Positions 1-64,000 of a stretch of DNA of 64,000 bases are shown here, one piece after another. The notes beneath the pieces were generated by a model, which was given only the letters and a program-made list of their open reading frames with translations, did no database searches and was not told where the DNA came from. The stretch is from Deltaproteobacteria bacterium (GTDB lineage: Bacteria > SAR324 > JACQKK01). The stretch spans positions 682,001 to 746,000 of the forward strand of contig JAOUEW010000001.1 in assembly GCA_029858505.1 (NCBI GenBank). Reading direction: 5' to 3'. The translations under genes were made by a program, and so were the position numbers. The first letter of the stretch is position 1, and each line of letters opens with the position of its first letter.

Positions 1-707
1 AGCATGAATCCATCCAGATAGGGCTTAAACTCGCTGCGGTCGGCGGCGGCCGGGCGCAGCCAAAAGTCTCGCCCCCACAATACCCTCAGGTAGGCTGAAA
101 GTTTGCGCTGATGATCCACGAACAAAACGCCTTTCCGCTCCTTTTGCAGCATGGCCTGGCTGTCGGCGGTTTGCAGGGAAAAATAGGCGGTCTGGTTTTT
201 AAAGTCGGTGCGGTAGGCGTCTGCGCCAAAAAAGGCCCAGCGGCGCAGGCCCCCCAGGGGCAGTTTAGAGAGCAATTCATCCAGGATGGACAGCATGGGC
301 CGCAGCCCGCGGGGGGCGCGGGCCGCCAGTTGGTGCAGAAACTGAAGATAAGCCTTGAACAAGGCCATGTCTCCCAGCCGCCGCGCCGTGGTGGGCAGGG
401 TGGCGAAGAACAATTCAATCACTTCGCCGGAAGTCATGGAGGAAAGTTTCATGGCGGCCAGGATGGATTCCTTCACCGCATCATCGCCAATCTCTTTGGC
501 CACCAGGGGCATTTCCTGGAGATAGGTTATCACCAAATGATTGCCCCGCCCCAGGTTCACCAGCCCCTTAGCCCCTTCCAAATAGTGTTGCAGGGCAGAC
601 GCGCTCATCACCCGCGCGGCCTCGTGAAAGGTGCTTTCCAGCACCCCCGTGATTTCGGGATTCAGTTGTTCCAGGTATTCGCTGTACTGTTTCAGGTCAA
701 TACTCAT
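1..707 (-). CDS. cbbO: CbbO, RuBisCO activase adaptor (partial, C-terminus off the window)
   Basis: Encodes the N-terminal ~235 residues of CbbO, the adaptor that with the AAA+ protein CbbQ forms the activase removing inhibitory sugar phosphates from form I RuBisCO. The start codon is at 705-707 and the frame stays open to the left edge. The seen part has the conserved segment around GLRRWAFFGADAYRTDF, then LQKERKGVLFVDHQRKL and LRVLWGRDFWLRP, typical of CbbO. The C-terminal von Willebrand A domain with its MIDAS site lies outside the window and cannot be checked. It follows cbbQ by 62 bases on the same strand, so it is probably the last visible gene of cbbLSQO. NorD-like proteins share the fold, but the cbb context decides the name. 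Confidence 0.9.
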   Translation of the reverse strand, partial: MSIDLKQYSEYLEQLNPEITGVLESTFHEAARVMSASALQHYLEGAKGLVNLGRGNHLVITYLQEMPLVAKEIGDDAVKESILAAMKLSSMTSGEVIELFFATLPTTARRLGDMALFKAYLQFLHQLAARAPRGLRPMLSILDELLSKLPLGGLRRWAFFGADAYRTDFKNQTAYFSLQTADSQAMLQKERKGVLFVDHQRKLSAYLRVLWGRDFWLRPAAADRSEFKPYLDGFM

Positions 708-769
708 GGCCCGCTCCTAACAAGGCTGGGAAGATCCGGAGCCGTGGCGGTGCTTTCTTGGGCTGTCAC

Positions 770-1576
770 TCAGCCAAAAAAAGTGTTCACCGCCGCGTCC
801 AAGGCGTCGCGCATGTCTGGATCGTCGGTTAGCGGACGCACCAGGGCAATCTGGCAGGCATCTACGGGGGGGATGCCCTTGCCTATCAGGGTAGCGGCAT
901 ACACCAGCAGCCGGGTAGAAATACCCTCATCCAGGCCGTGGCCCTTCAGATGGCGTGAGCGGGCCGCCACCTGCACCAGTTTTTCGGCTACCTGGGGGTT
1001 GACTCCCCCTTCATGGGTGACGATTTCAGTCTCGATGGCGGGTTCTGGGTAATCAAAATCCAAGGCGCCAAACCGTTGCTTGGTAGACTGCTTCAAGTCC
1101 TTCATCAAAGACTGATAGCCGGGGTTATAGGAAATCACCAGTTGGAAGTCGGGATGGGCTTCCAGCAGTTCTCCTTTTTTGTCCAAAGGTAAAAGGCGGC
1201 GGTGGTCGGTAAGGGGGTGGATCACCACCGTGGTGTCCTGGCGGGCCTCTACGACTTCATCTAAGTAACAGATGGCGCCCAGCCGCGCTGCGGTGGTTAG
1301 GGGGCCGTCTTGCCAGCGGGTGCCGTCCCGGTCCAACAAAAAGCGGCCGATCAAGTCGGCGGCGGTCATGTCTTCGTTACAGGCCACGGTAATCAATGGT
1401 TTTTTCAGTTTCCAGGCCATGTATTCTACAAAGCGGCTTTTGCCGCAGCCCGTGGGGCCTTTCAGCATCATGGGCAGGCGGGCCTCGTAGGCAGCCTCAA
1501 ACTGCACCACTTCTTTGTCCACGGCTTTGTAGTAGGGTTCGTTTTTGATGTGGAATGGTTTGTCCATGGGGCTCAT
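770..1576 (-). CDS. cbbQ: CbbQ, MoxR-type AAA+ ATPase of the RuBisCO activase
   Basis: A 268-residue MoxR-family AAA+ ATPase that works with CbbO to remodel inhibited RuBisCO at the cost of ATP. The Walker A motif GPTGCGKS is at residues 40-47, Walker B-like ICYLDEV follows about 60 residues later, and SYNPGYQ is the sensor region typical of CbbQ/NirQ/NorQ. Length is normal for the family. A second Met at residue 4 is also possible as start. It sits 119 bases downstream of cbbS behind two stem-loops and 62 bases ahead of cbbO. NirQ/NorQ paralogues are almost the same in sequence; the adjacent RuBisCO genes make CbbQ the best call. Confidence 0.94.
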
Positions 1577-1636
1577 GTCGGTATTCTCTCGCCAAACAGG
1601 TGGCTGGGGTAAAAGAGCGGTATGTCCACTCTTTCC

Positions 1637-1672
1637 CCCAGCTTCCTGGGTGAACCCCGCCCAAAGGCGGGG
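1637..1672 (-). terminator. two tandem stem-loops between cbbS and cbbQ
   Basis: Two hairpins lie back to back after cbbS: CCCCGCC/GGCGGGG with a CAAA-side loop (1655-1672) and CCCAG/CTGGG with a four-base loop (1637-1650). Read on the minus strand there is no clean U-run after them, so they look like an attenuator or an mRNA-stabilising element rather than a full stop. In other autotrophs such hairpins keep cbbLS transcript in large excess over cbbQO; that role is inferred here. Confidence 0.5.
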
Positions 1673-1695
1673 GGCTGATGCGGGTTAGGCAGCCA

Positions 1696-2049
1696 TTAGG
1701 CTTTCGGCCGGAAAATCAACATGGCCGTGCCTTGGGTCTGCCGAACGTTGTCGTAACCGATCAGTTTGACCAAATGCCCGGGGTTGGCCTTCCGGCAAGC
1801 CTCGGCTTCATTTAAAATGCGGTCAATGTCGGTTTCGCCAAACATAGGCAGCTTCCACATGTACCAGTAGTGCTTCATGGCGTTTTCCGGCTCGCTGTGC
1901 TCAATGGCCGGGTTCCAGCCTTTATCCACGATATACTGCACCTGGCGGCGCAGCACATCGCCACTCATTGGCGGTAAGTAGGAAAAGGTCTCAAAGCGCC
2001 TGCTGGCGGCATCGCCTAGCCGGGATTTATAGTCTTGCATTTCGCTCAT
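1696..2049 (-). CDS. cbbS: RuBisCO small subunit, form IA
   Basis: The 117-residue small subunit of ribulose-1,5-bisphosphate carboxylase/oxygenase, which caps the L8 core to form the L8S8 holoenzyme. Recognisable family segments are [12 protein letters not shown] near the N-terminus, [22 protein letters not shown] and the C-terminal [15 protein letters not shown] good ribosome binding site (AAAGGAA) precedes the ATG. It follows cbbL by 36 bases on the same strand, so the two are co-transcribed. Length and motifs fit proteobacterial form IA proteins. Confidence 0.97.
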
Positions 2050-2085
2050 GGCGGTTTCCTTTAATGGTACGGGTTTTTGAGTGTT

Positions 2086-3507
2086 TTACCGGTGGGCGAC
2101 GTCCAGCTTGTCCACCGTGTCAAACTCAAACTTGATTTCCTTCCAGGTTTCCATGGCCACTTTCAGCTCGGGAGAGGACTGGGCAGCCTTGGTCAGGATG
2201 TCTTTGCCCTCTTTTTCCAGCTGGCGCCCTTCGTTGCGGGCCTGCACGCAGGCTTCCAGCGCCACCCGGTTGGCCGCGGCACCCGCCGCGTTGCCCCAAG
2301 GATGGCCCAGGGTTCCACCGCCAAACTGAAGGATGGAGTCGTCGCCAAAGATGGCAACCAGCGCGGGCATGTGCCAAACGTGGATACCGCCGGAGGCGAC
2401 CGGGAACAGACCCGGCATTTGGCCCCAGTCCTGATCGAAGAAAATACCTTTGCTGCGGTCTTCTTTGGTGATGCGGTCGCGCATCATGCCAATCCAGCCG
2501 ATGGTGGCTTCGCGGTCGCCTTCCAGTTTGCCCACCACGGTTCCAGAGTGGAGATGATCTCCGCCCATCAACCGCAACATTTTGGCCAACACGCGGAAGT
2601 TGATACCGTGTTTGGGGTTGCGGTCAATCACCCCGTGCATGGCACGGTGCACATGCAGCAACATGCCGTTGTCGCGGCACCATTTGGAAAGGCTGGTATG
2701 AGCCGTCCAACCCATGGTTAGGTAGTCGCTCATGATGATTTTAGAGCCGATTTCTTTGGCGTATTCGGCCCGTTTGTACACTTCTTCCATGGTTGGGCCA
2801 GTCACGTTCAGGTAGTGGCCCTTATACTCCCCAGTTTCTCCTTCCGCTTTGTCGATGGCTTCTTGGCAATATTGAAACCGGTCGCGCCAGCGCATGAAAG
2901 GCTGGGAGTTGACGTTCTCGTCGTCTTTGGTGAAGTCCAAACCGCCCCGCAGGCATTCATACACCGCGCGGCCATAGTTTTTGGCAGACAGCCCCAGCTT
3001 GGGCTTAATGGTGCAGCCCAACAACGGACGACCATACTTGTTCAGTTTGTCACGCTCAACGGCAATTCCATGGGGTGGGCCGGGGTTGGTGACCACAAAC
3101 CACAGGGGAAAGCGCACGTCTTCCAGCCTTAAGCTGCGCACGGCCTTAAAGCCGAACACGTTGCCCACCAACGAGGTAAACACGTTCACCACAGAGCCTT
3201 CCTCAAACAGGCCCATCGGGTAGGCGATAAAGGCATAGAAGGCTTCGTCGTCGCCAGGTACGTCTTCGATGGCGTAGGCGCGGCCCTTGTAATAATAAAG
3301 ATCGGTCAAAAGATCGGTCCAAACCGTGGTCCAAGTGGCGGTGGAGGATTCAGCGGCCACCGCGGCGGCGGCCTCCTCTCGCGGCACACCCGCTTGGGGT
3401 ATAATTTTGAAAACAGCGAGGAAATCGCTTTCCTTTGGGACGTACGTGGGCTCCCAATAGGCTTCCCGGTATTCTTTCACACCGGCTTCATATTTTTTTC
3501 CTGCCAT
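2086..3507 (-). CDS. cbbL: RuBisCO large subunit, form IA
   Basis: The 473-residue catalytic subunit of RuBisCO, fixing CO2 onto ribulose-1,5-bisphosphate in the Calvin cycle. All key residues are present (own numbering, spinach equivalent in brackets): Lys168 in TIKPKLG (K175), the carbamylated Lys194 with Asp196 and Glu197 in DFTKDDE (K201/D203/E204), His287 in HVHRAMH (H294), His320 (H327) and Lys327 of loop 6 in [10 protein letters not shown] (K334). It is full length and an AGGAG site lies just before the ATG. It is first in cbbLSQO and divergent from cbbR. The partner CbbQO and the small subunit type place it in form IA rather than the red-type form IC/ID. Confidence 0.98.
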
Positions 3508-3539
3508 GGTGGTCTCCTGAGTTGAAGATCAATCTGCCA

Positions 3540-3559
3540 CCCGCGGATGATTTCGCGGG
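3540..3559 (-). other. hairpin in the cbbL leader
   Basis: CCCGCG and CGCGGG (six pairs, eight-base loop) form a stem in the region that would be the 5' leader of the cbbL mRNA, about 33 bases before its start codon. It could stabilise the abundant cbbLS mRNA; no function is shown by sequence alone. Confidence 0.45.
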
Positions 3560-3586
3560 ATCAAGCCGACTTTACTTCAAGCGCAG

Positions 3587-3619
3587 CGTTAAGTTAATCT
3601 AAATAAAATTAATGTAACG
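3587..3619. promoter_or_regulatory. probable CbbR operator in the cbbL-cbbR divergent region
   Basis: A 12-base arm CGTTAAGTTAAT (3587-3598) and its partner ATTAATGTAACG (3608-3619) form an inverted repeat with only two central mismatches per arm and a 9-base AT-rich spacer. The arms contain the TTA/TAA half-sites expected for LysR-type regulators, and the dyad lies between the divergent cbbL and cbbR starts, where CbbR normally binds. A further AACGTT palindrome overlaps the right end. Binding by the adjacent CbbR is inferred. Confidence 0.7.
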
Positions 3620-3643
3620 TTAAACATTTATATAACATAAATC

Positions 3644-4549
3644 ATGCTATCCGTGACCCTGCACCAACTCAAAATCTTCCTGGCGTTTGGCCGCCTGCTG
3701 AACATGACCCATGCAGCCAAAGAGCTGCACATGACGCCCGCCGCCCTTTCCATTCAGATTAAGCAATTGGCCGAGGCGGTGGGCGCGCCGCTGCATGAGC
3801 AGACCGGTAAACGGTTGTTTATGACGGAGACGGGCCACTTGGTGGAGGCCGCCGCTCGGGATGTTTTGTTGCGGTTGGAGCGGTTAGAGACGGAACTGGC
3901 GGAAATGCAGGGCCTGCAACGGGGCGTGCTCAAGATCACCATCATTACCACGGCAAAATACTTTATTCCCCGTCTTTTAGGTGAATTTTGCACGCAATAT
4001 CCGGGCATTGATGTGGCCTTGGAGGTGGCCAACCGGGATCAATGTTTGCTGCGTCTTTCACAAAATATGGACGACTTATACATCATGGGCCAAGTGCCGG
4101 ACCACTTGAACGCGGCGTCCATTCCCTTTATGAAGAACCCCCTGGTGTTGATTGCCCCCGCTGGCCACCCCTTGGTGGGGAAGAAGGCGATTGATCCGGC
4201 CCGGTTGGCGGGTGAGATGTTCATTATGCGGGAGCCCGGATCGGGTACCCGCCTTACCGCAGAGCAATTTTTTGAGAGCCGGGGGATAAATATCAAGGTG
4301 CGGATGACCCTAGGTAGCAACGAGGCGGTGAAACAAGCGGTGGCGGGGGGGTTGGGTTTGGCGGTGATCTCTCGCTATACGCTGGCTTTGGATGAGGGAT
4401 CCGGAGCTTTTTCCGTGTTGGATGTGAAGGGTTTTCCCTTGGTTAGACAATGGTGCGCCGTGTTTCCCAAGGGAAAGCGGGTTTCCAAGGCGGCCCAGGC
4501 GTTTCTAAGCCGCTTTACCCCCCCGCAGGGCCCAAACGCCCTCCCTTAA
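3644..4549 (+). CDS. cbbR: CbbR, LysR-type regulator of the cbb operon
   Basis: A 301-residue LysR-type transcription factor. Residues 3-62 form the winged helix-turn-helix, with the recognition part HAAKELHMTPAALSIQIKQLAE. The rest is the periplasmic-binding-like effector domain, including the FIMREPGSGTR segment typical of CbbR/CysB-like ligand pockets. It is transcribed away from cbbL with 136 bases between the two start codons and a dyad operator in the gap, the standard arrangement for CbbR control of Calvin-cycle genes, often in response to NADPH or phosphorylated sugars. No clear Shine-Dalgarno precedes the ATG, and the leader is AT-rich. CysB/RbcR-like regulators are the alternative, but position makes CbbR very likely. 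Confidence 0.92.
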   Translation: MLSVTLHQLKIFLAFGRLLNMTHAAKELHMTPAALSIQIKQLAEAVGAPLHEQTGKRLFMTETGHLVEAAARDVLLRLERLETELAEMQGLQRGVLKITIITTAKYFIPRLLGEFCTQYPGIDVALEVANRDQCLLRLSQNMDDLYIMGQVPDHLNAASIPFMKNPLVLIAPAGHPLVGKKAIDPARLAGEMFIMREPGSGTRLTAEQFFESRGINIKVRMTLGSNEAVKQAVAGGLGLAVISRYTLALDEGSGAFSVLDVKGFPLVRQWCAVFPKGKRVSKAAQAFLSRFTPPQGPNALP

Positions 4550-4659
4550 AAACCCTTGTTCTCCCCGGTTTTCCGTTTGCTCAAGGGGCTTGGGAATATT
4601 GAAGCGGTGGTGTTTGGTTCGGCTTTCAGGGAATTTACGGCTGACATGGAGAAGCCCAA

Positions 4660-5811
4660 TTATTTCCAGGCCACCAGCCCGCCGAATACCCAGGTGGGCA
4701 TGTCTTGTTCTTCCGGGTAAAAATCTATCCGAGAGAACCCCGCCCGCTTCAGGGAGCGCTCCCAATCCCCCGCCGTCAGCCACCCATAGGTTTCTCGAAA
4801 GCCAGGTTCCAGCTTGGCGTTGAAGTACGAGTGAAAGCTGCTTTGCATGAACTCAAACATGAAGAAATCTCGGGGGCGCTGGCGGAAGGCCATGGTGACG
4901 ATGAGGCTGCCCCCTGGTTTCAACATGGAGTGGAATTTATTCAGGGTATAGCCAAAGTCGGTGACATCGTGGAGGACATTTTCGCACACGATGGCGTTTA
5001 CCGATTGGGGCTGCAGAAAGGCTTCGGGCAGCTCCATCTTGTCTAGGTTCACCACCTTGAAGGTCATGCGGTCGGCCAGGGTTTCCGGGTCGTGGCGGCG
5101 GATCCAGGCCCGGCCCAGTTTGATGAGGCTGAGGCTGATGTCGGTGAAGGCGTAATGGCCGATTTTTTTGCTGAGGGCGCGGAACTCTGGGTCTTGCAGG
5201 GCAAAGCGCAGGGCCGCCCCAATGCCCGCCCCCCCTTCAAACACGGTGATGGGCAGGGGGCTGCTGGCCATCAGCTGCTTCAGGGCGCGGAGAATGACAT
5301 CGTGACCGGGGGCTTTTACGCTGGCCCGCTCCATCAAGTCCTCCCACAGGGCCATGGACTTGTGGAAGTCGTCCATCACCATGGTCAACAGCGAATCCTC
5401 TCCCTGGAACAACATGCGGGGAGAGACATCTCGCACTCCCCGCAAAAAATCGTACATTCGGCGGTTGTGGGGGTGGTCGTTCAGGTAGGCTTCAATGTTG
5501 CTGTCCTCGGGGTCGGCATCGGTCAGGGTCGGGGCCGGGCTCCAGTGGCCCCCCACCTCAGAAAGTTCCCCGCAATCGGCCAAGTACTCAAACAGCCTGC
5601 GGGTGAAATGAAAGGCGGTGGGGGTGGGGTGGTTGGCCGGGTCGGCAAACCAGGGGGCGGGGTGCTGGGCCAACCTGCCGCTGGCCACAAAGTTCCGCAG
5701 AAAAATCTGGCGCAGCAGAATGCCAATGTAATGCTTAAAATCGTGAAGCTCCTGCCGGTAGGCGGGAGAGTACACGTCCGACAAGTCCAATCGTGGGGGC
5801 ATGGAGGACAT
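4660..5811 (-). CDS. SAM-dependent methyltransferase, polyketide-synthase-like type
   Basis: A 383-residue class I methyltransferase. Motif I is VFEGGAGIGAALRF near residue 190, followed by an acidic motif II region (YAFTDIS) and the post-motif NAIVCENVLHDVTDF and LKPGGSLIVTM. The ~190-residue N-terminal part is helical and resembles the lead-in of carbon methyltransferase domains found in polyketide synthases, but here the protein is free-standing with no synthase nearby. It is convergent with cbbR and alone on its strand. Substrate unknown. A second Met at codon 4 has a better spaced AGGA and may be the true start. Confidence 0.75.
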   Translation of the reverse strand: MSSMPPRLDLSDVYSPAYRQELHDFKHYIGILLRQIFLRNFVASGRLAQHPAPWFADPANHPTPTAFHFTRRLFEYLADCGELSEVGGHWSPAPTLTDADPEDSNIEAYLNDHPHNRRMYDFLRGVRDVSPRMLFQGEDSLLTMVMDDFHKSMALWEDLMERASVKAPGHDVILRALKQLMASSPLPITVFEGGAGIGAALRFALQDPEFRALSKKIGHYAFTDISLSLIKLGRAWIRRHDPETLADRMTFKVVNLDKMELPEAFLQPQSVNAIVCENVLHDVTDFGYTLNKFHSMLKPGGSLIVTMAFRQRPRDFFMFEFMQSSFHSYFNAKLEPGFRETYGWLTAGDWERSLKRAGFSRIDFYPEEQDMPTWVFGGLVAWK

Positions 5812-6098
5812 CCTGAAAAATCTTCCGGGTGGATAATAAAGCGATCTTCAAACGCTCTAAGATTTCGATGATAGAAAGCATATCTCAATCCGGGGCTGGT
5901 TCCCACCCCCCCGGGCTTGGAGGGTGGGGGTCTCTTCCCCCGAGAAATATTGAAACTTTTTTTATAACCCGTTGAACCTTTCGGGAGGGGGCTGCTCTAA
6001 CAGGTATGACAAAGAGGACGGTTGGCAGACCCGAGAAGCTGCCCGCCTGTCTTTTTTGATTGCCACCGGCCCGCCTCCTCCTCGGGCCGGTTTTTTTT
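5812..6098 (+). ncRNA. candidate small RNA, plus strand
   Basis: This 285-base gap lies between the start of a minus-strand methyltransferase and the end of a minus-strand uvrA, so no plus-strand gene precedes it, yet it ends in a textbook plus-strand terminator. Inside are several stems: CCCACCC/GGGTGGG near 5905-5935, a long imperfect stem around CCCCCGAGAAA and TTTCGGGAGGGGG (5936-5990), and GGCAG/CTGCC followed by TTTTTT at 6022-6055. This looks like a structured transcript with two successive terminators. I could not match it to 6S RNA or another known family. Confidence 0.35.
6065..6098 (+). terminator. Rho-independent terminator, plus-strand polarity
   Basis: A nine-base-pair stem (ACCGGCCCG with CGGGCCGGT) and a nine-base loop are followed by eight T residues on the plus strand. 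The T-run overlaps the uvrA stop codon. On the minus strand no U-run follows the stem, so it fits a plus-strand transcript better than uvrA. Confidence 0.75.
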
Positions 6099-9000
6099 AT
6101 TTGCGTTTGGGTTGGCCCAGGCAGGGGCGCAGGGCCGCCCCGGTGTGGCTGTGAGCCAGTTCCGCCAGTTCCCGTGGGGTTCCTTCTGCCACCACCCGCC
6201 CCCCCGCTTCGCCCCCCTCCGGCCCCAGGTCAATCACCCAGTCGGCGGTTTTAATCACCTCCAGGTTGTGTTCAATCAGCACCACGCTGTTGCCCTGGTC
6301 CACCAGCCGGTGCAGCACCTCCAGCAGCCGGGCGGTGTCGTCCAGGTGCAGCCCGGTGGTGGGTTCGTCCAGCACGTACAGGGTTTTCCCCGTGGCGGGG
6401 CGGCCCAGTTCGGCGGCCAACTTTACCCGCTGGGCCTCTCCGCCAGACAGGGTGTTGCCGGGCTGCCCCAGCTTGATGTAACCCAGCCCCACCCCCACCA
6501 GGGTTTCCAGCCTCCGCTTGATTTGGGGCTGGCGGCCAAAAAATTCCAGGGCCTCGGCGGCTTCCATGTTCAAAATGTCCGCCATGTTTTTGCCGCGGTA
6601 GCGCACGTTCAGGGTCTCTCGGTTAAACCGCTGGCCGCCGCAAACCTCGCAGTCTACCCACACGTCGGCCAGAAAGTGCATTTCGATGTGGTTCTGCCCC
6701 CGCCCTTCGCAGGTTTCGCAGCGCCCCCCCTTCACGTTGAACGAGAACCGCCCCGGACCATAGCCCCGGCTTTTGGCCTCGGGCAGAGAAGCCATCAGGG
6801 AGCGGATGGGGTCCAGGGCCCCGGTGTAGGTGGCGGGGTTTGATTTGGGCGTGCGCCCGATGGGGGACTGGTCAATGACCACCACTTGGTCCAACTGCCC
6901 GGCCCCCTGAATGCCCCGGTGGGGGCCCGCCACCACCCGCCGCTTCTCGATGATCTGCTGCAGGCCCTTCAGCAGGGTTTCCATCACCAGCGACGACTTT
7001 CCACAGCCGCTCACCCCGGTCACGGCGGTCAGCCGCCCCAGGGGAAAGCCCACGGTGATGTCTTTCAGGTTATGGGTAGAGGCTCCCTCCACCACCACCC
7101 AGCCGGGGCGCTGGGCCTCGGAGGGGCGGGTTTTTTTGTTGGAGGTTCCCGATTTTTGGCGGCCCCGGCGTTTGGGGGCCGCCAAGTCTGGCCCCGTGGC
7201 CGGAACCCATGGCCCACAACGGGGAGCCGCGGGCAGGGGAATTTGCTTGCGGCCGCTGAGGTATTGCCCCGTGAGCGACAACTCATGGGCCATCAGGTCC
7301 GCCACGGTGCCCTGGGCCACCACCCGGCCGCCCCAGTGCCCGGCTCCGGGGCCCATGTCCACCACATGGTCGGCCCGGCGGATGGTGTCTGGATCGTGCT
7401 CCACCACCACCACCGTGTTGCCCAAATCCCGCAGGCGCTCCAAGGAGACGAGCAGGCGGCCGGTGTCGCGGGGGTGCAGGCCGATGGTGGGTTCGTCCAG
7501 CACGTACAGCACCCCCACCAGCCCGCCACCAATTTGGCTGGCCAGCCGAATGCGTTGGGCCTCGCCCCCCGACAGGGTAGAGGCATCCCGGTCCAGTGAT
7601 AAGTACCCCAGGCCCACGTCTCGCAGAAAGCCCAGCCGGGCGCGGATTTCTCGCAGGGGCTGCTCGGCCACCAAGGCATCATTCTCGCTCAAGGTCCACC
7701 CATTCACGGTGTCTAGGGCCTGGGTCACCGTGTTTTTGCACAACTGAGAGATGGACTGCCCCTGCAGGGTCACCGCACGATAGGGCGGGGCCAGCCGCTC
7801 GCCCCCGCAGGCCCGGCAGGGAATGTCGGCCAGCAAAGGTTCAATATGGGGCTGCCATTCCGCGGCGTCTTCTCCCCGGTACCATTCTTCCACCAGCCCC
7901 AGCACGCCCCGGAAGGCCTCCACCGTTTGGCGGCGGGTGCGCCCAAAGGCCCTGCGTTGGAACGACAGGCTTCCGCCGTCTCCTTCCAGCAGCAGCCGCT
8001 GTTCCCGTTCCGTCAGGCGGTTCCAGGGGGCTTCGATCTCAATGTCTTCCCGCTGGGCGAAGGCGCGGATCATCCGCTCCCAGCGCCCCTTCTTGCGCGA
8101 CAGGGTTTGCCCCACTGGGCTCGGCTCCAGGGCCCCTTCCAGCAGGGGCCGGTTGGGGAACACCACCAGCAGGTCCGGGTTCACCTGAGCGCTTTTGCCC
8201 AGCCCCTGGCAGGTGGGGCAGGCCCCCTGGTGAGAGTTGAAACTGAACATCCGGGGAGACAGGGGCTCGGTTTGGTAATAATCGCAGGCCGGGCAGCCCG
8301 GTTCACGGCTGGCGGCCAGGGTGGTGGGGCCTTTGGTTTTCGCTCCCCCATCGGGGAACACCAACTCCGCCAAGCCGTGGCCCCGATCGAAGGCTTTTTC
8401 CAGGGCTTCCGCCAGCCGGGTGCGGCTGGCGGGTTCCAGGGTCAGTCGGTCCATCACCAGCGCCACCGGAGTGTTTTCTTCCAGGTCGCGCTGCGGCGCA
8501 GGACCAGCCAGCCAATCGGCCAGGTCGATTGGCTCACCCCCAATCAACACCCGGCGGAAGCCCTCTCCCACCAAGCCTTCCGCCGCCCCGGCCAGGTGGC
8601 CAGGGGTGTCTAACATCATGGGGTGGCGGCTGCCGGGTCGGAACAAAGGGGCCGTGACCAGCACCCGTTCTCCGGGGCGGTCGTCGACCAGTTGCCGGGC
8701 CAGCCGGGTGGGGGTGTGCCCTGCCAGGGGCTGGCCGCAATGGGGGCAGTGGGGCACGCCCGCCCGGGCGTACAACAGCCGAAGATAATCGTAAATTTCG
8801 GTGGTGGTGGCCACCGTGGAACGGGGCGAGCGGGACGCGTTCTTTTGATCGATGGCAATGGCCGGGGCCAACCCCTCCAGGGATTCCACCGGGGCCTTGT
8901 CCATGCGCCCCAGAAAGCGCCGGGCATAAGTGGATAAACTCTCCACGTAGCGGGCCTGCCCTTCGGCAAACAGGGTGTCGAAGGCCAGGGAAGTTTTGCC

Positions 9001-12000
9001 CGAACCCGAGGGTCCGGTGATGACCGTGAGGGTTCCCCGGGGAATGGTGACGTTGATTCCCTGGAGGTTGTTCTTGCTGGCACCCCGCACAATCATATCC
9101 GTGCCGGAGGGCTTGGCCACAGACTTTGGGGAAATCGTCCGTCCAGAGGTTGCCTGGCTGGAAGGCTTTTTGGCGGGGGGTTTGGGGGCCAGCACGTCGG
9201 CCAATACCCGCCCGGTGAGGGATTTGGCTTGGGCGGCCACTTTTTCTGGGGTGCCCTGGGCCACGATTTTTCCGCCGTGCTTGCCGCCCCCCGGTCCCAG
9301 GTCAATCACCCAGTCGGCGGTTTTGATGACGTCTAGGTTGTGTTCGATGACCAGCACGGTGTTGCCCTGCTCCACCAATTGGTTCATGGCCGCCAACAAA
9401 ATGCGGATGTCATGAAAGTGCAGACCGGTGGTGGGTTCGTCGAGCAGATACAGGGTGCGGCCGGTGGCGGTCTTGCGCAGTTCGCTGGCCAGTTTCACCC
9501 GTTGGGCCTCGCCGCCAGACAGGGTGGTGGCGGGCTGCCCCAGGTGAATATACCCCAGCCCCACCATCTCTAAGGTTTCCAGCACCCGGGCCACCACCGG
9601 CACGTTGGCGAAAAACCGGGCGCCTTCGGCCACGGTCATTTCCAGCACGTCAAAAATGGTCTTCCCCTTGTAGTGAATTTGCAGGGTTTCTTCGTTGAAG
9701 CGCCGCCCCCGGCATTCTTCGCAGGGAATTTCCACGTTGGCCATGAACTGCATTTCGATGGTGCGTACCCCGGCCCCCTGGCAGGCCTCACAGCGGCCCC
9801 CGGGAATATTGAAGGAGAACCGCCCGGGGGCATACCCCCGAATGCGGGATTCATCCACCTGGGTGAACAGTTGTCGGATGCCGTCGAAGGCTTTGGTGTA
9901 GGTGGCGGGGTTAGAGCGGGGGGTGCGCCCGATGGGGGCCTGGTCAATCTCGATCACTTTGTCCAAGCCGGACAGGCCCTCTACCCGGCCCAGGGGGGTC
10001 TGCACCGCGTCGGGGGAACTGCCCCGTTGGCCCAGGCTTTCATCCAGGGCGGGCTTCAGCACGTCGTGAATCAAGGTGGATTTCCCCGAGCCGCTCACCC
10101 CCGTCACGGCGACCATGACCCCCAGGGGAATGTTCACGTTCAGGCCGTTCAGGTTGTTGGCGGTGGCCCCCAGAATGGCCAGCTTTCCGGCCCCAGCCCG
10201 GCGGCGTTTGGCCGGCACGGCAATGGCTTCGCTTCCGGCCAAATACCGGCCGGTGAGGGATTCGGGGTGGGCGGCCAAGTCGCCCGGCGGGGCCACGGCC
10301 AACAGACGCCCCCCCTGCACCCCGGCGCCGGGGCCCATGTCTACCACCAGGTCGGCTTCTTCGATGGTCTCTTGGTCGTGCTCCATCACAAACACTGTGT
10401 TGCCAATGTCTCGCAGGCGCTTCAGGGTGTGAATCAGCCGCCGGTTGTCGGTTTGGTGCAGCCCAATGGAGGGCTCATCCAGCACGTACAGCACCCCTTG
10501 CAGCCCGGAGCCCAGCTGCCGGGCCAGCCGAATGCGCTGGGCCTCTCCCCCAGACAGGGTGACCGAGCCACGGTTCACCGACAGGTAGCCCACCCCCACT
10601 TGGTCTAAAAACCCCAGCCGCCCGGTGATCTCCCGAAACAGGTCCCGCCCCACCCGGGCCTCGGTGTCTCCCAGCCGCAGGCCGGTGAAAAACACCAAGG
10701 AGTCCTCCACGGTGAGGCCCGATAGGGTGTGAATGTTCTGCTTGTGAAACGTGACCGCCAGGGCCGCTTTGTTCAGCCGGGAGCCCCGGCAGTCGGGGCA
10801 CACCGCCGACTCTTGATAGCGGGCCAGGGCTTCTCCCACGAACCGGGAGATGAACTCGAGGATGGGGGCCAAGCCGGGCCAGCGCCGCTCGCGCCGGGCC
10901 ATGGTGGTCAGGTCCTCCGGGCGGCGGAACACGTTGCGAATGCCCAGGGCCACCGGGTGGGTGCCCAGCAAAAACTTATCGCGGGCGGCGCGGGGCAGCT
11001 GCCCCCAGGGGGTTTTCACGTCTAGCCCCAGCCCCCGGGCGGCTTCCACCAGCATGTCGCCAGAAATATTGCTGAAGGGCAGGGCCCCCCGGGCGGTTAA
11101 GCAGGCCAGGGCCCCCTGGTTCAGGGGCAGGTGGGCGTGGAACAGTTTGCTCTCGGTGAACCGGGTGAGTTCCCCCAAGCCGTGGCAGGTGGGGCAGGCC
11201 CCTTGGGGGGCGTTGAAGGAAAACAGCCGGGGTTCCATTTCGGGAATGGTCACCTGGCAGTCGGGGCAGGCCATTTTGCTGCTGAACAGGTGGTCGTCCC
11301 AGTGAGAGGCTTGCTGGTCTTCCTTGAAGCCCGTTTTTTTCGCGGATTTTTTTTCAGCCGGTTCAGCCGTGCGCTCCAGGGCCACGGTCACCAAGCCGTC
11401 GGCCAGAGACAGGGCTTTTTCCAGGGCATCGGTCAGCCGCGAGCGGTGATCTTCGGTCAGGGTCAGCCGGTCCACCACCAACTCAATGGTGTGCTTTTCG
11501 TAGCGGGCCAAATTCACCGGTCCTTCATCCAGCCGTTGCAGCGTTCCGTTGATGCGCGCCCGCAGCCACCCGGCCTCGGCCCACTGGGCCAGCTCCCGGC
11601 GATATTCTCCCTTGCGGCTGCGAACCACCGGGGCCAGCACCAGGGCCAGGGGGGCCTGGGCCGGGTCCTTCCCCAGCCGGGTCAGCAAGTGGTCGGCCAT
11701 TTGTTGGGGGGCCTGACCCTGAATGGGTTTGCCGCAAGAAGGGCAGTGGGGCAGGCCAAACCGGGCGAACAGCAGCCGGTACAAATCGAACAACTCCGTA
11801 ACGGTGCCCACCGTGGAGCGGGGGTTGCGGTTCACCGTCTTCTGGTCAATGGATATGGTGGGCGATAACCCCTCGATATGTTCCACCTTGGGTTTGTCCA
11901 TCTGCCCCAAAAACTGCCGGGCGTAGGGAGACAAACTCTCCATGAACCGCCGTTGGCCCTCTTTGAATATCGTGTCGAAGGCCAGCGACGACTTGCCCGA

Positions 12001-12123
12001 CCCGCTCACCCCGGTGAACACCGTCAGGCTGTCGCGGGGCAGTTCCAGGCTCACGTTTTGGAGGTTATGTTCGGCGGCCCCCACCACAATCAGCTTGGCG
12101 GGAGATTTGTCTTGGGGGGGCAT
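6097..12123 (-). CDS. uvrA: double-length UvrA (two UvrA units fused in tandem)
   Basis: A 2008-residue protein made of two complete UvrA units, each normally about 940 residues. UvrA is the damage-scanning ATPase of nucleotide excision repair and acts as a dimer. Unit 1 spans about residues 1-980 and unit 2 about 1005-2008, joined by a Pro/Lys/Ser linker near 980-1002. Four Walker A motifs occur near residues 40 (GVSGSGKSS), 676 (GVSGSGKST), 1038 (GPSGSGKTS) and 1704 (GVSGCGKSS), and there are four LSGGEAQR signatures. Both units keep the CxxC zinc pairs ([42 protein letters not shown]). Unit 2 carries an extra basic insert near 1630-1650. No frameshift is seen, so a covalent pseudo-dimer is likely. 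Long tandem UvrAs are annotated in some proteobacteria (from memory). Confidence 0.95.
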
Positions 12124-12214
12124 GTCGGTCTTCTCTTCAGGGGGCCGCTTGGGGGTAGAACAACCAAAGAGATCATTTTCTCACCTCTGGGCCAAAATCA
12201 AAACCCTTCCCAAA

Positions 12215-12520
12215 GAACCTTCTGGGGGTGGGTTCCTCAACAGCACCCCCCTGCCCTTCCCTGCGGGCTTCCCCCTATAAAGCACCCCTGCCCTGCGGGC
12301 ATCCCCTCCCCTTCGTGGAGGGGAAATAAATCGAAACCGAAAAGGGATCAGCTTGCTTCCTTCCGGTTTTCACGAACAGAACAGATTCTATATCTTTATC
12401 CTTCGGCCTAAGCCGGCATTGCCCATCTCCGATGGGGAGGGGCAAACGCCCGAAGGGCGTTGGGGAGGGGTGCTTTAACGGTTGAAAAGAGTAGCCGGTG
12501 GATTCGAGTAAAGGAGGGGT
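12215..12520 (-). repeat. dispersed structured intergenic repeat, copy A
   Basis: Between uvrA and the seven-repeat protein. On the minus strand it reads ACTCGAATCCACCGGCTA, a CGCCCTTCGGGCG hairpin, GGAAGGAAGCAAGC, then CCCTCC-hairpin, GGGAGGGGATGCCC and GCAGGGCAGGGGTGC. The same order of blocks occurs near 25.5, 54.1 and 57.5 kb. It appears as one and a half units. No open reading frame of substance lies in this 464-base gap, so it is a non-coding repeat of REP/BIME type or a remnant of a small mobile element. Confidence 0.7.
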
Positions 12521-12587
12521 ATGGTGGGGAGCAATCTCAAAAATCTTACTAACGCACCTTCGCTGTCCTGCCTTCACGGCAGCAATT

Positions 12588-15404
12588 TTACGGCAGCACC
12601 TTCAGGGTAAAGGCAGCCCCGTAGGGGGTGGCGGTGCCGTCAACCCGCAGCCACACCTGCCCAAAGTCATCCACCGTCACCGAGCAAACCGCCCCCGGCA
12701 AGGTGGCACTGTTGGCCATGCAGGTCAGCTGCCGGTAATGGGGAGAGAACGCGTTCAGCGACAGGGCCCCCTCTGAGGATTCCAGGCTGACTTGCACCTC
12801 CCGTCCGGGCTCCAATCCTTCCACGATATAATGAGAGAAGGTGTTGTCCACCTGCCCCTGGTAGGGCAGGTGCTGGGTGATGTCCATGGGCAGGGAGGCT
12901 TCTCCCTCGGGGCGGGGGGCCGGGGAAACGTCGAGGGTAAAGTTGGCGGCCTTCAGGCCGTCCAGCCAAGTGGCATCGGCCAGCACGAACAGTTCCCCCG
13001 TTTCGCCGGTTTCCGCCAGGCATTGGTCGTCCATCCATTCGGTGCTGGCGCAGGCGGTTTGGCGAAAGGCCGGGTCCAGGTACACATACAGGTTCACGTC
13101 TCCATTCATGCGGCTGAGCTTCACCAAATAAGCGGTGTGCGGGACCAGCCCCCCCACTTGGTAATAACTGTTTTGCTCCATCACGCCGCCCCGGTAGGGC
13201 AGGCGGCCGGTAATCTCCGCCGGGTAGCCGGGGGCGCCCTCGCTCACCGGGGCTTCCTGCACGTCTACCCGATAGGTGGCCCCGCCGCTGGGGGCCCGGG
13301 TGGTGAGATACACTTGCCCCGCCGCACCCGCCCGGGTGACGCACCCCTGGGCATCGGCCCCGGCGGGGGCGGTGCCGGTGCAAGACGCCGCGGCGAAACT
13401 ATCGGCGGAGACCTCGTAGGCCACGTCGCCCTGGCGGCGGGTCAGGGCCACCATGTACACCCGAGAGGCCGACAGCCCAGAGGCCACGTAATAGCTGGCG
13501 GTGGCGTCCACTTGGCCTGGGAAGGGGGTGCGGCCGGTGATGTCTACCGGTTGAGACAGGGAGCCCTGATAGGTGGTGCTGCCGCCGCCAGCAGACGGCA
13601 CGGCGGTGAGGGTGTATTCTCCCCCGCCGCTTTGGGTGCCCCCGGCCAGCACATACAACAAGCCGTTGGGGTTGGCGTGGGCCCGGCAGGCTTCTGGCTG
13701 GGTGCCGGGCTTGGCCGAGGAACACAGGGGGGTGATGAACGGATCGGAATACAAGAACAGGTTGGCGTCGCCGGTGGGGTTATCCAGCCGCACTTGGTAA
13801 TAGCCCCCCGGCGTTAGGCCCGCCAGGGTGTAGTAAGAGAAGCTGGTGTCTACCTGGCCCCGGCGGCCCCGGCTGGCGTCTAAGGCCACGGGGGCGTTGA
13901 CCGAGCCTTCGTAGCGGGTGGCGGCGGGTCCGGCCTCGGCCACCAGCAAGGTGAACGAGGACCCCATGGGGGAGGGGCTTTCGGCCCGGATGTACAGTTG
14001 ACCAGAGGCATTGGCCACGGCCCGGCAGGTGCCCCCCCGGCTGGTCTCGGCAGAGGCCCCGCACAACAGCGAGCCAAAGCCGTCGGAGAACACCGACAGG
14101 TTGGTTTGCCCCCCCTGGGCCATGGCCCCCACCCGGTACACCCGGCCCGGAACCAAGCCCTCCACCACATAATGGGACCGACCCGCCCCGGCCTCTCCCT
14201 GAAAGGGCAGATGGTCGGCCGATAAGGGAATGGGGGCGATTTCGCTGCCCTGGCTGGCGTGGGTTTCCGCGGGGGTCACCGCCAAATGAAACACCGATCC
14301 TCCCATCCGTTGGGCGGCATCGCCCCCCACCCGAATCCACAGGTGCCCCTGGTCATCGGCCTTGGCCGTGCAGCTGCGGTCGGCAGAGCCCCGCAGCCCG
14401 CTGCCGCAGAACCCCGGCCCCCACAGGTCGTCCGGGTTGGGAATGAACAGGGTCAGGTCGTCTTCCAGGCCGGTCAGGTCCACCCGCACCACCTGCCGGG
14501 GGGCCAGGCCCTCCACCAGGTAATGGCTGGCGCTGGCGTCTACTTGGCCGCGGTGGGGCAGGGCCTGGGCGTCAAGCGCCAGGGGCTGACCGGGCCGCCC
14601 TTCCGGTTGGTAGCTATTGGGGCGAACATCCAGAACGTAGCCGCTGCCCCCGCCCGATTCTTGGCCGCTCACCCGGATGAACAGCCGCCCCTGGTCATCG
14701 GCCAGGGCGGCGCAGCTTTCTCCCTGGGCGGCAGGGTTGGCCGAGCCGCAGGCCAGCAGGCCGTCGAACCCCGCGTTTCGGTACACCAGCAGGTTCACGT
14801 TGCCAGTCAGCCCCGACAGGCTTACCCGGTAGGGCTTTCCGGGGGTCAGCCCCCCGGCCTGAAAGTAGGCGTCTCCCAGGCCGATGCGGCCCTGGTGGGG
14901 CAACTGCCCGGTGATGTCACGGGGTTCTCGTTTCTGGCCGGTTTCTCCCGGCAATAGCACCACCAGTTGGGCGTGACCCTCCACCGTGGAACCCGGCAGC
15001 GAGGCCGCCACCCCGGCCACTCCCGGGGCGGTGCCCTGGGCTTCTCCTGGGCTGGTGATGACCGCTACTTCTCGCTGTTCCACCCGCCACTCCAGCTGCC
15101 CGGTCAGGTCCCGGGTCGAGCCATCGGTATAGGTGCCCAGGGCGGTGAAACGCCAAGCCTGTCCAGAGGCCACGGTGGCGGCGGAGGGCATCAGGTGAAT
15201 TTCCACCAGCCCCTCCCCCTCGCGGGGCAGGTCAGAAGAAGGCGTAGACAATTGAGACAAGAACAGCCCCCCCGCCAGCCCCAGCACCACGGTGGGCACC
15301 ACCAGCGGGCCAATCCCGCCGTTCAGCCGAAACGCCTGGCGAACCGGCGATGGCTGGGCGGCTGGTTTCCGCTGAGATCTTGGCTTTCGGGGGGAAGGAG
15401 CCAT
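12588..15404 (-). CDS. membrane-anchored envelope protein with BIG2 domain and seven two-cysteine beta repeats
   Basis: A 938-residue protein of unknown role. A basic N-terminus is followed by one membrane segment near residues 31-52 (hydrophobic run after LNGGIGP), so it is probably anchored in the inner membrane facing the periplasm. Residues ~65-155 resemble a BIG2 Ig-like domain (GTYTDGSTRDLTG). Then seven ~105-residue repeats run to the end, each with a pattern LP-x-G-x-V-x-x-x-x-x-YxVxGL-xPG, a D/N-L-x-VY strand, and two cysteines about 15-25 residues apart that could pair as a disulfide. They recall pre-peptidase C-terminal (PPC) domains. The next upstream gene on the same strand also carries BIG2 domains, which suggests a shared surface role. 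Confidence 0.7.
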   Translation of the reverse strand: MAPSPRKPRSQRKPAAQPSPVRQAFRLNGGIGPLVVPTVVLGLAGGLFLSQLSTPSSDLPREGEGLVEIHLMPSAATVASGQAWRFTALGTYTDGSTRDLTGQLEWRVEQREVAVITSPGEAQGTAPGVAGVAASLPGSTVEGHAQLVVLLPGETGQKREPRDITGQLPHQGRIGLGDAYFQAGGLTPGKPYRVSLSGLTGNVNLLVYRNAGFDGLLACGSANPAAQGESCAALADDQGRLFIRVSGQESGGGSGYVLDVRPNSYQPEGRPGQPLALDAQALPHRGQVDASASHYLVEGLAPRQVVRVDLTGLEDDLTLFIPNPDDLWGPGFCGSGLRGSADRSCTAKADDQGHLWIRVGGDAAQRMGGSVFHLAVTPAETHASQGSEIAPIPLSADHLPFQGEAGAGRSHYVVEGLVPGRVYRVGAMAQGGQTNLSVFSDGFGSLLCGASAETSRGGTCRAVANASGQLYIRAESPSPMGSSFTLLVAEAGPAATRYEGSVNAPVALDASRGRRGQVDTSFSYYTLAGLTPGGYYQVRLDNPTGDANLFLYSDPFITPLCSSAKPGTQPEACRAHANPNGLLYVLAGGTQSGGGEYTLTAVPSAGGGSTTYQGSLSQPVDITGRTPFPGQVDATASYYVASGLSASRVYMVALTRRQGDVAYEVSADSFAAASCTGTAPAGADAQGCVTRAGAAGQVYLTTRAPSGGATYRVDVQEAPVSEGAPGYPAEITGRLPYRGGVMEQNSYYQVGGLVPHTAYLVKLSRMNGDVNLYVYLDPAFRQTACASTEWMDDQCLAETGETGELFVLADATWLDGLKAANFTLDVSPAPRPEGEASLPMDITQHLPYQGQVDNTFSHYIVEGLEPGREVQVSLESSEGALSLNAFSPHYRQLTCMANSATLPGAVCSVTVDDFGQVWLRVDGTATPYGAAFTLKVLP

Positions 15405-15603
15405 GGGGAAAGGAGTTCCGGCGAATCAAAAACAGCAAACCAGTTCAAATGTGAGGGATTTTCACGATAGTGGCCCCCAATCCATGGTTTGTCAAGGCAA
15501 CCCATGGGAATAGCCCATCTTGAGGGCGCAGAGGTCTCAAAGGGACACATCCAATGAATCGGTTGGCGGATGGTTTTAGCGTGAGAGGAAAAAGGAGACC
15601 TCT

Positions 15604-15643
15604 GCATCACCCAGGTTTTTGCCGTGAAAAGGAAGAATGGGGG
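15604..15643 (+). repeat. short repeat shared with 62735-62774
   Basis: The element GCATCACCCAGG-TTTTTGCCGTGAAAAGG and the following GAATGGGG match the copy at 62735-62774 at about 33 of 38 positions. Both copies are intergenic and in the same orientation, one after the BIG2 protein gene and one before the lpxL-like gene. Confidence 0.6.
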
Positions 15644-15650
15644 AGAAGAA

Positions 15651-15686
15651 ACAAGTGGGGCCAAGATCAAGTCTTGGCCCCACCTG
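15651..15686 (-). terminator. strong terminator after the BIG2 protein gene
   Basis: A 16-base arm containing GTGGGGCCAAGA pairs with TCTTGGCCCCAC across a short loop, with one mismatch near the base. On the minus strand it is followed by a T-rich run (TTGTTTCTTC). It lies 29 bases beyond the stop codon of the 1821-residue gene. Confidence 0.75.
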
Positions 15687-15714
15687 TATTTATTTGGGTT
15701 TCACCTTCACCCAT

Positions 15715-18700
15715 TCATAGTCTTGTTTTCACGTTCACCAACTTAGATGTGACCGACCCTGGCCGCCAGTCGGTGTAGGTGGCGGTGACGTCGCAGGTGT
15801 TGGCCGGGCTGGCCGACACCGACGTCACCAAACCAGAGGCGCTCACCGAAGCCACGGTGGGGGCGCTGGAGGCCCAAGTGAAGTTGGTCAACACCGAGTC
15901 TACCGTGCCGTCGCTGAAGGTGGCGGTGGCGGTCATTTGGCGGGTGTTGCCCACCGCTAGGTTGTTGATTTTGCCGGGTGTGATTCCTACCCGGGTGACG
16001 ATGGCGTTGGTGACGTTCACCGTGCCCGTCCCTGACACTGGGTTAAGCGCCGCGCCAATGGTGACCGGGGTTCCGGTGCCCCCGGCCCCCACGGCGGTGA
16101 CCACCCCCGCCGAGGTGACCGACGCCAGGGCGGTGTTGGAGGACGTCCAGGTAACCATGGTGGTCAGGTTGGCCACCGTACCGGCGGAGAAGGTTCCCGT
16201 GGCGGTCATGGCCTGGATTTGACCCTTGGCCAAGGTGACCGGGCTGGGGGTCACGGCGATGCTCACCAGGGTTTCGTTGGTGATGGTGAGGGCGGTTTGA
16301 CCCGACACCGCGATGTTGGGGTGGGTGGCGGTGAGGGTGACCGGTCCCCCGGCGCCCAGAGTAGTCACCAGCCCTGCGGCATTCACCGAGGCCAAGGCCG
16401 GATTGGACGAGGTCCAATTCACCGTCGTGGTCAGGTTCAGGGTACTGGCATCGGAGTAGGTTCCCGTGGCGGTATAGGCCTGCTGCACCCCCACCGGCAG
16501 AATGCTGTTGGCCGGGGTGAGGGCGATGCCGGTCAGGGTGGCCGCGGTCACCGTCAGGGTGCCAGTGGACCCGCCAGAGGCGGTGCTGGAGGTTCCGCTG
16601 ATGTTGGTGACCGGGTCCGTGGCATCAATGGTCACGGTTCCGGGAGACACTCCGCTGGCCAACCCGGTGGTGCTGATGGTGGCCACCCCTGGATTGCTAG
16701 AGGTCCAGGTCACCGAACTGGTGACGTCCACCGTGCTGGCATCGGAATAGGTGGCCGTGGCGGTGAAGGCGATGGGAATGCCCCCATTGGCTAGGGTGGG
16801 GGCCGACACCGCCGCTGGGGTGACGGTGATGAAGCTCAACGTGGCGTTGGCCACCACCATGGAGGCCGTGCCGGAGGTGCCGGTGGCCAGCCACACTGCC
16901 GTGATGACGGCGGTGCCCGCCCCCACCCCGCTGGCCAAGCCCGTGGAAGACACGGTGGCCACCGCCACATTGCTGCTGCTCCACTGCACCGCCGTGGTCA
17001 CATCCACCGAGGTGCCGTCGGAGTAGTTGGCGAAGGCCGAGAAGGCATGGGGCGACCCGCCGCTGGAAATTTTCACCGCGTTTACCGTGGCGGGAGAAAC
17101 CGTGATGCTGGACAAGCTGGCGGAGGTCACCGTGAACAGGGTGGAGCCGCTGACCCCGCCGTAACTGGCCGTGATGATCGCTCCCCCGGCCGACAGGGCG
17201 TTGGCCAAGCCCTGAGCGTTCACCGTGGCCACCGTGGTGCTGCCCGACGACCAAGACGAAATGGCCGTCAAGTCAAAGGACGTGCCGTCGGAGTAGTTCC
17301 CCATGGCGTTAAACTGCCTGGTTTGGCCAGGAGCCGTTTGGGGGTTGGTGGGGGTGACGGTGATGCTGTTCAGGGTGGCCGCCGTCACCGTCAGGTTGGC
17401 GCTGCCCAACTTGCCAGACAGGCTGGCGGTGATGGTGACCCCTCCAGCGGCAACCCCCAGGGCCAAGCCGGTGTTGTCCAGGGCAATGCCGTTGTTGCTG
17501 GAGGTCCAGGTGACCTGGTTCGTCACATCGGCCGAAGTGCCGTTGGAGTAATTGGCCGTGGCGGTGAACTGCTTGCTCAACCCCACCGGCAGGGTGGCGG
17601 AAGAGGGCGTGACCACGATGGTGTTCAGCACGGGGTTGGTGATGGTGGCCGTGCTGGCGGCTGTTTTGCCCGACAGCGAAGCGGTGATGACTGCCGTGCC
17701 CGCCGAGATGCCGGTAACCACGCCGTCGGCCCACACGATGGCCGCCGCGGTGTTGCCCGAGGTCCACGCCACATCCGGGGTGATGTCGCGGGATGTGCCG
17801 TCGGAGTAGTTGCCAGTGGCGGTGACCTGCCGGGTCAGCCCCGCCGCCATGCTAAAGGCCGACGGACTGACGGTGATGCTGGACAGGGTGGCCGCGTTCA
17901 CCACCACGTTGGCCGTTCCGGTGAAGCCCCCCATGCTGGCGCTGATGGAAACGCTCCCCGCCGCCACGCCGGTGACCAGGCCGGTGTTGTCTACAATGGC
18001 CGTGGCGGTGCTGCCAGTGGTCCAGGTGACCAGATCGGTAATATCCAAAGACTGGCCGTTGCTGTACACCCCGGTGGCGGTTAGGGGTTGGGTCAACCCA
18101 GCCACCAGGGTGCTGTTGGCCGGGCTGACGGCAATGCTTTGCAGGGTGGCCGACACCACCGTCAGGGTGACCGTGCCGGTGAACCCGCCATGGGCGGCGC
18201 TGATTTGCACGCTGCCAGCGGCCAAGCCGCTCACCACCCCCGCGGGGCTAATGGTGGCCACGGCCGTGTTGGCGGAACTCCAGGTGACCACATGGGTCAG
18301 GTCGCCAGAGGTGCCGTCCGAATAGGAGCCCCAGGCTTGAAGCGCCAGGGCTTGACCCGCCACCACCTGTGTTACGCCAGCCACAATGCTCACCCCGGTC
18401 AGGGCCGCGCTGGTCACCGTTAAGGTGGCGCTGCCGCTGGTGCCGCTCAGGGTGGCGGTGATGGTGGCGGTTCCCGCCCCCACGCCCGTGGCTAGCCCCG
18501 CGGCGTTCACCGTGGCGATGGCCGTGTTGGAAGAGGCCCACACCACCGTGGAGGTGACGTCGGCGGAGGTTCCGTTGGAGTAGTTGGCGGTGGCGGTGTA
18601 GGACACTGTTTGCCCTGCCGCCATGGACTTGGAGGAGGGGCTAATGGTGATGAAGCTTAGGCTGGCTGCCTGAACGGAAACGGTGGCACTTTTGCTCAGG

Positions 18701-21180
18701 CCAGAGCCCGCATGGGTGGCGGTGATGGACACCGTGCCCGCCCCAATTCCGCTCACCAGACCACTGGCCGATACCGTGGCCACCCCGGTGTTGGCCGAAC
18801 TCCAGGTGACCAGGGAGGTGATGTCGCGGCTAGAGCCGTCGGACCAGGTGCCGGTGGCGATGATTTGCTGGGTGCCGCCAGCGGGCAGGGTCGTGGCTGC
18901 TGGAAACAGGGTGATGGACGTCAGGGCGGCTCCGGTCACCGTCAGGGCGGCGGTGGACGTTTTGCCCCCCAGGGCGGCGGTGATGGTGACGGTTCCGGCC
19001 GAGATTCCGGTGGCCGTGCCCGCGGCGTTGATGGAGGCCGATCCGGTGCCCCCGGTGGCGCTCCAGGTGACCTGGGTGGTCACGTCAGCCGAGGTGCCGT
19101 CCATGTAAGTGCCGGTGGCGGTGAAGGCTTGTTGAAAGCCCACGGCCAGGCTGGCAGTGGCGGGCGTGACCGTGAGGAAGGACAGGGCCACCCCCGTTAC
19201 CGTGACCGAGGCCGTGTTCGACTTCCCGCCAAGGGATGCCGTGAGGGTGACGCTCCCCTGGCCGGTGGCGGTGGCCAGCCCCGTGCCATCCACCGTGGCG
19301 ATCAGGTTGTCCGACGACGTCCAGTTGACGGTGTTGGTCAGGTTGGCGGTGGAGTTGTCGGAGTAGGTGCCGGTGGCGGTCAACTGGGCCGTGGCGCCCT
19401 GCTGCAAGGTAACCGTGCCAGGGGTGACGGCAATGGATTGCAGCGTTTTGGCGGTGACCGTGAGGCTGGCGGAGCCAGACTTACCCGACAGGCTGGCGGT
19501 GAGGGTGGCCGTGCCGGTGCCTTGGGCGGTAGCCAGCCCGGCGGCACCCACCGTGGCGGTCAGGTTGTCCGACGATGTCCAGCTGACGGTGTTGGTCAGG
19601 TCAGCGGTGGTGGCATCGGTATAGGTCCCGGTGGCGGTCAGTTGTTGGGTCAGCCCCTTGGGCAGGCTGGCCGATGCCGGAGTGACGGCGATGGAAGACA
19701 ACGCTGCCGGAGTAACCGTGAGGCTGGCCGTGCCCGACTTGCCGGACAGGCTGGCGGTGAGGGTGGCCGTGCCCGTGCTGTGGGCGGTAACCAGCCCGCT
19801 GGCATCCACCGTGGCGGCCGGGTTGTTGGAGGATGTCCAACTGACGGTGTTGGTCAGGTCGGCGGTGGTGGCATCGGTGTAGGTTCCCGTGGCCGCCAAC
19901 TGCTGGGTCAGCCCCTTGGCCAAACTGGTGGCCCCTGGGGTGACGGCGATGGAGGTCAGCGCCGCTGGGGTCACGGTAAGGCTGGCGGTGCCCGACTGGC
20001 CGGACAGGCTGGCGGTGAGGGTGACGGTGCCGGTCGCCATGGCGGTGGCCAAGCCGGTTCCGTCAATCGTGGCGATGGCGTTGCTGCTGGATGCCCAGGT
20101 GACCGAGGAGGTGATGTCGACCGTGGTGCCGTTGTCGTAGCTGCCGCTGGCGGTGAAGGCCTGGGTGAGCCCCTTGGCCAAACTGGCGGTGCCAGGGGTG
20201 ACGGTAATCAATTGCAGGGCCGGGGCGGTGACCGTGAGGGCGGCAGAGCCGCTGCGGCCCCCCAGGGTGGCGATAAGGGTGGTGCTGCCTGGGCTAACCA
20301 TGGTTGCCAGCCCGGCGCTGTCTACCGTGGCGATGGAGGTATTGCCGGAAGACCAGGTGACGGAACCGGTGATGTCCACCGTGGAGCCGTTGGAGTAACT
20401 TCCGCTGGCGGTCATTTGTTGGGTTAACCCCTGGGGCTTGGAGAGCGGGTCGGGGGTGAGGGTAATCAACTGCAGCACGGCGGCGCTGCCGGTGATGGAC
20501 GAAGTGTTGGATACACCCCCCAGGGTGGCGGTGATCACGGCCGTGCCGGTGCCGGTGGCGGTGACCACGCCCGCGGAGTTGACCGTGGCCACGGCGGTGT
20601 TGCTGCTGCTCCAAGTGACGGAACCGGTGATGTCTGGGGATGAGCCGTCGGAGTAGTGCCCCTGGGCGCTCAATGGCTGGGTCAGGCCGATGGGCAGGGT
20701 GGCCGAGCCGGGAGAAACGGTGATGGAGTTCAACTGAGCGGCGGTGATGGTGAGGCCGGTGGAACCGGAAACTCCGTCCAAGTCTGCCGTCACGGCCACG
20801 GTTCCGGCGGTGCCGGTGGTCAGCAGGCCAGCGCTGTTGATGGAAGCCGTGCCAGTGCCAGGGGTGACCCCCCAGGTAACCTGAGCGGTGATGTCGCTGG
20901 TGGTGCCGTCGGAGTAGCTTCCTTGGGCGGTGTAGGCTTGGGTAAGCCCAGCGGCCAGCGAGGCCCCCGCCGGGGTCACGGCGATGGATTGCAGTGTGGC
21001 CCCGCCTCCTCCTCCACCTCCACCTCCCCCGCCGCTGGAACATGCCGAAAGGCTAACCGTGAGGGCCGCCGCTAGGGCGGCCTGGGCCAACCGTTTGCCG
21101 GTGAATCCGGCCATCTTTTCTGCCCATTGGGCCAAGGCAGAAATGGGGAAAACAAACGCAACTGAAGTAAGCGGGGCCAT
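15715..21180 (-). CDS. giant putative lipoprotein with about 20 BIG2 (bacterial Ig-like) repeats
   Basis: An 1821-residue extracytoplasmic protein. The N-terminus has a long leader ending in the lipobox LSAC (residues 44-47), then SS and eleven glycines, then about 20 tandem repeats of roughly 85-90 residues. Each repeat starts like SIAVTP-x4-L-x-GLTQ, continues with TA-G-x-YSDGT-x-D-T-x-V-TW-SS, and ends with ATVNxxGLATGxxxGTxTITASLxG. BIG2 domains form adhesive rods in intimins and other surface proteins; here the rod would be tethered to a membrane by the lipid. The start at 21180 has AAGGA upstream; an inner ATG at 21114 gives a more standard signal peptide but lacks a ribosome site. Repeats 4-7 are nearly identical and prone to recombination. 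A strong terminator follows. Confidence 0.9.
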   Translation of the reverse strand: MAPLTSVAFVFPISALAQWAEKMAGFTGKRLAQAALAAALTVSLSACSSGGGGGGGGGGGATLQSIAVTPAGASLAAGLTQAYTAQGSYSDGTTSDITAQVTWGVTPGTGTASINSAGLLTTGTAGTVAVTADLDGVSGSTGLTITAAQLNSITVSPGSATLPIGLTQPLSAQGHYSDGSSPDITGSVTWSSSNTAVATVNSAGVVTATGTGTAVITATLGGVSNTSSITGSAAVLQLITLTPDPLSKPQGLTQQMTASGSYSNGSTVDITGSVTWSSGNTSIATVDSAGLATMVSPGSTTLIATLGGRSGSAALTVTAPALQLITVTPGTASLAKGLTQAFTASGSYDNGTTVDITSSVTWASSSNAIATIDGTGLATAMATGTVTLTASLSGQSGTASLTVTPAALTSIAVTPGATSLAKGLTQQLAATGTYTDATTADLTNTVSWTSSNNPAATVDASGLVTAHSTGTATLTASLSGKSGTASLTVTPAALSSIAVTPASASLPKGLTQQLTATGTYTDATTADLTNTVSWTSSDNLTATVGAAGLATAQGTGTATLTASLSGKSGSASLTVTAKTLQSIAVTPGTVTLQQGATAQLTATGTYSDNSTANLTNTVNWTSSDNLIATVDGTGLATATGQGSVTLTASLGGKSNTASVTVTGVALSFLTVTPATASLAVGFQQAFTATGTYMDGTSADVTTQVTWSATGGTGSASINAAGTATGISAGTVTITAALGGKTSTAALTVTGAALTSITLFPAATTLPAGGTQQIIATGTWSDGSSRDITSLVTWSSANTGVATVSASGLVSGIGAGTVSITATHAGSGLSKSATVSVQAASLSFITISPSSKSMAAGQTVSYTATANYSNGTSADVTSTVVWASSNTAIATVNAAGLATGVGAGTATITATLSGTSGSATLTVTSAALTGVSIVAGVTQVVAGQALALQAWGSYSDGTSGDLTHVVTWSSANTAVATISPAGVVSGLAAGSVQISAAHGGFTGTVTLTVVSATLQSIAVSPANSTLVAGLTQPLTATGVYSNGQSLDITDLVTWTTGSTATAIVDNTGLVTGVAAGSVSISASMGGFTGTANVVVNAATLSSITVSPSAFSMAAGLTRQVTATGNYSDGTSRDITPDVAWTSGNTAAAIVWADGVVTGISAGTAVITASLSGKTAASTATITNPVLNTIVVTPSSATLPVGLSKQFTATANYSNGTSADVTNQVTWTSSNNGIALDNTGLALGVAAGGVTITASLSGKLGSANLTVTAATLNSITVTPTNPQTAPGQTRQFNAMGNYSDGTSFDLTAISSWSSGSTTVATVNAQGLANALSAGGAIITASYGGVSGSTLFTVTSASLSSITVSPATVNAVKISSGGSPHAFSAFANYSDGTSVDVTTAVQWSSSNVAVATVSSTGLASGVGAGTAVITAVWLATGTSGTASMVVANATLSFITVTPAAVSAPTLANGGIPIAFTATATYSDASTVDVTSSVTWTSSNPGVATISTTGLASGVSPGTVTIDATDPVTNISGTSSTASGGSTGTLTVTAATLTGIALTPANSILPVGVQQAYTATGTYSDASTLNLTTTVNWTSSNPALASVNAAGLVTTLGAGGPVTLTATHPNIAVSGQTALTITNETLVSIAVTPSPVTLAKGQIQAMTATGTFSAGTVANLTTMVTWTSSNTALASVTSAGVVTAVGAGGTGTPVTIGAALNPVSGTGTVNVTNAIVTRVGITPGKINNLAVGNTRQMTATATFSDGTVDSVLTNFTWASSAPTVASVSASGLVTSVSASPANTCDVTATYTDWRPGSVTSKLVNVKTRL

Positions 21181-21828
21181 GACAGGTTCCTTTCAATGCC
21201 TTCTCACCTTGGGTTTCTCCGGTTCCCCTGATTTCATCCACCCAGCCATGACAATAGCCCGGCAGAAGGGATCAACCCTGGTTTCCGACGTTGGTGTTGG
21301 ATGAACATACATATATAGTACCTTTTTATGAATTACGTTGTCAATATGACATATATTTCTTACAAAAAATTACCCCCGTGTTAGTTCGTCCTTAAAAATC
21401 ACAGGTGTGTTTCAGGTCAGTCTTCAAATTCTCTTGCAAGCCACTGATCGGCTATATATTTATATTTCCCATCCCCCATCCCATTCTCTCTTTCTCTCTT
21501 TCTCTCTTTCTCCTTGGATTGACTGCCAAAACCAAAATCACAACGCTGTCAGAAAATATATCCCGTAAGAAAAAGATATCCTGTCAAATCAGACCTTTTT
21601 ATTCGTATTTCCTAGGAAGAAATAACGGGTTTTTCTCTGGCAGGTTCCCTAGGCTGGCCATCCCCATGGTGGCGGGGTGCCGTAGGGCAGAGGGGCCAAA
21701 ATTCATCTTGGCCCCGAATTTAGCGCTGGGGACGGGCGGCGTTAGCCGCCAGGGAGAGGTGTTATTGTGGATGGGAATGACTCTCATATGGCGGGTGACG
21801 TGACCTTGAGGATTCACCAACGTTTATT
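21181..21828. other. long AT-rich intergenic region with a microsatellite and hairpins
   Basis: This ~650-base gap precedes both the BIG2 lipoprotein (minus) and marR (plus). It holds an AT-rich stretch (21300-21380) likely to contain promoters, a TTTCTCTC microsatellite at 21485-21513, the hairpin GGGGCCAA/TTGGCCCC at 21692-21715 and a GGCGGCG/CGCCGCC-type stem near 21733-21750. A 132-codon reading frame at 21405-21803 crosses these elements and looks accidental. No gene is supported. Confidence 0.6.
21692..21715. repeat. hairpin matching the terminator at 15651-15686
   Basis: GGGGCCAA and TTGGCCCC pair over an eight-base loop. The arms equal the core of the stem found after the BIG2 gene, so near-identical hairpins flank this 5.5-kb gene on both sides. 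Confidence 0.6.
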
Positions 21829-21868
21829 AGTAAACCAGATTGACTAAATAGTCATTCTGGTTTACTAT
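21829..21868 (+). promoter_or_regulatory. marR promoter inside a 38-base palindromic operator
   Basis: Positions 21829-21866 form a palindrome with outer arms AGTAAACCAGA/TCTGGTTTACT and inner arms TGACTA/TAGTCA; only one paired position and the two central bases fail to match. The promoter TTGACT (21840-21845) with a 17-base spacer and TACTAT (21863-21868) lies within it. This is the usual design for an autorepressed MarR gene. The predicted transcription start falls at or next to the ATG at 21875. Confidence 0.8.
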
Positions 21869-21874
21869 CATTCT

Positions 21875-22360
21875 ATGAAGCATCCAAAATGGACTTTGTC
21901 TCAGAAGATGGACCTGATTCAGGTTGACCGGTTGGATGAATATCAACCGTTGGGACGATATTTGATTTTGCTGTTTCGGGCGTTTGAAGACGAACTGATT
22001 CATGAGTTGAAGCAATCCGGCTATGAAGATGTGCGGGCCTCTGACCTAAATATTCTTCGGTTTGTCTCGCCCCGGGGCTCTTTGCCCAGCGAGATTGCTA
22101 AACTTGCCGGTATTACCAAACAGGCGGTGGGCAAAATGGCGGGGTCGCTGGAAAAACGCGGATATCTCACGCTGACCCAAGGGGATTACGACAAGCGGAC
22201 CCGTGTGGTGCGGTTTTCTCCCGTGGGCGAACAGTTGGTCGGTGAAATGGTGGAAATCATTATCCGGATTGAAAAGCGCTTCGCGGCGGCTTTGGGCAAA
22301 AGCCCTTACAAGAAATTAAAGTCCCAATTGGAAAAATTGTTTTCTCTTTACCGGAAATAG
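21875..22360 (+). CDS. MarR-family transcriptional regulator
   Basis: A 161-residue MarR-type winged-helix regulator. The DNA-binding core is LPSEIAKLAGITKQAVGKMAGSLEKRGYL (recognition helix) followed by a wing with DYDKRTRVVRFSPVG. Helical ends would form the dimer interface. It is the first gene after a 38-base palindrome that contains its own promoter, so it most likely represses itself and the hydrolase three bases downstream. The promoter geometry places the transcription start at about 21875, the A of the ATG, so the mRNA may be leaderless. A second Met at codon 12 (21908) lacks a well-spaced ribosome site. The ligand is unknown; a substrate of the neighbouring hydrolase is a fair guess. 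Confidence 0.9.
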   Translation: MKHPKWTLSQKMDLIQVDRLDEYQPLGRYLILLFRAFEDELIHELKQSGYEDVRASDLNILRFVSPRGSLPSEIAKLAGITKQAVGKMAGSLEKRGYLTLTQGDYDKRTRVVRFSPVGEQLVGEMVEIIIRIEKRFAAALGKSPYKKLKSQLEKLFSLYRK

Positions 22361-22363
22361 CCC

Positions 22364-23185
22364 ATGAAGTTTGTCACCATTCAAAACCATCGATTGGCCT
22401 ATCGGGAGGAAGGGCAGGGACCCGTTTTATTGTTTGTGCATGGAACGCCCACCTCTTCCTTTGAATATGTGGAGCTTTTCCACCGCTTGAAGCCGGCCTT
22501 CCGCTGCGTGGCCATGGATATGCTGGGGTTTGGAGAATCGGATAAGCCGAAGGATGGAGATTATTCGTTGAGCGGCCACACGGACCGGCTGCGGCTGTTT
22601 ATTCGGTACCTCTCGCTGGATGAGTTTCATTTGGTACTGCACGATTTTGGCGGCGTGATTGGCTTGCCTGTGGCTCTAGAGATGAAAAATAAGGTCCGGT
22701 CGTTGACCCTAATGAATACCTGGGCATGGCCGCTGATTGAAACCCAGCCCTCCCTTCGTTTTCAGCAATGGCTCATGAAATCGAGGTTGATGGTGTGGCT
22801 GTATTTGCGGGCAAATTTTTCCGCGCGGGTGCTGTTGAAAATGTCTTGGGGAAAATACCGGCCGCTGACCAAAGAAAAACACTTGGCCTATCAAAGTTTT
22901 TTTAAAACCGCCGCAGAGCGTTATGGCACGGTAGGGTTTTTAAAGGCCCTGTTCGACTTTGAAAATCCGGCCTGGGCCATTGGCGGAAGGTTGTCCGAGT
23001 TGCAATCCCTTCCAGTACGCGTGATTTGGGGGAAGGCGGATCAACTGGTGGCTTTGCCCAATTTGGAGCGATGGAAGGATCTGTTGCCTCAAGCGCAGGT
23101 TACCGAGATTGAGACTGCGGGCCACTATGTAGCCGACGAAGCGGCCGATTTGGTGGCCGCCGCGATGAAAACTCTTTGCCTGTAA
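22364..23185 (+). CDS. alpha/beta hydrolase with an aspartate nucleophile
   Basis: A 273-residue alpha/beta-hydrolase. The oxyanion motif HGTPTS follows strand 3. The nucleophile elbow reads LHDFGG, so the nucleophile is Asp, as in haloalkane dehalogenases, fluoroacetate dehalogenase and epoxide hydrolases. The acid is probably Asp in IWGKADQLV and the histidine is in ETAGHYV near the end. The residue after the nucleophile is Phe, whereas classic haloalkane dehalogenases have Trp to hold the halide, so the substrate is uncertain. It starts three bases after the MarR stop and is surely in the same operon, suggesting that it handles a compound sensed by that regulator. Confidence 0.82.
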   Translation: MKFVTIQNHRLAYREEGQGPVLLFVHGTPTSSFEYVELFHRLKPAFRCVAMDMLGFGESDKPKDGDYSLSGHTDRLRLFIRYLSLDEFHLVLHDFGGVIGLPVALEMKNKVRSLTLMNTWAWPLIETQPSLRFQQWLMKSRLMVWLYLRANFSARVLLKMSWGKYRPLTKEKHLAYQSFFKTAAERYGTVGFLKALFDFENPAWAIGGRLSELQSLPVRVIWGKADQLVALPNLERWKDLLPQAQVTEIETAGHYVADEAADLVAAAMKTLCL

Positions 23186-23268
23186 ATCTAATTTTCCCCA
23201 ATTGTAAGCCAGAAGGAAGCAATCACCTCATCCATCGGAGACGAGTCATGGGGGACAGAACTTCGGGC

Positions 23269-24048
23269 TTATTCTTCGTTCCTTTCCAGCAGGTGGGCCT
23301 GAACTTCCCCCGCCAGGTAACGGGCGGCTTGGGGGGTGGGGGGGCGGGTCAAGAACTCTTCTACCGGCCAGGGACCGCTGACTTGGCCCTGGCGCACAAA
23401 CCACACCCGCCCCCCCAGGGCCCGGGCCAGGGCGGGGTCGTGGGTGGCGGCCACCACCAGGGTGCGGTGGTTTTGGGCCATGGCCAGCACCATGCGGGTG
23501 ACCGCCGCCCGGTTGGCGGGGTCCAGGGCGGTGGTGGGTTCATCCAACAGGGCCGCCTGGGGGGCCAGGGCCGCAAGTCGGGCCATGGCTAGCCGCTGGC
23601 TCTCGCCGCCAGACAACGCCGTGGCTTGTTCTCGGCCTGTGAACCCAGCCAGGGCCAAGGCCTCGGCGACCTGCTGTTTTCTGGCGGCACGGCCCGGCAC
23701 GTTCTGTTTCCCCTTCCGTTTCCCTTTCCCTTCCCTTTGTTCTCTCCATTTCAATGGCAGTTCCAGATTGCGGGCCACCGAGCCGGAAAAGAACACGGGC
23801 CGCTGGGTGGCCAAACAAACCTCGCCTCCTCGGGGGGGGCAGGGGGGGAAAGGCTCTTCCTCTACCCAAACCCGGCCCCGGCTGGGCACCAGCAGCCCCG
23901 CCGCCAGCCGCAGCAGGGTGGTTTTGCCAGCCCCGTTGGGGCCCATCAACAGGTTGGGGGCATCGGCTTGAAAGGTTAGGCTCACTGGGTGCAGCACGCT
24001 CCGTTCAGAGGAGTCCCAAGTGGCTTGATCCAACACCAAACGAATCAT
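23269..24048 (-). CDS. tupC: ABC transporter ATPase, tungstate/molybdate type
   Basis: A 259-residue ABC ATPase. Walker A is GPNGAGKTT, the signature is ALSGGESQR, Walker B is ALLDEPTTALD, and the H-loop is AATHDP. It overlaps the permease stop by ATGA (start at 24046-24048), so translation is coupled. The permease is TupB-like, hence tungstate uptake. A lysine/glycine/arginine-rich insert (around EGKGKRKGKQ) sits before the signature and has low-complexity DNA. No periplasmic tungstate-binding protein (TupA) is next to it, which is unusual. Molybdate or another oxyanion cannot be excluded. Confidence 0.82.
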   Translation of the reverse strand: MIRLVLDQATWDSSERSVLHPVSLTFQADAPNLLMGPNGAGKTTLLRLAAGLLVPSRGRVWVEEEPFPPCPPRGGEVCLATQRPVFFSGSVARNLELPLKWREQREGKGKRKGKQNVPGRAARKQQVAEALALAGFTGREQATALSGGESQRLAMARLAALAPQAALLDEPTTALDPANRAAVTRMVLAMAQNHRTLVVAATHDPALARALGGRVWFVRQGQVSGPWPVEEFLTRPPTPQAARYLAGEVQAHLLERNEE

Positions 24049-24737
24049 GGGGCGCCTCCCTTCAGGCGGTACAGCAGGGCGTTTAGCCCCAGCCCCAGGC
24101 CGATCAGCACCATGCCCAGGGCCAAAGCCAGGGTGTGGTTCCCCTTGGCGGTTTCCATGGCAATGGCGGTGGTCATCACCCGGGTTTGCCCGGCTATGTT
24201 TCCCCCCACCATCAACACGCCCCCTACCTCTGCCAGGGCCCGCCCCAGCCCTGCCACCACCGCGGCCAGCATTCCCGTTCGGGTTTCCATGGCCAGCACC
24301 CAAACCAACTGCCGGGGGCTTGCCCCCAGGGTGCGGGCGGTTTCGATGGTGAGGGGATGCACCCCCCGGGCGGCGGCGTAAGTGAGGCCCGTGACGATGG
24401 GCCAGGCCAGCAGGGTTTGCACCATCACCATGGCGGTGGGGGTGAACAGCAGCCCCCAGGACCCCAGGGGCCCCTGCCGGCTGAGCAACAGAAAGACCAT
24501 CAGCCCCATGACCACCGGGGGGGTGCCCATTAGGGCATGAATGACCGTGACCCACAGGCCCCGCCAGGGAACGGGAGCCAGGGCCAAGGCAAACCCCGCG
24601 GGAATGCCTGCCAGGGAAGCCAGGGCCACCGCCGTCAGACTCACCTCCAGCGACAGCCCAATCATGCCATATACCTCGGCATCGCCGGAAAAAATCAAAC
24701 GCAGGGCCTCAAGGGCAGCGGCAGACAGTCCGTCCAA
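24045..24737 (-). CDS. tupB: ABC transporter permease, TupB-like (tungstate)
   Basis: A 230-residue inner-membrane permease of the TupB/WtpB group that would form the channel for tungstate uptake. It has five to six hydrophobic segments and the EAA-like loop ETARTLGASPRQLVWVLAMET that docks the ATPase. The N-terminal ALRLIFSGDAEVY is typical of TupB. To include it the start must be the TTG at 24735-24737; the first ATG (24665) would remove this conserved stretch. The tupC gene overlaps its end by four bases. No binding protein is found in the window. Specificity is inferred from family resemblance only. Confidence 0.82.
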   Translation of the reverse strand: MDGLSAAALEALRLIFSGDAEVYGMIGLSLEVSLTAVALASLAGIPAGFALALAPVPWRGLWVTVIHALMGTPPVVMGLMVFLLLSRQGPLGSWGLLFTPTAMVMVQTLLAWPIVTGLTYAAARGVHPLTIETARTLGASPRQLVWVLAMETRTGMLAAVVAGLGRALAEVGGVLMVGGNIAGQTRVMTTAIAMETAKGNHTLALALGMVLIGLGLGLNALLYRLKGGAP

Positions 24738-24781
24738 GGGTGACCAAAGGTGGAGGGTTTAAGGGAGAAAACCAGCGGCAG

Positions 24782-25429
24782 TTATTCAGGAAGAAACGTA
24801 AAGGCGGAGACTTGAGGAAAACCCGCCTGGGTTAAAGCCGCCATGGCTTGGGTGTGGTGATCTTTGGAGAGGATGATTTCCACCCGGGCTTCCTCGCCGC
24901 TGACGGCGGCCCGGCAGCGGAACAAGTGCAGGGGAATCTTCGCTGTCCGCAGGGCCAGCATCACCTGTTCTCCCACCTCTGTTCCGCCAGAGAGTTCCAG
25001 CCGGATGGAACCGGACCCCATGGCCATGTAGTGGTCGAAAAAGGTGAGCAGGGTGGTGCTGGTGAGCAGCCCCACCAGTTTTCCTTGGGAAACCACCGGC
25101 AGGCTGTTGATCCGCCGGGTTTTCATCAACCGCACGGCTTGCTCCATGGGGGCCAAGGGCTCGATGGTAATCACCTTGGGGGTCATCACCTTGGCCACCG
25201 TGAGGGAGGTCAGGTATTGCTGGCTGGCGGGGAAAAGGGACTCGATGCCGGTGGGAAGGGCGTGGTCCCGCAGGTCTCGGTCGGACAATATGCCCGCCAA
25301 GTTTCCATTGGCTTCCAGCACGGGCAGGTGGCGGATCTGAAAGGCCGTCATCAACCGGTCGGCCTTCAACAGGTCATCGGCGGGTGAAACGGTCACCACG
25401 TCTCGGCGCATCCATTGTTCTACAATCAT
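24782..25429 (-). CDS. tandem CBS-domain protein with C-terminal ACT-like region
   Basis: A 215-residue cytosolic protein. Two CBS motifs lie in residues ~7-60 (VSPADDLLKADRLMTAFQIRHLPV) and ~75-135 (IEPLAPMEQAVRLMKTRRINSLPVV), forming a Bateman module that binds adenine nucleotides. The remaining ~75 residues look like an ACT-type fold (EVGEQVMLALRTAKIPLH), as in AcuB-like proteins. A GGAG site sits five bases before the ATG. It is on the same strand upstream of tupBC with 44 bases between; a link to transport is possible but unproven. Confidence 0.8.
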   Translation of the reverse strand: MIVEQWMRRDVVTVSPADDLLKADRLMTAFQIRHLPVLEANGNLAGILSDRDLRDHALPTGIESLFPASQQYLTSLTVAKVMTPKVITIEPLAPMEQAVRLMKTRRINSLPVVSQGKLVGLLTSTTLLTFFDHYMAMGSGSIRLELSGGTEVGEQVMLALRTAKIPLHLFRCRAAVSGEEARVEIILSKDHHTQAMAALTQAGFPQVSAFTFLPE

Positions 25430-25469
25430 AGAATCTCCATAGAACCTCTGGAATGTCTCTTAGACATCC

Positions 25470-25770
25470 ATTCCTCGAATCCCCCGGCTACTCTTTGTCA
25501 TCCGTTCAGCGGGTGAAGACTGGACGGAAGCACCCAACCCACCGGCTTCATGCCATTCCCAACAGCACCCTTCCCTGCCGCCTTTCAGGCGGCTGTCCCT
25601 CCCCATCGGAGAGGGACTTTACTCGAATCCATCGGCTATGCGATTCATCCATTCAGTGGGTGAAAACTGGATGGAAGCAAGCACATCACCTTCCGGACTC
25701 AACTCATTTCTCCTTCCCATCGGGGAGGGGATGCCCCGCCAGGGGCAGGGGTGGGGTTCCGATCGGGGCG
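25470..25770 (+). repeat. dispersed structured intergenic repeat, copies B and C
   Basis: Two units in tandem. Each has CTCGAATCC near its start (25474 and 25622), a hairpin (25498-25516, TCATCCG/CGGGTGA; 25644-25664, TTCATCC/GGGTGAA), then GGACGGAAGC or GGATGGAAGCAAGC, and a G-rich tail with GGGGAGGGGATGCCCC and GGGGCAGGGGTGG. Stem sequences differ between copies yet keep pairing. Non-coding. Confidence 0.75.
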
Positions 25771-25924
25771 GGGGGTTGTTTGGAATCACCAGCCCGCCCC
25801 GGAAGGCCTCTCCATGTTTTTTTCGATGGGTTTCCTCCGTGTTTATACGTGAGCCGGGGAAGGGTGTCCAGGGAGGGTGAACGTTAACTGAAAAACAGTG
25901 AAAGGCAGGAAAAAAACAGGGACC

Positions 25925-25954
25925 TTGAGTTTTGACGGCCTACCCAGGTATAAG
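25925..25954 (+). promoter_or_regulatory. probable sigma-70 promoter of the cyclase gene
   Basis: TTGAGT (25925-25930) and TATAAG (25949-25954) are separated by 18 bases, about 57 bases before the cyclase ATG. Two bases in each hexamer differ from consensus at most. An ACTG/CAGT stem-loop lies just upstream. Confidence 0.5.
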
Positions 25955-26010
25955 AGGAAGACCTCAACCCCAGGCAGATTTCCAGACTCACCCCGCCCGA
26001 AGAGAGATTT

Positions 26011-28305
26011 ATGCCCAAGAAAATTTTCCAAAACCTATTCGCTTTGTCGGCCTTAAAGGTTGCCGTGTTGATTACCTTGGCCACCATGATTTTGTTCATG
26101 GTGAACTATTTAACCCCGGGGGGGACGTTTTTTAGTCTTTTGGATAAAAAATGGGTGGATTCCATCATGAAAAACCGGGGAACGGTGGATCACACCCCCG
26201 GCGTGGTGATTGTGACCGCCGATGCCAAAAGCGTGGATGCCTATGGCCGCTGGCCCTGGCCGCGCTTCCGGCTGGCCCAGGTGGTCGAGGCCTTGAACAA
26301 ACACTACGACGTGGCGGTGATTGGCTTCGACATCGTGTTCTCCGAGCCGGAGCAGGCCTCCAGCGGCGGGGGAGTAAAAGAAGCCATTCAGCGGTTTCAA
26401 AAAATGGGATTCACCGGCCCCAAGGCAGAACAGTACGTGGACTATTTAAGAGCCAGCCAAACTGCCGGAGCCGGGGACAAACTGCTGGGGCAAAATCTGG
26501 CGAAAAAGCAAAACAACGTGCTGGGGTATTTTTTCCAGAACGACCCCGATGCCGTGAAACACCTGACCACCAAAGACCGGGCTGACGCCGCCAAACGCAT
26601 TGCCGGCTCGGAAATTTTTGCCGTGATTGGAGATATGCCCCCGGGGTTGGTGCCGGTGGGTAATTATCCCACCACCAATATTTGGGACATCACAAAGGGG
26701 GGGTATCGGGCGGGGTTCTTTAACGTGGAACCAGACCCGGAAGATGGAACGGTGCGCCGGGTGCACATTATTTACCAGCATGAAGACCAATATTTCCCCT
26801 CGCTGGACTTGCAGATGATGAGCCTGCTGCTGGGCGAGGGTGGAGAGCCCGCGCCCATTGTGGTTAACGCAGAGGGCGGGGCCGGAATCCAGTCCATCAC
26901 CGTGGGGTCAGAGGTCATCGTTCCCAATCAAGATGGCTCCATTCTGTTGAACTACAAGGGCCCCGCTCAGACCTTCCCCCACTACTCCATGGTTGACGTG
27001 GTGGAGCACAAGGTGCCCAAAGAACTGCTGCAAGGGCGGGCGGTGATTTTGGGGAACACCGACGTGGGCACCTACGACTTGCGGACCACCGCTGTGGGGG
27101 CCGAATACCCCGGGGTAGAGGTGCATGCCACCCTGCTGGACAACCTGTTGACCCAGTCCTATTTTAATATCGGCTGGGAGAACGACATGGTCACCCTGAT
27201 CCTGCTGCTGGTGCTGGGGCTGGCCATGGGGGTCATTCTGACCCACATGACTGCTCTGCGGGGCGCCCTGCTCACGGTGGCGGTGGCGGTGATCTATTCC
27301 TACGCCCACCAATACATGGTGAACGAATACCGCACCTGGACCTCGTACGTGTTCGTGATGATCGAGATTCTGTCCATCTGGGGCGGCGTGACCCTCTATC
27401 AATTCTTGGTGAGCGACCGTGACAAGCGGTTCATCAAGGGCGCCTTTGCCCAGTACCTGTCTCCGGCGGTGATTGACCAACTGGTGGAAAACCCCGCCAT
27501 GCTGAAACTGGGGGGCGAGCGCCGGGTGTGTACCGCGTTCTTCTCCGACGTGGCCGGGTTCTCGTCGTTTTCGGAAAAAATGGAACCTGAAGAACTGGTT
27601 GCCCTGTTGAACGTGTACCTGACCGCCATGAGTGACATCGTGATGAAATACGGCGGAACGGTAGACAAGTACGAGGGCGACGCCATCATTGCCTTTTACG
27701 GCGCCCCGGTGCCCTACGAAGACCACGCCGCCAGGGCCATTTTGACCTCGCTGGAAATGCAAGAAACCCTGGTGAAAATGCGGGCCGACTGGGCCAAGGA
27801 AGGCAAACCCCAGTTGAAGGTGCGCATTGGGCTGAACACCGGCCCCATGGTTGTGGGGAACATGGGTTCTCAGAACCGCTTCGACTACACCATGATGGGC
27901 AACACGGTAAACTTGGCCAGCCGTTTGGAAGGAGCCAATAAAAACTATGGCTCTTACGCCTGCATGAGCGAAATGACCTACGAGCCGGCCAAAGACACGG
28001 TGGAAGCCCGCGAGCTAGACCTGATTCGGGTGATGGGGATTGCCAAGCCGGTGCGTCTGTACGAAATCATGGCCCGCAAAGGCCAACTGGCCCCCAACGT
28101 GGCCCAGGGCCGGGAAATTTTCCACAAGGGTCTGGCCCTGTATCGGGACCAACAATGGGACAACGCCATTGCCACATTTAACCAGGTGATGGCGGTCATT
28201 CCGGATGACGGTCCGGCAAAAAGTTTTATCGAACGTTGTCAAGAATTTAAAGCCAGCCCGCCCCCCAAAGAATGGGATGGCGTGTTTGTTTCCACCAGCA
28301 AGTAG
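26011..28305 (+). CDS. CHASE2-domain class III adenylate cyclase
   Basis: A 764-residue membrane receptor cyclase making cAMP. It has an N-terminal membrane segment (~15-37), a periplasmic CHASE2 sensor (~40-380), three more membrane segments (~390-470), and a class III cyclase domain (~500-690). Metal-binding aspartates are in FSDVAGF and YEGDAIIAFYG; the substrate-side lysine precedes in VDKYEGD, and DYTMMGNTVNLASRLE is the transition-state region with the N/R pair. This residue set favours ATP over GTP. A short C-terminal tail has a TPR-like helix pair (EIFHKGLALYRDQQWDNAIATFNQVM). A promoter at 25925-25954 drives it and terC follows by 33 bases. The sensed signal is unknown. Confidence 0.93.
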   Translation: MPKKIFQNLFALSALKVAVLITLATMILFMVNYLTPGGTFFSLLDKKWVDSIMKNRGTVDHTPGVVIVTADAKSVDAYGRWPWPRFRLAQVVEALNKHYDVAVIGFDIVFSEPEQASSGGGVKEAIQRFQKMGFTGPKAEQYVDYLRASQTAGAGDKLLGQNLAKKQNNVLGYFFQNDPDAVKHLTTKDRADAAKRIAGSEIFAVIGDMPPGLVPVGNYPTTNIWDITKGGYRAGFFNVEPDPEDGTVRRVHIIYQHEDQYFPSLDLQMMSLLLGEGGEPAPIVVNAEGGAGIQSITVGSEVIVPNQDGSILLNYKGPAQTFPHYSMVDVVEHKVPKELLQGRAVILGNTDVGTYDLRTTAVGAEYPGVEVHATLLDNLLTQSYFNIGWENDMVTLILLLVLGLAMGVILTHMTALRGALLTVAVAVIYSYAHQYMVNEYRTWTSYVFVMIEILSIWGGVTLYQFLVSDRDKRFIKGAFAQYLSPAVIDQLVENPAMLKLGGERRVCTAFFSDVAGFSSFSEKMEPEELVALLNVYLTAMSDIVMKYGGTVDKYEGDAIIAFYGAPVPYEDHAARAILTSLEMQETLVKMRADWAKEGKPQLKVRIGLNTGPMVVGNMGSQNRFDYTMMGNTVNLASRLEGANKNYGSYACMSEMTYEPAKDTVEARELDLIRVMGIAKPVRLYEIMARKGQLAPNVAQGREIFHKGLALYRDQQWDNAIATFNQVMAVIPDDGPAKSFIERCQEFKASPPPKEWDGVFVSTSK

Positions 28306-28338
28306 TCTAAACCTGTTCCTTGAGTAGAGACGAAGCCC

Positions 28339-29205
28339 ATGCCTATTGAATTTACCGCCGACGCTCTCCTGGCTTTGGTGACCCTGACCGCCATGGAAAT
28401 TGTTCTGGGGATTGACAACATTATTTTCGTGGCCATTATCGTGGGCCGCCTGCCCCAAGAAAAACAGGAACCCATTCGGAAGATGGGCATTGCCCTGGCG
28501 TTGATTACCCGCTTGGCTCTGCTGTTTTCCATCACCTGGGTGATGGGGCTGACGGAGACATTGTTTACCGTGGGAAAAGACTGGACGGGCAAGGACTTGA
28601 TTCTGCTCTTGGGGGGGCTGTTCCTCATCGCCAAATCCACCACCGAAATTCACGAAAAACTGGAAGCGGCGGTAGAGGAACGGGCCGTGAAGGCCAGGGA
28701 CGTCATCCACAACATTCCCGCCATGCTGGTGCAGATCATGATCCTGGACATTGTGTTTTCTCTGGATTCGGTGATCACCGCAGTGGGGATGGCCAAAGAC
28801 CTGTGGGTGATGGCCACCGCCATGACCATAGCGGTAGCGGTGATGCTGTTCCTGGCCGGGTCCATCAGCCATTTTGTGCACCAGCACCCCACCCTGAAAA
28901 TGCTGGCGTTGTCTTTTCTGCTGTTGATTGGGGTGATGCTGGTGGCCGAAAGCGTGAACGTGCATGTGGACAAAGCATTCATTTACTTCGCCATGGCGTT
29001 TTCGCTGGGGGTGGAGTTGCTGAACATGCGCATGCGCAAGCCCGCCCCGGTGGCGCTGCATGAATCTACCTTTATGGGTGAAATCATTCCAGAGTCTTCC
29101 GCCACGCTGAAACGCTCTGTTCAAAAAGCGGTTCGCCCACAAGCCACCAGCAAGAAGCCCGCCGGAAAAATGTCCGCCAAGTCGCCAGCGAAAAAGAAGC
29201 GTTGA
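28339..29205 (+). CDS. TerC-family integral membrane protein
   Basis: A 288-residue membrane protein of the TerC family (tellurite resistance/Mn2+ export related, linked to metal loading of exported enzymes). Seven or so hydrophobic helices are visible. The two acidic motifs thought to bind metal are EIVLGIDNIIF (~residue 16-26) and DIVFSLDSVITAVG (~residue 135-148). The C-terminal 30 residues are cytosolic, very basic and low-complexity (SKKPAGKMSAKSPAKKKR). It follows the cyclase gene by 33 bases, so co-transcription is likely, and ends at a strong hairpin shared with the convergent hydrolase. Confidence 0.9.
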   Translation: MPIEFTADALLALVTLTAMEIVLGIDNIIFVAIIVGRLPQEKQEPIRKMGIALALITRLALLFSITWVMGLTETLFTVGKDWTGKDLILLLGGLFLIAKSTTEIHEKLEAAVEERAVKARDVIHNIPAMLVQIMILDIVFSLDSVITAVGMAKDLWVMATAMTIAVAVMLFLAGSISHFVHQHPTLKMLALSFLLLIGVMLVAESVNVHVDKAFIYFAMAFSLGVELLNMRMRKPAPVALHESTFMGEIIPESSATLKRSVQKAVRPQATSKKPAGKMSAKSPAKKKR

Positions 29206-29238
29206 TTCTTGAGCCAGTTCTGTTTGCCGGATGCCCCG

Positions 29239-29263
29239 CCCAAACGCCCTAGCGGCGTTTGGG
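29239..29263. terminator. bidirectional terminator hairpin
   Basis: A perfect ten-base-pair stem, CCCAAACGCC with GGCGTTTGGG, has a five-base loop CTAGC. The loop holds the stop codon of the minus-strand hydrolase gene, whose last codons form one arm. It also lies 34 bases after terC, so it can serve both convergent genes. Confidence 0.7.
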
Positions 29264-30223
29264 TGTGGCTCGGCTGGTTGGTTTGGAAGAACGTTTGCGA
29301 GAAGGAGTGCTTTTGCCTGGGGCTTTGGCCTGTGCCCCTGGGCCCATTTGGGTTTTCAGCCAGCCCGTCAGATCATCCACCACGTTTTTCCAGGCGGCTT
29401 CGTTGAACAATTCGTGCACCATGCCCTGGTAATGTATCCGACGAAGGGCCGGGGTCCGCACCCGTTTCAGCCACGTTTGGATGGCCCCCAGAGACACCAC
29501 CCGATCCCGGCTGCCGGTAAGCACCAGCAGCGGAAAGGGAAAGACTGGTTTGGCCAAGATGTTTCGATAGGTTTCATCCGCGGCTTTTCTCATCCCTTTA
29601 AAAAACCGCGGGCTTAGTTGGCGAAAGCGGAACCGGTCCTTGGCGTATTCCGGCCACACCGCCGGGTTGGCCGTAAGCTTGGATGGGCTGGAGCGGTAAG
29701 GCAGCCGCCGGGCGGGGTCTTTGTGGCCCATCAGCCAAATGGCCGTCTGGCCGATGACGCGGTTGAACCAGCCCATTTGCAGCAGGGGAGAACACAACGC
29801 CACCGCCGCCACTTGGTTTTGGGGAACCCTGGGCAAGGCCCGCAAAAAGGCCAAGCCCCCCATGCTGTGGCACAGCACCGCCATGGGCAGCCCTTCGGCC
29901 TGGGCCGCGTGGCCAGCCGTGCCCCCCGCCAGCCTCAACCCCTCGGTGATTTCATCGAACCGTTCCAGGTCTCCCCTCAGGCCGTCGGAAGCGCCGTGGT
30001 GAAAGTGATCGAAAAAGTGAGTGGTGAGGCCCCGGGCGGCCAGGGCCTGGGCCACGTGGCACCACCAGCCGCGGTGCTCGCTGAAACCGTGAGAAATAAG
30101 CACATGACCCCAGGGCTTGTGGGCTGGCACCACGGTATAGGCCAGCCTGCGGCCGTCTGGGGTAGACAGCCACTGGGTCACCCCGACGGTGGCCACGGCT
30201 CGGGGTTCAATGCAAGAGTTCAT
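29249..30223 (-). CDS. serine alpha/beta hydrolase, monoacylglycerol-lipase-like
   Basis: A 324-residue alpha/beta-hydrolase of the lysophospholipase/monoacylglycerol lipase group. The oxyanion region is LISHGFSEHRG, the lid-preceding segment FDHFHHGASDG, and the nucleophile elbow CHSMGGLAF has Ser (family form GHSMGG). The acid is expected in LTGSRDRVVS and the histidine in MVHELFNE. The last ~30 residues are basic and unstructured (GKSTPSRKRSSKPTSR), much like the tail of TerC next door. Its start overlaps the end of the upstream unknown gene by 17 bases, so the two are coupled. No signal peptide is seen; substrate unknown. Confidence 0.85.
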   Translation of the reverse strand: MNSCIEPRAVATVGVTQWLSTPDGRRLAYTVVPAHKPWGHVLISHGFSEHRGWWCHVAQALAARGLTTHFFDHFHHGASDGLRGDLERFDEITEGLRLAGGTAGHAAQAEGLPMAVLCHSMGGLAFLRALPRVPQNQVAAVALCSPLLQMGWFNRVIGQTAIWLMGHKDPARRLPYRSSPSKLTANPAVWPEYAKDRFRFRQLSPRFFKGMRKAADETYRNILAKPVFPFPLLVLTGSRDRVVSLGAIQTWLKRVRTPALRRIHYQGMVHELFNEAAWKNVVDDLTGWLKTQMGPGAQAKAPGKSTPSRKRSSKPTSRATPKRR

Positions 30224-30635
30224 AGGGAGACCATGACAGGGGGTCGTTGTCGTCCGGCTGGTTAGGGCCGGTTTTTTTAGGAGGCTCTTTGGATAACAAC
30301 GATGGATCCTCTAAAATGAGTTCAGAATACGCCAGGGAACCGGCCATCACCAGGCAGGGCCCGTTGGGCCCCTCTCCCCGCACATGCAGCGACACGCTGG
30401 ATTCATGGAAGGTCAGGGAGACGGACATGCCATCCAAGGGAGATTTCAGGTGGCATTCCCACAACCGGGTGCCACAGGCGTCTAATTCTTCCACCCCCAG
30501 GCATTCTCCCTCCACCCGAAGGGTGGTGCCCCGGTGGCGCAGGGCCACCCGTTGGCCCCGGCGGGCGTCCAGCCAATGGCGGACGGCCTGGGGTGTCCAG
30601 GCTGTTTCGGGGGCGGATGAAGGGGTTTCAGGCAT
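30207..30635 (-). CDS. hypothetical protein, PilZ-like length, coupled to the hydrolase
   Basis: I do not recognise this 142-residue protein. The start at 30635 is chosen because GGAG lies five bases before its ATG; an upstream extension of 40 residues has no such site and is very unlike the rest. The sequence starts with a Pro/Ala/Thr-rich stretch, then a helix (PQAVRHWLDARRGQRVALR), a beta-rich centre with two cysteines (ECLGVEELDACGTRLWECHL) and strands such as SVSLTFHESSVSLHVRGE, and ends in a charged Pro/Asp tail. It overlaps the lipase-like gene by 17 bases. There is no signal peptide, so it is probably cytosolic. Confidence 0.65.
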   Translation of the reverse strand: MPETPSSAPETAWTPQAVRHWLDARRGQRVALRHRGTTLRVEGECLGVEELDACGTRLWECHLKSPLDGMSVSLTFHESSVSLHVRGEGPNGPCLVMAGSLAYSELILEDPSLLSKEPPKKTGPNQPDDNDPLSWSPYELLH

Positions 30636-30769
30636 GGGGGCTCCGTTTTTTATCCATGGTAAGGCCAAGCCGGGGTCCAGTGCAAAGAATTTTGTTGCAG
30701 GGACCCCTATTTCATATATTTTCATCAGATAGGCTGTTTTCCTCTTTCCCTTCAACCTGGGTGCCTGTC

Positions 30770-31213
30770 ATGGTGCGTATTCCTGCAACAACCCGGCTGG
30801 CGCTGTGGGTCTGTGTGGTCTGCCTGGCCTGGCCCACGGCCATGGCTTGGGCCATGGGGGGGGGCTCCTCCAATGGGGAGCTGAACCTGCCTATTCCTGC
30901 CGCCGCCGTGCGGGTGCAGCTCACCGACCGCACCGGGCGGGCTTACACCGTGGAGCGGTTTTCTTGGGAGGGCAAGTTGTACCTGCAGGGGGTGTTTGGG
31001 GCGGCCAAGTTGTCTATCCCTTTTGCCAAAATCCGCTTTATCAAGGGGCTGGCTGCCGACCCGTCTTCCCCCGGAAAGGCCATGGCCGAGGTGGCTTTGG
31101 TCACCGGTGAAACGGTGAAGCTGGCCGTGGACCCCGGCAGCCGCTGTTACGGCATGACCCCCTACGGCCCGATGGAAATCTTGTTCAAGGATGTGGCCGA
31201 AATCCGTATGTAG
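30770..31213 (+). CDS. secreted hypothetical protein
   Basis: A 147-residue protein of unknown role with a clear signal peptide (basic MVRIPATTR, then a hydrophobic core ending ...AMAWA, cleavage near residue 28). The mature part is beta-rich: AVRVQLTDRTGRAYTVERFSWEG, then KLSIPFAKIRFIKG, AEVALVTGETVKLAVDP and a C-terminal EILFKDVAEIRM. This resembles small periplasmic beta-barrel or SH3-like proteins that respond to a ligand, but no family is certain. The start at 30770 is chosen because translation upstream gives no sensible N-terminus. It is divergent from the preceding unknown gene. Confidence 0.7.
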   Translation: MVRIPATTRLALWVCVVCLAWPTAMAWAMGGGSSNGELNLPIPAAAVRVQLTDRTGRAYTVERFSWEGKLYLQGVFGAAKLSIPFAKIRFIKGLAADPSSPGKAMAEVALVTGETVKLAVDPGSRCYGMTPYGPMEILFKDVAEIRM

Positions 31214-31397
31214 GCCCCATCCCCCCTTGAATTCCCCCCCTATCTTTGCCACACTTGCAAAATGGGTTTTTTCCACTGGTTCCCATGGGGTCGTGTTGGT
31301 TTCGGGCTGGGGTGTTTCGGTGGAGGGCAATTTGGCAGGGCGAAGGGCGCTTTCACCAGAAAAATCGAAATGGGCATCCAATCTGGCACAGCCCAAA

Positions 31398-31500
31398 TGT
31401 AAAGAAAAAAGAAAAGCAGAAGGAAGGTAGAAGGAAAGTAGAAGAAAAGTAGAAGAAAAGTAAAAAAACAAAGTAAGGTAAGCAAAGAAAAGGAATAGCA
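31398..31500 (+). repeat. purine-rich degenerate tandem repeat before tRNA-Ser
   Basis: About 100 bases consist almost only of A and G, with repeated units of the type AGTAGAAGAAA and GGAAGGTAGAA. The remaining 31214-31397 shows no gene. The tract ends 17 bases before the tRNA and might carry its promoter or act as a bent or slippage-prone DNA segment. Confidence 0.6.
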
Positions 31501-31516
31501 GAGAAAAATTGTTTCC

Positions 31517-31603
31517 GGAGAGATGTCCGAGTGGTTGAAGGAGCACGCCTGGAAAGCGTGTGTGCGGGAAACCGTACCGAGGGTTCGAATCCCTCTCTCT
31601 CCG
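31517..31603 (+). tRNA. tRNA-Ser (anticodon GGA)
   Basis: An 87-base tRNA with acceptor GGAGAGA/TCTCTCC, discriminator G, anticodon stem CACGC/GCGTG with loop CTGGAAA (anticodon GGA), a long variable arm typical of serine tRNAs (31561-31578), and T arm GAGGG-TTCGAAT-CCCTC. CCA is not encoded. It lies upstream of the SRP RNA and dnaX. Confidence 0.96.
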
Positions 31604-31658
31604 CTTCCTCGACGTTCAGCAGCACCAGCCGCCGGTGGTCTTCCCTTGTTTTGGAAAA

Positions 31659-31752
31659 GGCCGGGCGACCGCGCAATTTTGGGCATCCCATCGTGTCAGG
31701 TCCGAAAGGAAGCAGCACAGCGATACCCATATGTGCCGCGGGGACCCGGCTC
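31659..31752 (+). ncRNA. ffs: signal recognition particle RNA (4.5S, small bacterial type)
   Basis: The hallmark GTCAGGTCCGAAAGGAAGCAGC at 31695-31716 is the Ffh-binding helix 8 tip with its symmetric and asymmetric loops; the ends GGCCGGG and CCCGGCT pair to close a ~94-base rod. It is the RNA of the signal recognition particle that targets membrane proteins with Ffh. Its place just upstream of dnaX is common in proteobacteria. Confidence 0.93.
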
Positions 31753-31803
31753 TTTCCAGCCCCTTGAATTCGGTTTCCAGAAACCCCTCTACCGGATACC
31801 CCC

Positions 31804-33678
31804 ATGGAATACGTGGTGCTGGCCCGGAAACTGCGCCCCGCCCGGTTCGCCGACCTGATCGGCCAGGAAACCGTGGTGCGCGTGCTGCAAAACGCCATCC
31901 GCTCTAACCGGCTGGCCCACGCCTTTTTGTTCACCGGGGCCCGGGGGGTGGGCAAAACGTCTTCTGCCCGGCTGCTGGCCAAACTGTGGAACTGCTTAAA
32001 CCCAGAAGACACCGAGCCCTGCAACGCCTGCCCCAACTGCCTGGAAATCACCCAAAACGCATCGCCCGATGTGGTGGAGATTGACGCCGCCTCGAACCGG
32101 GGGATTGACCACATCCGCGAGTTGCGGGAGAACGTGAAGTTTGCCCCGGCCAAGTGCCGCTTCAAAACGTACATTATCGACGAAGTGCACATGCTGACCC
32201 TGGAGAGCTTCAACGCCCTGTTGAAGACCCTGGAGGAACCCCCGCCCCACGTGAAGTTCATTCTGGCCACCACGGCCCCCCATAAAATTCCAGACACCAT
32301 TCTTTCCCGCTGCCAGCGGTTCGACTTTCCCCGCATTACCTTGGGGGCCATGACGGACTATCTGGCACAGGTCACGGCCCAAGAGGGGATCACCATTTCT
32401 CGGGAGTCGTTGGATGTGATCTCCCGCAATGCCGCCGGGGGCATGCGCGATGCCCTGACGGCCCTGGACCAGGTGGTGTCGTTCGCCGGGCGCCAAGTGG
32501 ACCACGCCCAGGTGCTGAAGATATTGGGGCTGATGGACGCCCAGGAAGCCCTGGCCATGCTGGCCGCGGTGCTGACCCGGCGGCTGGACGGCGCCCTGGA
32601 GGCCTTTGCCTCGGTGGTGAACCGGGGGCACGACCTGCAAACGGTGCTGGGCACCCTGCTGCAAGAAGTGAAAGATTTGACCCTGTTCAAAACCCTGGGA
32701 GAAGCCAGCTCGTACTTTCAAGACCACTCGGCGGGGTCCATGGCGTTTTACCAAGGCCATCACCAGGCGGGGCTGGACGAACTGCAGCAAATCTTTCATG
32801 TGTTTTTGGAGCTGGAGGGGCAGTTGAAACTGAGCCAGTTCCCAAGGGCATGTTTTGAGATGGCCCTGGTGAAGGCTTGCCGGGTGGAGCCCCTGGCGGG
32901 GGTGCCAGAGTTGATTCAGCAGCTTCGCCAGTTTCAAGGGGGGGGAACTTCCCAAACGGGGGCCGCGCCGCGGCCGGTACCAGCCCGCGCCCCGGTTCAA
33001 GAGCGCCCCATGCCGCAGGCACAAGAACGTCCCGTACCGGTGGCTCGTCCCCCGGCAACCCCCCGGTCTTCATCAGCGGGGGCACTTCCAGCCAAGCCGG
33101 AAGGCAAGAACCCGGCGCAGCCGGAAAGTACAGAGCCAGCCGAAGACCCTGACCCGGCAGCCCCGGCAGCCCAGCCTGTGGTCCCGACTGCGGCTCGGCC
33201 AGTGGCCAAACCCGTGGTGAATGCGACAACCAAACCGTCAGCCCCAGAACCCTTGGCGGAACTGCCCCCCGCCCTGGCCGATGACCCCCGCTGGATGGGC
33301 CTCATCGAAGATGCCCAAAAAGCCCCCGGCCTGAACATTCTGCCGGGGGCCCTGCGCCAACTGGCGGTGGAGGAACTGGGGCCGGAGCAGGTGACCCTGT
33401 GGGCCGCGGATTCTCATACCCTGGGATTGGTGGAGCGCCACCGTGAATGGATTGTTCAAGCCTTGGCCCAGGCCCTGGGGCGGCCGGTGACCTTGCGGGC
33501 GGGCCATGATACAACCAAGGCGTCGGCTGACCTCACCGCCCGGGGGCGGGAGGAGCGCCGCCAGCAGGCCCGCCGGGAAGAACTCCGCCAAGAGGCCCTG
33601 GAGGACTCCGCCGTGAAGGGGGTGCTGCGGGTGTTTCCCCAGGGCCGGGTAGAAACGGTGAAACTGAACGAGCCGTGA
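31804..33678 (+). CDS. dnaX: DNA polymerase III subunits gamma/tau
   Basis: A 624-residue clamp-loader ATPase of the replicase. Walker A GARGVGKT is at residues 45-52, the zinc cysteines are C64, C73, C76 and C79, and DEVHMLTLESFNALLKTLEEPP holds Walker B. The SRC motif is LSRCQRFDF. Residues ~375-490 form a Pro/Ala-rich linker, and the C-terminal ~130 residues are the tau part that would contact the polymerase and helicase. No A AAA AAG slippery site was seen, so a separate gamma product is not evident. It heads the conserved dnaX-ybaB-recR block behind ffs and tRNA-Ser. Confidence 0.97.
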   Translation: MEYVVLARKLRPARFADLIGQETVVRVLQNAIRSNRLAHAFLFTGARGVGKTSSARLLAKLWNCLNPEDTEPCNACPNCLEITQNASPDVVEIDAASNRGIDHIRELRENVKFAPAKCRFKTYIIDEVHMLTLESFNALLKTLEEPPPHVKFILATTAPHKIPDTILSRCQRFDFPRITLGAMTDYLAQVTAQEGITISRESLDVISRNAAGGMRDALTALDQVVSFAGRQVDHAQVLKILGLMDAQEALAMLAAVLTRRLDGALEAFASVVNRGHDLQTVLGTLLQEVKDLTLFKTLGEASSYFQDHSAGSMAFYQGHHQAGLDELQQIFHVFLELEGQLKLSQFPRACFEMALVKACRVEPLAGVPELIQQLRQFQGGGTSQTGAAPRPVPARAPVQERPMPQAQERPVPVARPPATPRSSSAGALPAKPEGKNPAQPESTEPAEDPDPAAPAAQPVVPTAARPVAKPVVNATTKPSAPEPLAELPPALADDPRWMGLIEDAQKAPGLNILPGALRQLAVEELGPEQVTLWAADSHTLGLVERHREWIVQALAQALGRPVTLRAGHDTTKASADLTARGREERRQQARREELRQEALEDSAVKGVLRVFPQGRVETVKLNEP

Positions 33679-33763
33679 GTGGGTGAGTGAGCCAGTACTT
33701 CCATGGCGTAGTAGATGATCTTTTTATCTGGGGTGGATTTCATATTTTCAGGAGACGAAACGC

Positions 33764-34084
33764 ATGTTCAAGGGTGGATTGGGAGACTTGCTGAAACAGG
33801 CCCAGGAATTGGGAGACTCGATGCGGGCCAAGCAGGAGGAAATGGCCAAGTTGGAATTTGACGTGAGCGTGGGCGGCGGCATGGTGAAGATGCGCTTCAA
33901 CGCCCAAATGGACGCTCTCTCCATTCACGTCGCCCCGGAACTGCTGAACCCCACGGAACTGCCCGTGCTGCAAGACTTGGTGCTCTCCGCGGTGAACATG
34001 GGTATTCGCCAAGCCCGCCAAAAAGTACAAGAAGAAATGGGCAAGCTCACCGGCGGCATGAAAATTCCAGGATTCGGGCCATGA
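33764..34084 (+). CDS. ybaB: YbaB/EbfC-family nucleoid-associated DNA-binding protein
   Basis: A 106-residue protein of the YbaB/EbfC family that binds DNA as a dimer and coats the nucleoid. The N-terminal coiled-coil helix (LGDLLKQAQELGDSMRAKQEEM) is followed by the beta-rich GGGMVKMRFNAQMDALSI and a C-terminal helix. An AGGAG lies eight bases before the ATG. It sits between dnaX and recR, its most conserved context, and its stop overlaps the recR start by ATGA. Confidence 0.96.
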   Translation: MFKGGLGDLLKQAQELGDSMRAKQEEMAKLEFDVSVGGGMVKMRFNAQMDALSIHVAPELLNPTELPVLQDLVLSAVNMGIRQARQKVQEEMGKLTGGMKIPGFGP

Positions 34085-34686
34085 ATGTTCCTCCCTCGCT
34101 GGTGCGGCTGGTGGACCAGTTGGCCCGCCTGCCCGGCATTGGCCAAAAGACCGCCCACCGCTTGGCTTTCCATATATTGCGAGAAGACCCCGCCTATGCC
34201 CACACCCTGGCCCGGGCCCTGGAGGACGTGAAAGCCAACATCCGCTTTTGCCAGCGCTGCTTTGGCTATGCCGAAGACGAACTGTGCCCGGTGTGCCGGG
34301 ACCCGTCCCGTGATACCGGCCAGTTGTGCGTGGTGGAACAGCCGGACAACGTGTTCGTGCTGGAGCGGGCCGGGGTGTTCAAGGGGCGCTACCATGTGCT
34401 GATGGGGGCCATCTCTCCTCTGGACGGCATTGGCCCCGGCCAGTTGAAAATTCAAGAACTGGAAAACCGGCTGGCGGGAGAAAACATTCAAGAAGTGATT
34501 CTGGCCACCAACCCCTCCATGGAGGGCGAGGCCACGGCCTTGCACCTGGCCCGGCTGCTGGCCGGGCGGGGGGTGAACCTTACCCGCTTGGCCAGGGGCA
34601 TGCCCATGGGCGGCAACCTAGAGTTTACCGACGATGTCACCTTGTTCCAGGCCTTTTCTCACCGCCAGACCTTTGGGGGGGAGTAA
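34081..34686 (+). CDS. recR: recombination protein RecR
   Basis: A 201-residue RecR, part of the RecFOR pathway that loads RecA at gaps. The N-terminal helix-hairpin-helix is LARLPGIGQKTAHRLAFH, the zinc finger cysteines are C57, C60, C69 and C72, and the Toprim domain includes CVVEQPDNV and NPSMEGEATALHLA. The start codon overlaps the ybaB stop (ATGA), so translation is coupled. Normal length. Confidence 0.97.
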   Translation: MNVPPSLVRLVDQLARLPGIGQKTAHRLAFHILREDPAYAHTLARALEDVKANIRFCQRCFGYAEDELCPVCRDPSRDTGQLCVVEQPDNVFVLERAGVFKGRYHVLMGAISPLDGIGPGQLKIQELENRLAGENIQEVILATNPSMEGEATALHLARLLAGRGVNLTRLARGMPMGGNLEFTDDVTLFQAFSHRQTFGGE

Positions 34687-34787
34687 CCGCCCCGGCCCGT
34701 CTTGAATTGCCCCCCCCCATGGGGGTATGCTGACGGGCAGCATCACCCAGGCATTCACCCCTCTTCTTGTATTGCTCTTCTGTGGTC

Positions 34788-35606
34788 ATGAACCCCCCAA
34801 CTCCCGCCGCCCCAATTCTAACCGTGGAGGACCTGTCCATTCGGTTCGGGGGGTTGAAAGCCTTGACCCGCGTGTCCTTCCAGGTGCTGCCCGGCACGGT
34901 CACGTCCATCATTGGGCCGAACGGCGCGGGCAAAACCACCCTGTTCAATTGTGTCACCGGGTTTTACAAACCGAGCCAGGGGCAGGTGTTGTTTACCCCC
35001 CCCGGAGAACGCCACCTCCTGCACCAGATGCCCATCCACAAAATCGCCCGGGCCGGGGTGGGGCGAACCTATCAGAACATTCGCCTGTTTGCCCGCATGA
35101 CCGCCCTGGAAAACCTGTTGGTGGCCCAGCACAACCGGGTCAACCACCACCTGCTCAGCGGCATTTTCAAAACCAGGGCCTTCCGCCGGTCGGAGGAAGC
35201 CGCCCTGGCCGCGGCCTGGGGCTGGCTGGCCTTCATGGGGCTGGAGGCGGAGGCCAACCGCCCGGCGGGGGAACTGCCCTACGGCAATCAGAAGAAACTA
35301 GAGGTGGCCAGGGCCATGGCGGCGGGGCCCCGGCTGATTTGCCTGGACGAGCCAGCCGCCGGCCTGAACAACCGGGAAACCGGTGACCTGAAAGACCTGA
35401 TCCGCCGCCTGCGGGAGGAACACCACATGACGGTGCTGTTGATTGAACACCACATGGGGTTTGTGATGGACCTGTCTCACCAAATCGTGGTGCTGGACCA
35501 CGGCGAGGTGATTGCCCAGGGCACTCCCGGCCAAGTGCGTTCGGACCCTAAGGTGATTCAAGCTTACCTGGGAGAGGACCTTCCCCCCATTCAAGGGAGG
35601 GCCTGA
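34788..35606 (+). CDS. livG: branched-chain amino acid ABC transporter ATPase, LivG type
   Basis: A 272-residue ABC ATPase of the LivG group (leucine/isoleucine/valine or related amide uptake). Walker A is GPNGAGKTT, the Q-loop region holds GRTYQNIRLF typical of LivG, the signature is atypical (ELPYGNQKK in place of LSGGQ, normal for LivG) and Walker B is LICLDEPAAGLN. The ATG at 34788 is preferred to a TTG seven codons upstream. It shares one base with the livF start. No LivH/LivM permeases or binding protein flank it here, so its partners must be elsewhere. Confidence 0.93.
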   Translation: MNPPTPAAPILTVEDLSIRFGGLKALTRVSFQVLPGTVTSIIGPNGAGKTTLFNCVTGFYKPSQGQVLFTPPGERHLLHQMPIHKIARAGVGRTYQNIRLFARMTALENLLVAQHNRVNHHLLSGIFKTRAFRRSEEAALAAAWGWLAFMGLEAEANRPAGELPYGNQKKLEVARAMAAGPRLICLDEPAAGLNNRETGDLKDLIRRLREEHHMTVLLIEHHMGFVMDLSHQIVVLDHGEVIAQGTPGQVRSDPKVIQAYLGEDLPPIQGRA

Positions 35607-36319
35607 TGCCGCATATCTTGTCGGTGGAAAACCTGGAGGCCGGGTATGGGGCCATTACGGTGTTGCACGGGGTGAGTTTGGACATTCATCCGGGGGAAAT
35701 CGTGGCCCTGGTGGGGGCCAACGGGGCGGGCAAAAGCACCCTGCTGATGGCCCTATGCGGGGTGACGGCCCCCCGCAAGGGGCGGATCAGTTTTGAGGGG
35801 AGAGAGATTACCGGGCAGCCCCCGCACCTGATTATGCGCCAGGGTTTGGCTCAGGTGCCGGAAGGCCGCCGGATTTTCCCCCGCATGAGCGTGGAGGAAA
35901 ACCTGCGGATTGGGGCCAACCATGGAGACGCTGACTTTACGGCGGAAGATTTGGAACGCATGTATGGGCTGTTTCCCATTTTGCGGGAGCGCCGCCGCCA
36001 AAACGGCGGAACCCTGTCGGGGGGAGAACAGCAGATGCTGGCCATTGGCCGGGCCCTGATGAGCCGCCCCCGCCTGCTGCTGTTGGATGAGCCTTCTCTG
36101 GGGTTGGCCCCCCTGGTGACCCGTCAGATTTTGTCTATTCTGCGGAACATCAACGAGGAACAGGGCACGGCTATTTTGTTGGTGGAGCAAAACGCCTACG
36201 CCGCCCTGAATCTGGCCAGCCGGGGGTATGTGCTGTCCCAAGGGCAGGTGGTGCTGGAGGGCCCCAGCCAAACCCTGCTGGCGGACCCTTCGGTGAAAGA
36301 TGCCTATTTGGGGGAATGA
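35606..36319 (+). CDS. livF: branched-chain amino acid ABC transporter ATPase, LivF type
   Basis: A 237-residue ABC ATPase of the LivF group, partner of LivG in a heterodimeric motor. Walker A GANGAGKST, the signature LSGGEQQML, Walker B LLLDEPSLGL and the LivF-type VPEGRRIFPRMSVEENL are all present. Its ATG overlaps the livG stop (TGATG). No permease gene follows; the next gene is unrelated. Livs can also carry urea or other amides, so the substrate is open. Confidence 0.94.
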   Translation: MPHILSVENLEAGYGAITVLHGVSLDIHPGEIVALVGANGAGKSTLLMALCGVTAPRKGRISFEGREITGQPPHLIMRQGLAQVPEGRRIFPRMSVEENLRIGANHGDADFTAEDLERMYGLFPILRERRRQNGGTLSGGEQQMLAIGRALMSRPRLLLLDEPSLGLAPLVTRQILSILRNINEEQGTAILLVEQNAYAALNLASRGYVLSQGQVVLEGPSQTLLADPSVKDAYLGE

Positions 36320-36526
36320 CCGGAGGATTGGGCGGGTTGGGCCAGCCCAAAAAACCATGTAGAATATGTAGAATATAAGAGACGGGGCTTTGCAGATCAT
36401 GACCCCCCCTCCCTGGCGTCTACTCTCCCCAGCGGATACAGGTTTGATCAGTTCGCTGGATGGCGCTGGAAGCAAGTGATCGCATGACACAAAGATTATG
36501 AATGCAATTTGCAGAGATGATGATCG
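36320..36526. other. intergenic region with a nine-base tandem repeat and a degraded dispersed repeat
   Basis: ATGTAGAAT occurs twice in tandem near 36356-36373 followed by ATAAGAG, and CTGGATGGCGCTGGAAGCAAG at about 36455-36475 recalls the GGATGGAAGCAAG block of the dispersed repeat, in degraded form. No gene is seen in these 207 bases. Confidence 0.45.
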
Positions 36527-36994
36527 ATGATTCTGAACTCGAATGCTTTTCTGGATGGCGGCACCATTCCTCAATTGCACGCCATGACCACCGTGGGCGG
36601 CCGCAATGTGTCTTTGCCCTTTGAGTGGCAAGACCCCCCCCAGGGCACCGAATCTTTTGTGCTGACGGTGGTGGACCCCCACGCCGTGGCCAACAACTGG
36701 ATTCACTGGATGGTTATCAACATTCCTCCGGGAGTGGATTACCTGGAGGAAGGGGCTTCGGGCAGCCGCATGCCGGCAGGCTGCCGGGAACTGAAAAACA
36801 CGTTCAGCTCGGTGGGGTACGGCGGCCCCCAGCCGCCCCCCGGAACGGGCCTTCACCCGTACGTCTGCACGCTGTTTGCCGTGTCGGTGCCCGCCCTGGA
36901 GGTGCCAGAAAAAATCACCGCGGGTGACCTGGAGCGCTTCTTGGCGGGAAAAATCCTTTCCCGCGCCGTGATTGCCGGATTCTACAAAACCTAA
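36527..36994 (+). CDS. YbhB/YbcL-family (PEBP-like) protein
   Basis: A 155-residue protein of the phosphatidylethanolamine-binding (Raf kinase inhibitor-like) family. Typical motifs are the DPPQGTESFVLTVVDPHA stretch with DPDAP-like core, WIHWMVINIP (the family HWVV/IYNIP), and GGPQPPPGTGLHPY, equal to the YxGPxPPxGxxHRY box. It has no signal peptide. It lies alone between livGF and tRNA-Thr. The exact role of bacterial PEBPs is poorly known. Confidence 0.9.
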   Translation: MILNSNAFLDGGTIPQLHAMTTVGGRNVSLPFEWQDPPQGTESFVLTVVDPHAVANNWIHWMVINIPPGVDYLEEGASGSRMPAGCRELKNTFSSVGYGGPQPPPGTGLHPYVCTLFAVSVPALEVPEKITAGDLERFLAGKILSRAVIAGFYKT

Positions 36995-36999
36995 ACCCC

Positions 37000-37072
37000 G
37001 CCCGCATAGCTCAGCTGGTAGAGCAACGCATTTGTAATGCGTAGGTCGTCGGTTCGAGTCCGACTGCGGGCT
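37000..37072 (+). tRNA. tRNA-Thr (anticodon TGT)
   Basis: A 73-base tRNA: acceptor GCCCGCA/TGCGGGC, D arm with AGCTCAGCTGGTAGAGC, anticodon stem ACGCA/TGCGT with loop TTTGTAA (anticodon TGT), and T arm GTCGG-TTCGAGT-CCGAC. CCA is not encoded. It starts six bases after the PEBP stop. Confidence 0.97.
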
Positions 37073-37089
37073 TCTTTCTCCCAGCCTTC

Positions 37090-37536
37090 CTACACTTTTT
37101 TCAGGAACATTCCGGCGGTGGGCTGGTAGCCCACGACTTTGGGGAATTCGCTGGGGGTGCGGGCCACCAGCACAATGGCCCGGGCGCCTTTCTTTTTGGC
37201 CCAGTCCTCGAATTTCCAGGTGAGTTGCCGCCCCAGCCCCTGGGAGCGATGGTGGGTATCCACCAGCAGCTCATAGATCATCCCCACCGTGCCGTTCGAC
37301 TCGAAGGACGGCACCAGCACCCCCAGAAGGTACCCCACGATTCGGCGCTGGCGCTCGGCCACCCACAAAAAGCCGGTCTCCGACCCCACGAAATAACTCA
37401 TCACCGGGCGCAGGTCCCCCAGTTGCGGGGGAAAGGTGGAGGGATGGTCTTTGACCAGCCGGTACAGCAGCTGGATATCCATCGGCACCGCCGGGCGGAG
37501 GTTGGTTTCTTGGGAAGATGCGATGGGGATTTGCAT
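37090..37536 (-). CDS. GNAT-family N-acetyltransferase
   Basis: A 148-residue GNAT acetyltransferase using acetyl-CoA. The fold is visible from LRPAVPMDIQLLYRLVKD, through RRIVGYLLGVL and GTVGMIYELLVDTHHRSQGLGRQLTWKFEDWAKKKGARAIVL, with the CoA-binding pattern RSQGLGRQL (Q/RxxGxG/A). Acceptor substrate is unknown. It starts 18 bases after the argG stop on the same strand, so it probably belongs to the argG transcript, but this gives no clear hint of function. Confidence 0.87.
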   Translation of the reverse strand: MQIPIASSQETNLRPAVPMDIQLLYRLVKDHPSTFPPQLGDLRPVMSYFVGSETGFLWVAERQRRIVGYLLGVLVPSFESNGTVGMIYELLVDTHHRSQGLGRQLTWKFEDWAKKKGARAIVLVARTPSEFPKVVGYQPTAGMFLKKV

Positions 37537-37554
37537 GGAGGATCTCGGCGGGGT

Positions 37555-38781
37555 TTAGTCGGTAGACATTTTTTTGCGTTGGCGGGCGGCGGCTTTCAAC
37601 GGCAGGGCGTTCAGGCGGATGAACCCGATGGCGTCTTGAGGGTTGTAGGCCCCGGCATCGTCTTCCATGGAGGCAATGTTGGCATCGTACAATGAATAGG
37701 GAGACTTGCGGCCAGTGACCTGGCAGTTGCCCTTAAACAGTTTCAGCCGCACCTGCCCGGAGACGGGCCCCTGGGTTTCTCGCACGGCGGCCAGCAGCAC
37801 CCGCATTTCCGGGGTAAACCAATAGCCGTTGTAGGCCAGCCGGGCAAAGCGGGGCATCAGGGTGTCTTTCAGGTTGATTACGTCACGGTCCAGGGTAATG
37901 GACTCCATGGCTCGGTGGGCAATGTGCAGCACGGTGCCCCCAGGGGTTTCGTACACCCCCCGGCTTTTCATTCCCACAAAGCGGGATTCCACCATGTCAA
38001 TCCGCCCCACGCCGTGGTTTCCGGCCAGGCGGTTCAGGTGGTCCAACAGTTCGTGGGGGGGCATGACCCGGTCGTTCACCGCCACCGGAACCCCAGCCTT
38101 CCATTCGATGAAGATTTCCTGGGGTTCATCCGGGGCCAGGGCCGGGTCTTTGGTCAGCTCGAACATGTCCTCCCGGGGGGCCTGCCAGGGGTCTTCCAGC
38201 ATTCCCGCCTCGAAACTGATGTGCATCAGGTTTTCATCCGACGACCAGGGCTTGGCCGCGGTGGCTTTCACCGGAATGCCATGCTGCTCGGCGTAGGCAA
38301 TCAACTCGCGGCGGCCGGGATATTTGTTGAAGAACTCGGGCATTTTCCAGGGGGCGATCACCTTCAAATCGGGGTTCAGGCACCAGGCCCCCAGCTCGAA
38401 GCGCACTTGGTCGTTGCCCTTGCCGGTGGCGCCATGGCCAATGTAGGCGGCGTTTTCGGCCTGGGCGGTTTCTACCAAGGCTTTGGCAATCAGCGGGCGG
38501 GCCAGGCTGGTGCCCAGCAGATAGGTGCCCTCGTACAGGGCGTTGAACTGAATGGAGGGCAGAACGTAATCCCGCACGAATTCTTCCCGGCGGTTTTGCA
38601 GGATGACCTTCACCGCCCCGGCTTTTTCTCCCTTGCGGCGAATTTCTTCCAGGTCTTCCACGTGCTGGCCCAGGTCCAGGCACAGGGCTACCACGTCGTA
38701 CCCTTGTTGGGTAATCCAGTGAACCAGCACCGAGGTGTCTAGTCCTCCGGAATAGGCCAGCACAACTTTTTCTTTGGGCAT
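37555..38781 (-). CDS. argG: argininosuccinate synthase
   Basis: A 408-residue enzyme that joins citrulline and aspartate at the cost of ATP in arginine synthesis. The N-terminal AYSGGLDTSVLVHW is the ATP pyrophosphatase P-loop (residues ~9-22), and the TYLLGTSLARPLIAK, GHGATGKGNDQVRFE and KPWSSDENLMHIS segments bind the substrates. Full length for type I bacterial ArgG. It is preceded by an 81-base gap holding a TATAGT hexamer and a 16-base palindrome. No clear ribosome site precedes the ATG. The GNAT gene follows. Confidence 0.97.
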   Translation of the reverse strand: MPKEKVVLAYSGGLDTSVLVHWITQQGYDVVALCLDLGQHVEDLEEIRRKGEKAGAVKVILQNRREEFVRDYVLPSIQFNALYEGTYLLGTSLARPLIAKALVETAQAENAAYIGHGATGKGNDQVRFELGAWCLNPDLKVIAPWKMPEFFNKYPGRRELIAYAEQHGIPVKATAAKPWSSDENLMHISFEAGMLEDPWQAPREDMFELTKDPALAPDEPQEIFIEWKAGVPVAVNDRVMPPHELLDHLNRLAGNHGVGRIDMVESRFVGMKSRGVYETPGGTVLHIAHRAMESITLDRDVINLKDTLMPRFARLAYNGYWFTPEMRVLLAAVRETQGPVSGQVRLKLFKGNCQVTGRKSPYSLYDANIASMEDDAGAYNPQDAIGFIRLNALPLKAAARQRKKMSTD

Positions 38782-38836
38782 GGTTTGTAAGAAAAAAAGA
38801 GTAAAGAGAAATACCGTGGGTGAAAGAATGGATGAA

Positions 38837-38852
38837 AGTTTGCTTGCAAACT
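38837..38852. promoter_or_regulatory. palindrome upstream of argG
   Basis: AGTTTGC and GCAAACT with a two-base centre form a perfect dyad between the end of trxB and the start of argG. On the minus strand TTTC follows, so it could end the trxB transcript, or it could be an operator for argG; a TATAGT hexamer partly overlaps it. Confidence 0.4.
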
Positions 38853-38862
38853 ATAGCACGAA

Positions 38863-40083
38863 TTACCCCTGGGTGGCCAGCCAGCGTTCGGCGTCGATGG
38901 CGGCCATGCAGCCGGTGCCCGCGGCAGAAATGGCCTGCCGATAGGTTTTGTCGGCCACGTCTCCGGCGGCGAACACGCCCTCTACCGAGGTATAGGTGGA
39001 GTGGGGCTTGGTGACGATGTATCCGGTTTCATCCACCTGCAGTTGGCCGTTGAAAATGCTGGTGTTCGGTTGGTGCCCGATGGCCACGAACAGGCCGTCC
39101 ACCGCCAGGTTGCTTACTTGGTTGGTTTTCAGGTTTTTTACCTGAATGCCGGTGACCCCGGCCTTGTCGTCGCCCAGCACTTCGCTCACGGCAGAATCCC
39201 ACAGAATCTTGATTTTGGGGTGGGTTTTCACCCGGTCGGCCATGATTTTGCTGGCGCGGAAGTCGTCGCGCCGGTGAATGAGGGTCACCTGAGAGGCGAA
39301 GTGGGTTAAGTACACGGCCTCTTCCATGGCGGTGTCGCCGCCGCCCACCACGGCAATGGGTTTGCCCCGGAAGAAAAAACCATCGCAGGTGGCGCAGGCC
39401 GACACCCCGCGGTTACGCAGGCGTTGCTCGCTTTCCAGCCCCAGCCACTTGGCGCTGGCCCCGGTGGCCACAATCAAAGCGCGGGTAGAAATGGCCTGGC
39501 CCGATTCCAGGTGCAGGGTAAAAGGGCGCTTCGACAGATCCACTTTGTCTACCGAGCCTTGTAAAAACGCCGTGCCAAAGCGCTCGGCTTGTTTGCGGAA
39601 CAGTTCCATCAGTTCCGGCCCCTGCACCCCTTCGGGGAAGCCGGGGAAGTTCTCTACCTCGGTGGTGGTGGTGAGCTGCCCGCCGGGCTCGTTGCCGGCA
39701 ATGAGCAGGGGTTTCATGTTGGCCCGGGCCGCGTACACGGCGGCGGTGTAACCAGCGGGGCCAGAGCCCAGAATCACCACGTTATGGATGTCGGTCATGG
39801 TTTTCTCTTTGTGTTGAAGTTTTAAGATGGGGTCTAGTTTGCCTTGGTGCTCCAGGGCGGCAATGTCATCAAAGCCGCCCAGGCACACCCCGTCCACAAA
39901 AATTTCAGGAACGGTGCGTCGTCCGCCGGAGCGGAGGATCATCTCTTCCTTCCGGTGGGGTTCTTTGCCCAGGTGAATTTCCGTCCAGGTCACACCCTTG
40001 GAGGACAACAAAATCTTGGCGTTGTCGCAGTAGGGGCAGTGGTCCCGCACATACATTTCAATGTTCACCCGTTGCTCGGTCAT
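38863..40083 (-). CDS. trxB: in-frame fusion of glutaredoxin and thioredoxin reductase
   Basis: A 406-residue reading frame with an N-terminal glutaredoxin (residues 1-95, active site CPYC at 16-19, TVPEIFVDG cis-proline region and GGFDD) running with no stop into a complete low-Mr thioredoxin reductase (residues 96-406; FAD motif GSGPAGY, redox CATC at 230-233, NADPH motif GGGDTAMEE, C-terminal GDVADKTYRQAISAAGTG). The enzyme would pass electrons from NADPH to thioredoxin and perhaps to its own Grx. The sequence before the trxB Met (AGAGAAAACCATGACCGA, start 39798) nearly repeats that before the Grx Met, so TrxB could also start alone. The Grx ATG overlaps the coaA-like stop (ATGA). Confidence 0.92.
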   Translation of the reverse strand: MTEQRVNIEMYVRDHCPYCDNAKILLSSKGVTWTEIHLGKEPHRKEEMILRSGGRRTVPEIFVDGVCLGGFDDIAALEHQGKLDPILKLQHKEKTMTDIHNVVILGSGPAGYTAAVYAARANMKPLLIAGNEPGGQLTTTTEVENFPGFPEGVQGPELMELFRKQAERFGTAFLQGSVDKVDLSKRPFTLHLESGQAISTRALIVATGASAKWLGLESEQRLRNRGVSACATCDGFFFRGKPIAVVGGGDTAMEEAVYLTHFASQVTLIHRRDDFRASKIMADRVKTHPKIKILWDSAVSEVLGDDKAGVTGIQVKNLKTNQVSNLAVDGLFVAIGHQPNTSIFNGQLQVDETGYIVTKPHSTYTSVEGVFAAGDVADKTYRQAISAAGTGCMAAIDAERWLATQG

Positions 40084-41003
40084 GGTTTTCTCTCTGGATG
40101 GAGCAACGTGTTTCCCTGTTGCTGCCGTACCGCCACCACCCGGTGCCCGGTGGATTTCTCCACCACCCAATGGGCCTTGGCCCCGGCGGGGCGAATGTGC
40201 TGATCGAGGTTGACTTGGTTGATCTCCCGCCAGATGCGCTGCTGGTGGCCCAGGGCTTCCGGCTCGCTCATGGCCCCATAGCGCGAATAGGGAGAACCTG
40301 GGGGCGGATTTACCCGCAGGGCCAGGAACCGCTCCCGGTGCCACTGTTCGGCCAGGGAGGCAGGGGCCTCTAGGTAAATCGCCAAGTCAAACGGCTGACC
40401 GTGGTCGCCGGCTTCTCCCAGCACGTTCACCCCTTCCACCAGCAGAACGTGGGGCGGGGTCATCTGCTGCCGCTGCCCCGGCACAATGTCGTAACGGGAG
40501 TGCGAATACACCGGCAGTTCTGCCGGGAGGCCCTGGGTCATGTGTTGCAAAAATTCGTGGAGGGCCTGCCGGTCGTAACTTTCTGGAAAACCCTTGCGGG
40601 CGGCCAGCCCCTGTTTTTCCATCTCGGCCATGGGCAGCAGAAAGCTGTCGGTGCACACCACCCGGGCTTCTACCCCCAGGTTGTTTAGCAGGGCCGCCCA
40701 CCAGGCCGCCAGGGTGCTTTTGCCGGTGGCCACCCCGCCCCCCAGGGCCACCATATAAGGGACCCGCCGGGTAAACGGGTGCGGAGACTGGGGGTTCCAC
40801 CCCGCCCGTTGGGCCAGGGCCAAGGCCAGGGGCCCGTGAACCGCCGCCCATTCCTCTGGGTTCGGGGCCGGGTGAAGCCCGGGGGGAATGGCCGGAACTC
40901 CTTCCATTTCCCCTTGGAAAGCCAATGGCTGGGCCGAAACCGTCATGTTTTTCGCTGGGGGGTTGAATGGCCGCCAGGGCGCTGCCCCGGCCTGTTCTCG
41001 CAT
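40080..41003 (-). CDS. coaA: type I pantothenate kinase-like P-loop kinase
   Basis: A ~307-residue P-loop kinase of the CoaA/uridine kinase family, probably phosphorylating pantothenate in the first step of CoA synthesis. Walker A is GGVATGKST, then CTDSFLLP, ARKGFPESYD and PVYSHSRYD (the CoaA set), with LLVEGVNVL as the Walker B strand and RIWREINQVNL near the end. The N-terminal part is shorter and more divergent than in E. coli CoaA, so another small-molecule acceptor is possible. The start is uncertain: ATGs at 41003 and 40946 lack strong ribosome sites. Its stop overlaps the glutaredoxin start by ATGA, linking the two genes. Confidence 0.82.
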   Translation of the reverse strand: MREQAGAAPWRPFNPPAKNMTVSAQPLAFQGEMEGVPAIPPGLHPAPNPEEWAAVHGPLALALAQRAGWNPQSPHPFTRRVPYMVALGGGVATGKSTLAAWWAALLNNLGVEARVVCTDSFLLPMAEMEKQGLAARKGFPESYDRQALHEFLQHMTQGLPAELPVYSHSRYDIVPGQRQQMTPPHVLLVEGVNVLGEAGDHGQPFDLAIYLEAPASLAEQWHRERFLALRVNPPPGSPYSRYGAMSEPEALGHQQRIWREINQVNLDQHIRPAGAKAHWVVEKSTGHRVVAVRQQQGNTLLHPERKP

Positions 41004-41059
41004 GCTGTTCTTTAAGCCTATCCCTGCCGGGTCGGGGGCGCAAGGAGAGAGCTTCCCCC

Positions 41060-41731
41060 CTAAGGCACCAGGGGAATCATCAGGTCCATGCGGTCCAGCA
41101 GCAGGTCCGGTTTCAGGCTGGCCAGTTCCTCTCGAGAGGTGACCCCGGTGGTCACCGCCACGATGGCCACCCCGGCGGCCCGGGCGGCCCCCACGTCGGC
41201 GGTGCCGTCGCCCACCATCAGGGTGTGCTGGGGGTCCAGGCCAAACTTGGCCATGAAGGTTTGAAACGGCACCGGGCTGGGCTTCTTCTCCGGCAGGGAG
41301 TCTCCCCCCAGCACCAGGGCAAAGCGGTCCCACATCCCCAGCCCCTTCAAAATGGCTTCGGTTTGCACAAAGGGCTTGTTGGTAATGCAGGCCAGGGTGC
41401 GGTCGGCGTAGTGATCCAGGGTTTCGATGACCCCGGGGTTGGGCAGGGTCTGGTCCAGCAGGTGCTCTTGGTAATAGGCCATGTAAAATTTGAAAATGGG
41501 GGGGAAGTCGGCCTCGGGAATGTTGTCGGCCACCTGAATGGCCTTCCGCACCAGGTTCTCGGCGCCGTGGCCCACATGGCAGGTAATCTGCTCTTCCGGC
41601 AGGGGCGGCAGGCCAAAGGCCCGGCGGGTGGCGTTCACCGCCCGGGCCAGGTCCCCCAGGGTGTCCACCAGGGTGCCGTCCAAATCAAACATCAAGCCAT
41701 TCATTTTGGGAAATTTTGGTTGACCGGTCAT
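41060..41731 (-). CDS. gph: phosphoglycolate phosphatase-like HAD hydrolase
   Basis: A 223-residue HAD-superfamily phosphatase of the Gph group. Motif I is MFDLDGTLVDT (nucleophile Asp16, acid Asp18), motif II is ACITNKP, motif III Lys precedes in EKKPSPVPF, and motif IV is MVGDGTADVGAA. It would hydrolyse 2-phosphoglycolate, the by-product of RuBisCO oxygenation, which fits the cbbLSQO cluster at the left of the window. It is upstream of the coaA-like gene on the same strand with 56 bases between. Other small phosphate esters are possible. Confidence 0.88.
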   Translation of the reverse strand: MTGQPKFPKMNGLMFDLDGTLVDTLGDLARAVNATRRAFGLPPLPEEQITCHVGHGAENLVRKAIQVADNIPEADFPPIFKFYMAYYQEHLLDQTLPNPGVIETLDHYADRTLACITNKPFVQTEAILKGLGMWDRFALVLGGDSLPEKKPSPVPFQTFMAKFGLDPQHTLMVGDGTADVGAARAAGVAIVAVTTGVTSREELASLKPDLLLDRMDLMIPLVP

Positions 41732-42007
41732 GCGGTTCTCTTGGAGGTGTGGGAATGGGGGGGTTGGGGTGACCCCTGGAAATCTGGTTTCGGGGAATTT
41801 GTTGTTGTCTATTCAAGTCTGCCATTGATTCCCTAAGAGCAAAACCCCACCCGGCTCTATCCCCGTTTGCCGCCCGTCCGGCGTGTTTTTCTCCCCCTTG
41901 TTGTGCTATAAAATAAACCTGTGGGGGCGGCTATACTTTTTCTGCTTTTCCTTGCCCAAATTTCTTCGCCGGTCCCTTATCTTTCAACAAGCATCCCAGG
42001 GGTGGAT

Positions 42008-42673
42008 ATGCCAAACGGCTTCATCAGCGCCCGCTGGCCCATTTATTTGTTCACTTGCCTTTCGGTGTTCATGGCGGTGTCGTTCACGGCGCAAGCACAA
42101 GAGAGCATTCCGCCCATTGAATCCTCCGTTCCAGAGGCTTCCACTGTGGAGGCCAAAACATTCCACTGGGGCCTGTACTTACCAAGTATCGAAACCGCCA
42201 GCACTAAACCTGGGGCTTGGGGGGTGACGGGCATTTTGCAGTGGGATACGAGTCCTCACACGGCCTTGCGGGTTTTTCCCCAAGTCGTACACGGCCCCTA
42301 CAACATGCACGATTTAGGGAGCAATCAACTGCTGGTGGATGGATATGGCGTGGCGTACTGGGGTCTTCATGCCAAATGGGTTTATTTGTTTAACGGTGAG
42401 GCGGACCGGAAGGCATGGGAGGGATGGCAAATGGCCCTGGGGTTGGGTTATCGGGATTATCCAGGACTACACTTAAACGTGGCGATTGGCAGTTGGGATG
42501 GCTTTTATGGTTGGCAATGGGAGAGCGGAATTTTTGCCACCATTGGAGTCAAAACCGTCTCCGGTCGGCTGTTGGCGCGCCCCACCGATAAGCCCGTCCT
42601 TGTGGGCGTACCCTTCGCTCCGGTCCATACGGGAAACCATATGACGTTAGGAATCGGCTGGATGTTCCGTTAG
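42008..42673 (+). CDS. secreted, probable outer-membrane beta protein
   Basis: A 221-residue protein of unknown function. A signal peptide covers the first ~33 residues (PIYLFTCLSVFMAVSFTAQAQ). The mature part alternates aromatic and small residues in strands (WGLYLP, GVAYWGLHAKWVYLF, WQMALGLGYRDYPGLHLNVAIGSW, GWQWESGIFATIGVKTVSG) and ends GIGWMFR, much like a small outer-membrane barrel. The ATG at 42008 is preferred to one 29 codons upstream because it gives the signal peptide and has AGGGG before it. The next gene has the same architecture. Confidence 0.65.
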   Translation: MPNGFISARWPIYLFTCLSVFMAVSFTAQAQESIPPIESSVPEASTVEAKTFHWGLYLPSIETASTKPGAWGVTGILQWDTSPHTALRVFPQVVHGPYNMHDLGSNQLLVDGYGVAYWGLHAKWVYLFNGEADRKAWEGWQMALGLGYRDYPGLHLNVAIGSWDGFYGWQWESGIFATIGVKTVSGRLLARPTDKPVLVGVPFAPVHTGNHMTLGIGWMFR

Positions 42674-42793
42674 GAGTAACGGAGGGTATCTTCCCCCCTC
42701 CCTTCCTCTTAGCCTGCTTCACCTGGGCTGGTATTTTTAGGCGTGTCACGCTGGCAGTTTGCTTCTTCTTTTTCCCGTTCACCGGAGAACCCC

Positions 42794-43327
42794 ATGCGCC
42801 TGCGCCACATCGGCGTTACCCTTATTCTTCTGTTTACATGCGCCGTACCGGTATTTTCCCAGCCTGTCGGGTCACCGGAAACACCCACGGAAGAAGCCGT
42901 AAGTCCTTCTCCACCGGAACAACAGGAACAAGAGCCCCCCGCTCTTCCTCGCCGTGGGTGGATGGTGACGACCGCTCCGTTGTTTTGGGTTTGGGGAAAT
43001 GTTCGGGTGGGGTATTTCGTGACCAACCGATTGGAGCTTCACGCGGGGATTCGAAGTTTCGATGCCTATACCGATGGGGCCTACATTTCCCGGAATTATG
43101 TTGGGGTGGCCAATTATATAAAACCTGAAGGAGACACTTGGTTTTTTGAATTGGACTACGAGGATTACCAAGCCTACGCCCCCAAGGGGAATTTGGTTGT
43201 ATTGGACAAATCCAAATTCGCCAGTTTGGGCATGGGCTACCAGTGGTTCTGGGAGAACGGGTTCACCATGGGGGTGGGATTGGGTTACCCCCATCTGGTA
43301 AACATTCCCCTGGGCTGGAGTTTTTAG
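42794..43327 (+). CDS. secreted, probable outer-membrane beta protein (companion of 42008-42673)
   Basis: A 177-residue unknown. The signal peptide (MRLRHIGVTLILLFTCAVPVFSQ) is followed by a Pro/Glu-rich linker of ~35 residues, then aromatic strands (APLFWVWGNVRVGYFV, LELHAGIRSF, TWFFELDYEDYQAY, LGMGYQWFWENGFTMGVGLGYP) and a C-terminal WSF, the aromatic end expected for a barrel protein. GGAG lies six bases before the ATG. It follows the previous gene by 120 bases on the same strand and is convergent with murJ. Homology between the two is only by general pattern. Confidence 0.65.
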   Translation: MRLRHIGVTLILLFTCAVPVFSQPVGSPETPTEEAVSPSPPEQQEQEPPALPRRGWMVTTAPLFWVWGNVRVGYFVTNRLELHAGIRSFDAYTDGAYISRNYVGVANYIKPEGDTWFFELDYEDYQAYAPKGNLVVLDKSKFASLGMGYQWFWENGFTMGVGLGYPHLVNIPLGWSF

Positions 43328-43348
43328 GCCCCGCCATCAAGGCCGCCA

Positions 43349-44983
43349 CTACCCTTTCAGTTTCAACTTTCTTCCCACCCTTCCCAGCAGTTTCATCCAG
43401 TTGGCGGCTTCGGGTTCGCCGGACAGCAGGGTGATGGTCAGATACACTCCGGCAGCGCTGCCGATGACCAGCACCAGCAGCAGCCAGTTGGTGAGCAGCA
43501 GGCCCCCCTGATCCCAGCGGCCCAGGCTGGCCAGCTGCCAGGCCAGGGCGCTGGCCGCCACCGCCGCCCCGGATTGCAGCAGCACTGCCCGCCAGGGGAA
43601 CCAGCCCGACAAATGCCGCGCCTGATATTTGAGCGATAGCCCCAGGGCCAGGCACTGGAACCAGGTGCCCAGGCTCAGGCCCAGAGCCAGGCCCTCGACC
43701 TGCCAGGTTTGGCTGAGCTGCCAGCCCAGGGCCCCGGTGACCCCCACCGACAGGGCCGACAGCACCACCGGGGTGCGAGGGTTGCCCAGGGTGTAAAAGG
43801 CCGGCACCATGGCCCGCACCAGGGCCACGGCGGGCATGCCCAGGGCCATGGCGGCCATGGTGGTGGCGGTGCGGCGGGTGTCGTCCAGGGTGTATTGGCC
43901 GTGCAGATAGAGCATGGAGACCACCGGTTCCCCGGCGGCCATTAGCCCCAGGGTGGCGGGCAACACCACAAACAACACAGCCGAAAAGGTGAGGCGCAGG
44001 GTGCCCGAGACTTTCTCCCAGTCTTGGCGGGACTGGTGGGCACTGAGGGCGGGCAGCCCCGCCGTGGTGAAGGCGAAGGCGAACAGCCCCAGCACGAATT
44101 CGGTGAGGCGGGTGGCATTGTTGTAATAAAAAATCTGCCCGGTGGGCAGGTAACTGGCAATCATGCCCAGCAGAATGATGTTGATCTGGTACACCGCCAC
44201 CCCAAACAGCGAGGGCACCAGCAAGGCGTACAATTTTTTCATGTGGGGGTGGTTCCAGCCCCCCAGGGGGGTGAGAGGAACGCCCGCCGCCCGCAGGGAG
44301 GGAATTTGCAGCAGCACCTGCGCCACGCCCCCCGCCAGCACCCCGGCCCCCACCGCCACAATGGGCGGGGTGAAGGCCCACGAAAACCACACCACGGCGG
44401 CAATGATGCCCAGGTTGAGAAAGATGGGCGCGGCGGCGGGGGCGGCGAAGCGTTTTTCGGAGTTCAGCACCCCCATGGCCCAGGCCACCAGGCTCACCAG
44501 TGCCAGGTAGGGGAAGTTCCACCAGATCAACCGAGAGGTGAGGTCGAAGCGTTCAGGGTCTTGGGCAAACCCCGGAGACACCAGCCAGGTCAACCCGTCG
44601 GAGAAGACCATGCCCAACCCGGTGAGCAGCAGGGTAACGAACAGCACCATCCCCAGGGCCCGGCGGGCAAAATCCAGGGCCGCCTGCCGCCCCTCGGTTT
44701 CTCGCAGGTTAACGTACACCGGCACGAAGGCCACCGACATGGAGCCTTCCGCGGTCAGGCGGCGCAGGGCGTTCGGAACCCGAAAGGCCTGCACCCAGGC
44801 ATCGGAAGCGCCAGAGGCCCCGAACCGGTGAGAGATGACCAGGTCCCGGGCCAACCCCAAAATGCGCGACAGCAGGGTGTAGAACGTCACCACCCCGGCG
44901 TGCCCATACAGGGTGTGGGATTCGGTGGTGGATTCGGAGTGGGATTCGGTGCTGGCTTTTTTGGCTCGTTTGGGAGGTGTCAT
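43349..44983 (-). CDS. murJ: lipid II flippase MurJ
   Basis: A 544-residue inner-membrane protein of the MOP superfamily that flips lipid II for peptidoglycan synthesis. About 14 hydrophobic helices are seen. The N-terminal ISRILGLARDLVISHRFGASGASDAWVQAFRVPNALRRLTAEG is the MurJ signature with the conserved arginines of the central cavity. ATG at 44983 is used; a TTG directly before it is less likely. It is downstream of the glycosyltransferase gene on the same strand with 54 bases between. Confidence 0.95.
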   Translation of the reverse strand: MTPPKRAKKASTESHSESTTESHTLYGHAGVVTFYTLLSRILGLARDLVISHRFGASGASDAWVQAFRVPNALRRLTAEGSMSVAFVPVYVNLRETEGRQAALDFARRALGMVLFVTLLLTGLGMVFSDGLTWLVSPGFAQDPERFDLTSRLIWWNFPYLALVSLVAWAMGVLNSEKRFAAPAAAPIFLNLGIIAAVVWFSWAFTPPIVAVGAGVLAGGVAQVLLQIPSLRAAGVPLTPLGGWNHPHMKKLYALLVPSLFGVAVYQINIILLGMIASYLPTGQIFYYNNATRLTEFVLGLFAFAFTTAGLPALSAHQSRQDWEKVSGTLRLTFSAVLFVVLPATLGLMAAGEPVVSMLYLHGQYTLDDTRRTATTMAAMALGMPAVALVRAMVPAFYTLGNPRTPVVLSALSVGVTGALGWQLSQTWQVEGLALGLSLGTWFQCLALGLSLKYQARHLSGWFPWRAVLLQSGAAVAASALAWQLASLGRWDQGGLLLTNWLLLVLVIGSAAGVYLTITLLSGEPEAANWMKLLGRVGRKLKLKG

Positions 44984-45037
44984 CAACGGGTTCCTGGATG
45001 GGGGTTCCTCCCAGGGTTCCGGTTTTTTCCGGGCAGG

Positions 45038-46537
45038 TCAATGGCGGTTGGGGGCTGGGGGTTGTTGGCCGGGGAAAGGGCGTGGCTCCTCCGACTGCAA
45101 CCGCTGCAGGTTGAGCTTGGCGTTGTAGTATCGGGGATCTATGTCTAGGGCCTGTTGATAGGCGGTTTTGGCTCCCTCCAGGTCTCCCTCTTGTTCTAAA
45201 AACCACCCCAGATTGTTCCATCCCCTGGGGGTGGGCTGCGCCCGCACCGAGGCCCGCCAAATTTCCAGGGGGGTTTTGTATTCTTCGTTGCGAGCCAGGG
45301 TGGCGGTGGTGAGGGCCGCCAGCCCCAGGGCCAGCAGGGCCAGCACCCACCGCCGGGCCTTCCGGCTGCCGCTGGTGAGGGCCCAGCCCCAGGCCCACCC
45401 CAGCAGCAGCAGCGGCCCCACCGCGGCCAGGTACACATGGCGGTCGTTGGCCATTTCAGCCCGGGGGAACACCGACAGGGTGGGCAGCAATATCAGGGGA
45501 AACCACAGCAGGGCGAAGCCCAGCACCGGCGCCCGGCGCAACGAAAGAAAACCAACCGCCAGCCACACGCCCGCCGCCCCCCAGCCCAGCATCAGCCCTG
45601 GGGTGAGAACCCTGGAGTAGGGCAGCAGGGGGGCCAAGTTGGGTGTCTGAACCCCCGCCAATAGCCCGAGCAAGTATTGATAGCCAGTGATGCCGTTGAT
45701 CAGGTTCATTTTCAGGGGGCGCAGTTCCAGGCTGTTCTGAAAGAACCGCTGATACACGCCTCCCCCCAGCAGGGCGGCGGCCATGACCCCCAGCACGGCC
45801 CAATGCCCCACTTGGCGTTTCCAAATCTCGCTCCAGGGTTGCCGCCGGGGGGTGGCGGCTTCCCACAGCAGCAACGCCCCAGGCAGGGTCACGGCCATTT
45901 CTTTGGTCAGCAGGGCGCACAAAAACAGCCCCAAGGAAAAACCGTACCATCCCTTCCATCCATGCGGTCTTCCTTCCCCTGGAAGCGGTGTGCTCTGGGC
46001 GGATCTTGCCTCGGCCCAATGGGCATAGGCCAGCAGACTGCCCAAATAAAACAGCGTGCATAACGATGCCGAACGGCCCGTGATATAGGTCACGGCTTCG
46101 CTGAGGGCGGGATGCAGGCCAAACCACAGGGCCGTGACGAGGGCGGCGGCTTCTCGCCGGGCTAGGCGGGGGGCGGTGGCTTGTGGCGACGGGGTCTGAG
46201 AATCTAACGGAGTTTCTAGTCTCTGAAGAAACCGGCGGGCCAGCAGAAACACCAGAGACACGTTGCCCATGTGCAGCAGCAGGTTCACCGTGTGGTACCC
46301 CGCCAGCCCCTGGGACCAGTTCAAGGCATAGGAGAGCTTAAGCAGGGGGCGGATGCCCGGCATGGCGGCCCACCAGGCCTCCAGAGAGTGAACCGGAGGG
46401 TAGTTCACGATGGCCTGAATGTCATCGAATTGAAAATCGCCCCGGAAAGAATTGGCATAGGCCAGCAGCACGGCCCCCCACAACACCACCAGGGAGCGGC
46501 AGAGGGGGCAGGCGGGCATGGAGCGAAGGAGTGTCAT
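45038..46537 (-). CDS. multi-pass GT-C-type glycosyltransferase with C-terminal TPR
   Basis: A 499-residue membrane protein. The first lumenal loop YANSFRGDFQFDDIQAIVNYP has the acidic pair (DD) of GT-C enzymes such as protein O-mannosyltransferases and TMTC-like proteins; RPLLKLSYALNWSQGLAGYHTVNLLLH follows. Ten or so hydrophobic helices and a C-terminal TPR pair (WNNLGWFLEQEGDLEGAKTAYQQALDIDPRYYNAKL) complete it. It should transfer a sugar from a lipid carrier to protein or glycan; donor and acceptor are unknown. It is divergent from the second uvrA and just upstream of murJ. Confidence 0.8.
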   Translation of the reverse strand: MTLLRSMPACPLCRSLVVLWGAVLLAYANSFRGDFQFDDIQAIVNYPPVHSLEAWWAAMPGIRPLLKLSYALNWSQGLAGYHTVNLLLHMGNVSLVFLLARRFLQRLETPLDSQTPSPQATAPRLARREAAALVTALWFGLHPALSEAVTYITGRSASLCTLFYLGSLLAYAHWAEARSAQSTPLPGEGRPHGWKGWYGFSLGLFLCALLTKEMAVTLPGALLLWEAATPRRQPWSEIWKRQVGHWAVLGVMAAALLGGGVYQRFFQNSLELRPLKMNLINGITGYQYLLGLLAGVQTPNLAPLLPYSRVLTPGLMLGWGAAGVWLAVGFLSLRRAPVLGFALLWFPLILLPTLSVFPRAEMANDRHVYLAAVGPLLLLGWAWGWALTSGSRKARRWVLALLALGLAALTTATLARNEEYKTPLEIWRASVRAQPTPRGWNNLGWFLEQEGDLEGAKTAYQQALDIDPRYYNAKLNLQRLQSEEPRPFPGQQPPAPNRH

Positions 46538-46613
46538 GGGTACATCCTACTATGAGAGCAGAGCGTTTTAAAATCCGTCTAAAATATATGGTAGGATTTT
46601 CACTTGAACCATA

Positions 46614-46651
46614 TTTTTTCCACTCTTCTTTTTTCCACTCTTCTTTTTTCC
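46614..46651 (+). repeat. 15-base pyrimidine tandem repeat before the second uvrA
   Basis: TTTTTTCCACTCTTC occurs twice in a row (46614-46643) and a third copy begins (46644-46651). The tract ends about 22 bases before the uvrA ATG, which has no Shine-Dalgarno. It resembles the purine-rich tract at 31.4 kb read on the other strand. Confidence 0.8.
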
Positions 46652-46672
46652 CCATTCCTTTCCCCCGCGCCC

Positions 46673-49537
46673 ATGAGCCAAGATCAATTTCGGGAAGGCT
46701 GGATCCACATCCGGGGCGCCCGCCAGCACAACCTGAAGAACATCACCGTGTCCTTTCCCAGGGACCGGCTGGTGGGAGTGTCTGGCCCTTCAGGGTCGGG
46801 CAAGTCTACCCTGGTGTTCGACACCCTCTACGCGGAAGGGCAGCGCCGCTATGTGGAGGCCCTGTCTCCCTCGGCCCGGCGTTACCTAACCCGGCTAGAC
46901 AAACCCGACGTGGACGACATTGAGGGGCTGCGCCCGGCCATTGCCGTGGAGCAGGGAGGCTGGGCGGGGGGGCCTCGCTCCACCGTGGGCACCGCCAGCG
47001 AGCTGCACGATTTTCTGCGGCTGCTGTTCGCCCGCTTGGGGGTGCCCCACTGCCACCGCTGCGGCCATTCCATGGCGGCTCACACCGTGCAGCAAATGGT
47101 AGACGCCCTGCTGGAAGGCGGGCCCCAGGGCAAGCTGATGGTGCTGGCCCCCCTGGACTGGGGGGAGGAACTGGACTGGGGGGCCTGGGCCGACCGCTGG
47201 CGACGGGAGGGCTTTGCCCGGCTGCGGGTGGGGGGGAAGGTGGTGGGCCTGGAGCCGCCGCCGCCAGCCCCGGCCCCCGGACAAACGGTGGAACTGGTGG
47301 TGGACCGGTTGACCCTGGAGGGCGTGGACCGCCAGCGGCTGACCGAAGCGGTGGAACTGGCGGCCCGCCATGGCGGCGGGCGGGTGGTGGCGGCGGTGCA
47401 GCCGGGTCAAACCGGGTCGGGGTCAGACACCTGGAGCGATCACACGTTTAGTTTGACCCCCCGCTGCGGTAGCTGCGGCTTGGTGTATCCAGAGCCCCAC
47501 CCTCGGCTGTTCTCGTTCAACTCTCCCCACGGGGCCTGTCCGGCCTGCCACGGCCTGGGCACCACCGAGCGGGGAGAAGAATCTCTGGTGATCCCCGACC
47601 CCCAGCGCAGCCTGGCGGAAGGGGCTGTGGCCCCCTGGGAGGGAAAAGCGTCCACTGGTCATCGGGCCATGCTGGAACAACTGGCCGACCACTACAAGTT
47701 CAGCCTGCTGGCCCCCTGGAGCAGCCTAGCCTCCCAACACCAGCAAATCATTTTGCATGGGTCTGGCCAGGAGGAACTGACTTTTCAATGGCCGGGGGCG
47801 GGCAAGCGGCATACCTTCACCCGTCCCTTCGAGGGCGTCATCCCTTCCTTGGAGCGCCGGGTGCGGGGCCAGGAATCCCCGGCGGTGCGGGAAAGCCTGC
47901 GGCGGTTTCTGAAAACCGAAACCTGCCAAACCTGCGGCGGGGGGCGCCTGCGGGCCGAGGCGTTGCACACCCAAATTGGCGGTGAAAACATCGCTCAGGT
48001 TTGCCGCAAGCCCCTCCCCCAAGCCTTGGAATGGATTATTCAACTGGCCGCCCCGCCAGGAATGGAAGAAGTGGCCCGGCGGCTGCGGGAAGAAATTTCC
48101 GCCCGGCTGGGTTTTTTGCTGGGGGTGGGGCTGGATTACCTGACCCTGGAACGGCGGATGGATTCAGTAAGCGGAGGAGAGGCCCAGCGCATTCGGCTGG
48201 CCACCCAGTTGGGGGGGAAACTCAGCGGGGTGATCTACATTCTGGACGAACCCACCATTGGGCTGCACCCCCGAGACACCCGCCGCCTGTTGGAACAGTT
48301 GGAAGCCCTGGTGCGGGCGGGTAACACCGTGGTGGTGGTGGAGCACGACCGAGACACCCTGGGGGCCGCCCAATGGTTGGTGGAAATTGGCCCAGCGGCG
48401 GGGGAGGCGGGGGGAAACCTGGTGGCCATGGGCACCCCGGCCCAGTTGGCGGCCCTGGGCCAGGCCTCTCCCACCGGGGCGTACTTGGCCGGAACCCGCC
48501 AAGTGCGCCGCCCCCGGCCCCGGCCCCCGGCCCGGCGGCAGTTGGTGCTGCGGGGGGCGAACCGCCACAATTTATCGGGAGAAGACGCGGCCTTTCCCCT
48601 GGAGCGGTTTGTGTGCGTCACCGGGGTGTCGGGTTCGGGCAAAAGCTCGTTGGTGTTAGACACCCTCTTTCCGGCGTTGTCTCAGGCCCTGGCTGGCGGC
48701 CCCCTGGAAGGACCCGGTTGGAAAGGCCTGGAGGGAGCCCAATACCTGGACAAGGTCATCTACGTGGATCAGGGGCCCATTGGCGCTTCGGCCCGTTCCA
48801 ATCCGGCGACCTTTGTGGGGGTGTTCAATTTAATCCGCGAGAACTTTGCCCTGACCCCAGAGGCCCGCCGCCGGGGTTACACCGCCCGGCGCTTCAGTTT
48901 TAATGCCGATGGGGGCCGCTGCGGGGCCTGCGGGGGAGAGGGCCAGCGGCGGATTGAGATGCATTTTCTCCCCGATGTGCATGTGCGCTGCGAGGCTTGC
49001 CAGGGAACCCGCTACAACCGGGAAACCCTGGATGTGCGTTACCGGGGCAAAACCATTGCCGATGTGCTGAACATGACCGCGGCCCAGGCCCTGGCGTTCT
49101 TCGCGGCGGTGCCGCCCATTCGCCAGCGGCTAGAGCCCCTGGAACAGGTGGGCCTAGGGTACTTAAAATTGGGCCAGCCCGCCCCCACCCTGTCGGGGGG
49201 GGAAGCCCAGCGGCTGAAGATTGCCCGGGAACTGGGCCGGGGAGAAAGCGGCCGGGGAGAGCGGATGTTGTACCTGATGGACGAGCCCACCACCGGGCTG
49301 CACTTTGAGGACGTGGAGCGGCTGATGGCGGTGCTGCACCGGCTGGTGGAGGGCGGGGCCTCGCTGGTGGTGATTGAGCACAACCTGGATATGATTGCCG
49401 GAGCCGACTGGGTGATGGACCTGGGGCCGGAGGGCGGCCAGGGCGGGGGGCGGGTGGTGGCCCAGGGCACCCCGGCGGACCTGGCCGCCGCCCTGACCCA
49501 CACTGGCCGGGCCCTGGCCCCCCTGCTCAAATCTTAG
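46673..49537 (+). CDS. UvrA paralogue, single-length
   Basis: A 954-residue UvrA-family ATPase, distinct from the double-length UvrA at 6.1-12.1 kb. It has two ABC units (Walker A GPSGSGKST and GVSGSGKSS; signatures SVSGGEAQR and TLSGGEAQR) and the zinc pairs CHRCGHS, CGACGGEG and CEACQGT. The segment IAVEQGGWAGGPRSTVGTA differs from the canonical IDQK-x-x-x-x-NPRSTV, so the interaction region is altered. The start at 46673 is chosen over a TTG at 46604, which would translate the pyrimidine repeat. It may be a class II/UvrA2-type protein for a subset of lesions or drugs. trpD follows after 97 bases. Confidence 0.9.
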   Translation: MSQDQFREGWIHIRGARQHNLKNITVSFPRDRLVGVSGPSGSGKSTLVFDTLYAEGQRRYVEALSPSARRYLTRLDKPDVDDIEGLRPAIAVEQGGWAGGPRSTVGTASELHDFLRLLFARLGVPHCHRCGHSMAAHTVQQMVDALLEGGPQGKLMVLAPLDWGEELDWGAWADRWRREGFARLRVGGKVVGLEPPPPAPAPGQTVELVVDRLTLEGVDRQRLTEAVELAARHGGGRVVAAVQPGQTGSGSDTWSDHTFSLTPRCGSCGLVYPEPHPRLFSFNSPHGACPACHGLGTTERGEESLVIPDPQRSLAEGAVAPWEGKASTGHRAMLEQLADHYKFSLLAPWSSLASQHQQIILHGSGQEELTFQWPGAGKRHTFTRPFEGVIPSLERRVRGQESPAVRESLRRFLKTETCQTCGGGRLRAEALHTQIGGENIAQVCRKPLPQALEWIIQLAAPPGMEEVARRLREEISARLGFLLGVGLDYLTLERRMDSVSGGEAQRIRLATQLGGKLSGVIYILDEPTIGLHPRDTRRLLEQLEALVRAGNTVVVVEHDRDTLGAAQWLVEIGPAAGEAGGNLVAMGTPAQLAALGQASPTGAYLAGTRQVRRPRPRPPARRQLVLRGANRHNLSGEDAAFPLERFVCVTGVSGSGKSSLVLDTLFPALSQALAGGPLEGPGWKGLEGAQYLDKVIYVDQGPIGASARSNPATFVGVFNLIRENFALTPEARRRGYTARRFSFNADGGRCGACGGEGQRRIEMHFLPDVHVRCEACQGTRYNRETLDVRYRGKTIADVLNMTAAQALAFFAAVPPIRQRLEPLEQVGLGYLKLGQPAPTLSGGEAQRLKIARELGRGESGRGERMLYLMDEPTTGLHFEDVERLMAVLHRLVEGGASLVVIEHNLDMIAGADWVMDLGPEGGQGGGRVVAQGTPADLAAALTHTGRALAPLLKS

Positions 49538-49634
49538 CCCGTTGCCATCCCCCGGCGGTTTCATGCATTCTTTGGGTTCCTATGGTCTCTCTCACACCCT
49601 GGTCTCTCTCAACCCCCTATTCTTTGGAACAACC

Positions 49635-50678
49635 ATGGACACTCCAGAAATTCCCCAAGACATCATCCGTCAGGTAGCGGCAGGCCGGCACCTCACCGTG
49701 GAGCAAGCCGCCTGGGCCATGAACGGCATAATGGGTGGTCAGTGGACCCCAGCCCAGATTGGCGCTTACCTAACCGCCCTGCACATGAAGGGTGAAACCC
49801 TGGATGAAATCGTGGGCTCGGCCAGGGTGATGCGGGAGAAGGCTTTCAAAGCCCCGGTGAAGAACCGCCCCCTGGTAGATACCGCCGGCACGGGCGGAGA
49901 CGGCCTGCGCACGGTGAATGTGTCTACCCTGGCGGCCTTGGTGGCGGCGGGGGCCGGGGCCAGGGTAAGCAAGCATGGCAACCGGGCGGTTACCGGCATG
50001 TGCGGCAGCGCCGACATTTTGGAAGGGCTGGGGGTCAACCTGGATATTTCTCCGGAAGACGCCGTGGGGGCCATTGACGAAGCGGGGTTTGGGTTTTTGT
50101 TCGCCCCCCACTTTCATCAATCCATGAAGCACGCCGTGGCCCCCCGCAAAGAAATCGGCATCCCCTCGGTATTTAACCTGCTGGGGCCCCTCACCAGCCC
50201 CCTGGGGGCGGAAGGGCAGCTGATTGGGGTGGCCAAGCCCGCCATGGCCCGCCTGTTCACCGATGCCTTGATGGCCTTGGGCACCCCCCACTCGCTGGTG
50301 GTGTCGGGCGCCGACGGCATGGATGAAATCACCAACACCGGAGAAACCCAGGTGTTGGAACAAAGGAACGGAAAGGTGACCGCCTTTACCCTGACCCCCG
50401 AGCAGTTTGGCTGCAAACGGGTGCAGGTGAGCCAGTTGACCCTGAAGGGCAAAGAGCAGAGCATCGCCCTGGCCAAAGACTTGCTGGCGGGCAAGGCCGA
50501 CCGGGCAACCGCCGACCTGGTGCTGCTGAACGCCGCCGCCGCCATTTACTTGGGCGGAAAAGCCCAGACCCTGGAGGAAGGTTTTGCCACAGCCAAAGAA
50601 GCCCTGGAATCGGGCAAGGCGCAGAAGGTGCTGGAGCGGCTGGCCACCTACACCCAATCTAAAAAGAAAGCGGGATAG
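49635..50678 (+). CDS. trpD: anthranilate phosphoribosyltransferase
   Basis: A 347-residue enzyme that adds phosphoribose to anthranilate in tryptophan synthesis. Typical motifs are DTAGTGGDGLRTVNVST (PRPP-binding), KHGNRAVTGMCGSADILEGLG and FAPHFHQSMKHAV. The ATG at 49635 begins the normal family length; the upstream extension is not conserved. Between the previous uvrA and this ATG a 12-base direct repeat TGGTCTCTCTCA (49583 and 49600) is seen. It is first in trpD-trpC-trpF with a 5-base gap to trpC. Confidence 0.97.
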   Translation: MDTPEIPQDIIRQVAAGRHLTVEQAAWAMNGIMGGQWTPAQIGAYLTALHMKGETLDEIVGSARVMREKAFKAPVKNRPLVDTAGTGGDGLRTVNVSTLAALVAAGAGARVSKHGNRAVTGMCGSADILEGLGVNLDISPEDAVGAIDEAGFGFLFAPHFHQSMKHAVAPRKEIGIPSVFNLLGPLTSPLGAEGQLIGVAKPAMARLFTDALMALGTPHSLVVSGADGMDEITNTGETQVLEQRNGKVTAFTLTPEQFGCKRVQVSQLTLKGKEQSIALAKDLLAGKADRATADLVLLNAAAAIYLGGKAQTLEEGFATAKEALESGKAQKVLERLATYTQSKKKAG

Positions 50679-50683
50679 GAGCC

Positions 50684-51496
50684 ATGAGCGATATTCTCTA
50701 CCGCATTGTGGCCGCCAAAGAGCAAGAGGTGGCCCAACGCAAAGCCGCCTTTGCCCCCGGTGAGTTGGAACGCCAGTTGGCCCAGCAGCCAACCCCCCGC
50801 CCCTTTGCCCAGGCTTTGCGAACCAACCGTGCCCAGGGGGCCGTCCGTGGCAAGGGCACCCAGGTGAATGTCATCGCCGAGTTGAAGCCCCGCTCGCCCT
50901 CCAAGGGAGAGTTCCCCTGGCATGGAGACCCGGCCCGCACCGCCCGGGCCTACCAAGCGGGGGGCGCCCGGGCCATGTCGGTGCTTACCGATCAGCCGTT
51001 CTTTGGGGGGTCGGTGGAGTTGCTGCAAGCCGCCCGGGCCGCCTGCGGACTGCCGGTGCTGATGAAAGACTTTGTGGTGGACCCCTGGCAGGTGGCCTAT
51101 GCCCGGGCCGTGGGGGCCGACGCCGTGCTGTTGATAGCCGCGGTGTTGACTGGCCACAGGCTGGCCGAAGCCCTGGCCGAAGCCCGCCGGGTGGGCGTGG
51201 CCACCCTGGTGGAAGTCATTGACGAGGAGGAAATGGCCAGGGCCAACGACGCCGGGGCGGAGGTGGTGGGGGTGAACAACCGCGATCTGAAAACCTTTAC
51301 CATGGATCCGGAACGCTCTTTGCGGCTGCTGGCCCTGGCCCGCCCGGAGCAGGTGTTCGTCACCGAGAGCGGCATTCGCTCCCGGACCGACGTGGAGCGG
51401 ATGCTGGCCGCGGGGGTAGACGCCTTCCTGATTGGAGAGGCCTTGATGACCTCTCCCGACCCGGAAGGTTTGCTCAAAGAATTGCGAGGGGAGTGA
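50684..51496 (+). CDS. trpC: indole-3-glycerol phosphate synthase
   Basis: A 270-residue TIM-barrel enzyme forming indole-3-glycerol phosphate. IAELKPRSPSKGEF (catalytic Glu and Lys), VLTDQPFFGGS, PVLMKDFVVDPWQ and VGVNNRDLKTF are the family motifs. An AGGAG site precedes the ATG. It is not fused to TrpF, which follows as a separate gene after 31 bases. Confidence 0.97.
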   Translation: MSDILYRIVAAKEQEVAQRKAAFAPGELERQLAQQPTPRPFAQALRTNRAQGAVRGKGTQVNVIAELKPRSPSKGEFPWHGDPARTARAYQAGGARAMSVLTDQPFFGGSVELLQAARAACGLPVLMKDFVVDPWQVAYARAVGADAVLLIAAVLTGHRLAEALAEARRVGVATLVEVIDEEEMARANDAGAEVVGVNNRDLKTFTMDPERSLRLLALARPEQVFVTESGIRSRTDVERMLAAGVDAFLIGEALMTSPDPEGLLKELRGE

Positions 51497-51527
51497 TCGT
51501 TTGATTTGGCCATCCAGGAGAAACGTC

Positions 51528-52157
51528 ATGCCGTCTATTCGCCTCAAAATTTGCGGAATCACCCGGTTGGAAGACGCCCTGACGGCGGCGGCGGGGGCCC
51601 ACGCCCTGGGGTTTATTTTTCACCCGGCCAGCCCCCGGGCCGTGACCCCGGCCCAGGCCAAAGAGATCATTGCCCGCTTGCCCCCGTTGGTGGTGACCGT
51701 GGGGGTGTTCGTGGAACAGACGGTGGAGGAAATCAACCGCATCACCGAACAGGCTGGGGTGGACCGCATTCAACTGCATGGCAACCCAGCGCACAACACG
51801 CATTCGTTCAATTCCCTGGCCCGGCTGAACCGCCCTGCCTATCGGGTGTTCTCGCTGAAGAACGCGCAAGACGTAGAGCGGGTGGCGGGGGAACCAGACG
51901 ATACTCTGCTGCTGGATACCTATCATCCCACCCTGCCTGGGGGCACCGGCCAAACCAGCGACTGGTCCCTGGCGGCCCAACTGGCCCGGCGCAAAAACGT
52001 GATTCTGGCGGGGGGCCTGACCCCCGACAACATCGCCGGGGCCGTGGCCCAGGTGCGGCCCTATGGGGTAGACGTGAACTCTGGGGTGGAATCATCCCCA
52101 GGGGTGAAAGACGGCAAGAAAATAAAACGGCTGTTTCAGGTATTGAAAGAAATGTAG
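51528..52157 (+). CDS. trpF: phosphoribosylanthranilate isomerase
   Basis: A 209-residue TIM-barrel isomerase of tryptophan synthesis. KICGITRLEDA (catalytic Cys) at the N-terminus, GVFVEQTVEEI, IQLHG and the phosphate-binding ILAGGLTPDNI and GVDVNSGVESSPGVKD are diagnostic. The ATG at 51528 has CAGGAG seven bases upstream and matches family length; the longer frame from 51501 does not. It ends the trpDCF group; trpB and trpA lie 7.3 kb further. Confidence 0.97.
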   Translation: MPSIRLKICGITRLEDALTAAAGAHALGFIFHPASPRAVTPAQAKEIIARLPPLVVTVGVFVEQTVEEINRITEQAGVDRIQLHGNPAHNTHSFNSLARLNRPAYRVFSLKNAQDVERVAGEPDDTLLLDTYHPTLPGGTGQTSDWSLAAQLARRKNVILAGGLTPDNIAGAVAQVRPYGVDVNSGVESSPGVKDGKKIKRLFQVLKEM

Positions 52158-52273
52158 GAGTAGCAGGGGGCCGGGGCAAGAAGGGGGAAGGGGCGGGGAA
52201 CAAAGCATTTCAAAAGGTATTGAAAATACCCAAACGTGAATCTTCATAATGACCAGAGCAAGTTGAATCTTTT

Positions 52274-52882
52274 ATGCGCAGAGATGAATTTGAAACCCAC
52301 GGGCCCCAAGAAATAGAAGCCCTGCTGACCCAGGCCCCCATTGGCCAGTTGGGCTTGGCTCTGCCCCAGGGCGGGGTGCGGGTGGTTCCGGTGAATTTTG
52401 TGTACCTGGAGGAATCTATTTTTTTCCACGGCGCCCTGGATGGGGAAAAGTTCCACGCCATGGCCCATGGCCCCCGGGCGGCCTTTTCGGTGGATATTCC
52501 CTACGCGCTGATTCCCTCTCACTGGATGGGAAGGGATTATGCCTGCCCAGCCACCCAGTTCTTCAAGTCGGTGCATATTCAGGGAAAGGGCGGGGTGGTG
52601 GGCAACCTGGACTTGGCCGCCCGTGTGCTGAACGCCATCATGCGGAAATACCAACCCGAAGGTGGCTACCGCCCCATTACGTTGACGGACCCTTTGTATA
52701 AAAAAGCCCTGCAAGAGGTGGCCGTGTACCAACTAACCGTGGGGTCTGTTTCCATGAAGAGCAAATTCGGCCAGAACAAATCGGAGACCCTCCGCCGCCA
52801 GTTGATGGCCCGGCTGGCGGAACGAAACGCCCCCATGGACCGAGAGACGATCGTCGAGATCGAGAAGACCTTGACCCCCTAA
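52274..52882 (+). CDS. FMN-binding split-barrel (pyridoxamine oxidase-like) protein
   Basis: A 202-residue member of the pyridoxamine-5'-phosphate oxidase-like split beta-barrel group, close in style to NimA-type flavin reductases. The N-terminal EIEALLTQAPIGQLGLA and VRVVPVNFVYLEESIFFHGALDGEK are the flavin-binding core strands. Cofactor and substrate cannot be told from sequence alone. It is 116 bases after trpF on the same strand and overlaps the convergent DUF6765-like gene by four bases. Confidence 0.8.
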   Translation: MRRDEFETHGPQEIEALLTQAPIGQLGLALPQGGVRVVPVNFVYLEESIFFHGALDGEKFHAMAHGPRAAFSVDIPYALIPSHWMGRDYACPATQFFKSVHIQGKGGVVGNLDLAARVLNAIMRKYQPEGGYRPITLTDPLYKKALQEVAVYQLTVGSVSMKSKFGQNKSETLRRQLMARLAERNAPMDRETIVEIEKTLTP

Positions 52883-53916
52883 GCCAAGCACAGGCCATAG
52901 CGGGGCAGAATATCCCGCAACACCGAGAACCGGTGGAACTCCAAAGCGTCATGGAACAGCTTCCAGTGGCTTTCCAGGAACTCCGGACGGAAGGGTTGTT
53001 TCTCATCGCCGCTTTCCACCGTGAGCATGTCGCCCAGGGCTTGGCTTTTCCACGAGCCCTTCCCGTGGGGAACATACACCAGGGTTTCTTTCCCAAACCC
53101 AAAATGATTTTCTTCAATGGCCTTCAGCCAGGCTTGGTGGCGCGCTCCGCCGTTGGGGTTGGTTTGGCTGGAGAACATGCCGCGCAGCAGGTCCTGCTGC
53201 CCTGGGGTTAGCCCGGTGCCGCTGGCGCCCAGGAATTGCTGCATGATTTTTACGGCTTCGTGGGCGGCGGTGGTGAAGTCGGTCAGGTTGTCACGGGAAA
53301 CCATTTGCCCAGACTTGGTTTTGTAGGACCAGCCGCTTAAAAACGGGAGGTCCGGGTAGGCACCGGCTTTGATGTGCCCGATGGGAGGCGCCAGCTTGCT
53401 TAACGGAGAAAGAGCAAGCCCCGGCAATTCCTTCAGGGAAATGTCGTTGGCGTCGGCCCGGCGGCCCACGAACCCCTGGTGGGCCCAGGTATCTACAAAG
53501 GTGTGCAGGGTAATGCCCAGCAGGTGCAGGGCGTAGGGGTAGTCTTTCCGCTTCAGGCATTCCGCCGCCATGTCTTGGGCGGCGGGGCTGTGGGGGGTTA
53601 CCATCAACCCCGCTTCAAAGGCGGCCCGGCTGAGGTGGACCCCCGCTTTGTCTTGGCCAGAAAGCCCCGGCAGAAAATGGAAGGGGATCATCACCTGGGC
53701 TTCTTTCAGGTCGTCCAGGTTGGCCAGGTTCATGTCGGCATGGGCCGAGGAAAACCGCACAAATGCCCCCCCGGTGTTGAAAAATCGCACCGTTCCGCTG
53801 GTGGTGGTGTCGTCTACGTATTCGCTGGCATAGGCCACCACACCTGCATCTTGGGAGGAAAACCCGGCCCAGCGGGCCAGCACATAGGTCACGGCGTGGT
53901 GGAAATCAATCTGCAT
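52879..53916 (-). CDS. DUF6765-like protein, zinc-phospholipase-type helical fold
   Basis: A 345-residue protein resembling the DUF6765 group. The N-terminus MQIDFHHAVTYVLARWAGF and the histidine/aspartate sites ASEYVDD, SSAHADMN, IPFHFLPG and LHLLGITLHTFVDTWAHQGF recall the helical metal site of zinc-dependent phospholipase C and nuclease P1. In many genomes this group is near secretion or membrane-stress genes, but here neighbours are unrelated. No signal peptide is seen. The role is unknown; enzymatic activity on lipids or phosphates is only suggested by the metal pattern. Confidence 0.65.
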   Translation of the reverse strand: MQIDFHHAVTYVLARWAGFSSQDAGVVAYASEYVDDTTTSGTVRFFNTGGAFVRFSSAHADMNLANLDDLKEAQVMIPFHFLPGLSGQDKAGVHLSRAAFEAGLMVTPHSPAAQDMAAECLKRKDYPYALHLLGITLHTFVDTWAHQGFVGRRADANDISLKELPGLALSPLSKLAPPIGHIKAGAYPDLPFLSGWSYKTKSGQMVSRDNLTDFTTAAHEAVKIMQQFLGASGTGLTPGQQDLLRGMFSSQTNPNGGARHQAWLKAIEENHFGFGKETLVYVPHGKGSWKSQALGDMLTVESGDEKQPFRPEFLESHWKLFHDALEFHRFSVLRDILPRYGLCLA

Positions 53917-54350
53917 GGCGGTAACCTCGCATAAGAGGAAGGCGTCTAAGAGGATCGAGTTTTAGAGGAAAGAGCAATCGGATAAACCAACGGGCGAAAA
54001 ATAGCGACAATAATTATCCTTTATCTAGTCAATAATTACGAAAAAAAACAAGGCGCCAGGGAGGGGGCTTTCACGGAGGAGGAGAATGGCCAAAAGCACC
54101 CCGCTCCTGCCCTATGGGTATCCCCTCCCCGAGGGGAAAGGCATGAGGCCGGGAAGTGATGCGCTTGCTTCCGTCCAGTTTTTTCATCCAAACAAGTGAA
54201 AAGAATCACCAATGGATTCGAGTATCGGGACAGGCGGCGCTGGCCGCCAGAGAGGGGGGCTTTACGGGTATGCTTGCGGGGCAGGGATATTGCTGGGGAG
54301 GGAGGTATTTCAGGCCGCCAACCGGCCAGTGGCAACCAGGCCGGGAAAAA
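53917..54350 (-). repeat. intergenic region holding dispersed repeat copy D
   Basis: The repeat occupies about 54085-54260 and reads on the minus strand ACTCGAATCCATTGG, a stem TTTTCA/TGAAAA (54181-54202), GGACGGAAGCAAGCGCATCAC, a CCCCTC/GAGGGG hairpin, GGGGATACCC and a GGGGTGC tail. A GGCGGCG-type stem with GCCAGAGAG (54227-54250) matches one at 21733-21757. The part from 53917 to 54060 is AT-rich and likely carries the promoter of the DUF6765-like gene. No gene is supported in these 434 bases. Confidence 0.7.
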
Positions 54351-55487
54351 CTAGAACCCAAGCTCGGAGAGAAGATCATCCACTTGGTTTTGGTTTTGCC
54401 GGTGGGGGCTGGCCTGGGCGTCTCGCATTAACGTGGGGGGCTTGACCTCACTGGTCAGGCCCAGCAGCGGCTTGTAGCGGCGGAGGAGTTTCACAATCTG
54501 CGTTTCCAGGTCTTGCACAAAGGTAATGATGCGTTTCAGGGTTTGCCCGGTCAAATCTTGGAAACTTTGATTGGAAACGAGGTTCAGGTAGGTTTCTTGG
54601 AACAGCATGATGTTGGTTTGAAGCATCATCATGGCCGAGCCCACCCCATCGCCCAGCTTGTCTTGAATTTCGGTCAATTGGGCTTCCAGGTGCGGATGGG
54701 AAATTTTCATGGCCCCCAACCGGTTTTGGGCATCCCGCAGGGTTTTCAACACGCCATCTACCCGGGCCAGAGATTCCCGGTTCAGCCGCTCAATGGTTTC
54801 TAGGCCTTCCAGGTTTTGGTTGGCGGCGTCTTCCAATCGAGAGATCACCATGCGCAGCCGGTTTACCGCGATGGACATGCCATCGGCGGATTCATTCAGG
54901 GTGTCCAGGGGCAGGCCGTCGGTGAACTGGGTAAGGGTCGAGTAGATATCGCGGGCGATCTGGGCAATTTCCCGCACCAAGTTCTGGCTAACCCGGTTCG
55001 AGGTCAGCAGGTTGATCTGGTTCATGGCCTCCCCCACGCTGTCGGGGTTGTGGGCCAGCACGCCTTTAAACAGGTTGTTGATGCACACCAGCAAGTAGCG
55101 GATTTTTTCTTGAAGAGCCAGGGGCGCGTGCCGCACCACGGTGTTCATTTGGGCAATCAAGTCTTGGAATGACTTGGCGTCTCCCTGGGGGGCGCCTGGT
55201 TTTTCGATGTGGGCAGCCATGCCATCCAAGGGTTGGTGGATGACCACCGGATCGGCGGTAATGTGGGCCAAAACTTTTTGCAGCAGGGCATTCACCAATC
55301 CCAGGGTTTTCAAGGTGGCGTTCTTGCTGTTCAGCAGGTCCTTGTGCCGCTGCAGCATGTTTTTCCCCTCTTCGGTCCAGGTATCGCTGCCTTTCATCCC
55401 ATGGAGGAACGAATGATACTCCCGCAGCACGGTTTGCAAATGGCCCAAATCGCTCAGGAGTTTTTTCTTGTCAATGACCACTTCCAT
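54351..55487 (-). CDS. cheZ: protein phosphatase CheZ
   Basis: A 378-residue CheZ, which removes phosphate from CheY-P and so ends the chemotaxis signal. The catalytic site is in FQDLTGQTLKRI with Gln315, equal to E. coli Gln147. The C-terminal peptide DDLLSELGF (370-378) is the CheY-binding tail, joined by a flexible Gln/Asn-rich linker. The long helical core has heptad-like spacing. It is ~160 residues longer than E. coli CheZ, with an added N-terminal helical domain. No other chemotaxis gene is adjacent; it stands alone between intergenic repeats. Confidence 0.93.
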   Translation of the reverse strand: MEVVIDKKKLLSDLGHLQTVLREYHSFLHGMKGSDTWTEEGKNMLQRHKDLLNSKNATLKTLGLVNALLQKVLAHITADPVVIHQPLDGMAAHIEKPGAPQGDAKSFQDLIAQMNTVVRHAPLALQEKIRYLLVCINNLFKGVLAHNPDSVGEAMNQINLLTSNRVSQNLVREIAQIARDIYSTLTQFTDGLPLDTLNESADGMSIAVNRLRMVISRLEDAANQNLEGLETIERLNRESLARVDGVLKTLRDAQNRLGAMKISHPHLEAQLTEIQDKLGDGVGSAMMMLQTNIMLFQETYLNLVSNQSFQDLTGQTLKRIITFVQDLETQIVKLLRRYKPLLGLTSEVKPPTLMRDAQASPHRQNQNQVDDLLSELGF

Positions 55488-55885
55488 GGGGGTCGCCTTC
55501 GATGAGTTCGTGGAAAATGCGTAAATGGTTCAGGCTTATCTGGATATTCTAGACGTTTAGGGTCGGGATGAAAACCCTGGCGAAAACTTAACCCCCGCTC
55601 CCTGGCCCCCTTTCAGGGTGGGCCATTCTTTCAGCGCATACAAACATGTTACAGGATTTTTTCTCCTACGCCCAATCCCCCATGGGAGAAACCCCAGGGA
55701 ACGTTTCTGTTGGCGTGTATGGGAAGGTGGCATCCCCGGATTTATTGGTCTTTCCCACCAGGGGGTTCCTGGAGTGGGCAGGAGGACATAGAAAGATGAC
55801 ATGAGCCGTGGACGGGCTTTCACCCCCCCAAACATGCAACCCCACCATGAAAAACGAACATGACCCGCCAGATGTTCCGCTGAAT
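55488..55885. other. intergenic region without recognised features
   Basis: This 398-base gap lies between cheZ and the LysM protein, both on the minus strand. It contains scattered short stems (CCCTGG/CCAGGG-type near 55590-55620, ACATGT near 55646) and the cheZ leader. A 92-codon minus-strand frame at 55557-55835 has no family features and is not called. Confidence 0.5.
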
Positions 55886-57214
55886 TTACTTATTCGGAGG
55901 AACTTTGAACTCTTGATCGGGGTAGATCAAATCGGGGTCCTGAATGTTTTTCTTGTTGTTGTTCCAAATGGCTGGCCAATTCACCGGGTCTTTGTAGTAC
56001 CGGCGGCTGATATCCCACAGGGTATCCCCCCGTTTCACTTTATGGGTGGTTTCCTCTCCCAAGCTGCCCGCGGCTTTTTTCTGCCCACGGGCCGAGGCAG
56101 GGGATTCTTTGGGGCGAATGCCGCCGGTTTGGCCGCCCTGCCGGGGGCCGGTCCCTTTGCCCTGGGCATTCCCCGCGCCTGGGGAAGTGTTTTGGCCTGT
56201 GCCATCGGTTTGGGCCGTGGTGTCGCCCTCCGAGGTGCCCTTGTCAGAGTCTTGGCCAGACAACGCCCAAATACCGATCACCAGGGCCAGGGCAATTCCC
56301 GCCGCGGTGGCGATCCAAACTTTTTGAGAGGTCTCTCCACTGGGTGCCTTCGCGGAGGGTTCTTCGGAAACGGTTTCCGGTTGGGCTGCCTTGGCGGCTT
56401 CCGCAGCCTGGGCGGCGGCTTGTTTGCTGGCCGACTTGCCGCTTTTTGAGGACGGACGCAGGCCTGCCGAGCGGGTCAGCCCCCCGGTCATGGCGGTGCG
56501 GCGGCTCATGATTAAGGCCATGCGGTCTTCAGCCGACTCAGACCCGCGAGATTCTCTTCCCCCAGAGGTGTGATCGGCCCGGTCTTTCAGGGTTTCCAAC
56601 CGGTCCCGCAGGTGTTCGGTCAGGTCGGTGGTCATTTGCCGCAGTTTTTCATCCCGCTGGGTGAAAAGCGACAAGGTCATCTTCAGGTCGGGGATAACGG
56701 CCCCGGCCAGCAGAATGGAGGCAATCTCTTCGTCGGTACGGTTCAGGTTGTCGTTTTTCCCTGGGCCGTTCAAGTAGGCAATGATGCGGGCTTCCAGCAT
56801 GATCCGGTTGTGGGCCAATTGCAGAATGGTGGTCACCCGGAAGGCATCGTACAGCGCCAGGGTTTGATCGGGGGTAATGCCCTTCAGCACGCCCACCGGG
56901 GCATCCAGCAGTTGGCGGGGAGAAAGCACCATGGCTTCTTCCCGCAGGGTGAATTTCAGTTTCCGCCGCTGGGCAATTTCTTCCACCGAGGTGGTGGTGT
57001 TGGATCCCATTTGCACCGCCAATTCCTGCACCCCCAATGCCCACAGGAAAAACGGCAGGTTGGCCAACTGGTGAACCGTGGTGATGCGAAAAAACTTTTC
57101 CATGATCTGGCTTTGAGATTCTCCCACCCCCTGGAAACAGGTGATGGGGGCTTCTAGCAGCTTGGAAAGGGGCAGGGTTCGATACTGCGCGTGAACCTCA
57201 TAATCCAGTGCCAT
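55886..57214 (-). CDS. LysM-domain membrane protein with helical N-terminal domain
   Basis: A ~442-residue protein. Residues ~10-170 contain two helix-hairpin-like repeats (LLEAPITCFQGVGESQSQIMEKFFRITTVHQLANLP and LLDAPVGVLKGITPDQTLALYDAFRVTTILQLAHN), similar to the DUF4332 or helix-hairpin-helix pattern. A charged coiled region follows, then one membrane segment (WIATAAGIALALVIGIWAL), a Gly/Thr/Gln-rich linker and a C-terminal LysM domain (KVKRGDTLWDISRRYYKDP) that binds peptidoglycan in the periplasm. So the N-terminus is cytosolic and the LysM is outside, as in FimV-like or cell-pole organisers. Starts at 57214 (GGAG), 57244 and a GTG at 57253 are all possible. Confidence 0.75.
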   Translation of the reverse strand: MALDYEVHAQYRTLPLSKLLEAPITCFQGVGESQSQIMEKFFRITTVHQLANLPFFLWALGVQELAVQMGSNTTTSVEEIAQRRKLKFTLREEAMVLSPRQLLDAPVGVLKGITPDQTLALYDAFRVTTILQLAHNRIMLEARIIAYLNGPGKNDNLNRTDEEIASILLAGAVIPDLKMTLSLFTQRDEKLRQMTTDLTEHLRDRLETLKDRADHTSGGRESRGSESAEDRMALIMSRRTAMTGGLTRSAGLRPSSKSGKSASKQAAAQAAEAAKAAQPETVSEEPSAKAPSGETSQKVWIATAAGIALALVIGIWALSGQDSDKGTSEGDTTAQTDGTGQNTSPGAGNAQGKGTGPRQGGQTGGIRPKESPASARGQKKAAGSLGEETTHKVKRGDTLWDISRRYYKDPVNWPAIWNNNKKNIQDPDLIYPDQEFKVPPNK

Positions 57215-57476
57215 ACCGGGGTCTCCGAGGGGGGTGGGGGGCATTGTTTTCACACTTCCTTGACACTTTCCTATTCTGCAAGAAAAATCAACATCTTTCG
57301 TGCGTATTCCCGGTTTTTTTCCGGCCCGCTTTGCGTGTGTAAATAAACCCTTTGTTTTTTCTTTAAATCTCTGGCCTTGCGGCAGAAACCATCGGTTAAA
57401 AAGAAGCTGGGAATGGGGAGCTGCCCCAGATCACTAAAAAATGTGATCTGAGGAAGCCTGAGAAAGAGCACTCCTC
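57215..57476. other. promoter-side region of the LysM gene with a strong inverted repeat
   Basis: AT-rich sequence with a perfect eight-base inverted repeat CAGATCAC/GTGATCTG (57427-57450, loop TAAAAAAT). It could be an operator or a stem-loop for the LysM gene; no coding region is supported here. Confidence 0.45.
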
Positions 57477-57665
57477 CCTATACTCGAATCCATCGGCTAT
57501 TCTATTCATCCGTTCGGATGATGACGCCGGAAGGAAGCCAGCAGATACCTTGTTGGATGTAAGTGGATGAAGCCGGAAGGAAGTAAGCGCATAACCCATC
57601 GGCTTCGATTTGTTTTCCCTCCAGGAAGGGGAGGGGAGGCTCAGGGGGCAGGGGTGCTGTTGGGG
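57477..57665 (+). repeat. dispersed structured intergenic repeat, copies E and F
   Basis: Contains ACTCGAATCCATCGGCTA at 57482, the stem TCATCC/GGATGA (57506-57521), GCCGGAAGGAAGCCAGC, then a second half-unit with GCCGGAAGGAAGTAAGCGC, ATTTGTTTTCCCTCC and GGGGAGGGG-type tail ending GGGGCAGGGGTGC. Same family as copies at 12.2, 25.5 and 54.1 kb. Non-coding. Confidence 0.7.
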
Positions 57666-57706
57666 AAGGGATGAAAAGAACGATGGGGGCCGGTAAAGAC
57701 CCCCGA

Positions 57707-58459
57707 TTACCGCATGCCTGGGGGCAGGGCTTCGTCGATTACTTCTTTGCTGATGGCATGGAACAGGTTGCGGTTGGGCAGGTTTTGCCCCAGCAGGCAT
57801 TCGGCCTGGGTGAGGGAACGTTTGATTTCAACCACTTTGCGGGCGGGGGCCTTGCTGCCTGGCCGTTGAAAGGCCTTCAGCTTAAAGGTGAACACCACAT
57901 CCAGTCCCTCGGCGTGGGGGTGCAGCCCCAGGCCCAGTTCTTCCAGGTTGGGGAAGGCCCCAGAGGGTTTCAGTGTGGTCTGAATGAACCCCCCAGACCA
58001 TGACATGCCCCGGGGTTCGAAGGAGAACCGGGTTTCGACCACGGTGAGAAAGGTTTCTGGCACCAGGGAGGGTTTCACCGGCAGGTCGATGAAACCGTAA
58101 TCTCCCACCTTGGAGAGGTCGCCGCCGTACAGCAGGAAGGGACCGTTGTTCTTGCCGGTCACGGGAGAGTCGGGGGGCAGGGTTAGGCTCCAGGGGGCTT
58201 TGTGCTCTTGGCCAGGGGCCAGAGTCACCCCTTCGGCCGCCACGATTTTTTCCAAGGCCTTGCAGGCGCCGGGGCCGGTGTCTTTCACCTTTTTGAACTG
58301 GCCAAAGGCCAGGGCCACCCCCAGGGTCAGGGGGCCCAGGGGCTCGCTGCCGCGGTTGGCCGCGGTGAGGGTCCCTTGCAGAGAATCTCCCTGCAAAAGA
58401 TTTTCCGCCGAGCTTTCCAGGCGGTATTCAATGGGTCGGGCGAAAAAAAGAGCCTTCAT
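57707..58459 (-). CDS. hypothetical protein, beta-rich
   Basis: An unrecognised 250-residue protein. The sequence is beta-rich with a short charged start (MKALFFARPIEYRLESSAENLLQGDSLQGTLTAANRG) and reads like two beta-sandwich halves, for example LTLPPDSPVTG and FLTVVETRFSFEPRGMSW, which recalls arrestin-type folds such as Spo0M; this is weak. Two cysteines occur (one near the middle, one near the end). No signal peptide. The start at 58459 (ATG, GGA upstream) is chosen over a TTG eight codons earlier. It lies between the dispersed repeat and a double-HTH regulator on the same strand, so they may be co-transcribed. Confidence 0.6.
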   Translation of the reverse strand: MKALFFARPIEYRLESSAENLLQGDSLQGTLTAANRGSEPLGPLTLGVALAFGQFKKVKDTGPGACKALEKIVAAEGVTLAPGQEHKAPWSLTLPPDSPVTGKNNGPFLLYGGDLSKVGDYGFIDLPVKPSLVPETFLTVVETRFSFEPRGMSWSGGFIQTTLKPSGAFPNLEELGLGLHPHAEGLDVVFTFKLKAFQRPGSKAPARKVVEIKRSLTQAECLLGQNLPNRNLFHAISKEVIDEALPPGMR

Positions 58460-58537
58460 GGGTTCCGAAAAAGAGTGATTCAAGGGGTTTCGGTCACCAT
58501 AACTTGCCCGTCAGTCGGGCGCAATGGCAGGGAGGGA

Positions 58538-59284
58538 TTATTTTCCGGGGGGCTTGGCCAGGCGGCGCATGGTGTCTCTCACCAGTTCCATTTGCACCAG
58601 GGTGTGTTCTTGGTCTTCCGGCCGCAGGGTAAAAAACTGGCGCTCCAGGTCGGTGAGCAGCTGCTTGAACTTTTGCTGATGCAGCCCCCCCCCGCTAGGC
58701 AGGGGGCCAGCCATGCGGTGGGGCATCCGCAGGGCCTGGTCGGTACGCAGCATGTCCAGCAGGTCGTTGAAGTTCCATTCAAAGGCCAAACTGATCCGCC
58801 GCAGCATTTCCATGGAGGGCATTTTCTCCCCCCGCTCCACCGCCAGGTAGGTGTCAATGTCCGTGGCCAGCAGCAGGGCCACCACTTCTGGCGGGTGGTC
58901 GTGGGTCTCGCGGGCGGCCTTCATCCGCTCGCCAATGCTCCGCCGGGAGGACGAGGACGAAACTGGGAAGGGAGAGGCCGGGCCCCGGTTTCCCTCTTTT
59001 CCCGTCTGGGCCAGGGGGCTGGCCTTCAGGGTGCCGGGGGCCGCCCCCTTGTGGTTGGGGGAAATCATCTCGTTGACAATCAACCGCTTGGTGTCGAAGT
59101 AATTCCATTCCATCAAGTTGCAAATACGCTTCAGGGTCTCGTCATCGGGGTACTTCCCCCCCTCCAGAGCATCGTATTCCTCTGGCAAAATACCCAGCAA
59201 AATCGCCATGTTTTCAGGCGGATGACCTGCCTCTAGCCGGGTTTGAATCAGCCGGTCGTGAAAATGAGAACCATTGGCAGACAT
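58538..59284 (-). CDS. protein with two XRE-type helix-turn-helix domains
   Basis: A 248-residue probable DNA-binding protein. Residues ~8-62 (LIQTRLEAGHPPENMAILLGILPEEYDALEGGKYPDDETLKRICNLMEWNY) and ~115-180 (RMKAARETHDHPPEVVALLLATDIDTYLAVERGEKMPSMEMLRRISLAFEWNF) are two Cro/cI-like modules with the same pattern, joined by a Ser/Pro-rich linker. Helical C-terminal residues may dimerise. The ATG at 59284 with AGAGG five bases upstream is preferred over a start 58 codons earlier that lies in the divergent trpB promoter region. Target unknown; trpB starts 186 bases away, so trpBA regulation is a natural guess. Confidence 0.75.
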   Translation of the reverse strand: MSANGSHFHDRLIQTRLEAGHPPENMAILLGILPEEYDALEGGKYPDDETLKRICNLMEWNYFDTKRLIVNEMISPNHKGAAPGTLKASPLAQTGKEGNRGPASPFPVSSSSSRRSIGERMKAARETHDHPPEVVALLLATDIDTYLAVERGEKMPSMEMLRRISLAFEWNFNDLLDMLRTDQALRMPHRMAGPLPSGGGLHQQKFKQLLTDLERQFFTLRPEDQEHTLVQMELVRDTMRRLAKPPGK

Positions 59285-59439
59285 GAGACCTCTGGGAAAC
59301 GGTGTTGATTTGCGACGCCAGGCCAGGGCGGCAGCGTTTCTGTAACCCAAAGAATGCAAGAAATGTCCCCAAATCTGTTTGTTCCGGGGGAACCGTTGCC
59401 TCATCCCGGCGGTGTGGTACCCTGTGGACTGAACCTGCG

Positions 59440-59469
59440 TTGCCCTGAAATTCACCAACCCCTGGCCCC
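59440..59469 (+). promoter_or_regulatory. trpB leader region
   Basis: Upstream of trpB a pair TTGCCT and TACCCT lies 16 bases apart around 59397-59425, a moderate sigma-70 match; the leader to the ATG holds no Trp-codon attenuator peptide that I can see. Confidence 0.25.
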
Positions 59470-60669
59470 ATGACCACCCACCCCAACCGCCCCGGATATT
59501 TTGGCCCCTATGGGGGGCGTTTCGTTCCGGAAACCCTGATTTCCCCCCTGCGGGAAGTGGAGGACGAATTTCAACGGGCCGTGAACGACCCGGCCTTTTG
59601 GGAAGAGTTCAACGCCCTGCTGGCCGATTATGTGGGCCGCCCCAGCCCGCTGTATTTCGCCCGCCGCCTGACCGAGCACCTGGGGGGGGCCAAAATTTAT
59701 CTGAAGCGGGAAGACCTGAACCACACCGGCTCTCACAAGATCAACAACACCCTGGGCCAGGCCCTGCTGGCCCGGCGCATGGGCAAGCGGCGGCTGATTG
59801 CGGAGACCGGGGCGGGCATGCACGGGGTGGCCACCGCCACGGTGGCGGCCATGTTTGGCATGGAGTGCCTGGTGTACATGGGGGCCAAAGACATGCAGCG
59901 CCAAAGCCCCAACGTGTTCCGCATGAACATGCTGGGGGCCAAGGTTCAGGGGGTGTCCTCTGGCTCGGCCACCCTGAAAGACGCCATGAACGAAGCCCTG
60001 CGGGCTTGGGTGGCCATGGTGGACGATACCTTCTATGTCATTGGGTCGGTGGCGGGCCCCCACCCCTACCCCACCATGGTGAGGGAGTTTCAGCGGGTCA
60101 TTGGCCGGGAAACCAAGGCCCAGGTGCTGAAAGCCGAGGGCCGCTTGCCGGACAGGCTGGTGGCCTGCGTGGGGGGGGGCAGCAACGCCATGGGGTTGTT
60201 CGCCGAGTTTCTCCCCGACCAAGGGGTGGAATTGCGGGGGGTGGAGGCCGCGGGCCAGGGCCTGACGGCGGGGCTGCACGCGGCGGCCATCAACGGCGGG
60301 CAGGTGGGGGTGCTGCACGGCAGCAAAAGTTATTTGTTGCAAGAAGAAAACGGCCAAGTGCTGGAGGCTCACTCCATCGCGGCGGGGTTGGATTACCCTG
60401 GGGTGGGGCCGGAACACGCTTGGCTGCACGACACCGGCCGGGCGGCCTATGTTCCAGTGACCGATCAAGAAGCCCTGGAGGCGGCCTTTACCCTATCGCG
60501 CATGGAGGGCATTCTGCCCGCTATTGAAAGCGCCCATGCCGTGGCCGAGGCCCTGCGGACGGCCCCCGCCATGCCCAAAGACAACGTGATGGTGGTCTGC
60601 CTGTCGGGCCGGGGAGACAAAGACCTCCACACGCTCATCTCTGCCCGCCCCCAGGAATTCCACTCATGA
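59470..60669 (+). CDS. trpB: tryptophan synthase beta subunit
   Basis: A 399-residue PLP enzyme joining indole and serine to form tryptophan. The N-terminal [14 protein letters not shown], the PLP lysine in [15 protein letters not shown], the [12 protein letters not shown] substrate loop and the phosphate loop [12 protein letters not shown] are all present. Normal length. Its stop overlaps the trpA start by four bases (ATGA), so the alpha2beta2 partners are co-translated. Confidence 0.98.
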
Positions 60670-61484
60670 CCCAGCCCGCCACTGGCATCCAACGCCTAGA
60701 AGGCGTGTTGGGGGCCCTGAAAAAACAAAACCGCAAGGCCCTGGTGGCCTATGTGATGGCCGGTGACCCCACCCCGGCCTTCACCGAAGCCCTGGTGCCC
60801 AAACTGGCCGAAGCCGGGGCGGATATCATCGAGCTGGGGTTCCCCTTCTCCGACCCCATGGCCGATGGCCCGGTGATTCAAGCCGCCAGCGAGCGGGCTC
60901 TAAGGTCGTTTCCCGGGCTGAACGCCTATTTGGCCATGGTGGCCCGGCTGCGCCGGGTGACCCCGGTGCCGCTGGTGCTGATGACCTATTACAACCTGGT
61001 GTTCCGTTACGGAGAGCAGGCCTTTGCCAAGGCGGCGGCGGAGGCCGGACTAGATGGTGCCATTTTGCCGGACCTGGCTTTGGAAGAGGCAGAGACCTGG
61101 CAGAAAGCCGCCGAAGCCGCCGGAGTGGCGTCGGTGTTTTTAGAGGCGCCCAACACCAGTGCTCAGCAGGCAGGCCTCATTGCCCAGGCGTCCCGGGGGT
61201 TTGTGTACCTCATCTCCTTGAAGGGGGTGACCGGGTCTGACAAGGGCATTGGGGAACACCTGGATCAACGCATTGACCGCCTGCGGAAGTTAACCCACAC
61301 CCCCTTGCTGCTGGGGTTTGGCATTTCCACGCCGGAACAGGCCCATACCCTGGGGGGGGTGTGCGATGGGGTGATTGTGGGCAGTGCCTTGGTGGGCCGA
61401 ATGGCGGCGGAATCAACGGATGCGGGGAAAGAACAGGCTGCCGTGGCTTTGATTCGGTCCTTCCGTCAGGCGTTAGACGCCTGA
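60666..61484 (+). CDS. trpA: tryptophan synthase alpha subunit
   Basis: A 272-residue TIM-barrel subunit that cleaves indole-3-glycerol phosphate. The catalytic Glu is in [19 protein letters not shown] and the phosphate site in [14 protein letters not shown] and [10 protein letters not shown]. It partners TrpB, overlapping its stop codon. Tryptophan genes here are split: trpDCF are 7.3 kb upstream; trpE and trpG are absent from the window. Confidence 0.97.
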
Positions 61485-61585
61485 TTGTTGGCTAGGCAAG
61501 AAAATTGCATTTATTCTTGTGATTCTTGTATTGCTGATTATTCTCCCCCCGGGGAGATTCCCTTCCAGCAGGAGAACATTCCTCG

Positions 61586-62014
61586 ATGAAAAAATTCCTG
61601 ATGACCCTGGGGGTGTTGGTGATTTTGGTGAACTCGCAGGCTCAGGCCCAGGAAAAAGGTCCCTTGGCCATGCAGACGATGTTTTACTGGACGATTACCG
61701 GCAGCCTTATCGGAGCCGTGTTGGGCACCGCCGTGTGGATGACCGACCCCGGCAACCCCAACGTCAAAATGTCGGCCTCTTTGTTGGAAGGTGCTGCCTG
61801 GGGAACCCTGTTTGGGGCGGGGTTTGGGTTATACGTGCTCAATCAAACCTACATTCCTCCGGCTGGTGCCACGCCCTCTCAGGTGGGTGAAATGCCCATG
61901 CCGTCTGGGTTGTATGCCCTTCACCCCACCCGCCTAGATACCCTGCCGGAGGATCACTTCCGTCGCCCCTTGTCGGTGGGGCCCATGATACCGGTGATGT
62001 CTTTCCAATTTTAA
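61586..62014 (+). CDS. secreted glycine-zipper protein, paralogue of the next gene
   Basis: A 142-residue unknown. A signal peptide (KKFLMTLGVLVILVNSQAQA) is followed by two hydrophobic segments with small-residue spacing, TGSLIGAVLGTAVWM and AAWGTLFGAGFGLYVL, the glycine-zipper pattern of membrane-inserting helices. The C-terminal ~55 residues are hydrophilic and Pro-rich, ending MSFQF. It shares layout and some sequence with 62043-62546. It follows trpA by 101 bases on the same strand. Function unknown; an envelope pore or scaffold is a guess. Confidence 0.65.
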   Translation: MKKFLMTLGVLVILVNSQAQAQEKGPLAMQTMFYWTITGSLIGAVLGTAVWMTDPGNPNVKMSASLLEGAAWGTLFGAGFGLYVLNQTYIPPAGATPSQVGEMPMPSGLYALHPTRLDTLPEDHFRRPLSVGPMIPVMSFQF

Positions 62015-62042
62015 TCCTTGGCTTGCCACAGCAAGCCCTTCC

Positions 62043-62546
62043 ATGATGGGAGAACCGTTGGTGAACAGAATCCCAAACTTCTCTAAGTCCCGTTTCTCTC
62101 CCTGGCACCGGGTGGTGTGTGTGGTGATGGTGTGTCTGGGTCTGGCCCAGGGGGTTCAGGCTCAGGGTGGGCCAGTCAGCCAGCAACCCGTGATGCAAAA
62201 CGTGTTTTTTAACGTGTTGTGGGGGTCGGCGGTGGGGGCCACGATTGGCGCTTCCGCGACGATTATCGCCTCTCAAGACAAAGCTACGCCCACGGGTTTT
62301 CGAGACGGCGTGGTGTTTGGGGCTACCGGTGGAGCGGTGATTGGGTTGGGGGTGGGGCTGATTCTGGTGTTTAACGGGATCACGTTTATGGAGGAAGGTT
62401 CTAACCCCCTGGGGTTGATCTCTCAAAATGACCCCACTCCTCCGGCATTGGTTTCTCCCCTGACCCCGGTGGAAGTGCGGATGGATCCCGATCGGCCCGG
62501 TCAGGTTTCAGAATTCCGAATGTTGGTGCTGAACCAGCGGTTTTGA
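62043..62546 (+). CDS. secreted glycine-zipper protein, paralogue of the preceding gene
   Basis: A ~167-residue unknown built like its neighbour: signal peptide (VVCVVMVCLGLAQGVQAQ), then LWGSAVGATIGASATII and VVFGATGGAVIGLGVGLILV glycine zippers, then a Pro-rich hydrophilic tail ending NQRF. The first codons are uncertain: a GGAG stands in front of TTG and GTG codons at about 62058-62061, which may be the real start, while the ATG at 62043 lacks a ribosome site. It lies 28 bases after the paralogue, so they form a pair and probably a duplicated operon. Confidence 0.65.
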   Translation: MMGEPLVNRIPNFSKSRFSPWHRVVCVVMVCLGLAQGVQAQGGPVSQQPVMQNVFFNVLWGSAVGATIGASATIIASQDKATPTGFRDGVVFGATGGAVIGLGVGLILVFNGITFMEEGSNPLGLISQNDPTPPALVSPLTPVEVRMDPDRPGQVSEFRMLVLNQRF

Positions 62547-62821
62547 TGTTTCTCCAGGCATGCCCTCCAATTTTCCCCTCGTGATTTCCCTCCCCGAATC
62601 TTGTGATATGATCCTGTGAGATGTGTGAACCCCTGGACAACGCAGCCCAAAATCTCTGGGATTGAGATTTCCGGGGGCACGACTCTAGGAGGATATTTTC
62701 TAGGATCGGTTTTCTATTATAATAGAAGAGTTTTGCATAACCCGGGTTTTCGCCGTGAAAAGGGGGAATGGGATACCCCGCCATAAAATCAACTTTTTCA
62801 CACCACTCTTCCACGCGTCCA
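62547..62821 (+). other. intergenic region with hairpin, palindrome and shared repeat
   Basis: Contains a stem AAATCTC/GAGATTT (62650-62670), a perfect 16-base palindrome TTCTATTA/TAATAGAA (62712-62727) that includes a TATAAT hexamer, and the repeat at 62735-62774. This is a likely promoter region for the acyltransferase gene with an operator over the -10 box. No gene is seen. Confidence 0.55.
62735..62774 (+). repeat. short repeat shared with 15604-15643
   Basis: GCATAACCCGGG-TTTTCGCCGTGAAAAGG followed by GAATGGG matches the copy at 15604 at about 33 of 38 positions, same orientation. Both are in non-coding DNA. Confidence 0.6.
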
Positions 62822-63775
62822 ATGGTCATGTTTTCTCCCGCCAAGACCCTTCAGCATTTGGCGGAATGGGCCTTTCTTGGCGGATTGTCTGTGACCGCCC
62901 GGGTGTTGCCCCTGGCCTGGCTGTCGCCGCTGGGGGCGGCGTTGGGGTGGGTGGTTTATCATGTCCTTCCCTTGAAACGGGGGTTGACCGAAAACAACAT
63001 CCGGCTGGCTTTGGGCAACAGCCTGCCCCCAGGGGGGGTGGAACGTACCGCCGCACGCTGTTATCGGTTCTTTGGCTCTCTGCTGTTTCAAGTTCCGGCC
63101 ATGGCCCGGCTGGCCCGCCGCCCCAGCCTTCTTCCCTATGTCACCGTGGAAAACCCCCAGGTGCTTTCTAACCTGCTGGCCCAGGGCCGGGGGGTGGTGC
63201 TGCTGAGCGGTCATTTTGGCCACTGGGAGCTGATTTGCGCGGCCCTGGCCCGGCAGGGGTTTTCCATCACCATGTACGTGGGCCGGCAGCACAACCCCCG
63301 GGCCGATGACTGGATTAACCGCCTGCGACGGGGGTTTGGCATTGTGACCGTGGCGGAGGGGGCCTCGATGCGGGCCCTGTTGAAAGCCCTGCGGGAAAAA
63401 GGTGTGGTGGCCATGCTGGGGGATCAGCACAACAGCCGACAGGAAAACTTTGTGCGATTTTTTGGGCGGCTGGTATCGGCGGTGCCGGGACCCGCCGCCC
63501 TGGCGATGCGCACGGGCGCCGCCTTGGTGTTCTCCAGTGCAGCGGCAGAAGCCCCCTTTCGCTACCGGGTAAGGCTGGAAGAACTTCCCTGGACCCCCAC
63601 GGGGGAGGAAGAATGGGATCAGCTGGCCATCACTCAAATGTATTTCCAACGGATGGAGCAGATCATTCGGGATTACCCCGAACAATATTTTTGGATGCAC
63701 AACCGCTGGAAGGAAATGGCCACCCATAACCTCACGCCAGTGAACCGCCGTTTTTTAGACCTGGGGGCCCCATGA
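62822..63775 (+). CDS. lipid A lauroyl/myristoyl acyltransferase-like (LpxL/HtrB family)
   Basis: A ~317-residue member of the LpxL/LpxM acyltransferase family, which adds a secondary acyl chain to lipid A at the inner face of the inner membrane. The catalytic H(x4)E motif is GHFGHWEL (His and Glu), and LKALREKGVVAMLGDQHNSRQENFVRFFG matches the family's second conserved block. An N-terminal hydrophobic helix anchors it. The start is uncertain (ATGs at 62822, 62828 and a longer frame from 62768); none has a clear ribosome site. The next gene, gmhB, overlaps its stop by ATGA, which fits lipopolysaccharide synthesis. Confidence 0.87.
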   Translation: MVMFSPAKTLQHLAEWAFLGGLSVTARVLPLAWLSPLGAALGWVVYHVLPLKRGLTENNIRLALGNSLPPGGVERTAARCYRFFGSLLFQVPAMARLARRPSLLPYVTVENPQVLSNLLAQGRGVVLLSGHFGHWELICAALARQGFSITMYVGRQHNPRADDWINRLRRGFGIVTVAEGASMRALLKALREKGVVAMLGDQHNSRQENFVRFFGRLVSAVPGPAALAMRTGAALVFSSAAAEAPFRYRVRLEELPWTPTGEEEWDQLAITQMYFQRMEQIIRDYPEQYFWMHNRWKEMATHNLTPVNRRFLDLGAP

Positions 63776-64000
63776 CGGATTCTCCGCCATCGGTGTTTAT
63801 CGACCGGGATGGCACCCTGATTGAAGAAGTGAATTACCTGTCTCGGCTGGACCAAATGGTGTTGATTCCAGGGGCGGGGGCGGCGGTGGCACGGGTAAAC
63901 CGTGCCGGTTTGCCGGTGGTGGTGGTGAGCAATCAGGCGGGGGTGGCCCGCGGGTTTTTTCCCGAGTCCTTTGCCAGCGAAGACAGCCCCCGGCATTTGA
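63772..64000 (+). CDS. gmhB: D-glycero-beta-D-manno-heptose 1,7-bisphosphate 7-phosphatase (partial)
   Basis: The first 76 residues of a HAD-superfamily phosphatase, running off the right edge. The motif FIDRDGTLIEE (nucleophile Asp11, acid Asp13), then NYLSRLDQMVLIPGA and VSNQAGVARGFF, is the GmhB/histidinol-phosphatase signature. GmhB removes the 7-phosphate in making ADP-heptose for the lipopolysaccharide core. It overlaps the acyltransferase stop (ATGA), supporting a lipid A/core operon. A HisB-like phosphatase is the alternative, less likely here. Confidence 0.88.
   Translation, partial: MTDSPPSVFIDRDGTLIEEVNYLSRLDQMVLIPGAGAAVARVNRAGLPVVVVSNQAGVARGFFPESFASEDSPRHL

What the first reader, a model, noticed from the sequence alone, without database searches (positions are those of the whole stretch)
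12215..57665. Structured dispersed repeat family with compensatory changes
At least five intergenic sites (12.2, 25.47, 25.62, 54.1, 57.5 kb) share an ordered block set: ACTCGAATCCATCGGC, a short hairpin, GGAAGCAAGC, and a G-rich tail GGGGAGGGGATGCCC. The hairpin arms differ between copies (TCATCC/GGATGA, TCATCCG/CGGGTGA, TTCATCC/GGGTGAA, TTTTCA/TGAAAA) but still pair, which points to selection on structure at RNA or DNA level.
Basis: seen in the sequence. Interest (0 to 1): 0.7.

Follow-up and report, generated by a model that had tools for sequence, protein, structure and literature searches.

The report
Hairpin-capped BoxC/PIT-type DNA repeat family

Summary
The repeat family is real. Its conserved 84-nt core has 150 matches in the genome (all candidates scored; 12 repeat on a duplicate contig) and one marginal match in 57 related genomes. 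It and its reverse complement are BoxC/PIT-type intrastrand-triplex motifs (Y arm, R1, loop, R2), placed as inverted pairs around the core. Their second loop is usually replaced by a hairpin that does covary: 52 of 60 distinct loops have a stem of 4 bp or more. Caps are mostly GNA or GNNA (38 of 52), known or recalled as unusually stable in DNA, on the G-rich strand. Hairpin-bearing motifs with other stems occur in six same-family genomes. No RAYT/Y1 or DDE_Tnp_1 transposase was found. Best reading: a lineage-specific composite of BoxC/PIT elements, structured at DNA level and probably spreading passively at stalled replication. New variant of a known kind; function unproven.

The parts
12477..12509 (-). 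5' part of core A (model positions 1-33), split copy
   Evidence: nhmmer E 1.6e-5; sequence
12422..12471 (+). G-rich triplex-type module inside the split core: Y arm CCCATCTCC, R1 GGGGAGGGG, hairpin AACGCCC-GAA-GGGCGTT, R2 GGGGAGGGG
   Evidence: R1-hairpin-R2 at 12434-12471; the same five-part row; positions read
12330..12386 (-). 3' part of core A (model positions 27-83)
   Evidence: nhmmer E 1.2e-9
12284..12325 (-). G-rich module: Y arm, R1 GGGGAGGGG, hairpin TGCCC-GCA-GGGCA, shortened R2
   Evidence: grammar scan hit at 12324
25474..25549 (+). core A copy (diverged)
   Evidence: nhmmer E 2.2e-12
25567..25616 (-). G-rich module, inverted: Y TCCCTCTCC, R1 GGGGAGGGA, hairpin GCCGCCT-GAA-AGGCGGC, R2 AGGGAAGGG
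   Evidence: grammar scan
25621..25702 (+). core A copy (best in window)
   Evidence: nhmmer E 5.2e-20; CM 88.7 bits
25710..25756 (+). G-rich module: Y CTCCTTCCC, R1 GGGGAGGGG, hairpin TGCCCC-GCCA-GGGGCA, R2 GGGGTGGGG
54145..54223 (-). core A copy
   Evidence: nhmmer E 7.2e-18
54098..54141 (-). degenerate G-rich module after the core
   Evidence: loosened scans only
57482..57561 (+). core A copy
   Evidence: nhmmer E 2.6e-19
57563..57610 (+). second, 3'-half core copy (model positions 36-84)
   Evidence: nhmmer E 1.6e-8
57615..57655 (+). degenerate G-rich module after the core
   Evidence: loosened scans only
21728..21760 (+). decayed solo G-rich module, hairpin GGCGGC-GTTA-GCCGCC
   Evidence: loosened scan and sequence; weak
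23202..23246 (+). decayed 3' part of core A
   Evidence: nhmmer E 8e-4, sequence; weak

Best explanation
A lineage-specific composite repeat made of BoxC/PIT-type (class II intrastrand-triplex) modules placed as an inverted pair around an 84-nt core: [reverse-complement module]-core-[module], often with several cores in tandem about 150 nt apart. Each module, on its G-rich strand, is Y arm - short loop - R1 - hairpin - R2. Proposed working: when that strand is single (lagging-strand template, or extruded under supercoiling), Y and R1 pair, the second loop folds into a very stable GNA/GNNA-capped hairpin, and R2 folds back along R1 as a third strand (or, with R1, into a G-quadruplex). The knot pauses polymerases. 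I infer that the family has no transposase of its own and grows by template switching, slippage and recombination at such pauses, and persists where it does least harm, in gaps between gene 3' ends. Shown: anatomy, copy number, module grammar, stem covariation, cap motif, mirror symmetry, gene context, lack of two transposase families tested. Inferred: the fold in the cell, polymerase pausing here, the spreading mechanism, near-neutrality.
For: Copy number: 150 core matches in the genome (all candidates scored; 12 repeat on duplicate contig C11). Module grammar: 175 hits in 383,312 fetched bases v 0 in reversed and 0 in block-shuffled sequence; a slightly looser scan finds 3 of the 4 E. coli BoxC motifs in two yardstick loci, and 1 hit in five 12-kb stretches of this genome taken away from cores. 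Y arm: 102 of 109 distinct modules found without asking for it have one matching R1 at 7 of 9 or more, v 4 shuffled. Hairpin: mean outer stem 3.97 bp v 2.36 (sd 0.09, max 2.70 of 500 shuffles); 65 of 105 distinct loops at least 4 bp v mean 19, max 31. Caps: 27 GNA and 11 GNNA of 52 stems. Third strand: R1 end and R2 start co-segregate, 66 A-A and 65 G with G or T, 0 discordant of 131; mirror match beats direct match 116 to 28 with 84 ties of 228, or 104 to 25 with 99 ties if T.AT is allowed. Relatives: hairpin-bearing modules with other stems. Context: 39 convergent, 47 tandem, 11 divergent of 97 placed clusters v 36, 99, 36 of 171 gaps without a core; p 0.001 for convergent. Transposases: no Y1_Tnp or DDE_Tnp_1. 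Precedent: PMC4666352 (abstract, section 3 part 1, sections 12, 14, 16 and found passages).
Against: No experiment. The published TM-ECO pattern has a 3-nt second loop and the ITxF search allows 1-6 nt (PMC4666352), so hairpin modules fall outside it; by that paper earlier work found no promoter, terminator or in vivo effect of PIT elements, and in vivo footprinting suggested folding only to a minor extent or briefly. All 109 modules are also G-quadruplex-capable. Copies are related, so tests that treat them as independent overstate significance; the A-A/G-G split may reflect two ancestral types. The core has no convincing structural covariation and no assigned role. The grammar hits are from stretches picked around cores, and only two window modules pass the strict grammar.
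Confidence: 0.6

Rival explanations
1. G-quadruplex with a hairpin in its long central loop (a quadruplex-duplex hybrid), not a triplex. R1 and R2 supply four G-runs; the Y arm is merely the remains of a palindrome.
For: All 109 distinct modules have four G-runs of at least 3. The run lengths next to the hairpin match each other.
Against: The Y arm stays complementary to R1 in 102 of 109, which a quadruplex does not need. The mirror placement of A between R1 and R2 (116 v 28, 84 ties) is a triplex expectation. D-type modules (R1 GGGAGAGGGGG, R2 GGGGGGTGAGG) suit a quadruplex less well (judgement, not tested).
Confidence: 0.25
2. The hairpin covariation reflects mutation, not selection: polymerase template switching inside a palindrome rewrites one arm from the other, keeping stems perfect without any function.
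For: The mechanism is described in print (PMC8794818, abstract and start of the introduction seen). Stems are short, GC-rich and mostly perfect, and copies are tandem and mosaic.
Against: It does not by itself explain why caps are GNA/GNNA in 38 of 52 and in 20 of 29 stems of relatives, on the G-rich strand, nor why the A pattern of R2 mirrors R1.
Confidence: 0.35
3. MITE: a non-autonomous transposon with terminal inverted repeats, moved by a transposase in trans.
For: The core ends are complementary (82.8% of cells paired over 10 positions), module tips GGGGTGCTGTT / AACAGCACCCC are inverted, and copy number is high.
Against: No Y1_Tnp and no DDE_Tnp_1; one rve-domain frame on contig C7, not examined for core ends. 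Other transposase families were not searched, and target duplication was not tested.
Confidence: 0.2
4. A family of structured RNAs or RNA-level signals (terminators, stability hairpins).
For: Enriched in convergent gaps.
Against: No Rfam match in the element, no convincing core covariation, little orientation bias in tandem gaps (51 same, 38 opposite), 7 of 11 distinct GNNA caps are not GNRA; [quoted passage not shown]
Confidence: 0.08

Closest known systems
BoxC / PIT elements / TM-ECO (intrastrand class II triplex motifs), PMC4666352
   Same: Y-R-R order on one strand, intergenic, both orientations, inverted pairs (five of 18 E. coli K-12 regions in that paper); D-type modules here (CCCTCTCTTCGGGAGAGGGGGCGGGGGGTGAGG) resemble the E. 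coli type B sequence; short-loop forms occur in the window genome (7 matches) and in 8 of 57 other genomes.
   Different: Here the usual second loop is a hairpin, 14-20 nt long, with GNA/GNNA cap, beyond the 1-6 nt the published finder allows; modules flank an 84-nt core; tips read GGGGTGCTGTT.
REP / BIME with RAYT transposase
   Same: High-copy palindromic intergenic mosaics, often in tandem.
   Different: No Y1/RAYT transposase in the genome; units are longer. The GTAG-type tag of REPs was not tested.
MITEs
   Same: Inverted complementary ends, short, high copy number.
   Different: No partner found among the transposase families searched (Y1_Tnp 0, DDE_Tnp_1 0; rve 1, unlinked as far as seen); target duplication not tested.
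GNA-capped DNA hairpins (d(GNA) triloops)
   Same: Cap sequence and C-G closing pair; PMC5815330 (passages seen) gives Tm 68.9 C for the CG-closed d(GCA) hairpin v 48.9 C for the GC-closed one. The GNNA DNA tetraloop and the phage N4 promoter hairpins are recalled, not read.
   Different: Those are model oligonucleotides or phage promoters, not parts of a triplex-type repeat.

Membership tests
BoxC/PIT class II intrastrand triplex motif | Y arm - loop - R1 - loop - R2 in order on one strand | tested here: met
   175 grammar hits v 0 and 0 in controls; Y arm in 102 of 109 modules found without it; a looser scan detects 3 of 4 E. coli motifs
BoxC/PIT class II intrastrand triplex motif | R2 mirrors R1 (G.GC, A.AT, T.AT triads) | tested here: met
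   Mirror beats direct 116 to 28, 84 ties of 228; 0 discordant of 131 at the R1 end / R2 start
BoxC/PIT class II intrastrand triplex motif | Second loop of 3 nt (TM-ECO) or 1-6 nt (ITxF) | tested here: not met
   The B and C modules have a 14-20 nt hairpin second loop. Only the rarer D-type modules come near the short-loop condition: 7 loose-pattern matches; strict TM-ECO consensus 0 in the fetched stretches. So the hairpin modules work like, but are not, TM-ECO as published
BoxC/PIT class II intrastrand triplex motif | Folds as a triplex | not testable with these tools
   Needs CD, NMR or probing
BoxC/PIT class II intrastrand triplex motif | Intergenic location | tested here: met
   97 of 118 clusters lie in gaps between called ORFs, 11 at stretch edges, 10 overlap an ORF call, several at ORF ends; ORF calling is crude and discards short ORFs lying in repeats
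REP/BIME | RAYT (Y1_Tnp) in the genome | tested here: not met
   0 candidates; control rings in 5 of 14; genome 97% complete
MITE | Terminal inverted repeats | tested here: met
   Core ends 82.8% of cells paired
MITE | Target-site duplication | not tested
   Only sequence beyond one tip was listed; the two flanks of a copy were not compared and no empty sites are available
MITE | Partner transposase | tested here: inconclusive
   Y1_Tnp 0, DDE_Tnp_1 0, rve 1 on contig C7; other families not searched
Structured RNA family | Covariation of the core's helices above control | tested here: not met
   two weaker measures lean the other way (7 v 4.3 pairs changed on both sides, 35 of 500; 19 v 15.6 pair types, 15 of 500)

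The most novel reading that the evidence does not exclude
A previously undescribed DNA module, conserved by structure rather than sequence across a bacterial family: a triplex- or quadruplex-forming purine scaffold nucleated by an interchangeable GNA/GNNA-capped hairpin, acting as a single-strand DNA signal (polymerase pause or protein landing site) that copies itself through replication.
Probability: 0.25. Interest if true: 0.75.

Novelty: new variant of a known kind. Interest (0 to 1): 0.55.

Why it matters
Whether BoxC/PIT motifs fold in cells, and why they are kept, is open. Here nature has varied stem, cap and third strand within one genome and between genera while keeping the rules, so the structure can be tested by natural variation. 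It also shows that compensatory change in repeats may reflect DNA-level hairpins or template switching rather than RNA. The hairpin type would be missed by the published triplex finder, which allows loops of 1-6 nt.

Tried and rejected
RNA gene: the Rfam gathering scan found only two tRNAs and the SRP RNA in the window; the core alignment gives -0.92 kcal/mol. The covariance model R1 therefore carries only 6 pairs and works mainly as a sequence profile. RAYT: none. IS partner: DDE_Tnp_1 none, rve one match in an 808-aa open frame on C7. Horizontal spread: one exact-pattern scan of the genome collection gave 11 stretches with one match each in varied taxa, near what I reckon chance gives (own arithmetic); exact patterns in viral contigs gave 0 for the module and 1 for the core, with no module visible beside it in the 401 bases read; plasmids gave no match for 25540-25760; the phage collection was not searched. 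The first ORF-context attempt counted spurious ORFs inside repeats as genes and was replaced. A loosened window scan for modules gave mostly chance matches, so only those beside cores or with a clear hairpin were kept. Searching 77 genomes of another phylum for long-second-loop motifs gave matches in 8, by eye mostly short-loop or tandem forms and few if any GNA hairpins.

Rows dropped before counts: C11 from most script counts (two fetched loci identical to C6; the C11 tail not in C6 was kept); 46 of 93 seeds without a compact 3' end, then 8 of 47 for similarity above 92% or being the reverse strand of another, leaving 39. In one search, 67 of 68 matches of relatives were used; one overlapping G015 match was left out. 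One search printed 13 of 28 contig ends near a core; I had typed a wrong end for C2, and the count by hand is 12. The binomial p-values treat loops as independent and are not used. The relatives search used stricter filters (over 40 genomes).
Full report
Observation. The five sites exist and are more than chance. Among 57 other genomes (relatives, mostly same class) two have a single match at 1 mismatch. A profile of the 84-nt core (39 dereplicated copies; model R1) finds 150 matches at E up to 0.01, all the candidates scored, so more may exist; 12 of them repeat on contig C11. The same 57 genomes give one marginal match (G026, E 0.004; stricter filters). In 383,312 fetched bases nhmmer finds 224 pieces, 134 near full length.

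Anatomy. The core reads ACTCGAAKCCATCGG...GGAAGCAAGC...CGGMTTCGAGT. In the rows seen (its output was cut) it is commonly preceded by a C-rich block ending GAGAGGGACAAT and followed by TATTTCCCCTCCACGAAGGGGAGGGGATGCC...GGCAGGGGAGGGGTGCTGTT, or by another C-rich block and a second core. The C-rich block is the reverse complement of the G-rich block, so the core sits between inverted copies of one module. Shortened and swapped versions abound, cores without modules and modules without a listed core occur too. At least 12 of 28 contig ends lie within about 160 nt of a core (by hand), so the copy count may be low.

Compensatory change in the core. Outer and inner helices together: 83.2% v 82.9%, covariation 0.114 v 0.115; two weaker measures lean the other way (pairs changed on both sides 7 v 4.3, reached by 35 of 500; pair types 19 v 15.6, reached by 15 of 500). 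The short hairpin CAWCCG/CGGWTG: 66.2% v 63.7%, reached by 41 of 500, its covariation score by 31 of 500. So the core ends are complementary in consensus but do not covary convincingly; at pair 8/80, the most variable of the outer helix, 23 of 39 do not pair.

What the G-rich module is. Its order C-rich arm, purine tract, loop, purine tract is that of BoxC/PIT motifs, described as class II intrastrand triplexes (PMC4666352: abstract, section 3 part 1, sections 12, 14 and 16, and found passages). A grammar scan gave 175 hits in the fetched stretches, 0 in two controls; only two of them are in the window. A slightly looser scan detects 3 of the 4 E. coli motifs in two K-12 loci, and one hit in five 12-kb stretches away from cores. 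In the E. coli locus at 164.5 kb two motifs face each other across a short spacer, as D-type modules do here. The Y arm is retained in 102 of 109 modules found without it. R2 mirrors R1 rather than repeating it (116 v 28, 84 ties). The base ending R1 and the base starting R2 agree in all 131 modules (66 A-A; 65 with G against G or T; 86 distinct: 45 and 41). In effect the second and third G-runs are both three or both four long; copies are related, so this may be few events.

The hairpin. Between R1 and R2 most modules carry a hairpin. Over 105 distinct loops the outer stem averages 3.97 bp v 2.36 shuffled, and 65 reach 4 bp v 19 (this set includes chance and short-loop matches). With stricter anchors 52 of 60 distinct loops have 4 bp or more, with 25 stem strings, some only length variants, such as GGCGGC, GCCGCCT, TGCCCCC, GGCACC, GGTGCC, TGCCTGC, AACGCCC and GCCGTCC. 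Caps are GNA in 27 and GNNA in 11 of 52; by copies, 107 of the 127 with a stem, of 138 in all. GNA triloops closed by C-G are unusually stable in DNA (PMC5815330, passages seen); the GNNA DNA tetraloop is recalled. Seven of 11 distinct GNNA caps are not GNRA. The caps read GNA on the same G-rich strand that a purine-motif triplex would use.

Relatives. Short-loop motifs occur in the window genome (7) and in 8 of 57 others, up to 20 in one. Exact ATGCC-type hairpin modules were found only in the window genome of the 58 searched (60, control 0). A looser long-second-loop pattern gives 167 in the window genome and one or two matches in each of four others; a BoxC-like one gives 13 in the window genome and matches in eight others, most in G001 (32) and G015 (14). 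Of 44 distinct genome-loop pairs from these relatives, 29 have a stem of 4 bp or more, v 8.7 mean and 15 maximum for 200 letter shuffles, and 15 have none; 20 of the 29 are capped GNA or GNNA. Six same-family genomes carry such stems (G001, G005-G009); G015 has stems with other caps. In two relatives a module tip also reads GGTGCTGTT (L159, L160), and inverted pairs surround other, shorter spacers. So the hairpin module seems older than the core, which I found only in this genome.

Context. Of 118 clusters, 97 lie in gaps with both neighbours called: 47 tandem, 39 convergent, 11 divergent, v 99, 36 and 36 of gaps without a core in the same stretches (p 0.001 for convergent, 0.05 for divergent). 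Eleven lie at stretch edges and 10 overlap an ORF call. In tandem gaps 51 cores follow and 38 oppose the genes. ORF calling was simple.

Mechanism. Best supported: DNA-level folding of the G-rich strand. Not settled: triplex v quadruplex, and whether stems are kept by selection or by template switching (PMC8794818, abstract and start of introduction seen). Spread without a transposase is inferred from the absence of Y1_Tnp and DDE_Tnp_1, tandem growth and mosaic structure; other transposase families were not searched. Print: I found no description of hairpin second loops in PIT/BoxC motifs in the listings of searches, which cover open-licence papers only.

Noticed in passing
window 6097-12123 (-) and 46604-49537 (+): Two UvrA-type genes; the first is 2008 aa with two UvrA interaction-domain matches, apparently a doubled UvrA, the second 977 aa (Pfam). 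The 12.2 kb repeat lies just upstream of the doubled one.
   Followed up: partly
window 15715-21180 (-): 1821-aa protein with 17 bacterial Ig-like (Big_2) stretches at a period of mostly 258 nt.
   Followed up: partly
Could be acquired DNA, a binning error or a compositional domain.
   Followed up: partly
G000:C6 and C11: The two contigs share matches at identical positions, and two pairs of fetched loci are identical: an assembly duplicate or strain variant.
   Followed up: partly
L143 (E. coli K-12, 164.5 kb) and D-type pairs of the window genome: The E. coli BoxC pair and the D-type pairs here have similar layout, including a spacer containing ATCA.
   Followed up: no
G015 (same order): A relative with 20 short-loop motifs and a different second-loop stem, ACCG-NNNN-CGGT, without the GNA cap.
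   Followed up: no
G000:C7:30992-31321 (L161): Only rve-type (integrase core) match in the genome, within an 808-aa open frame.
   Followed up: no
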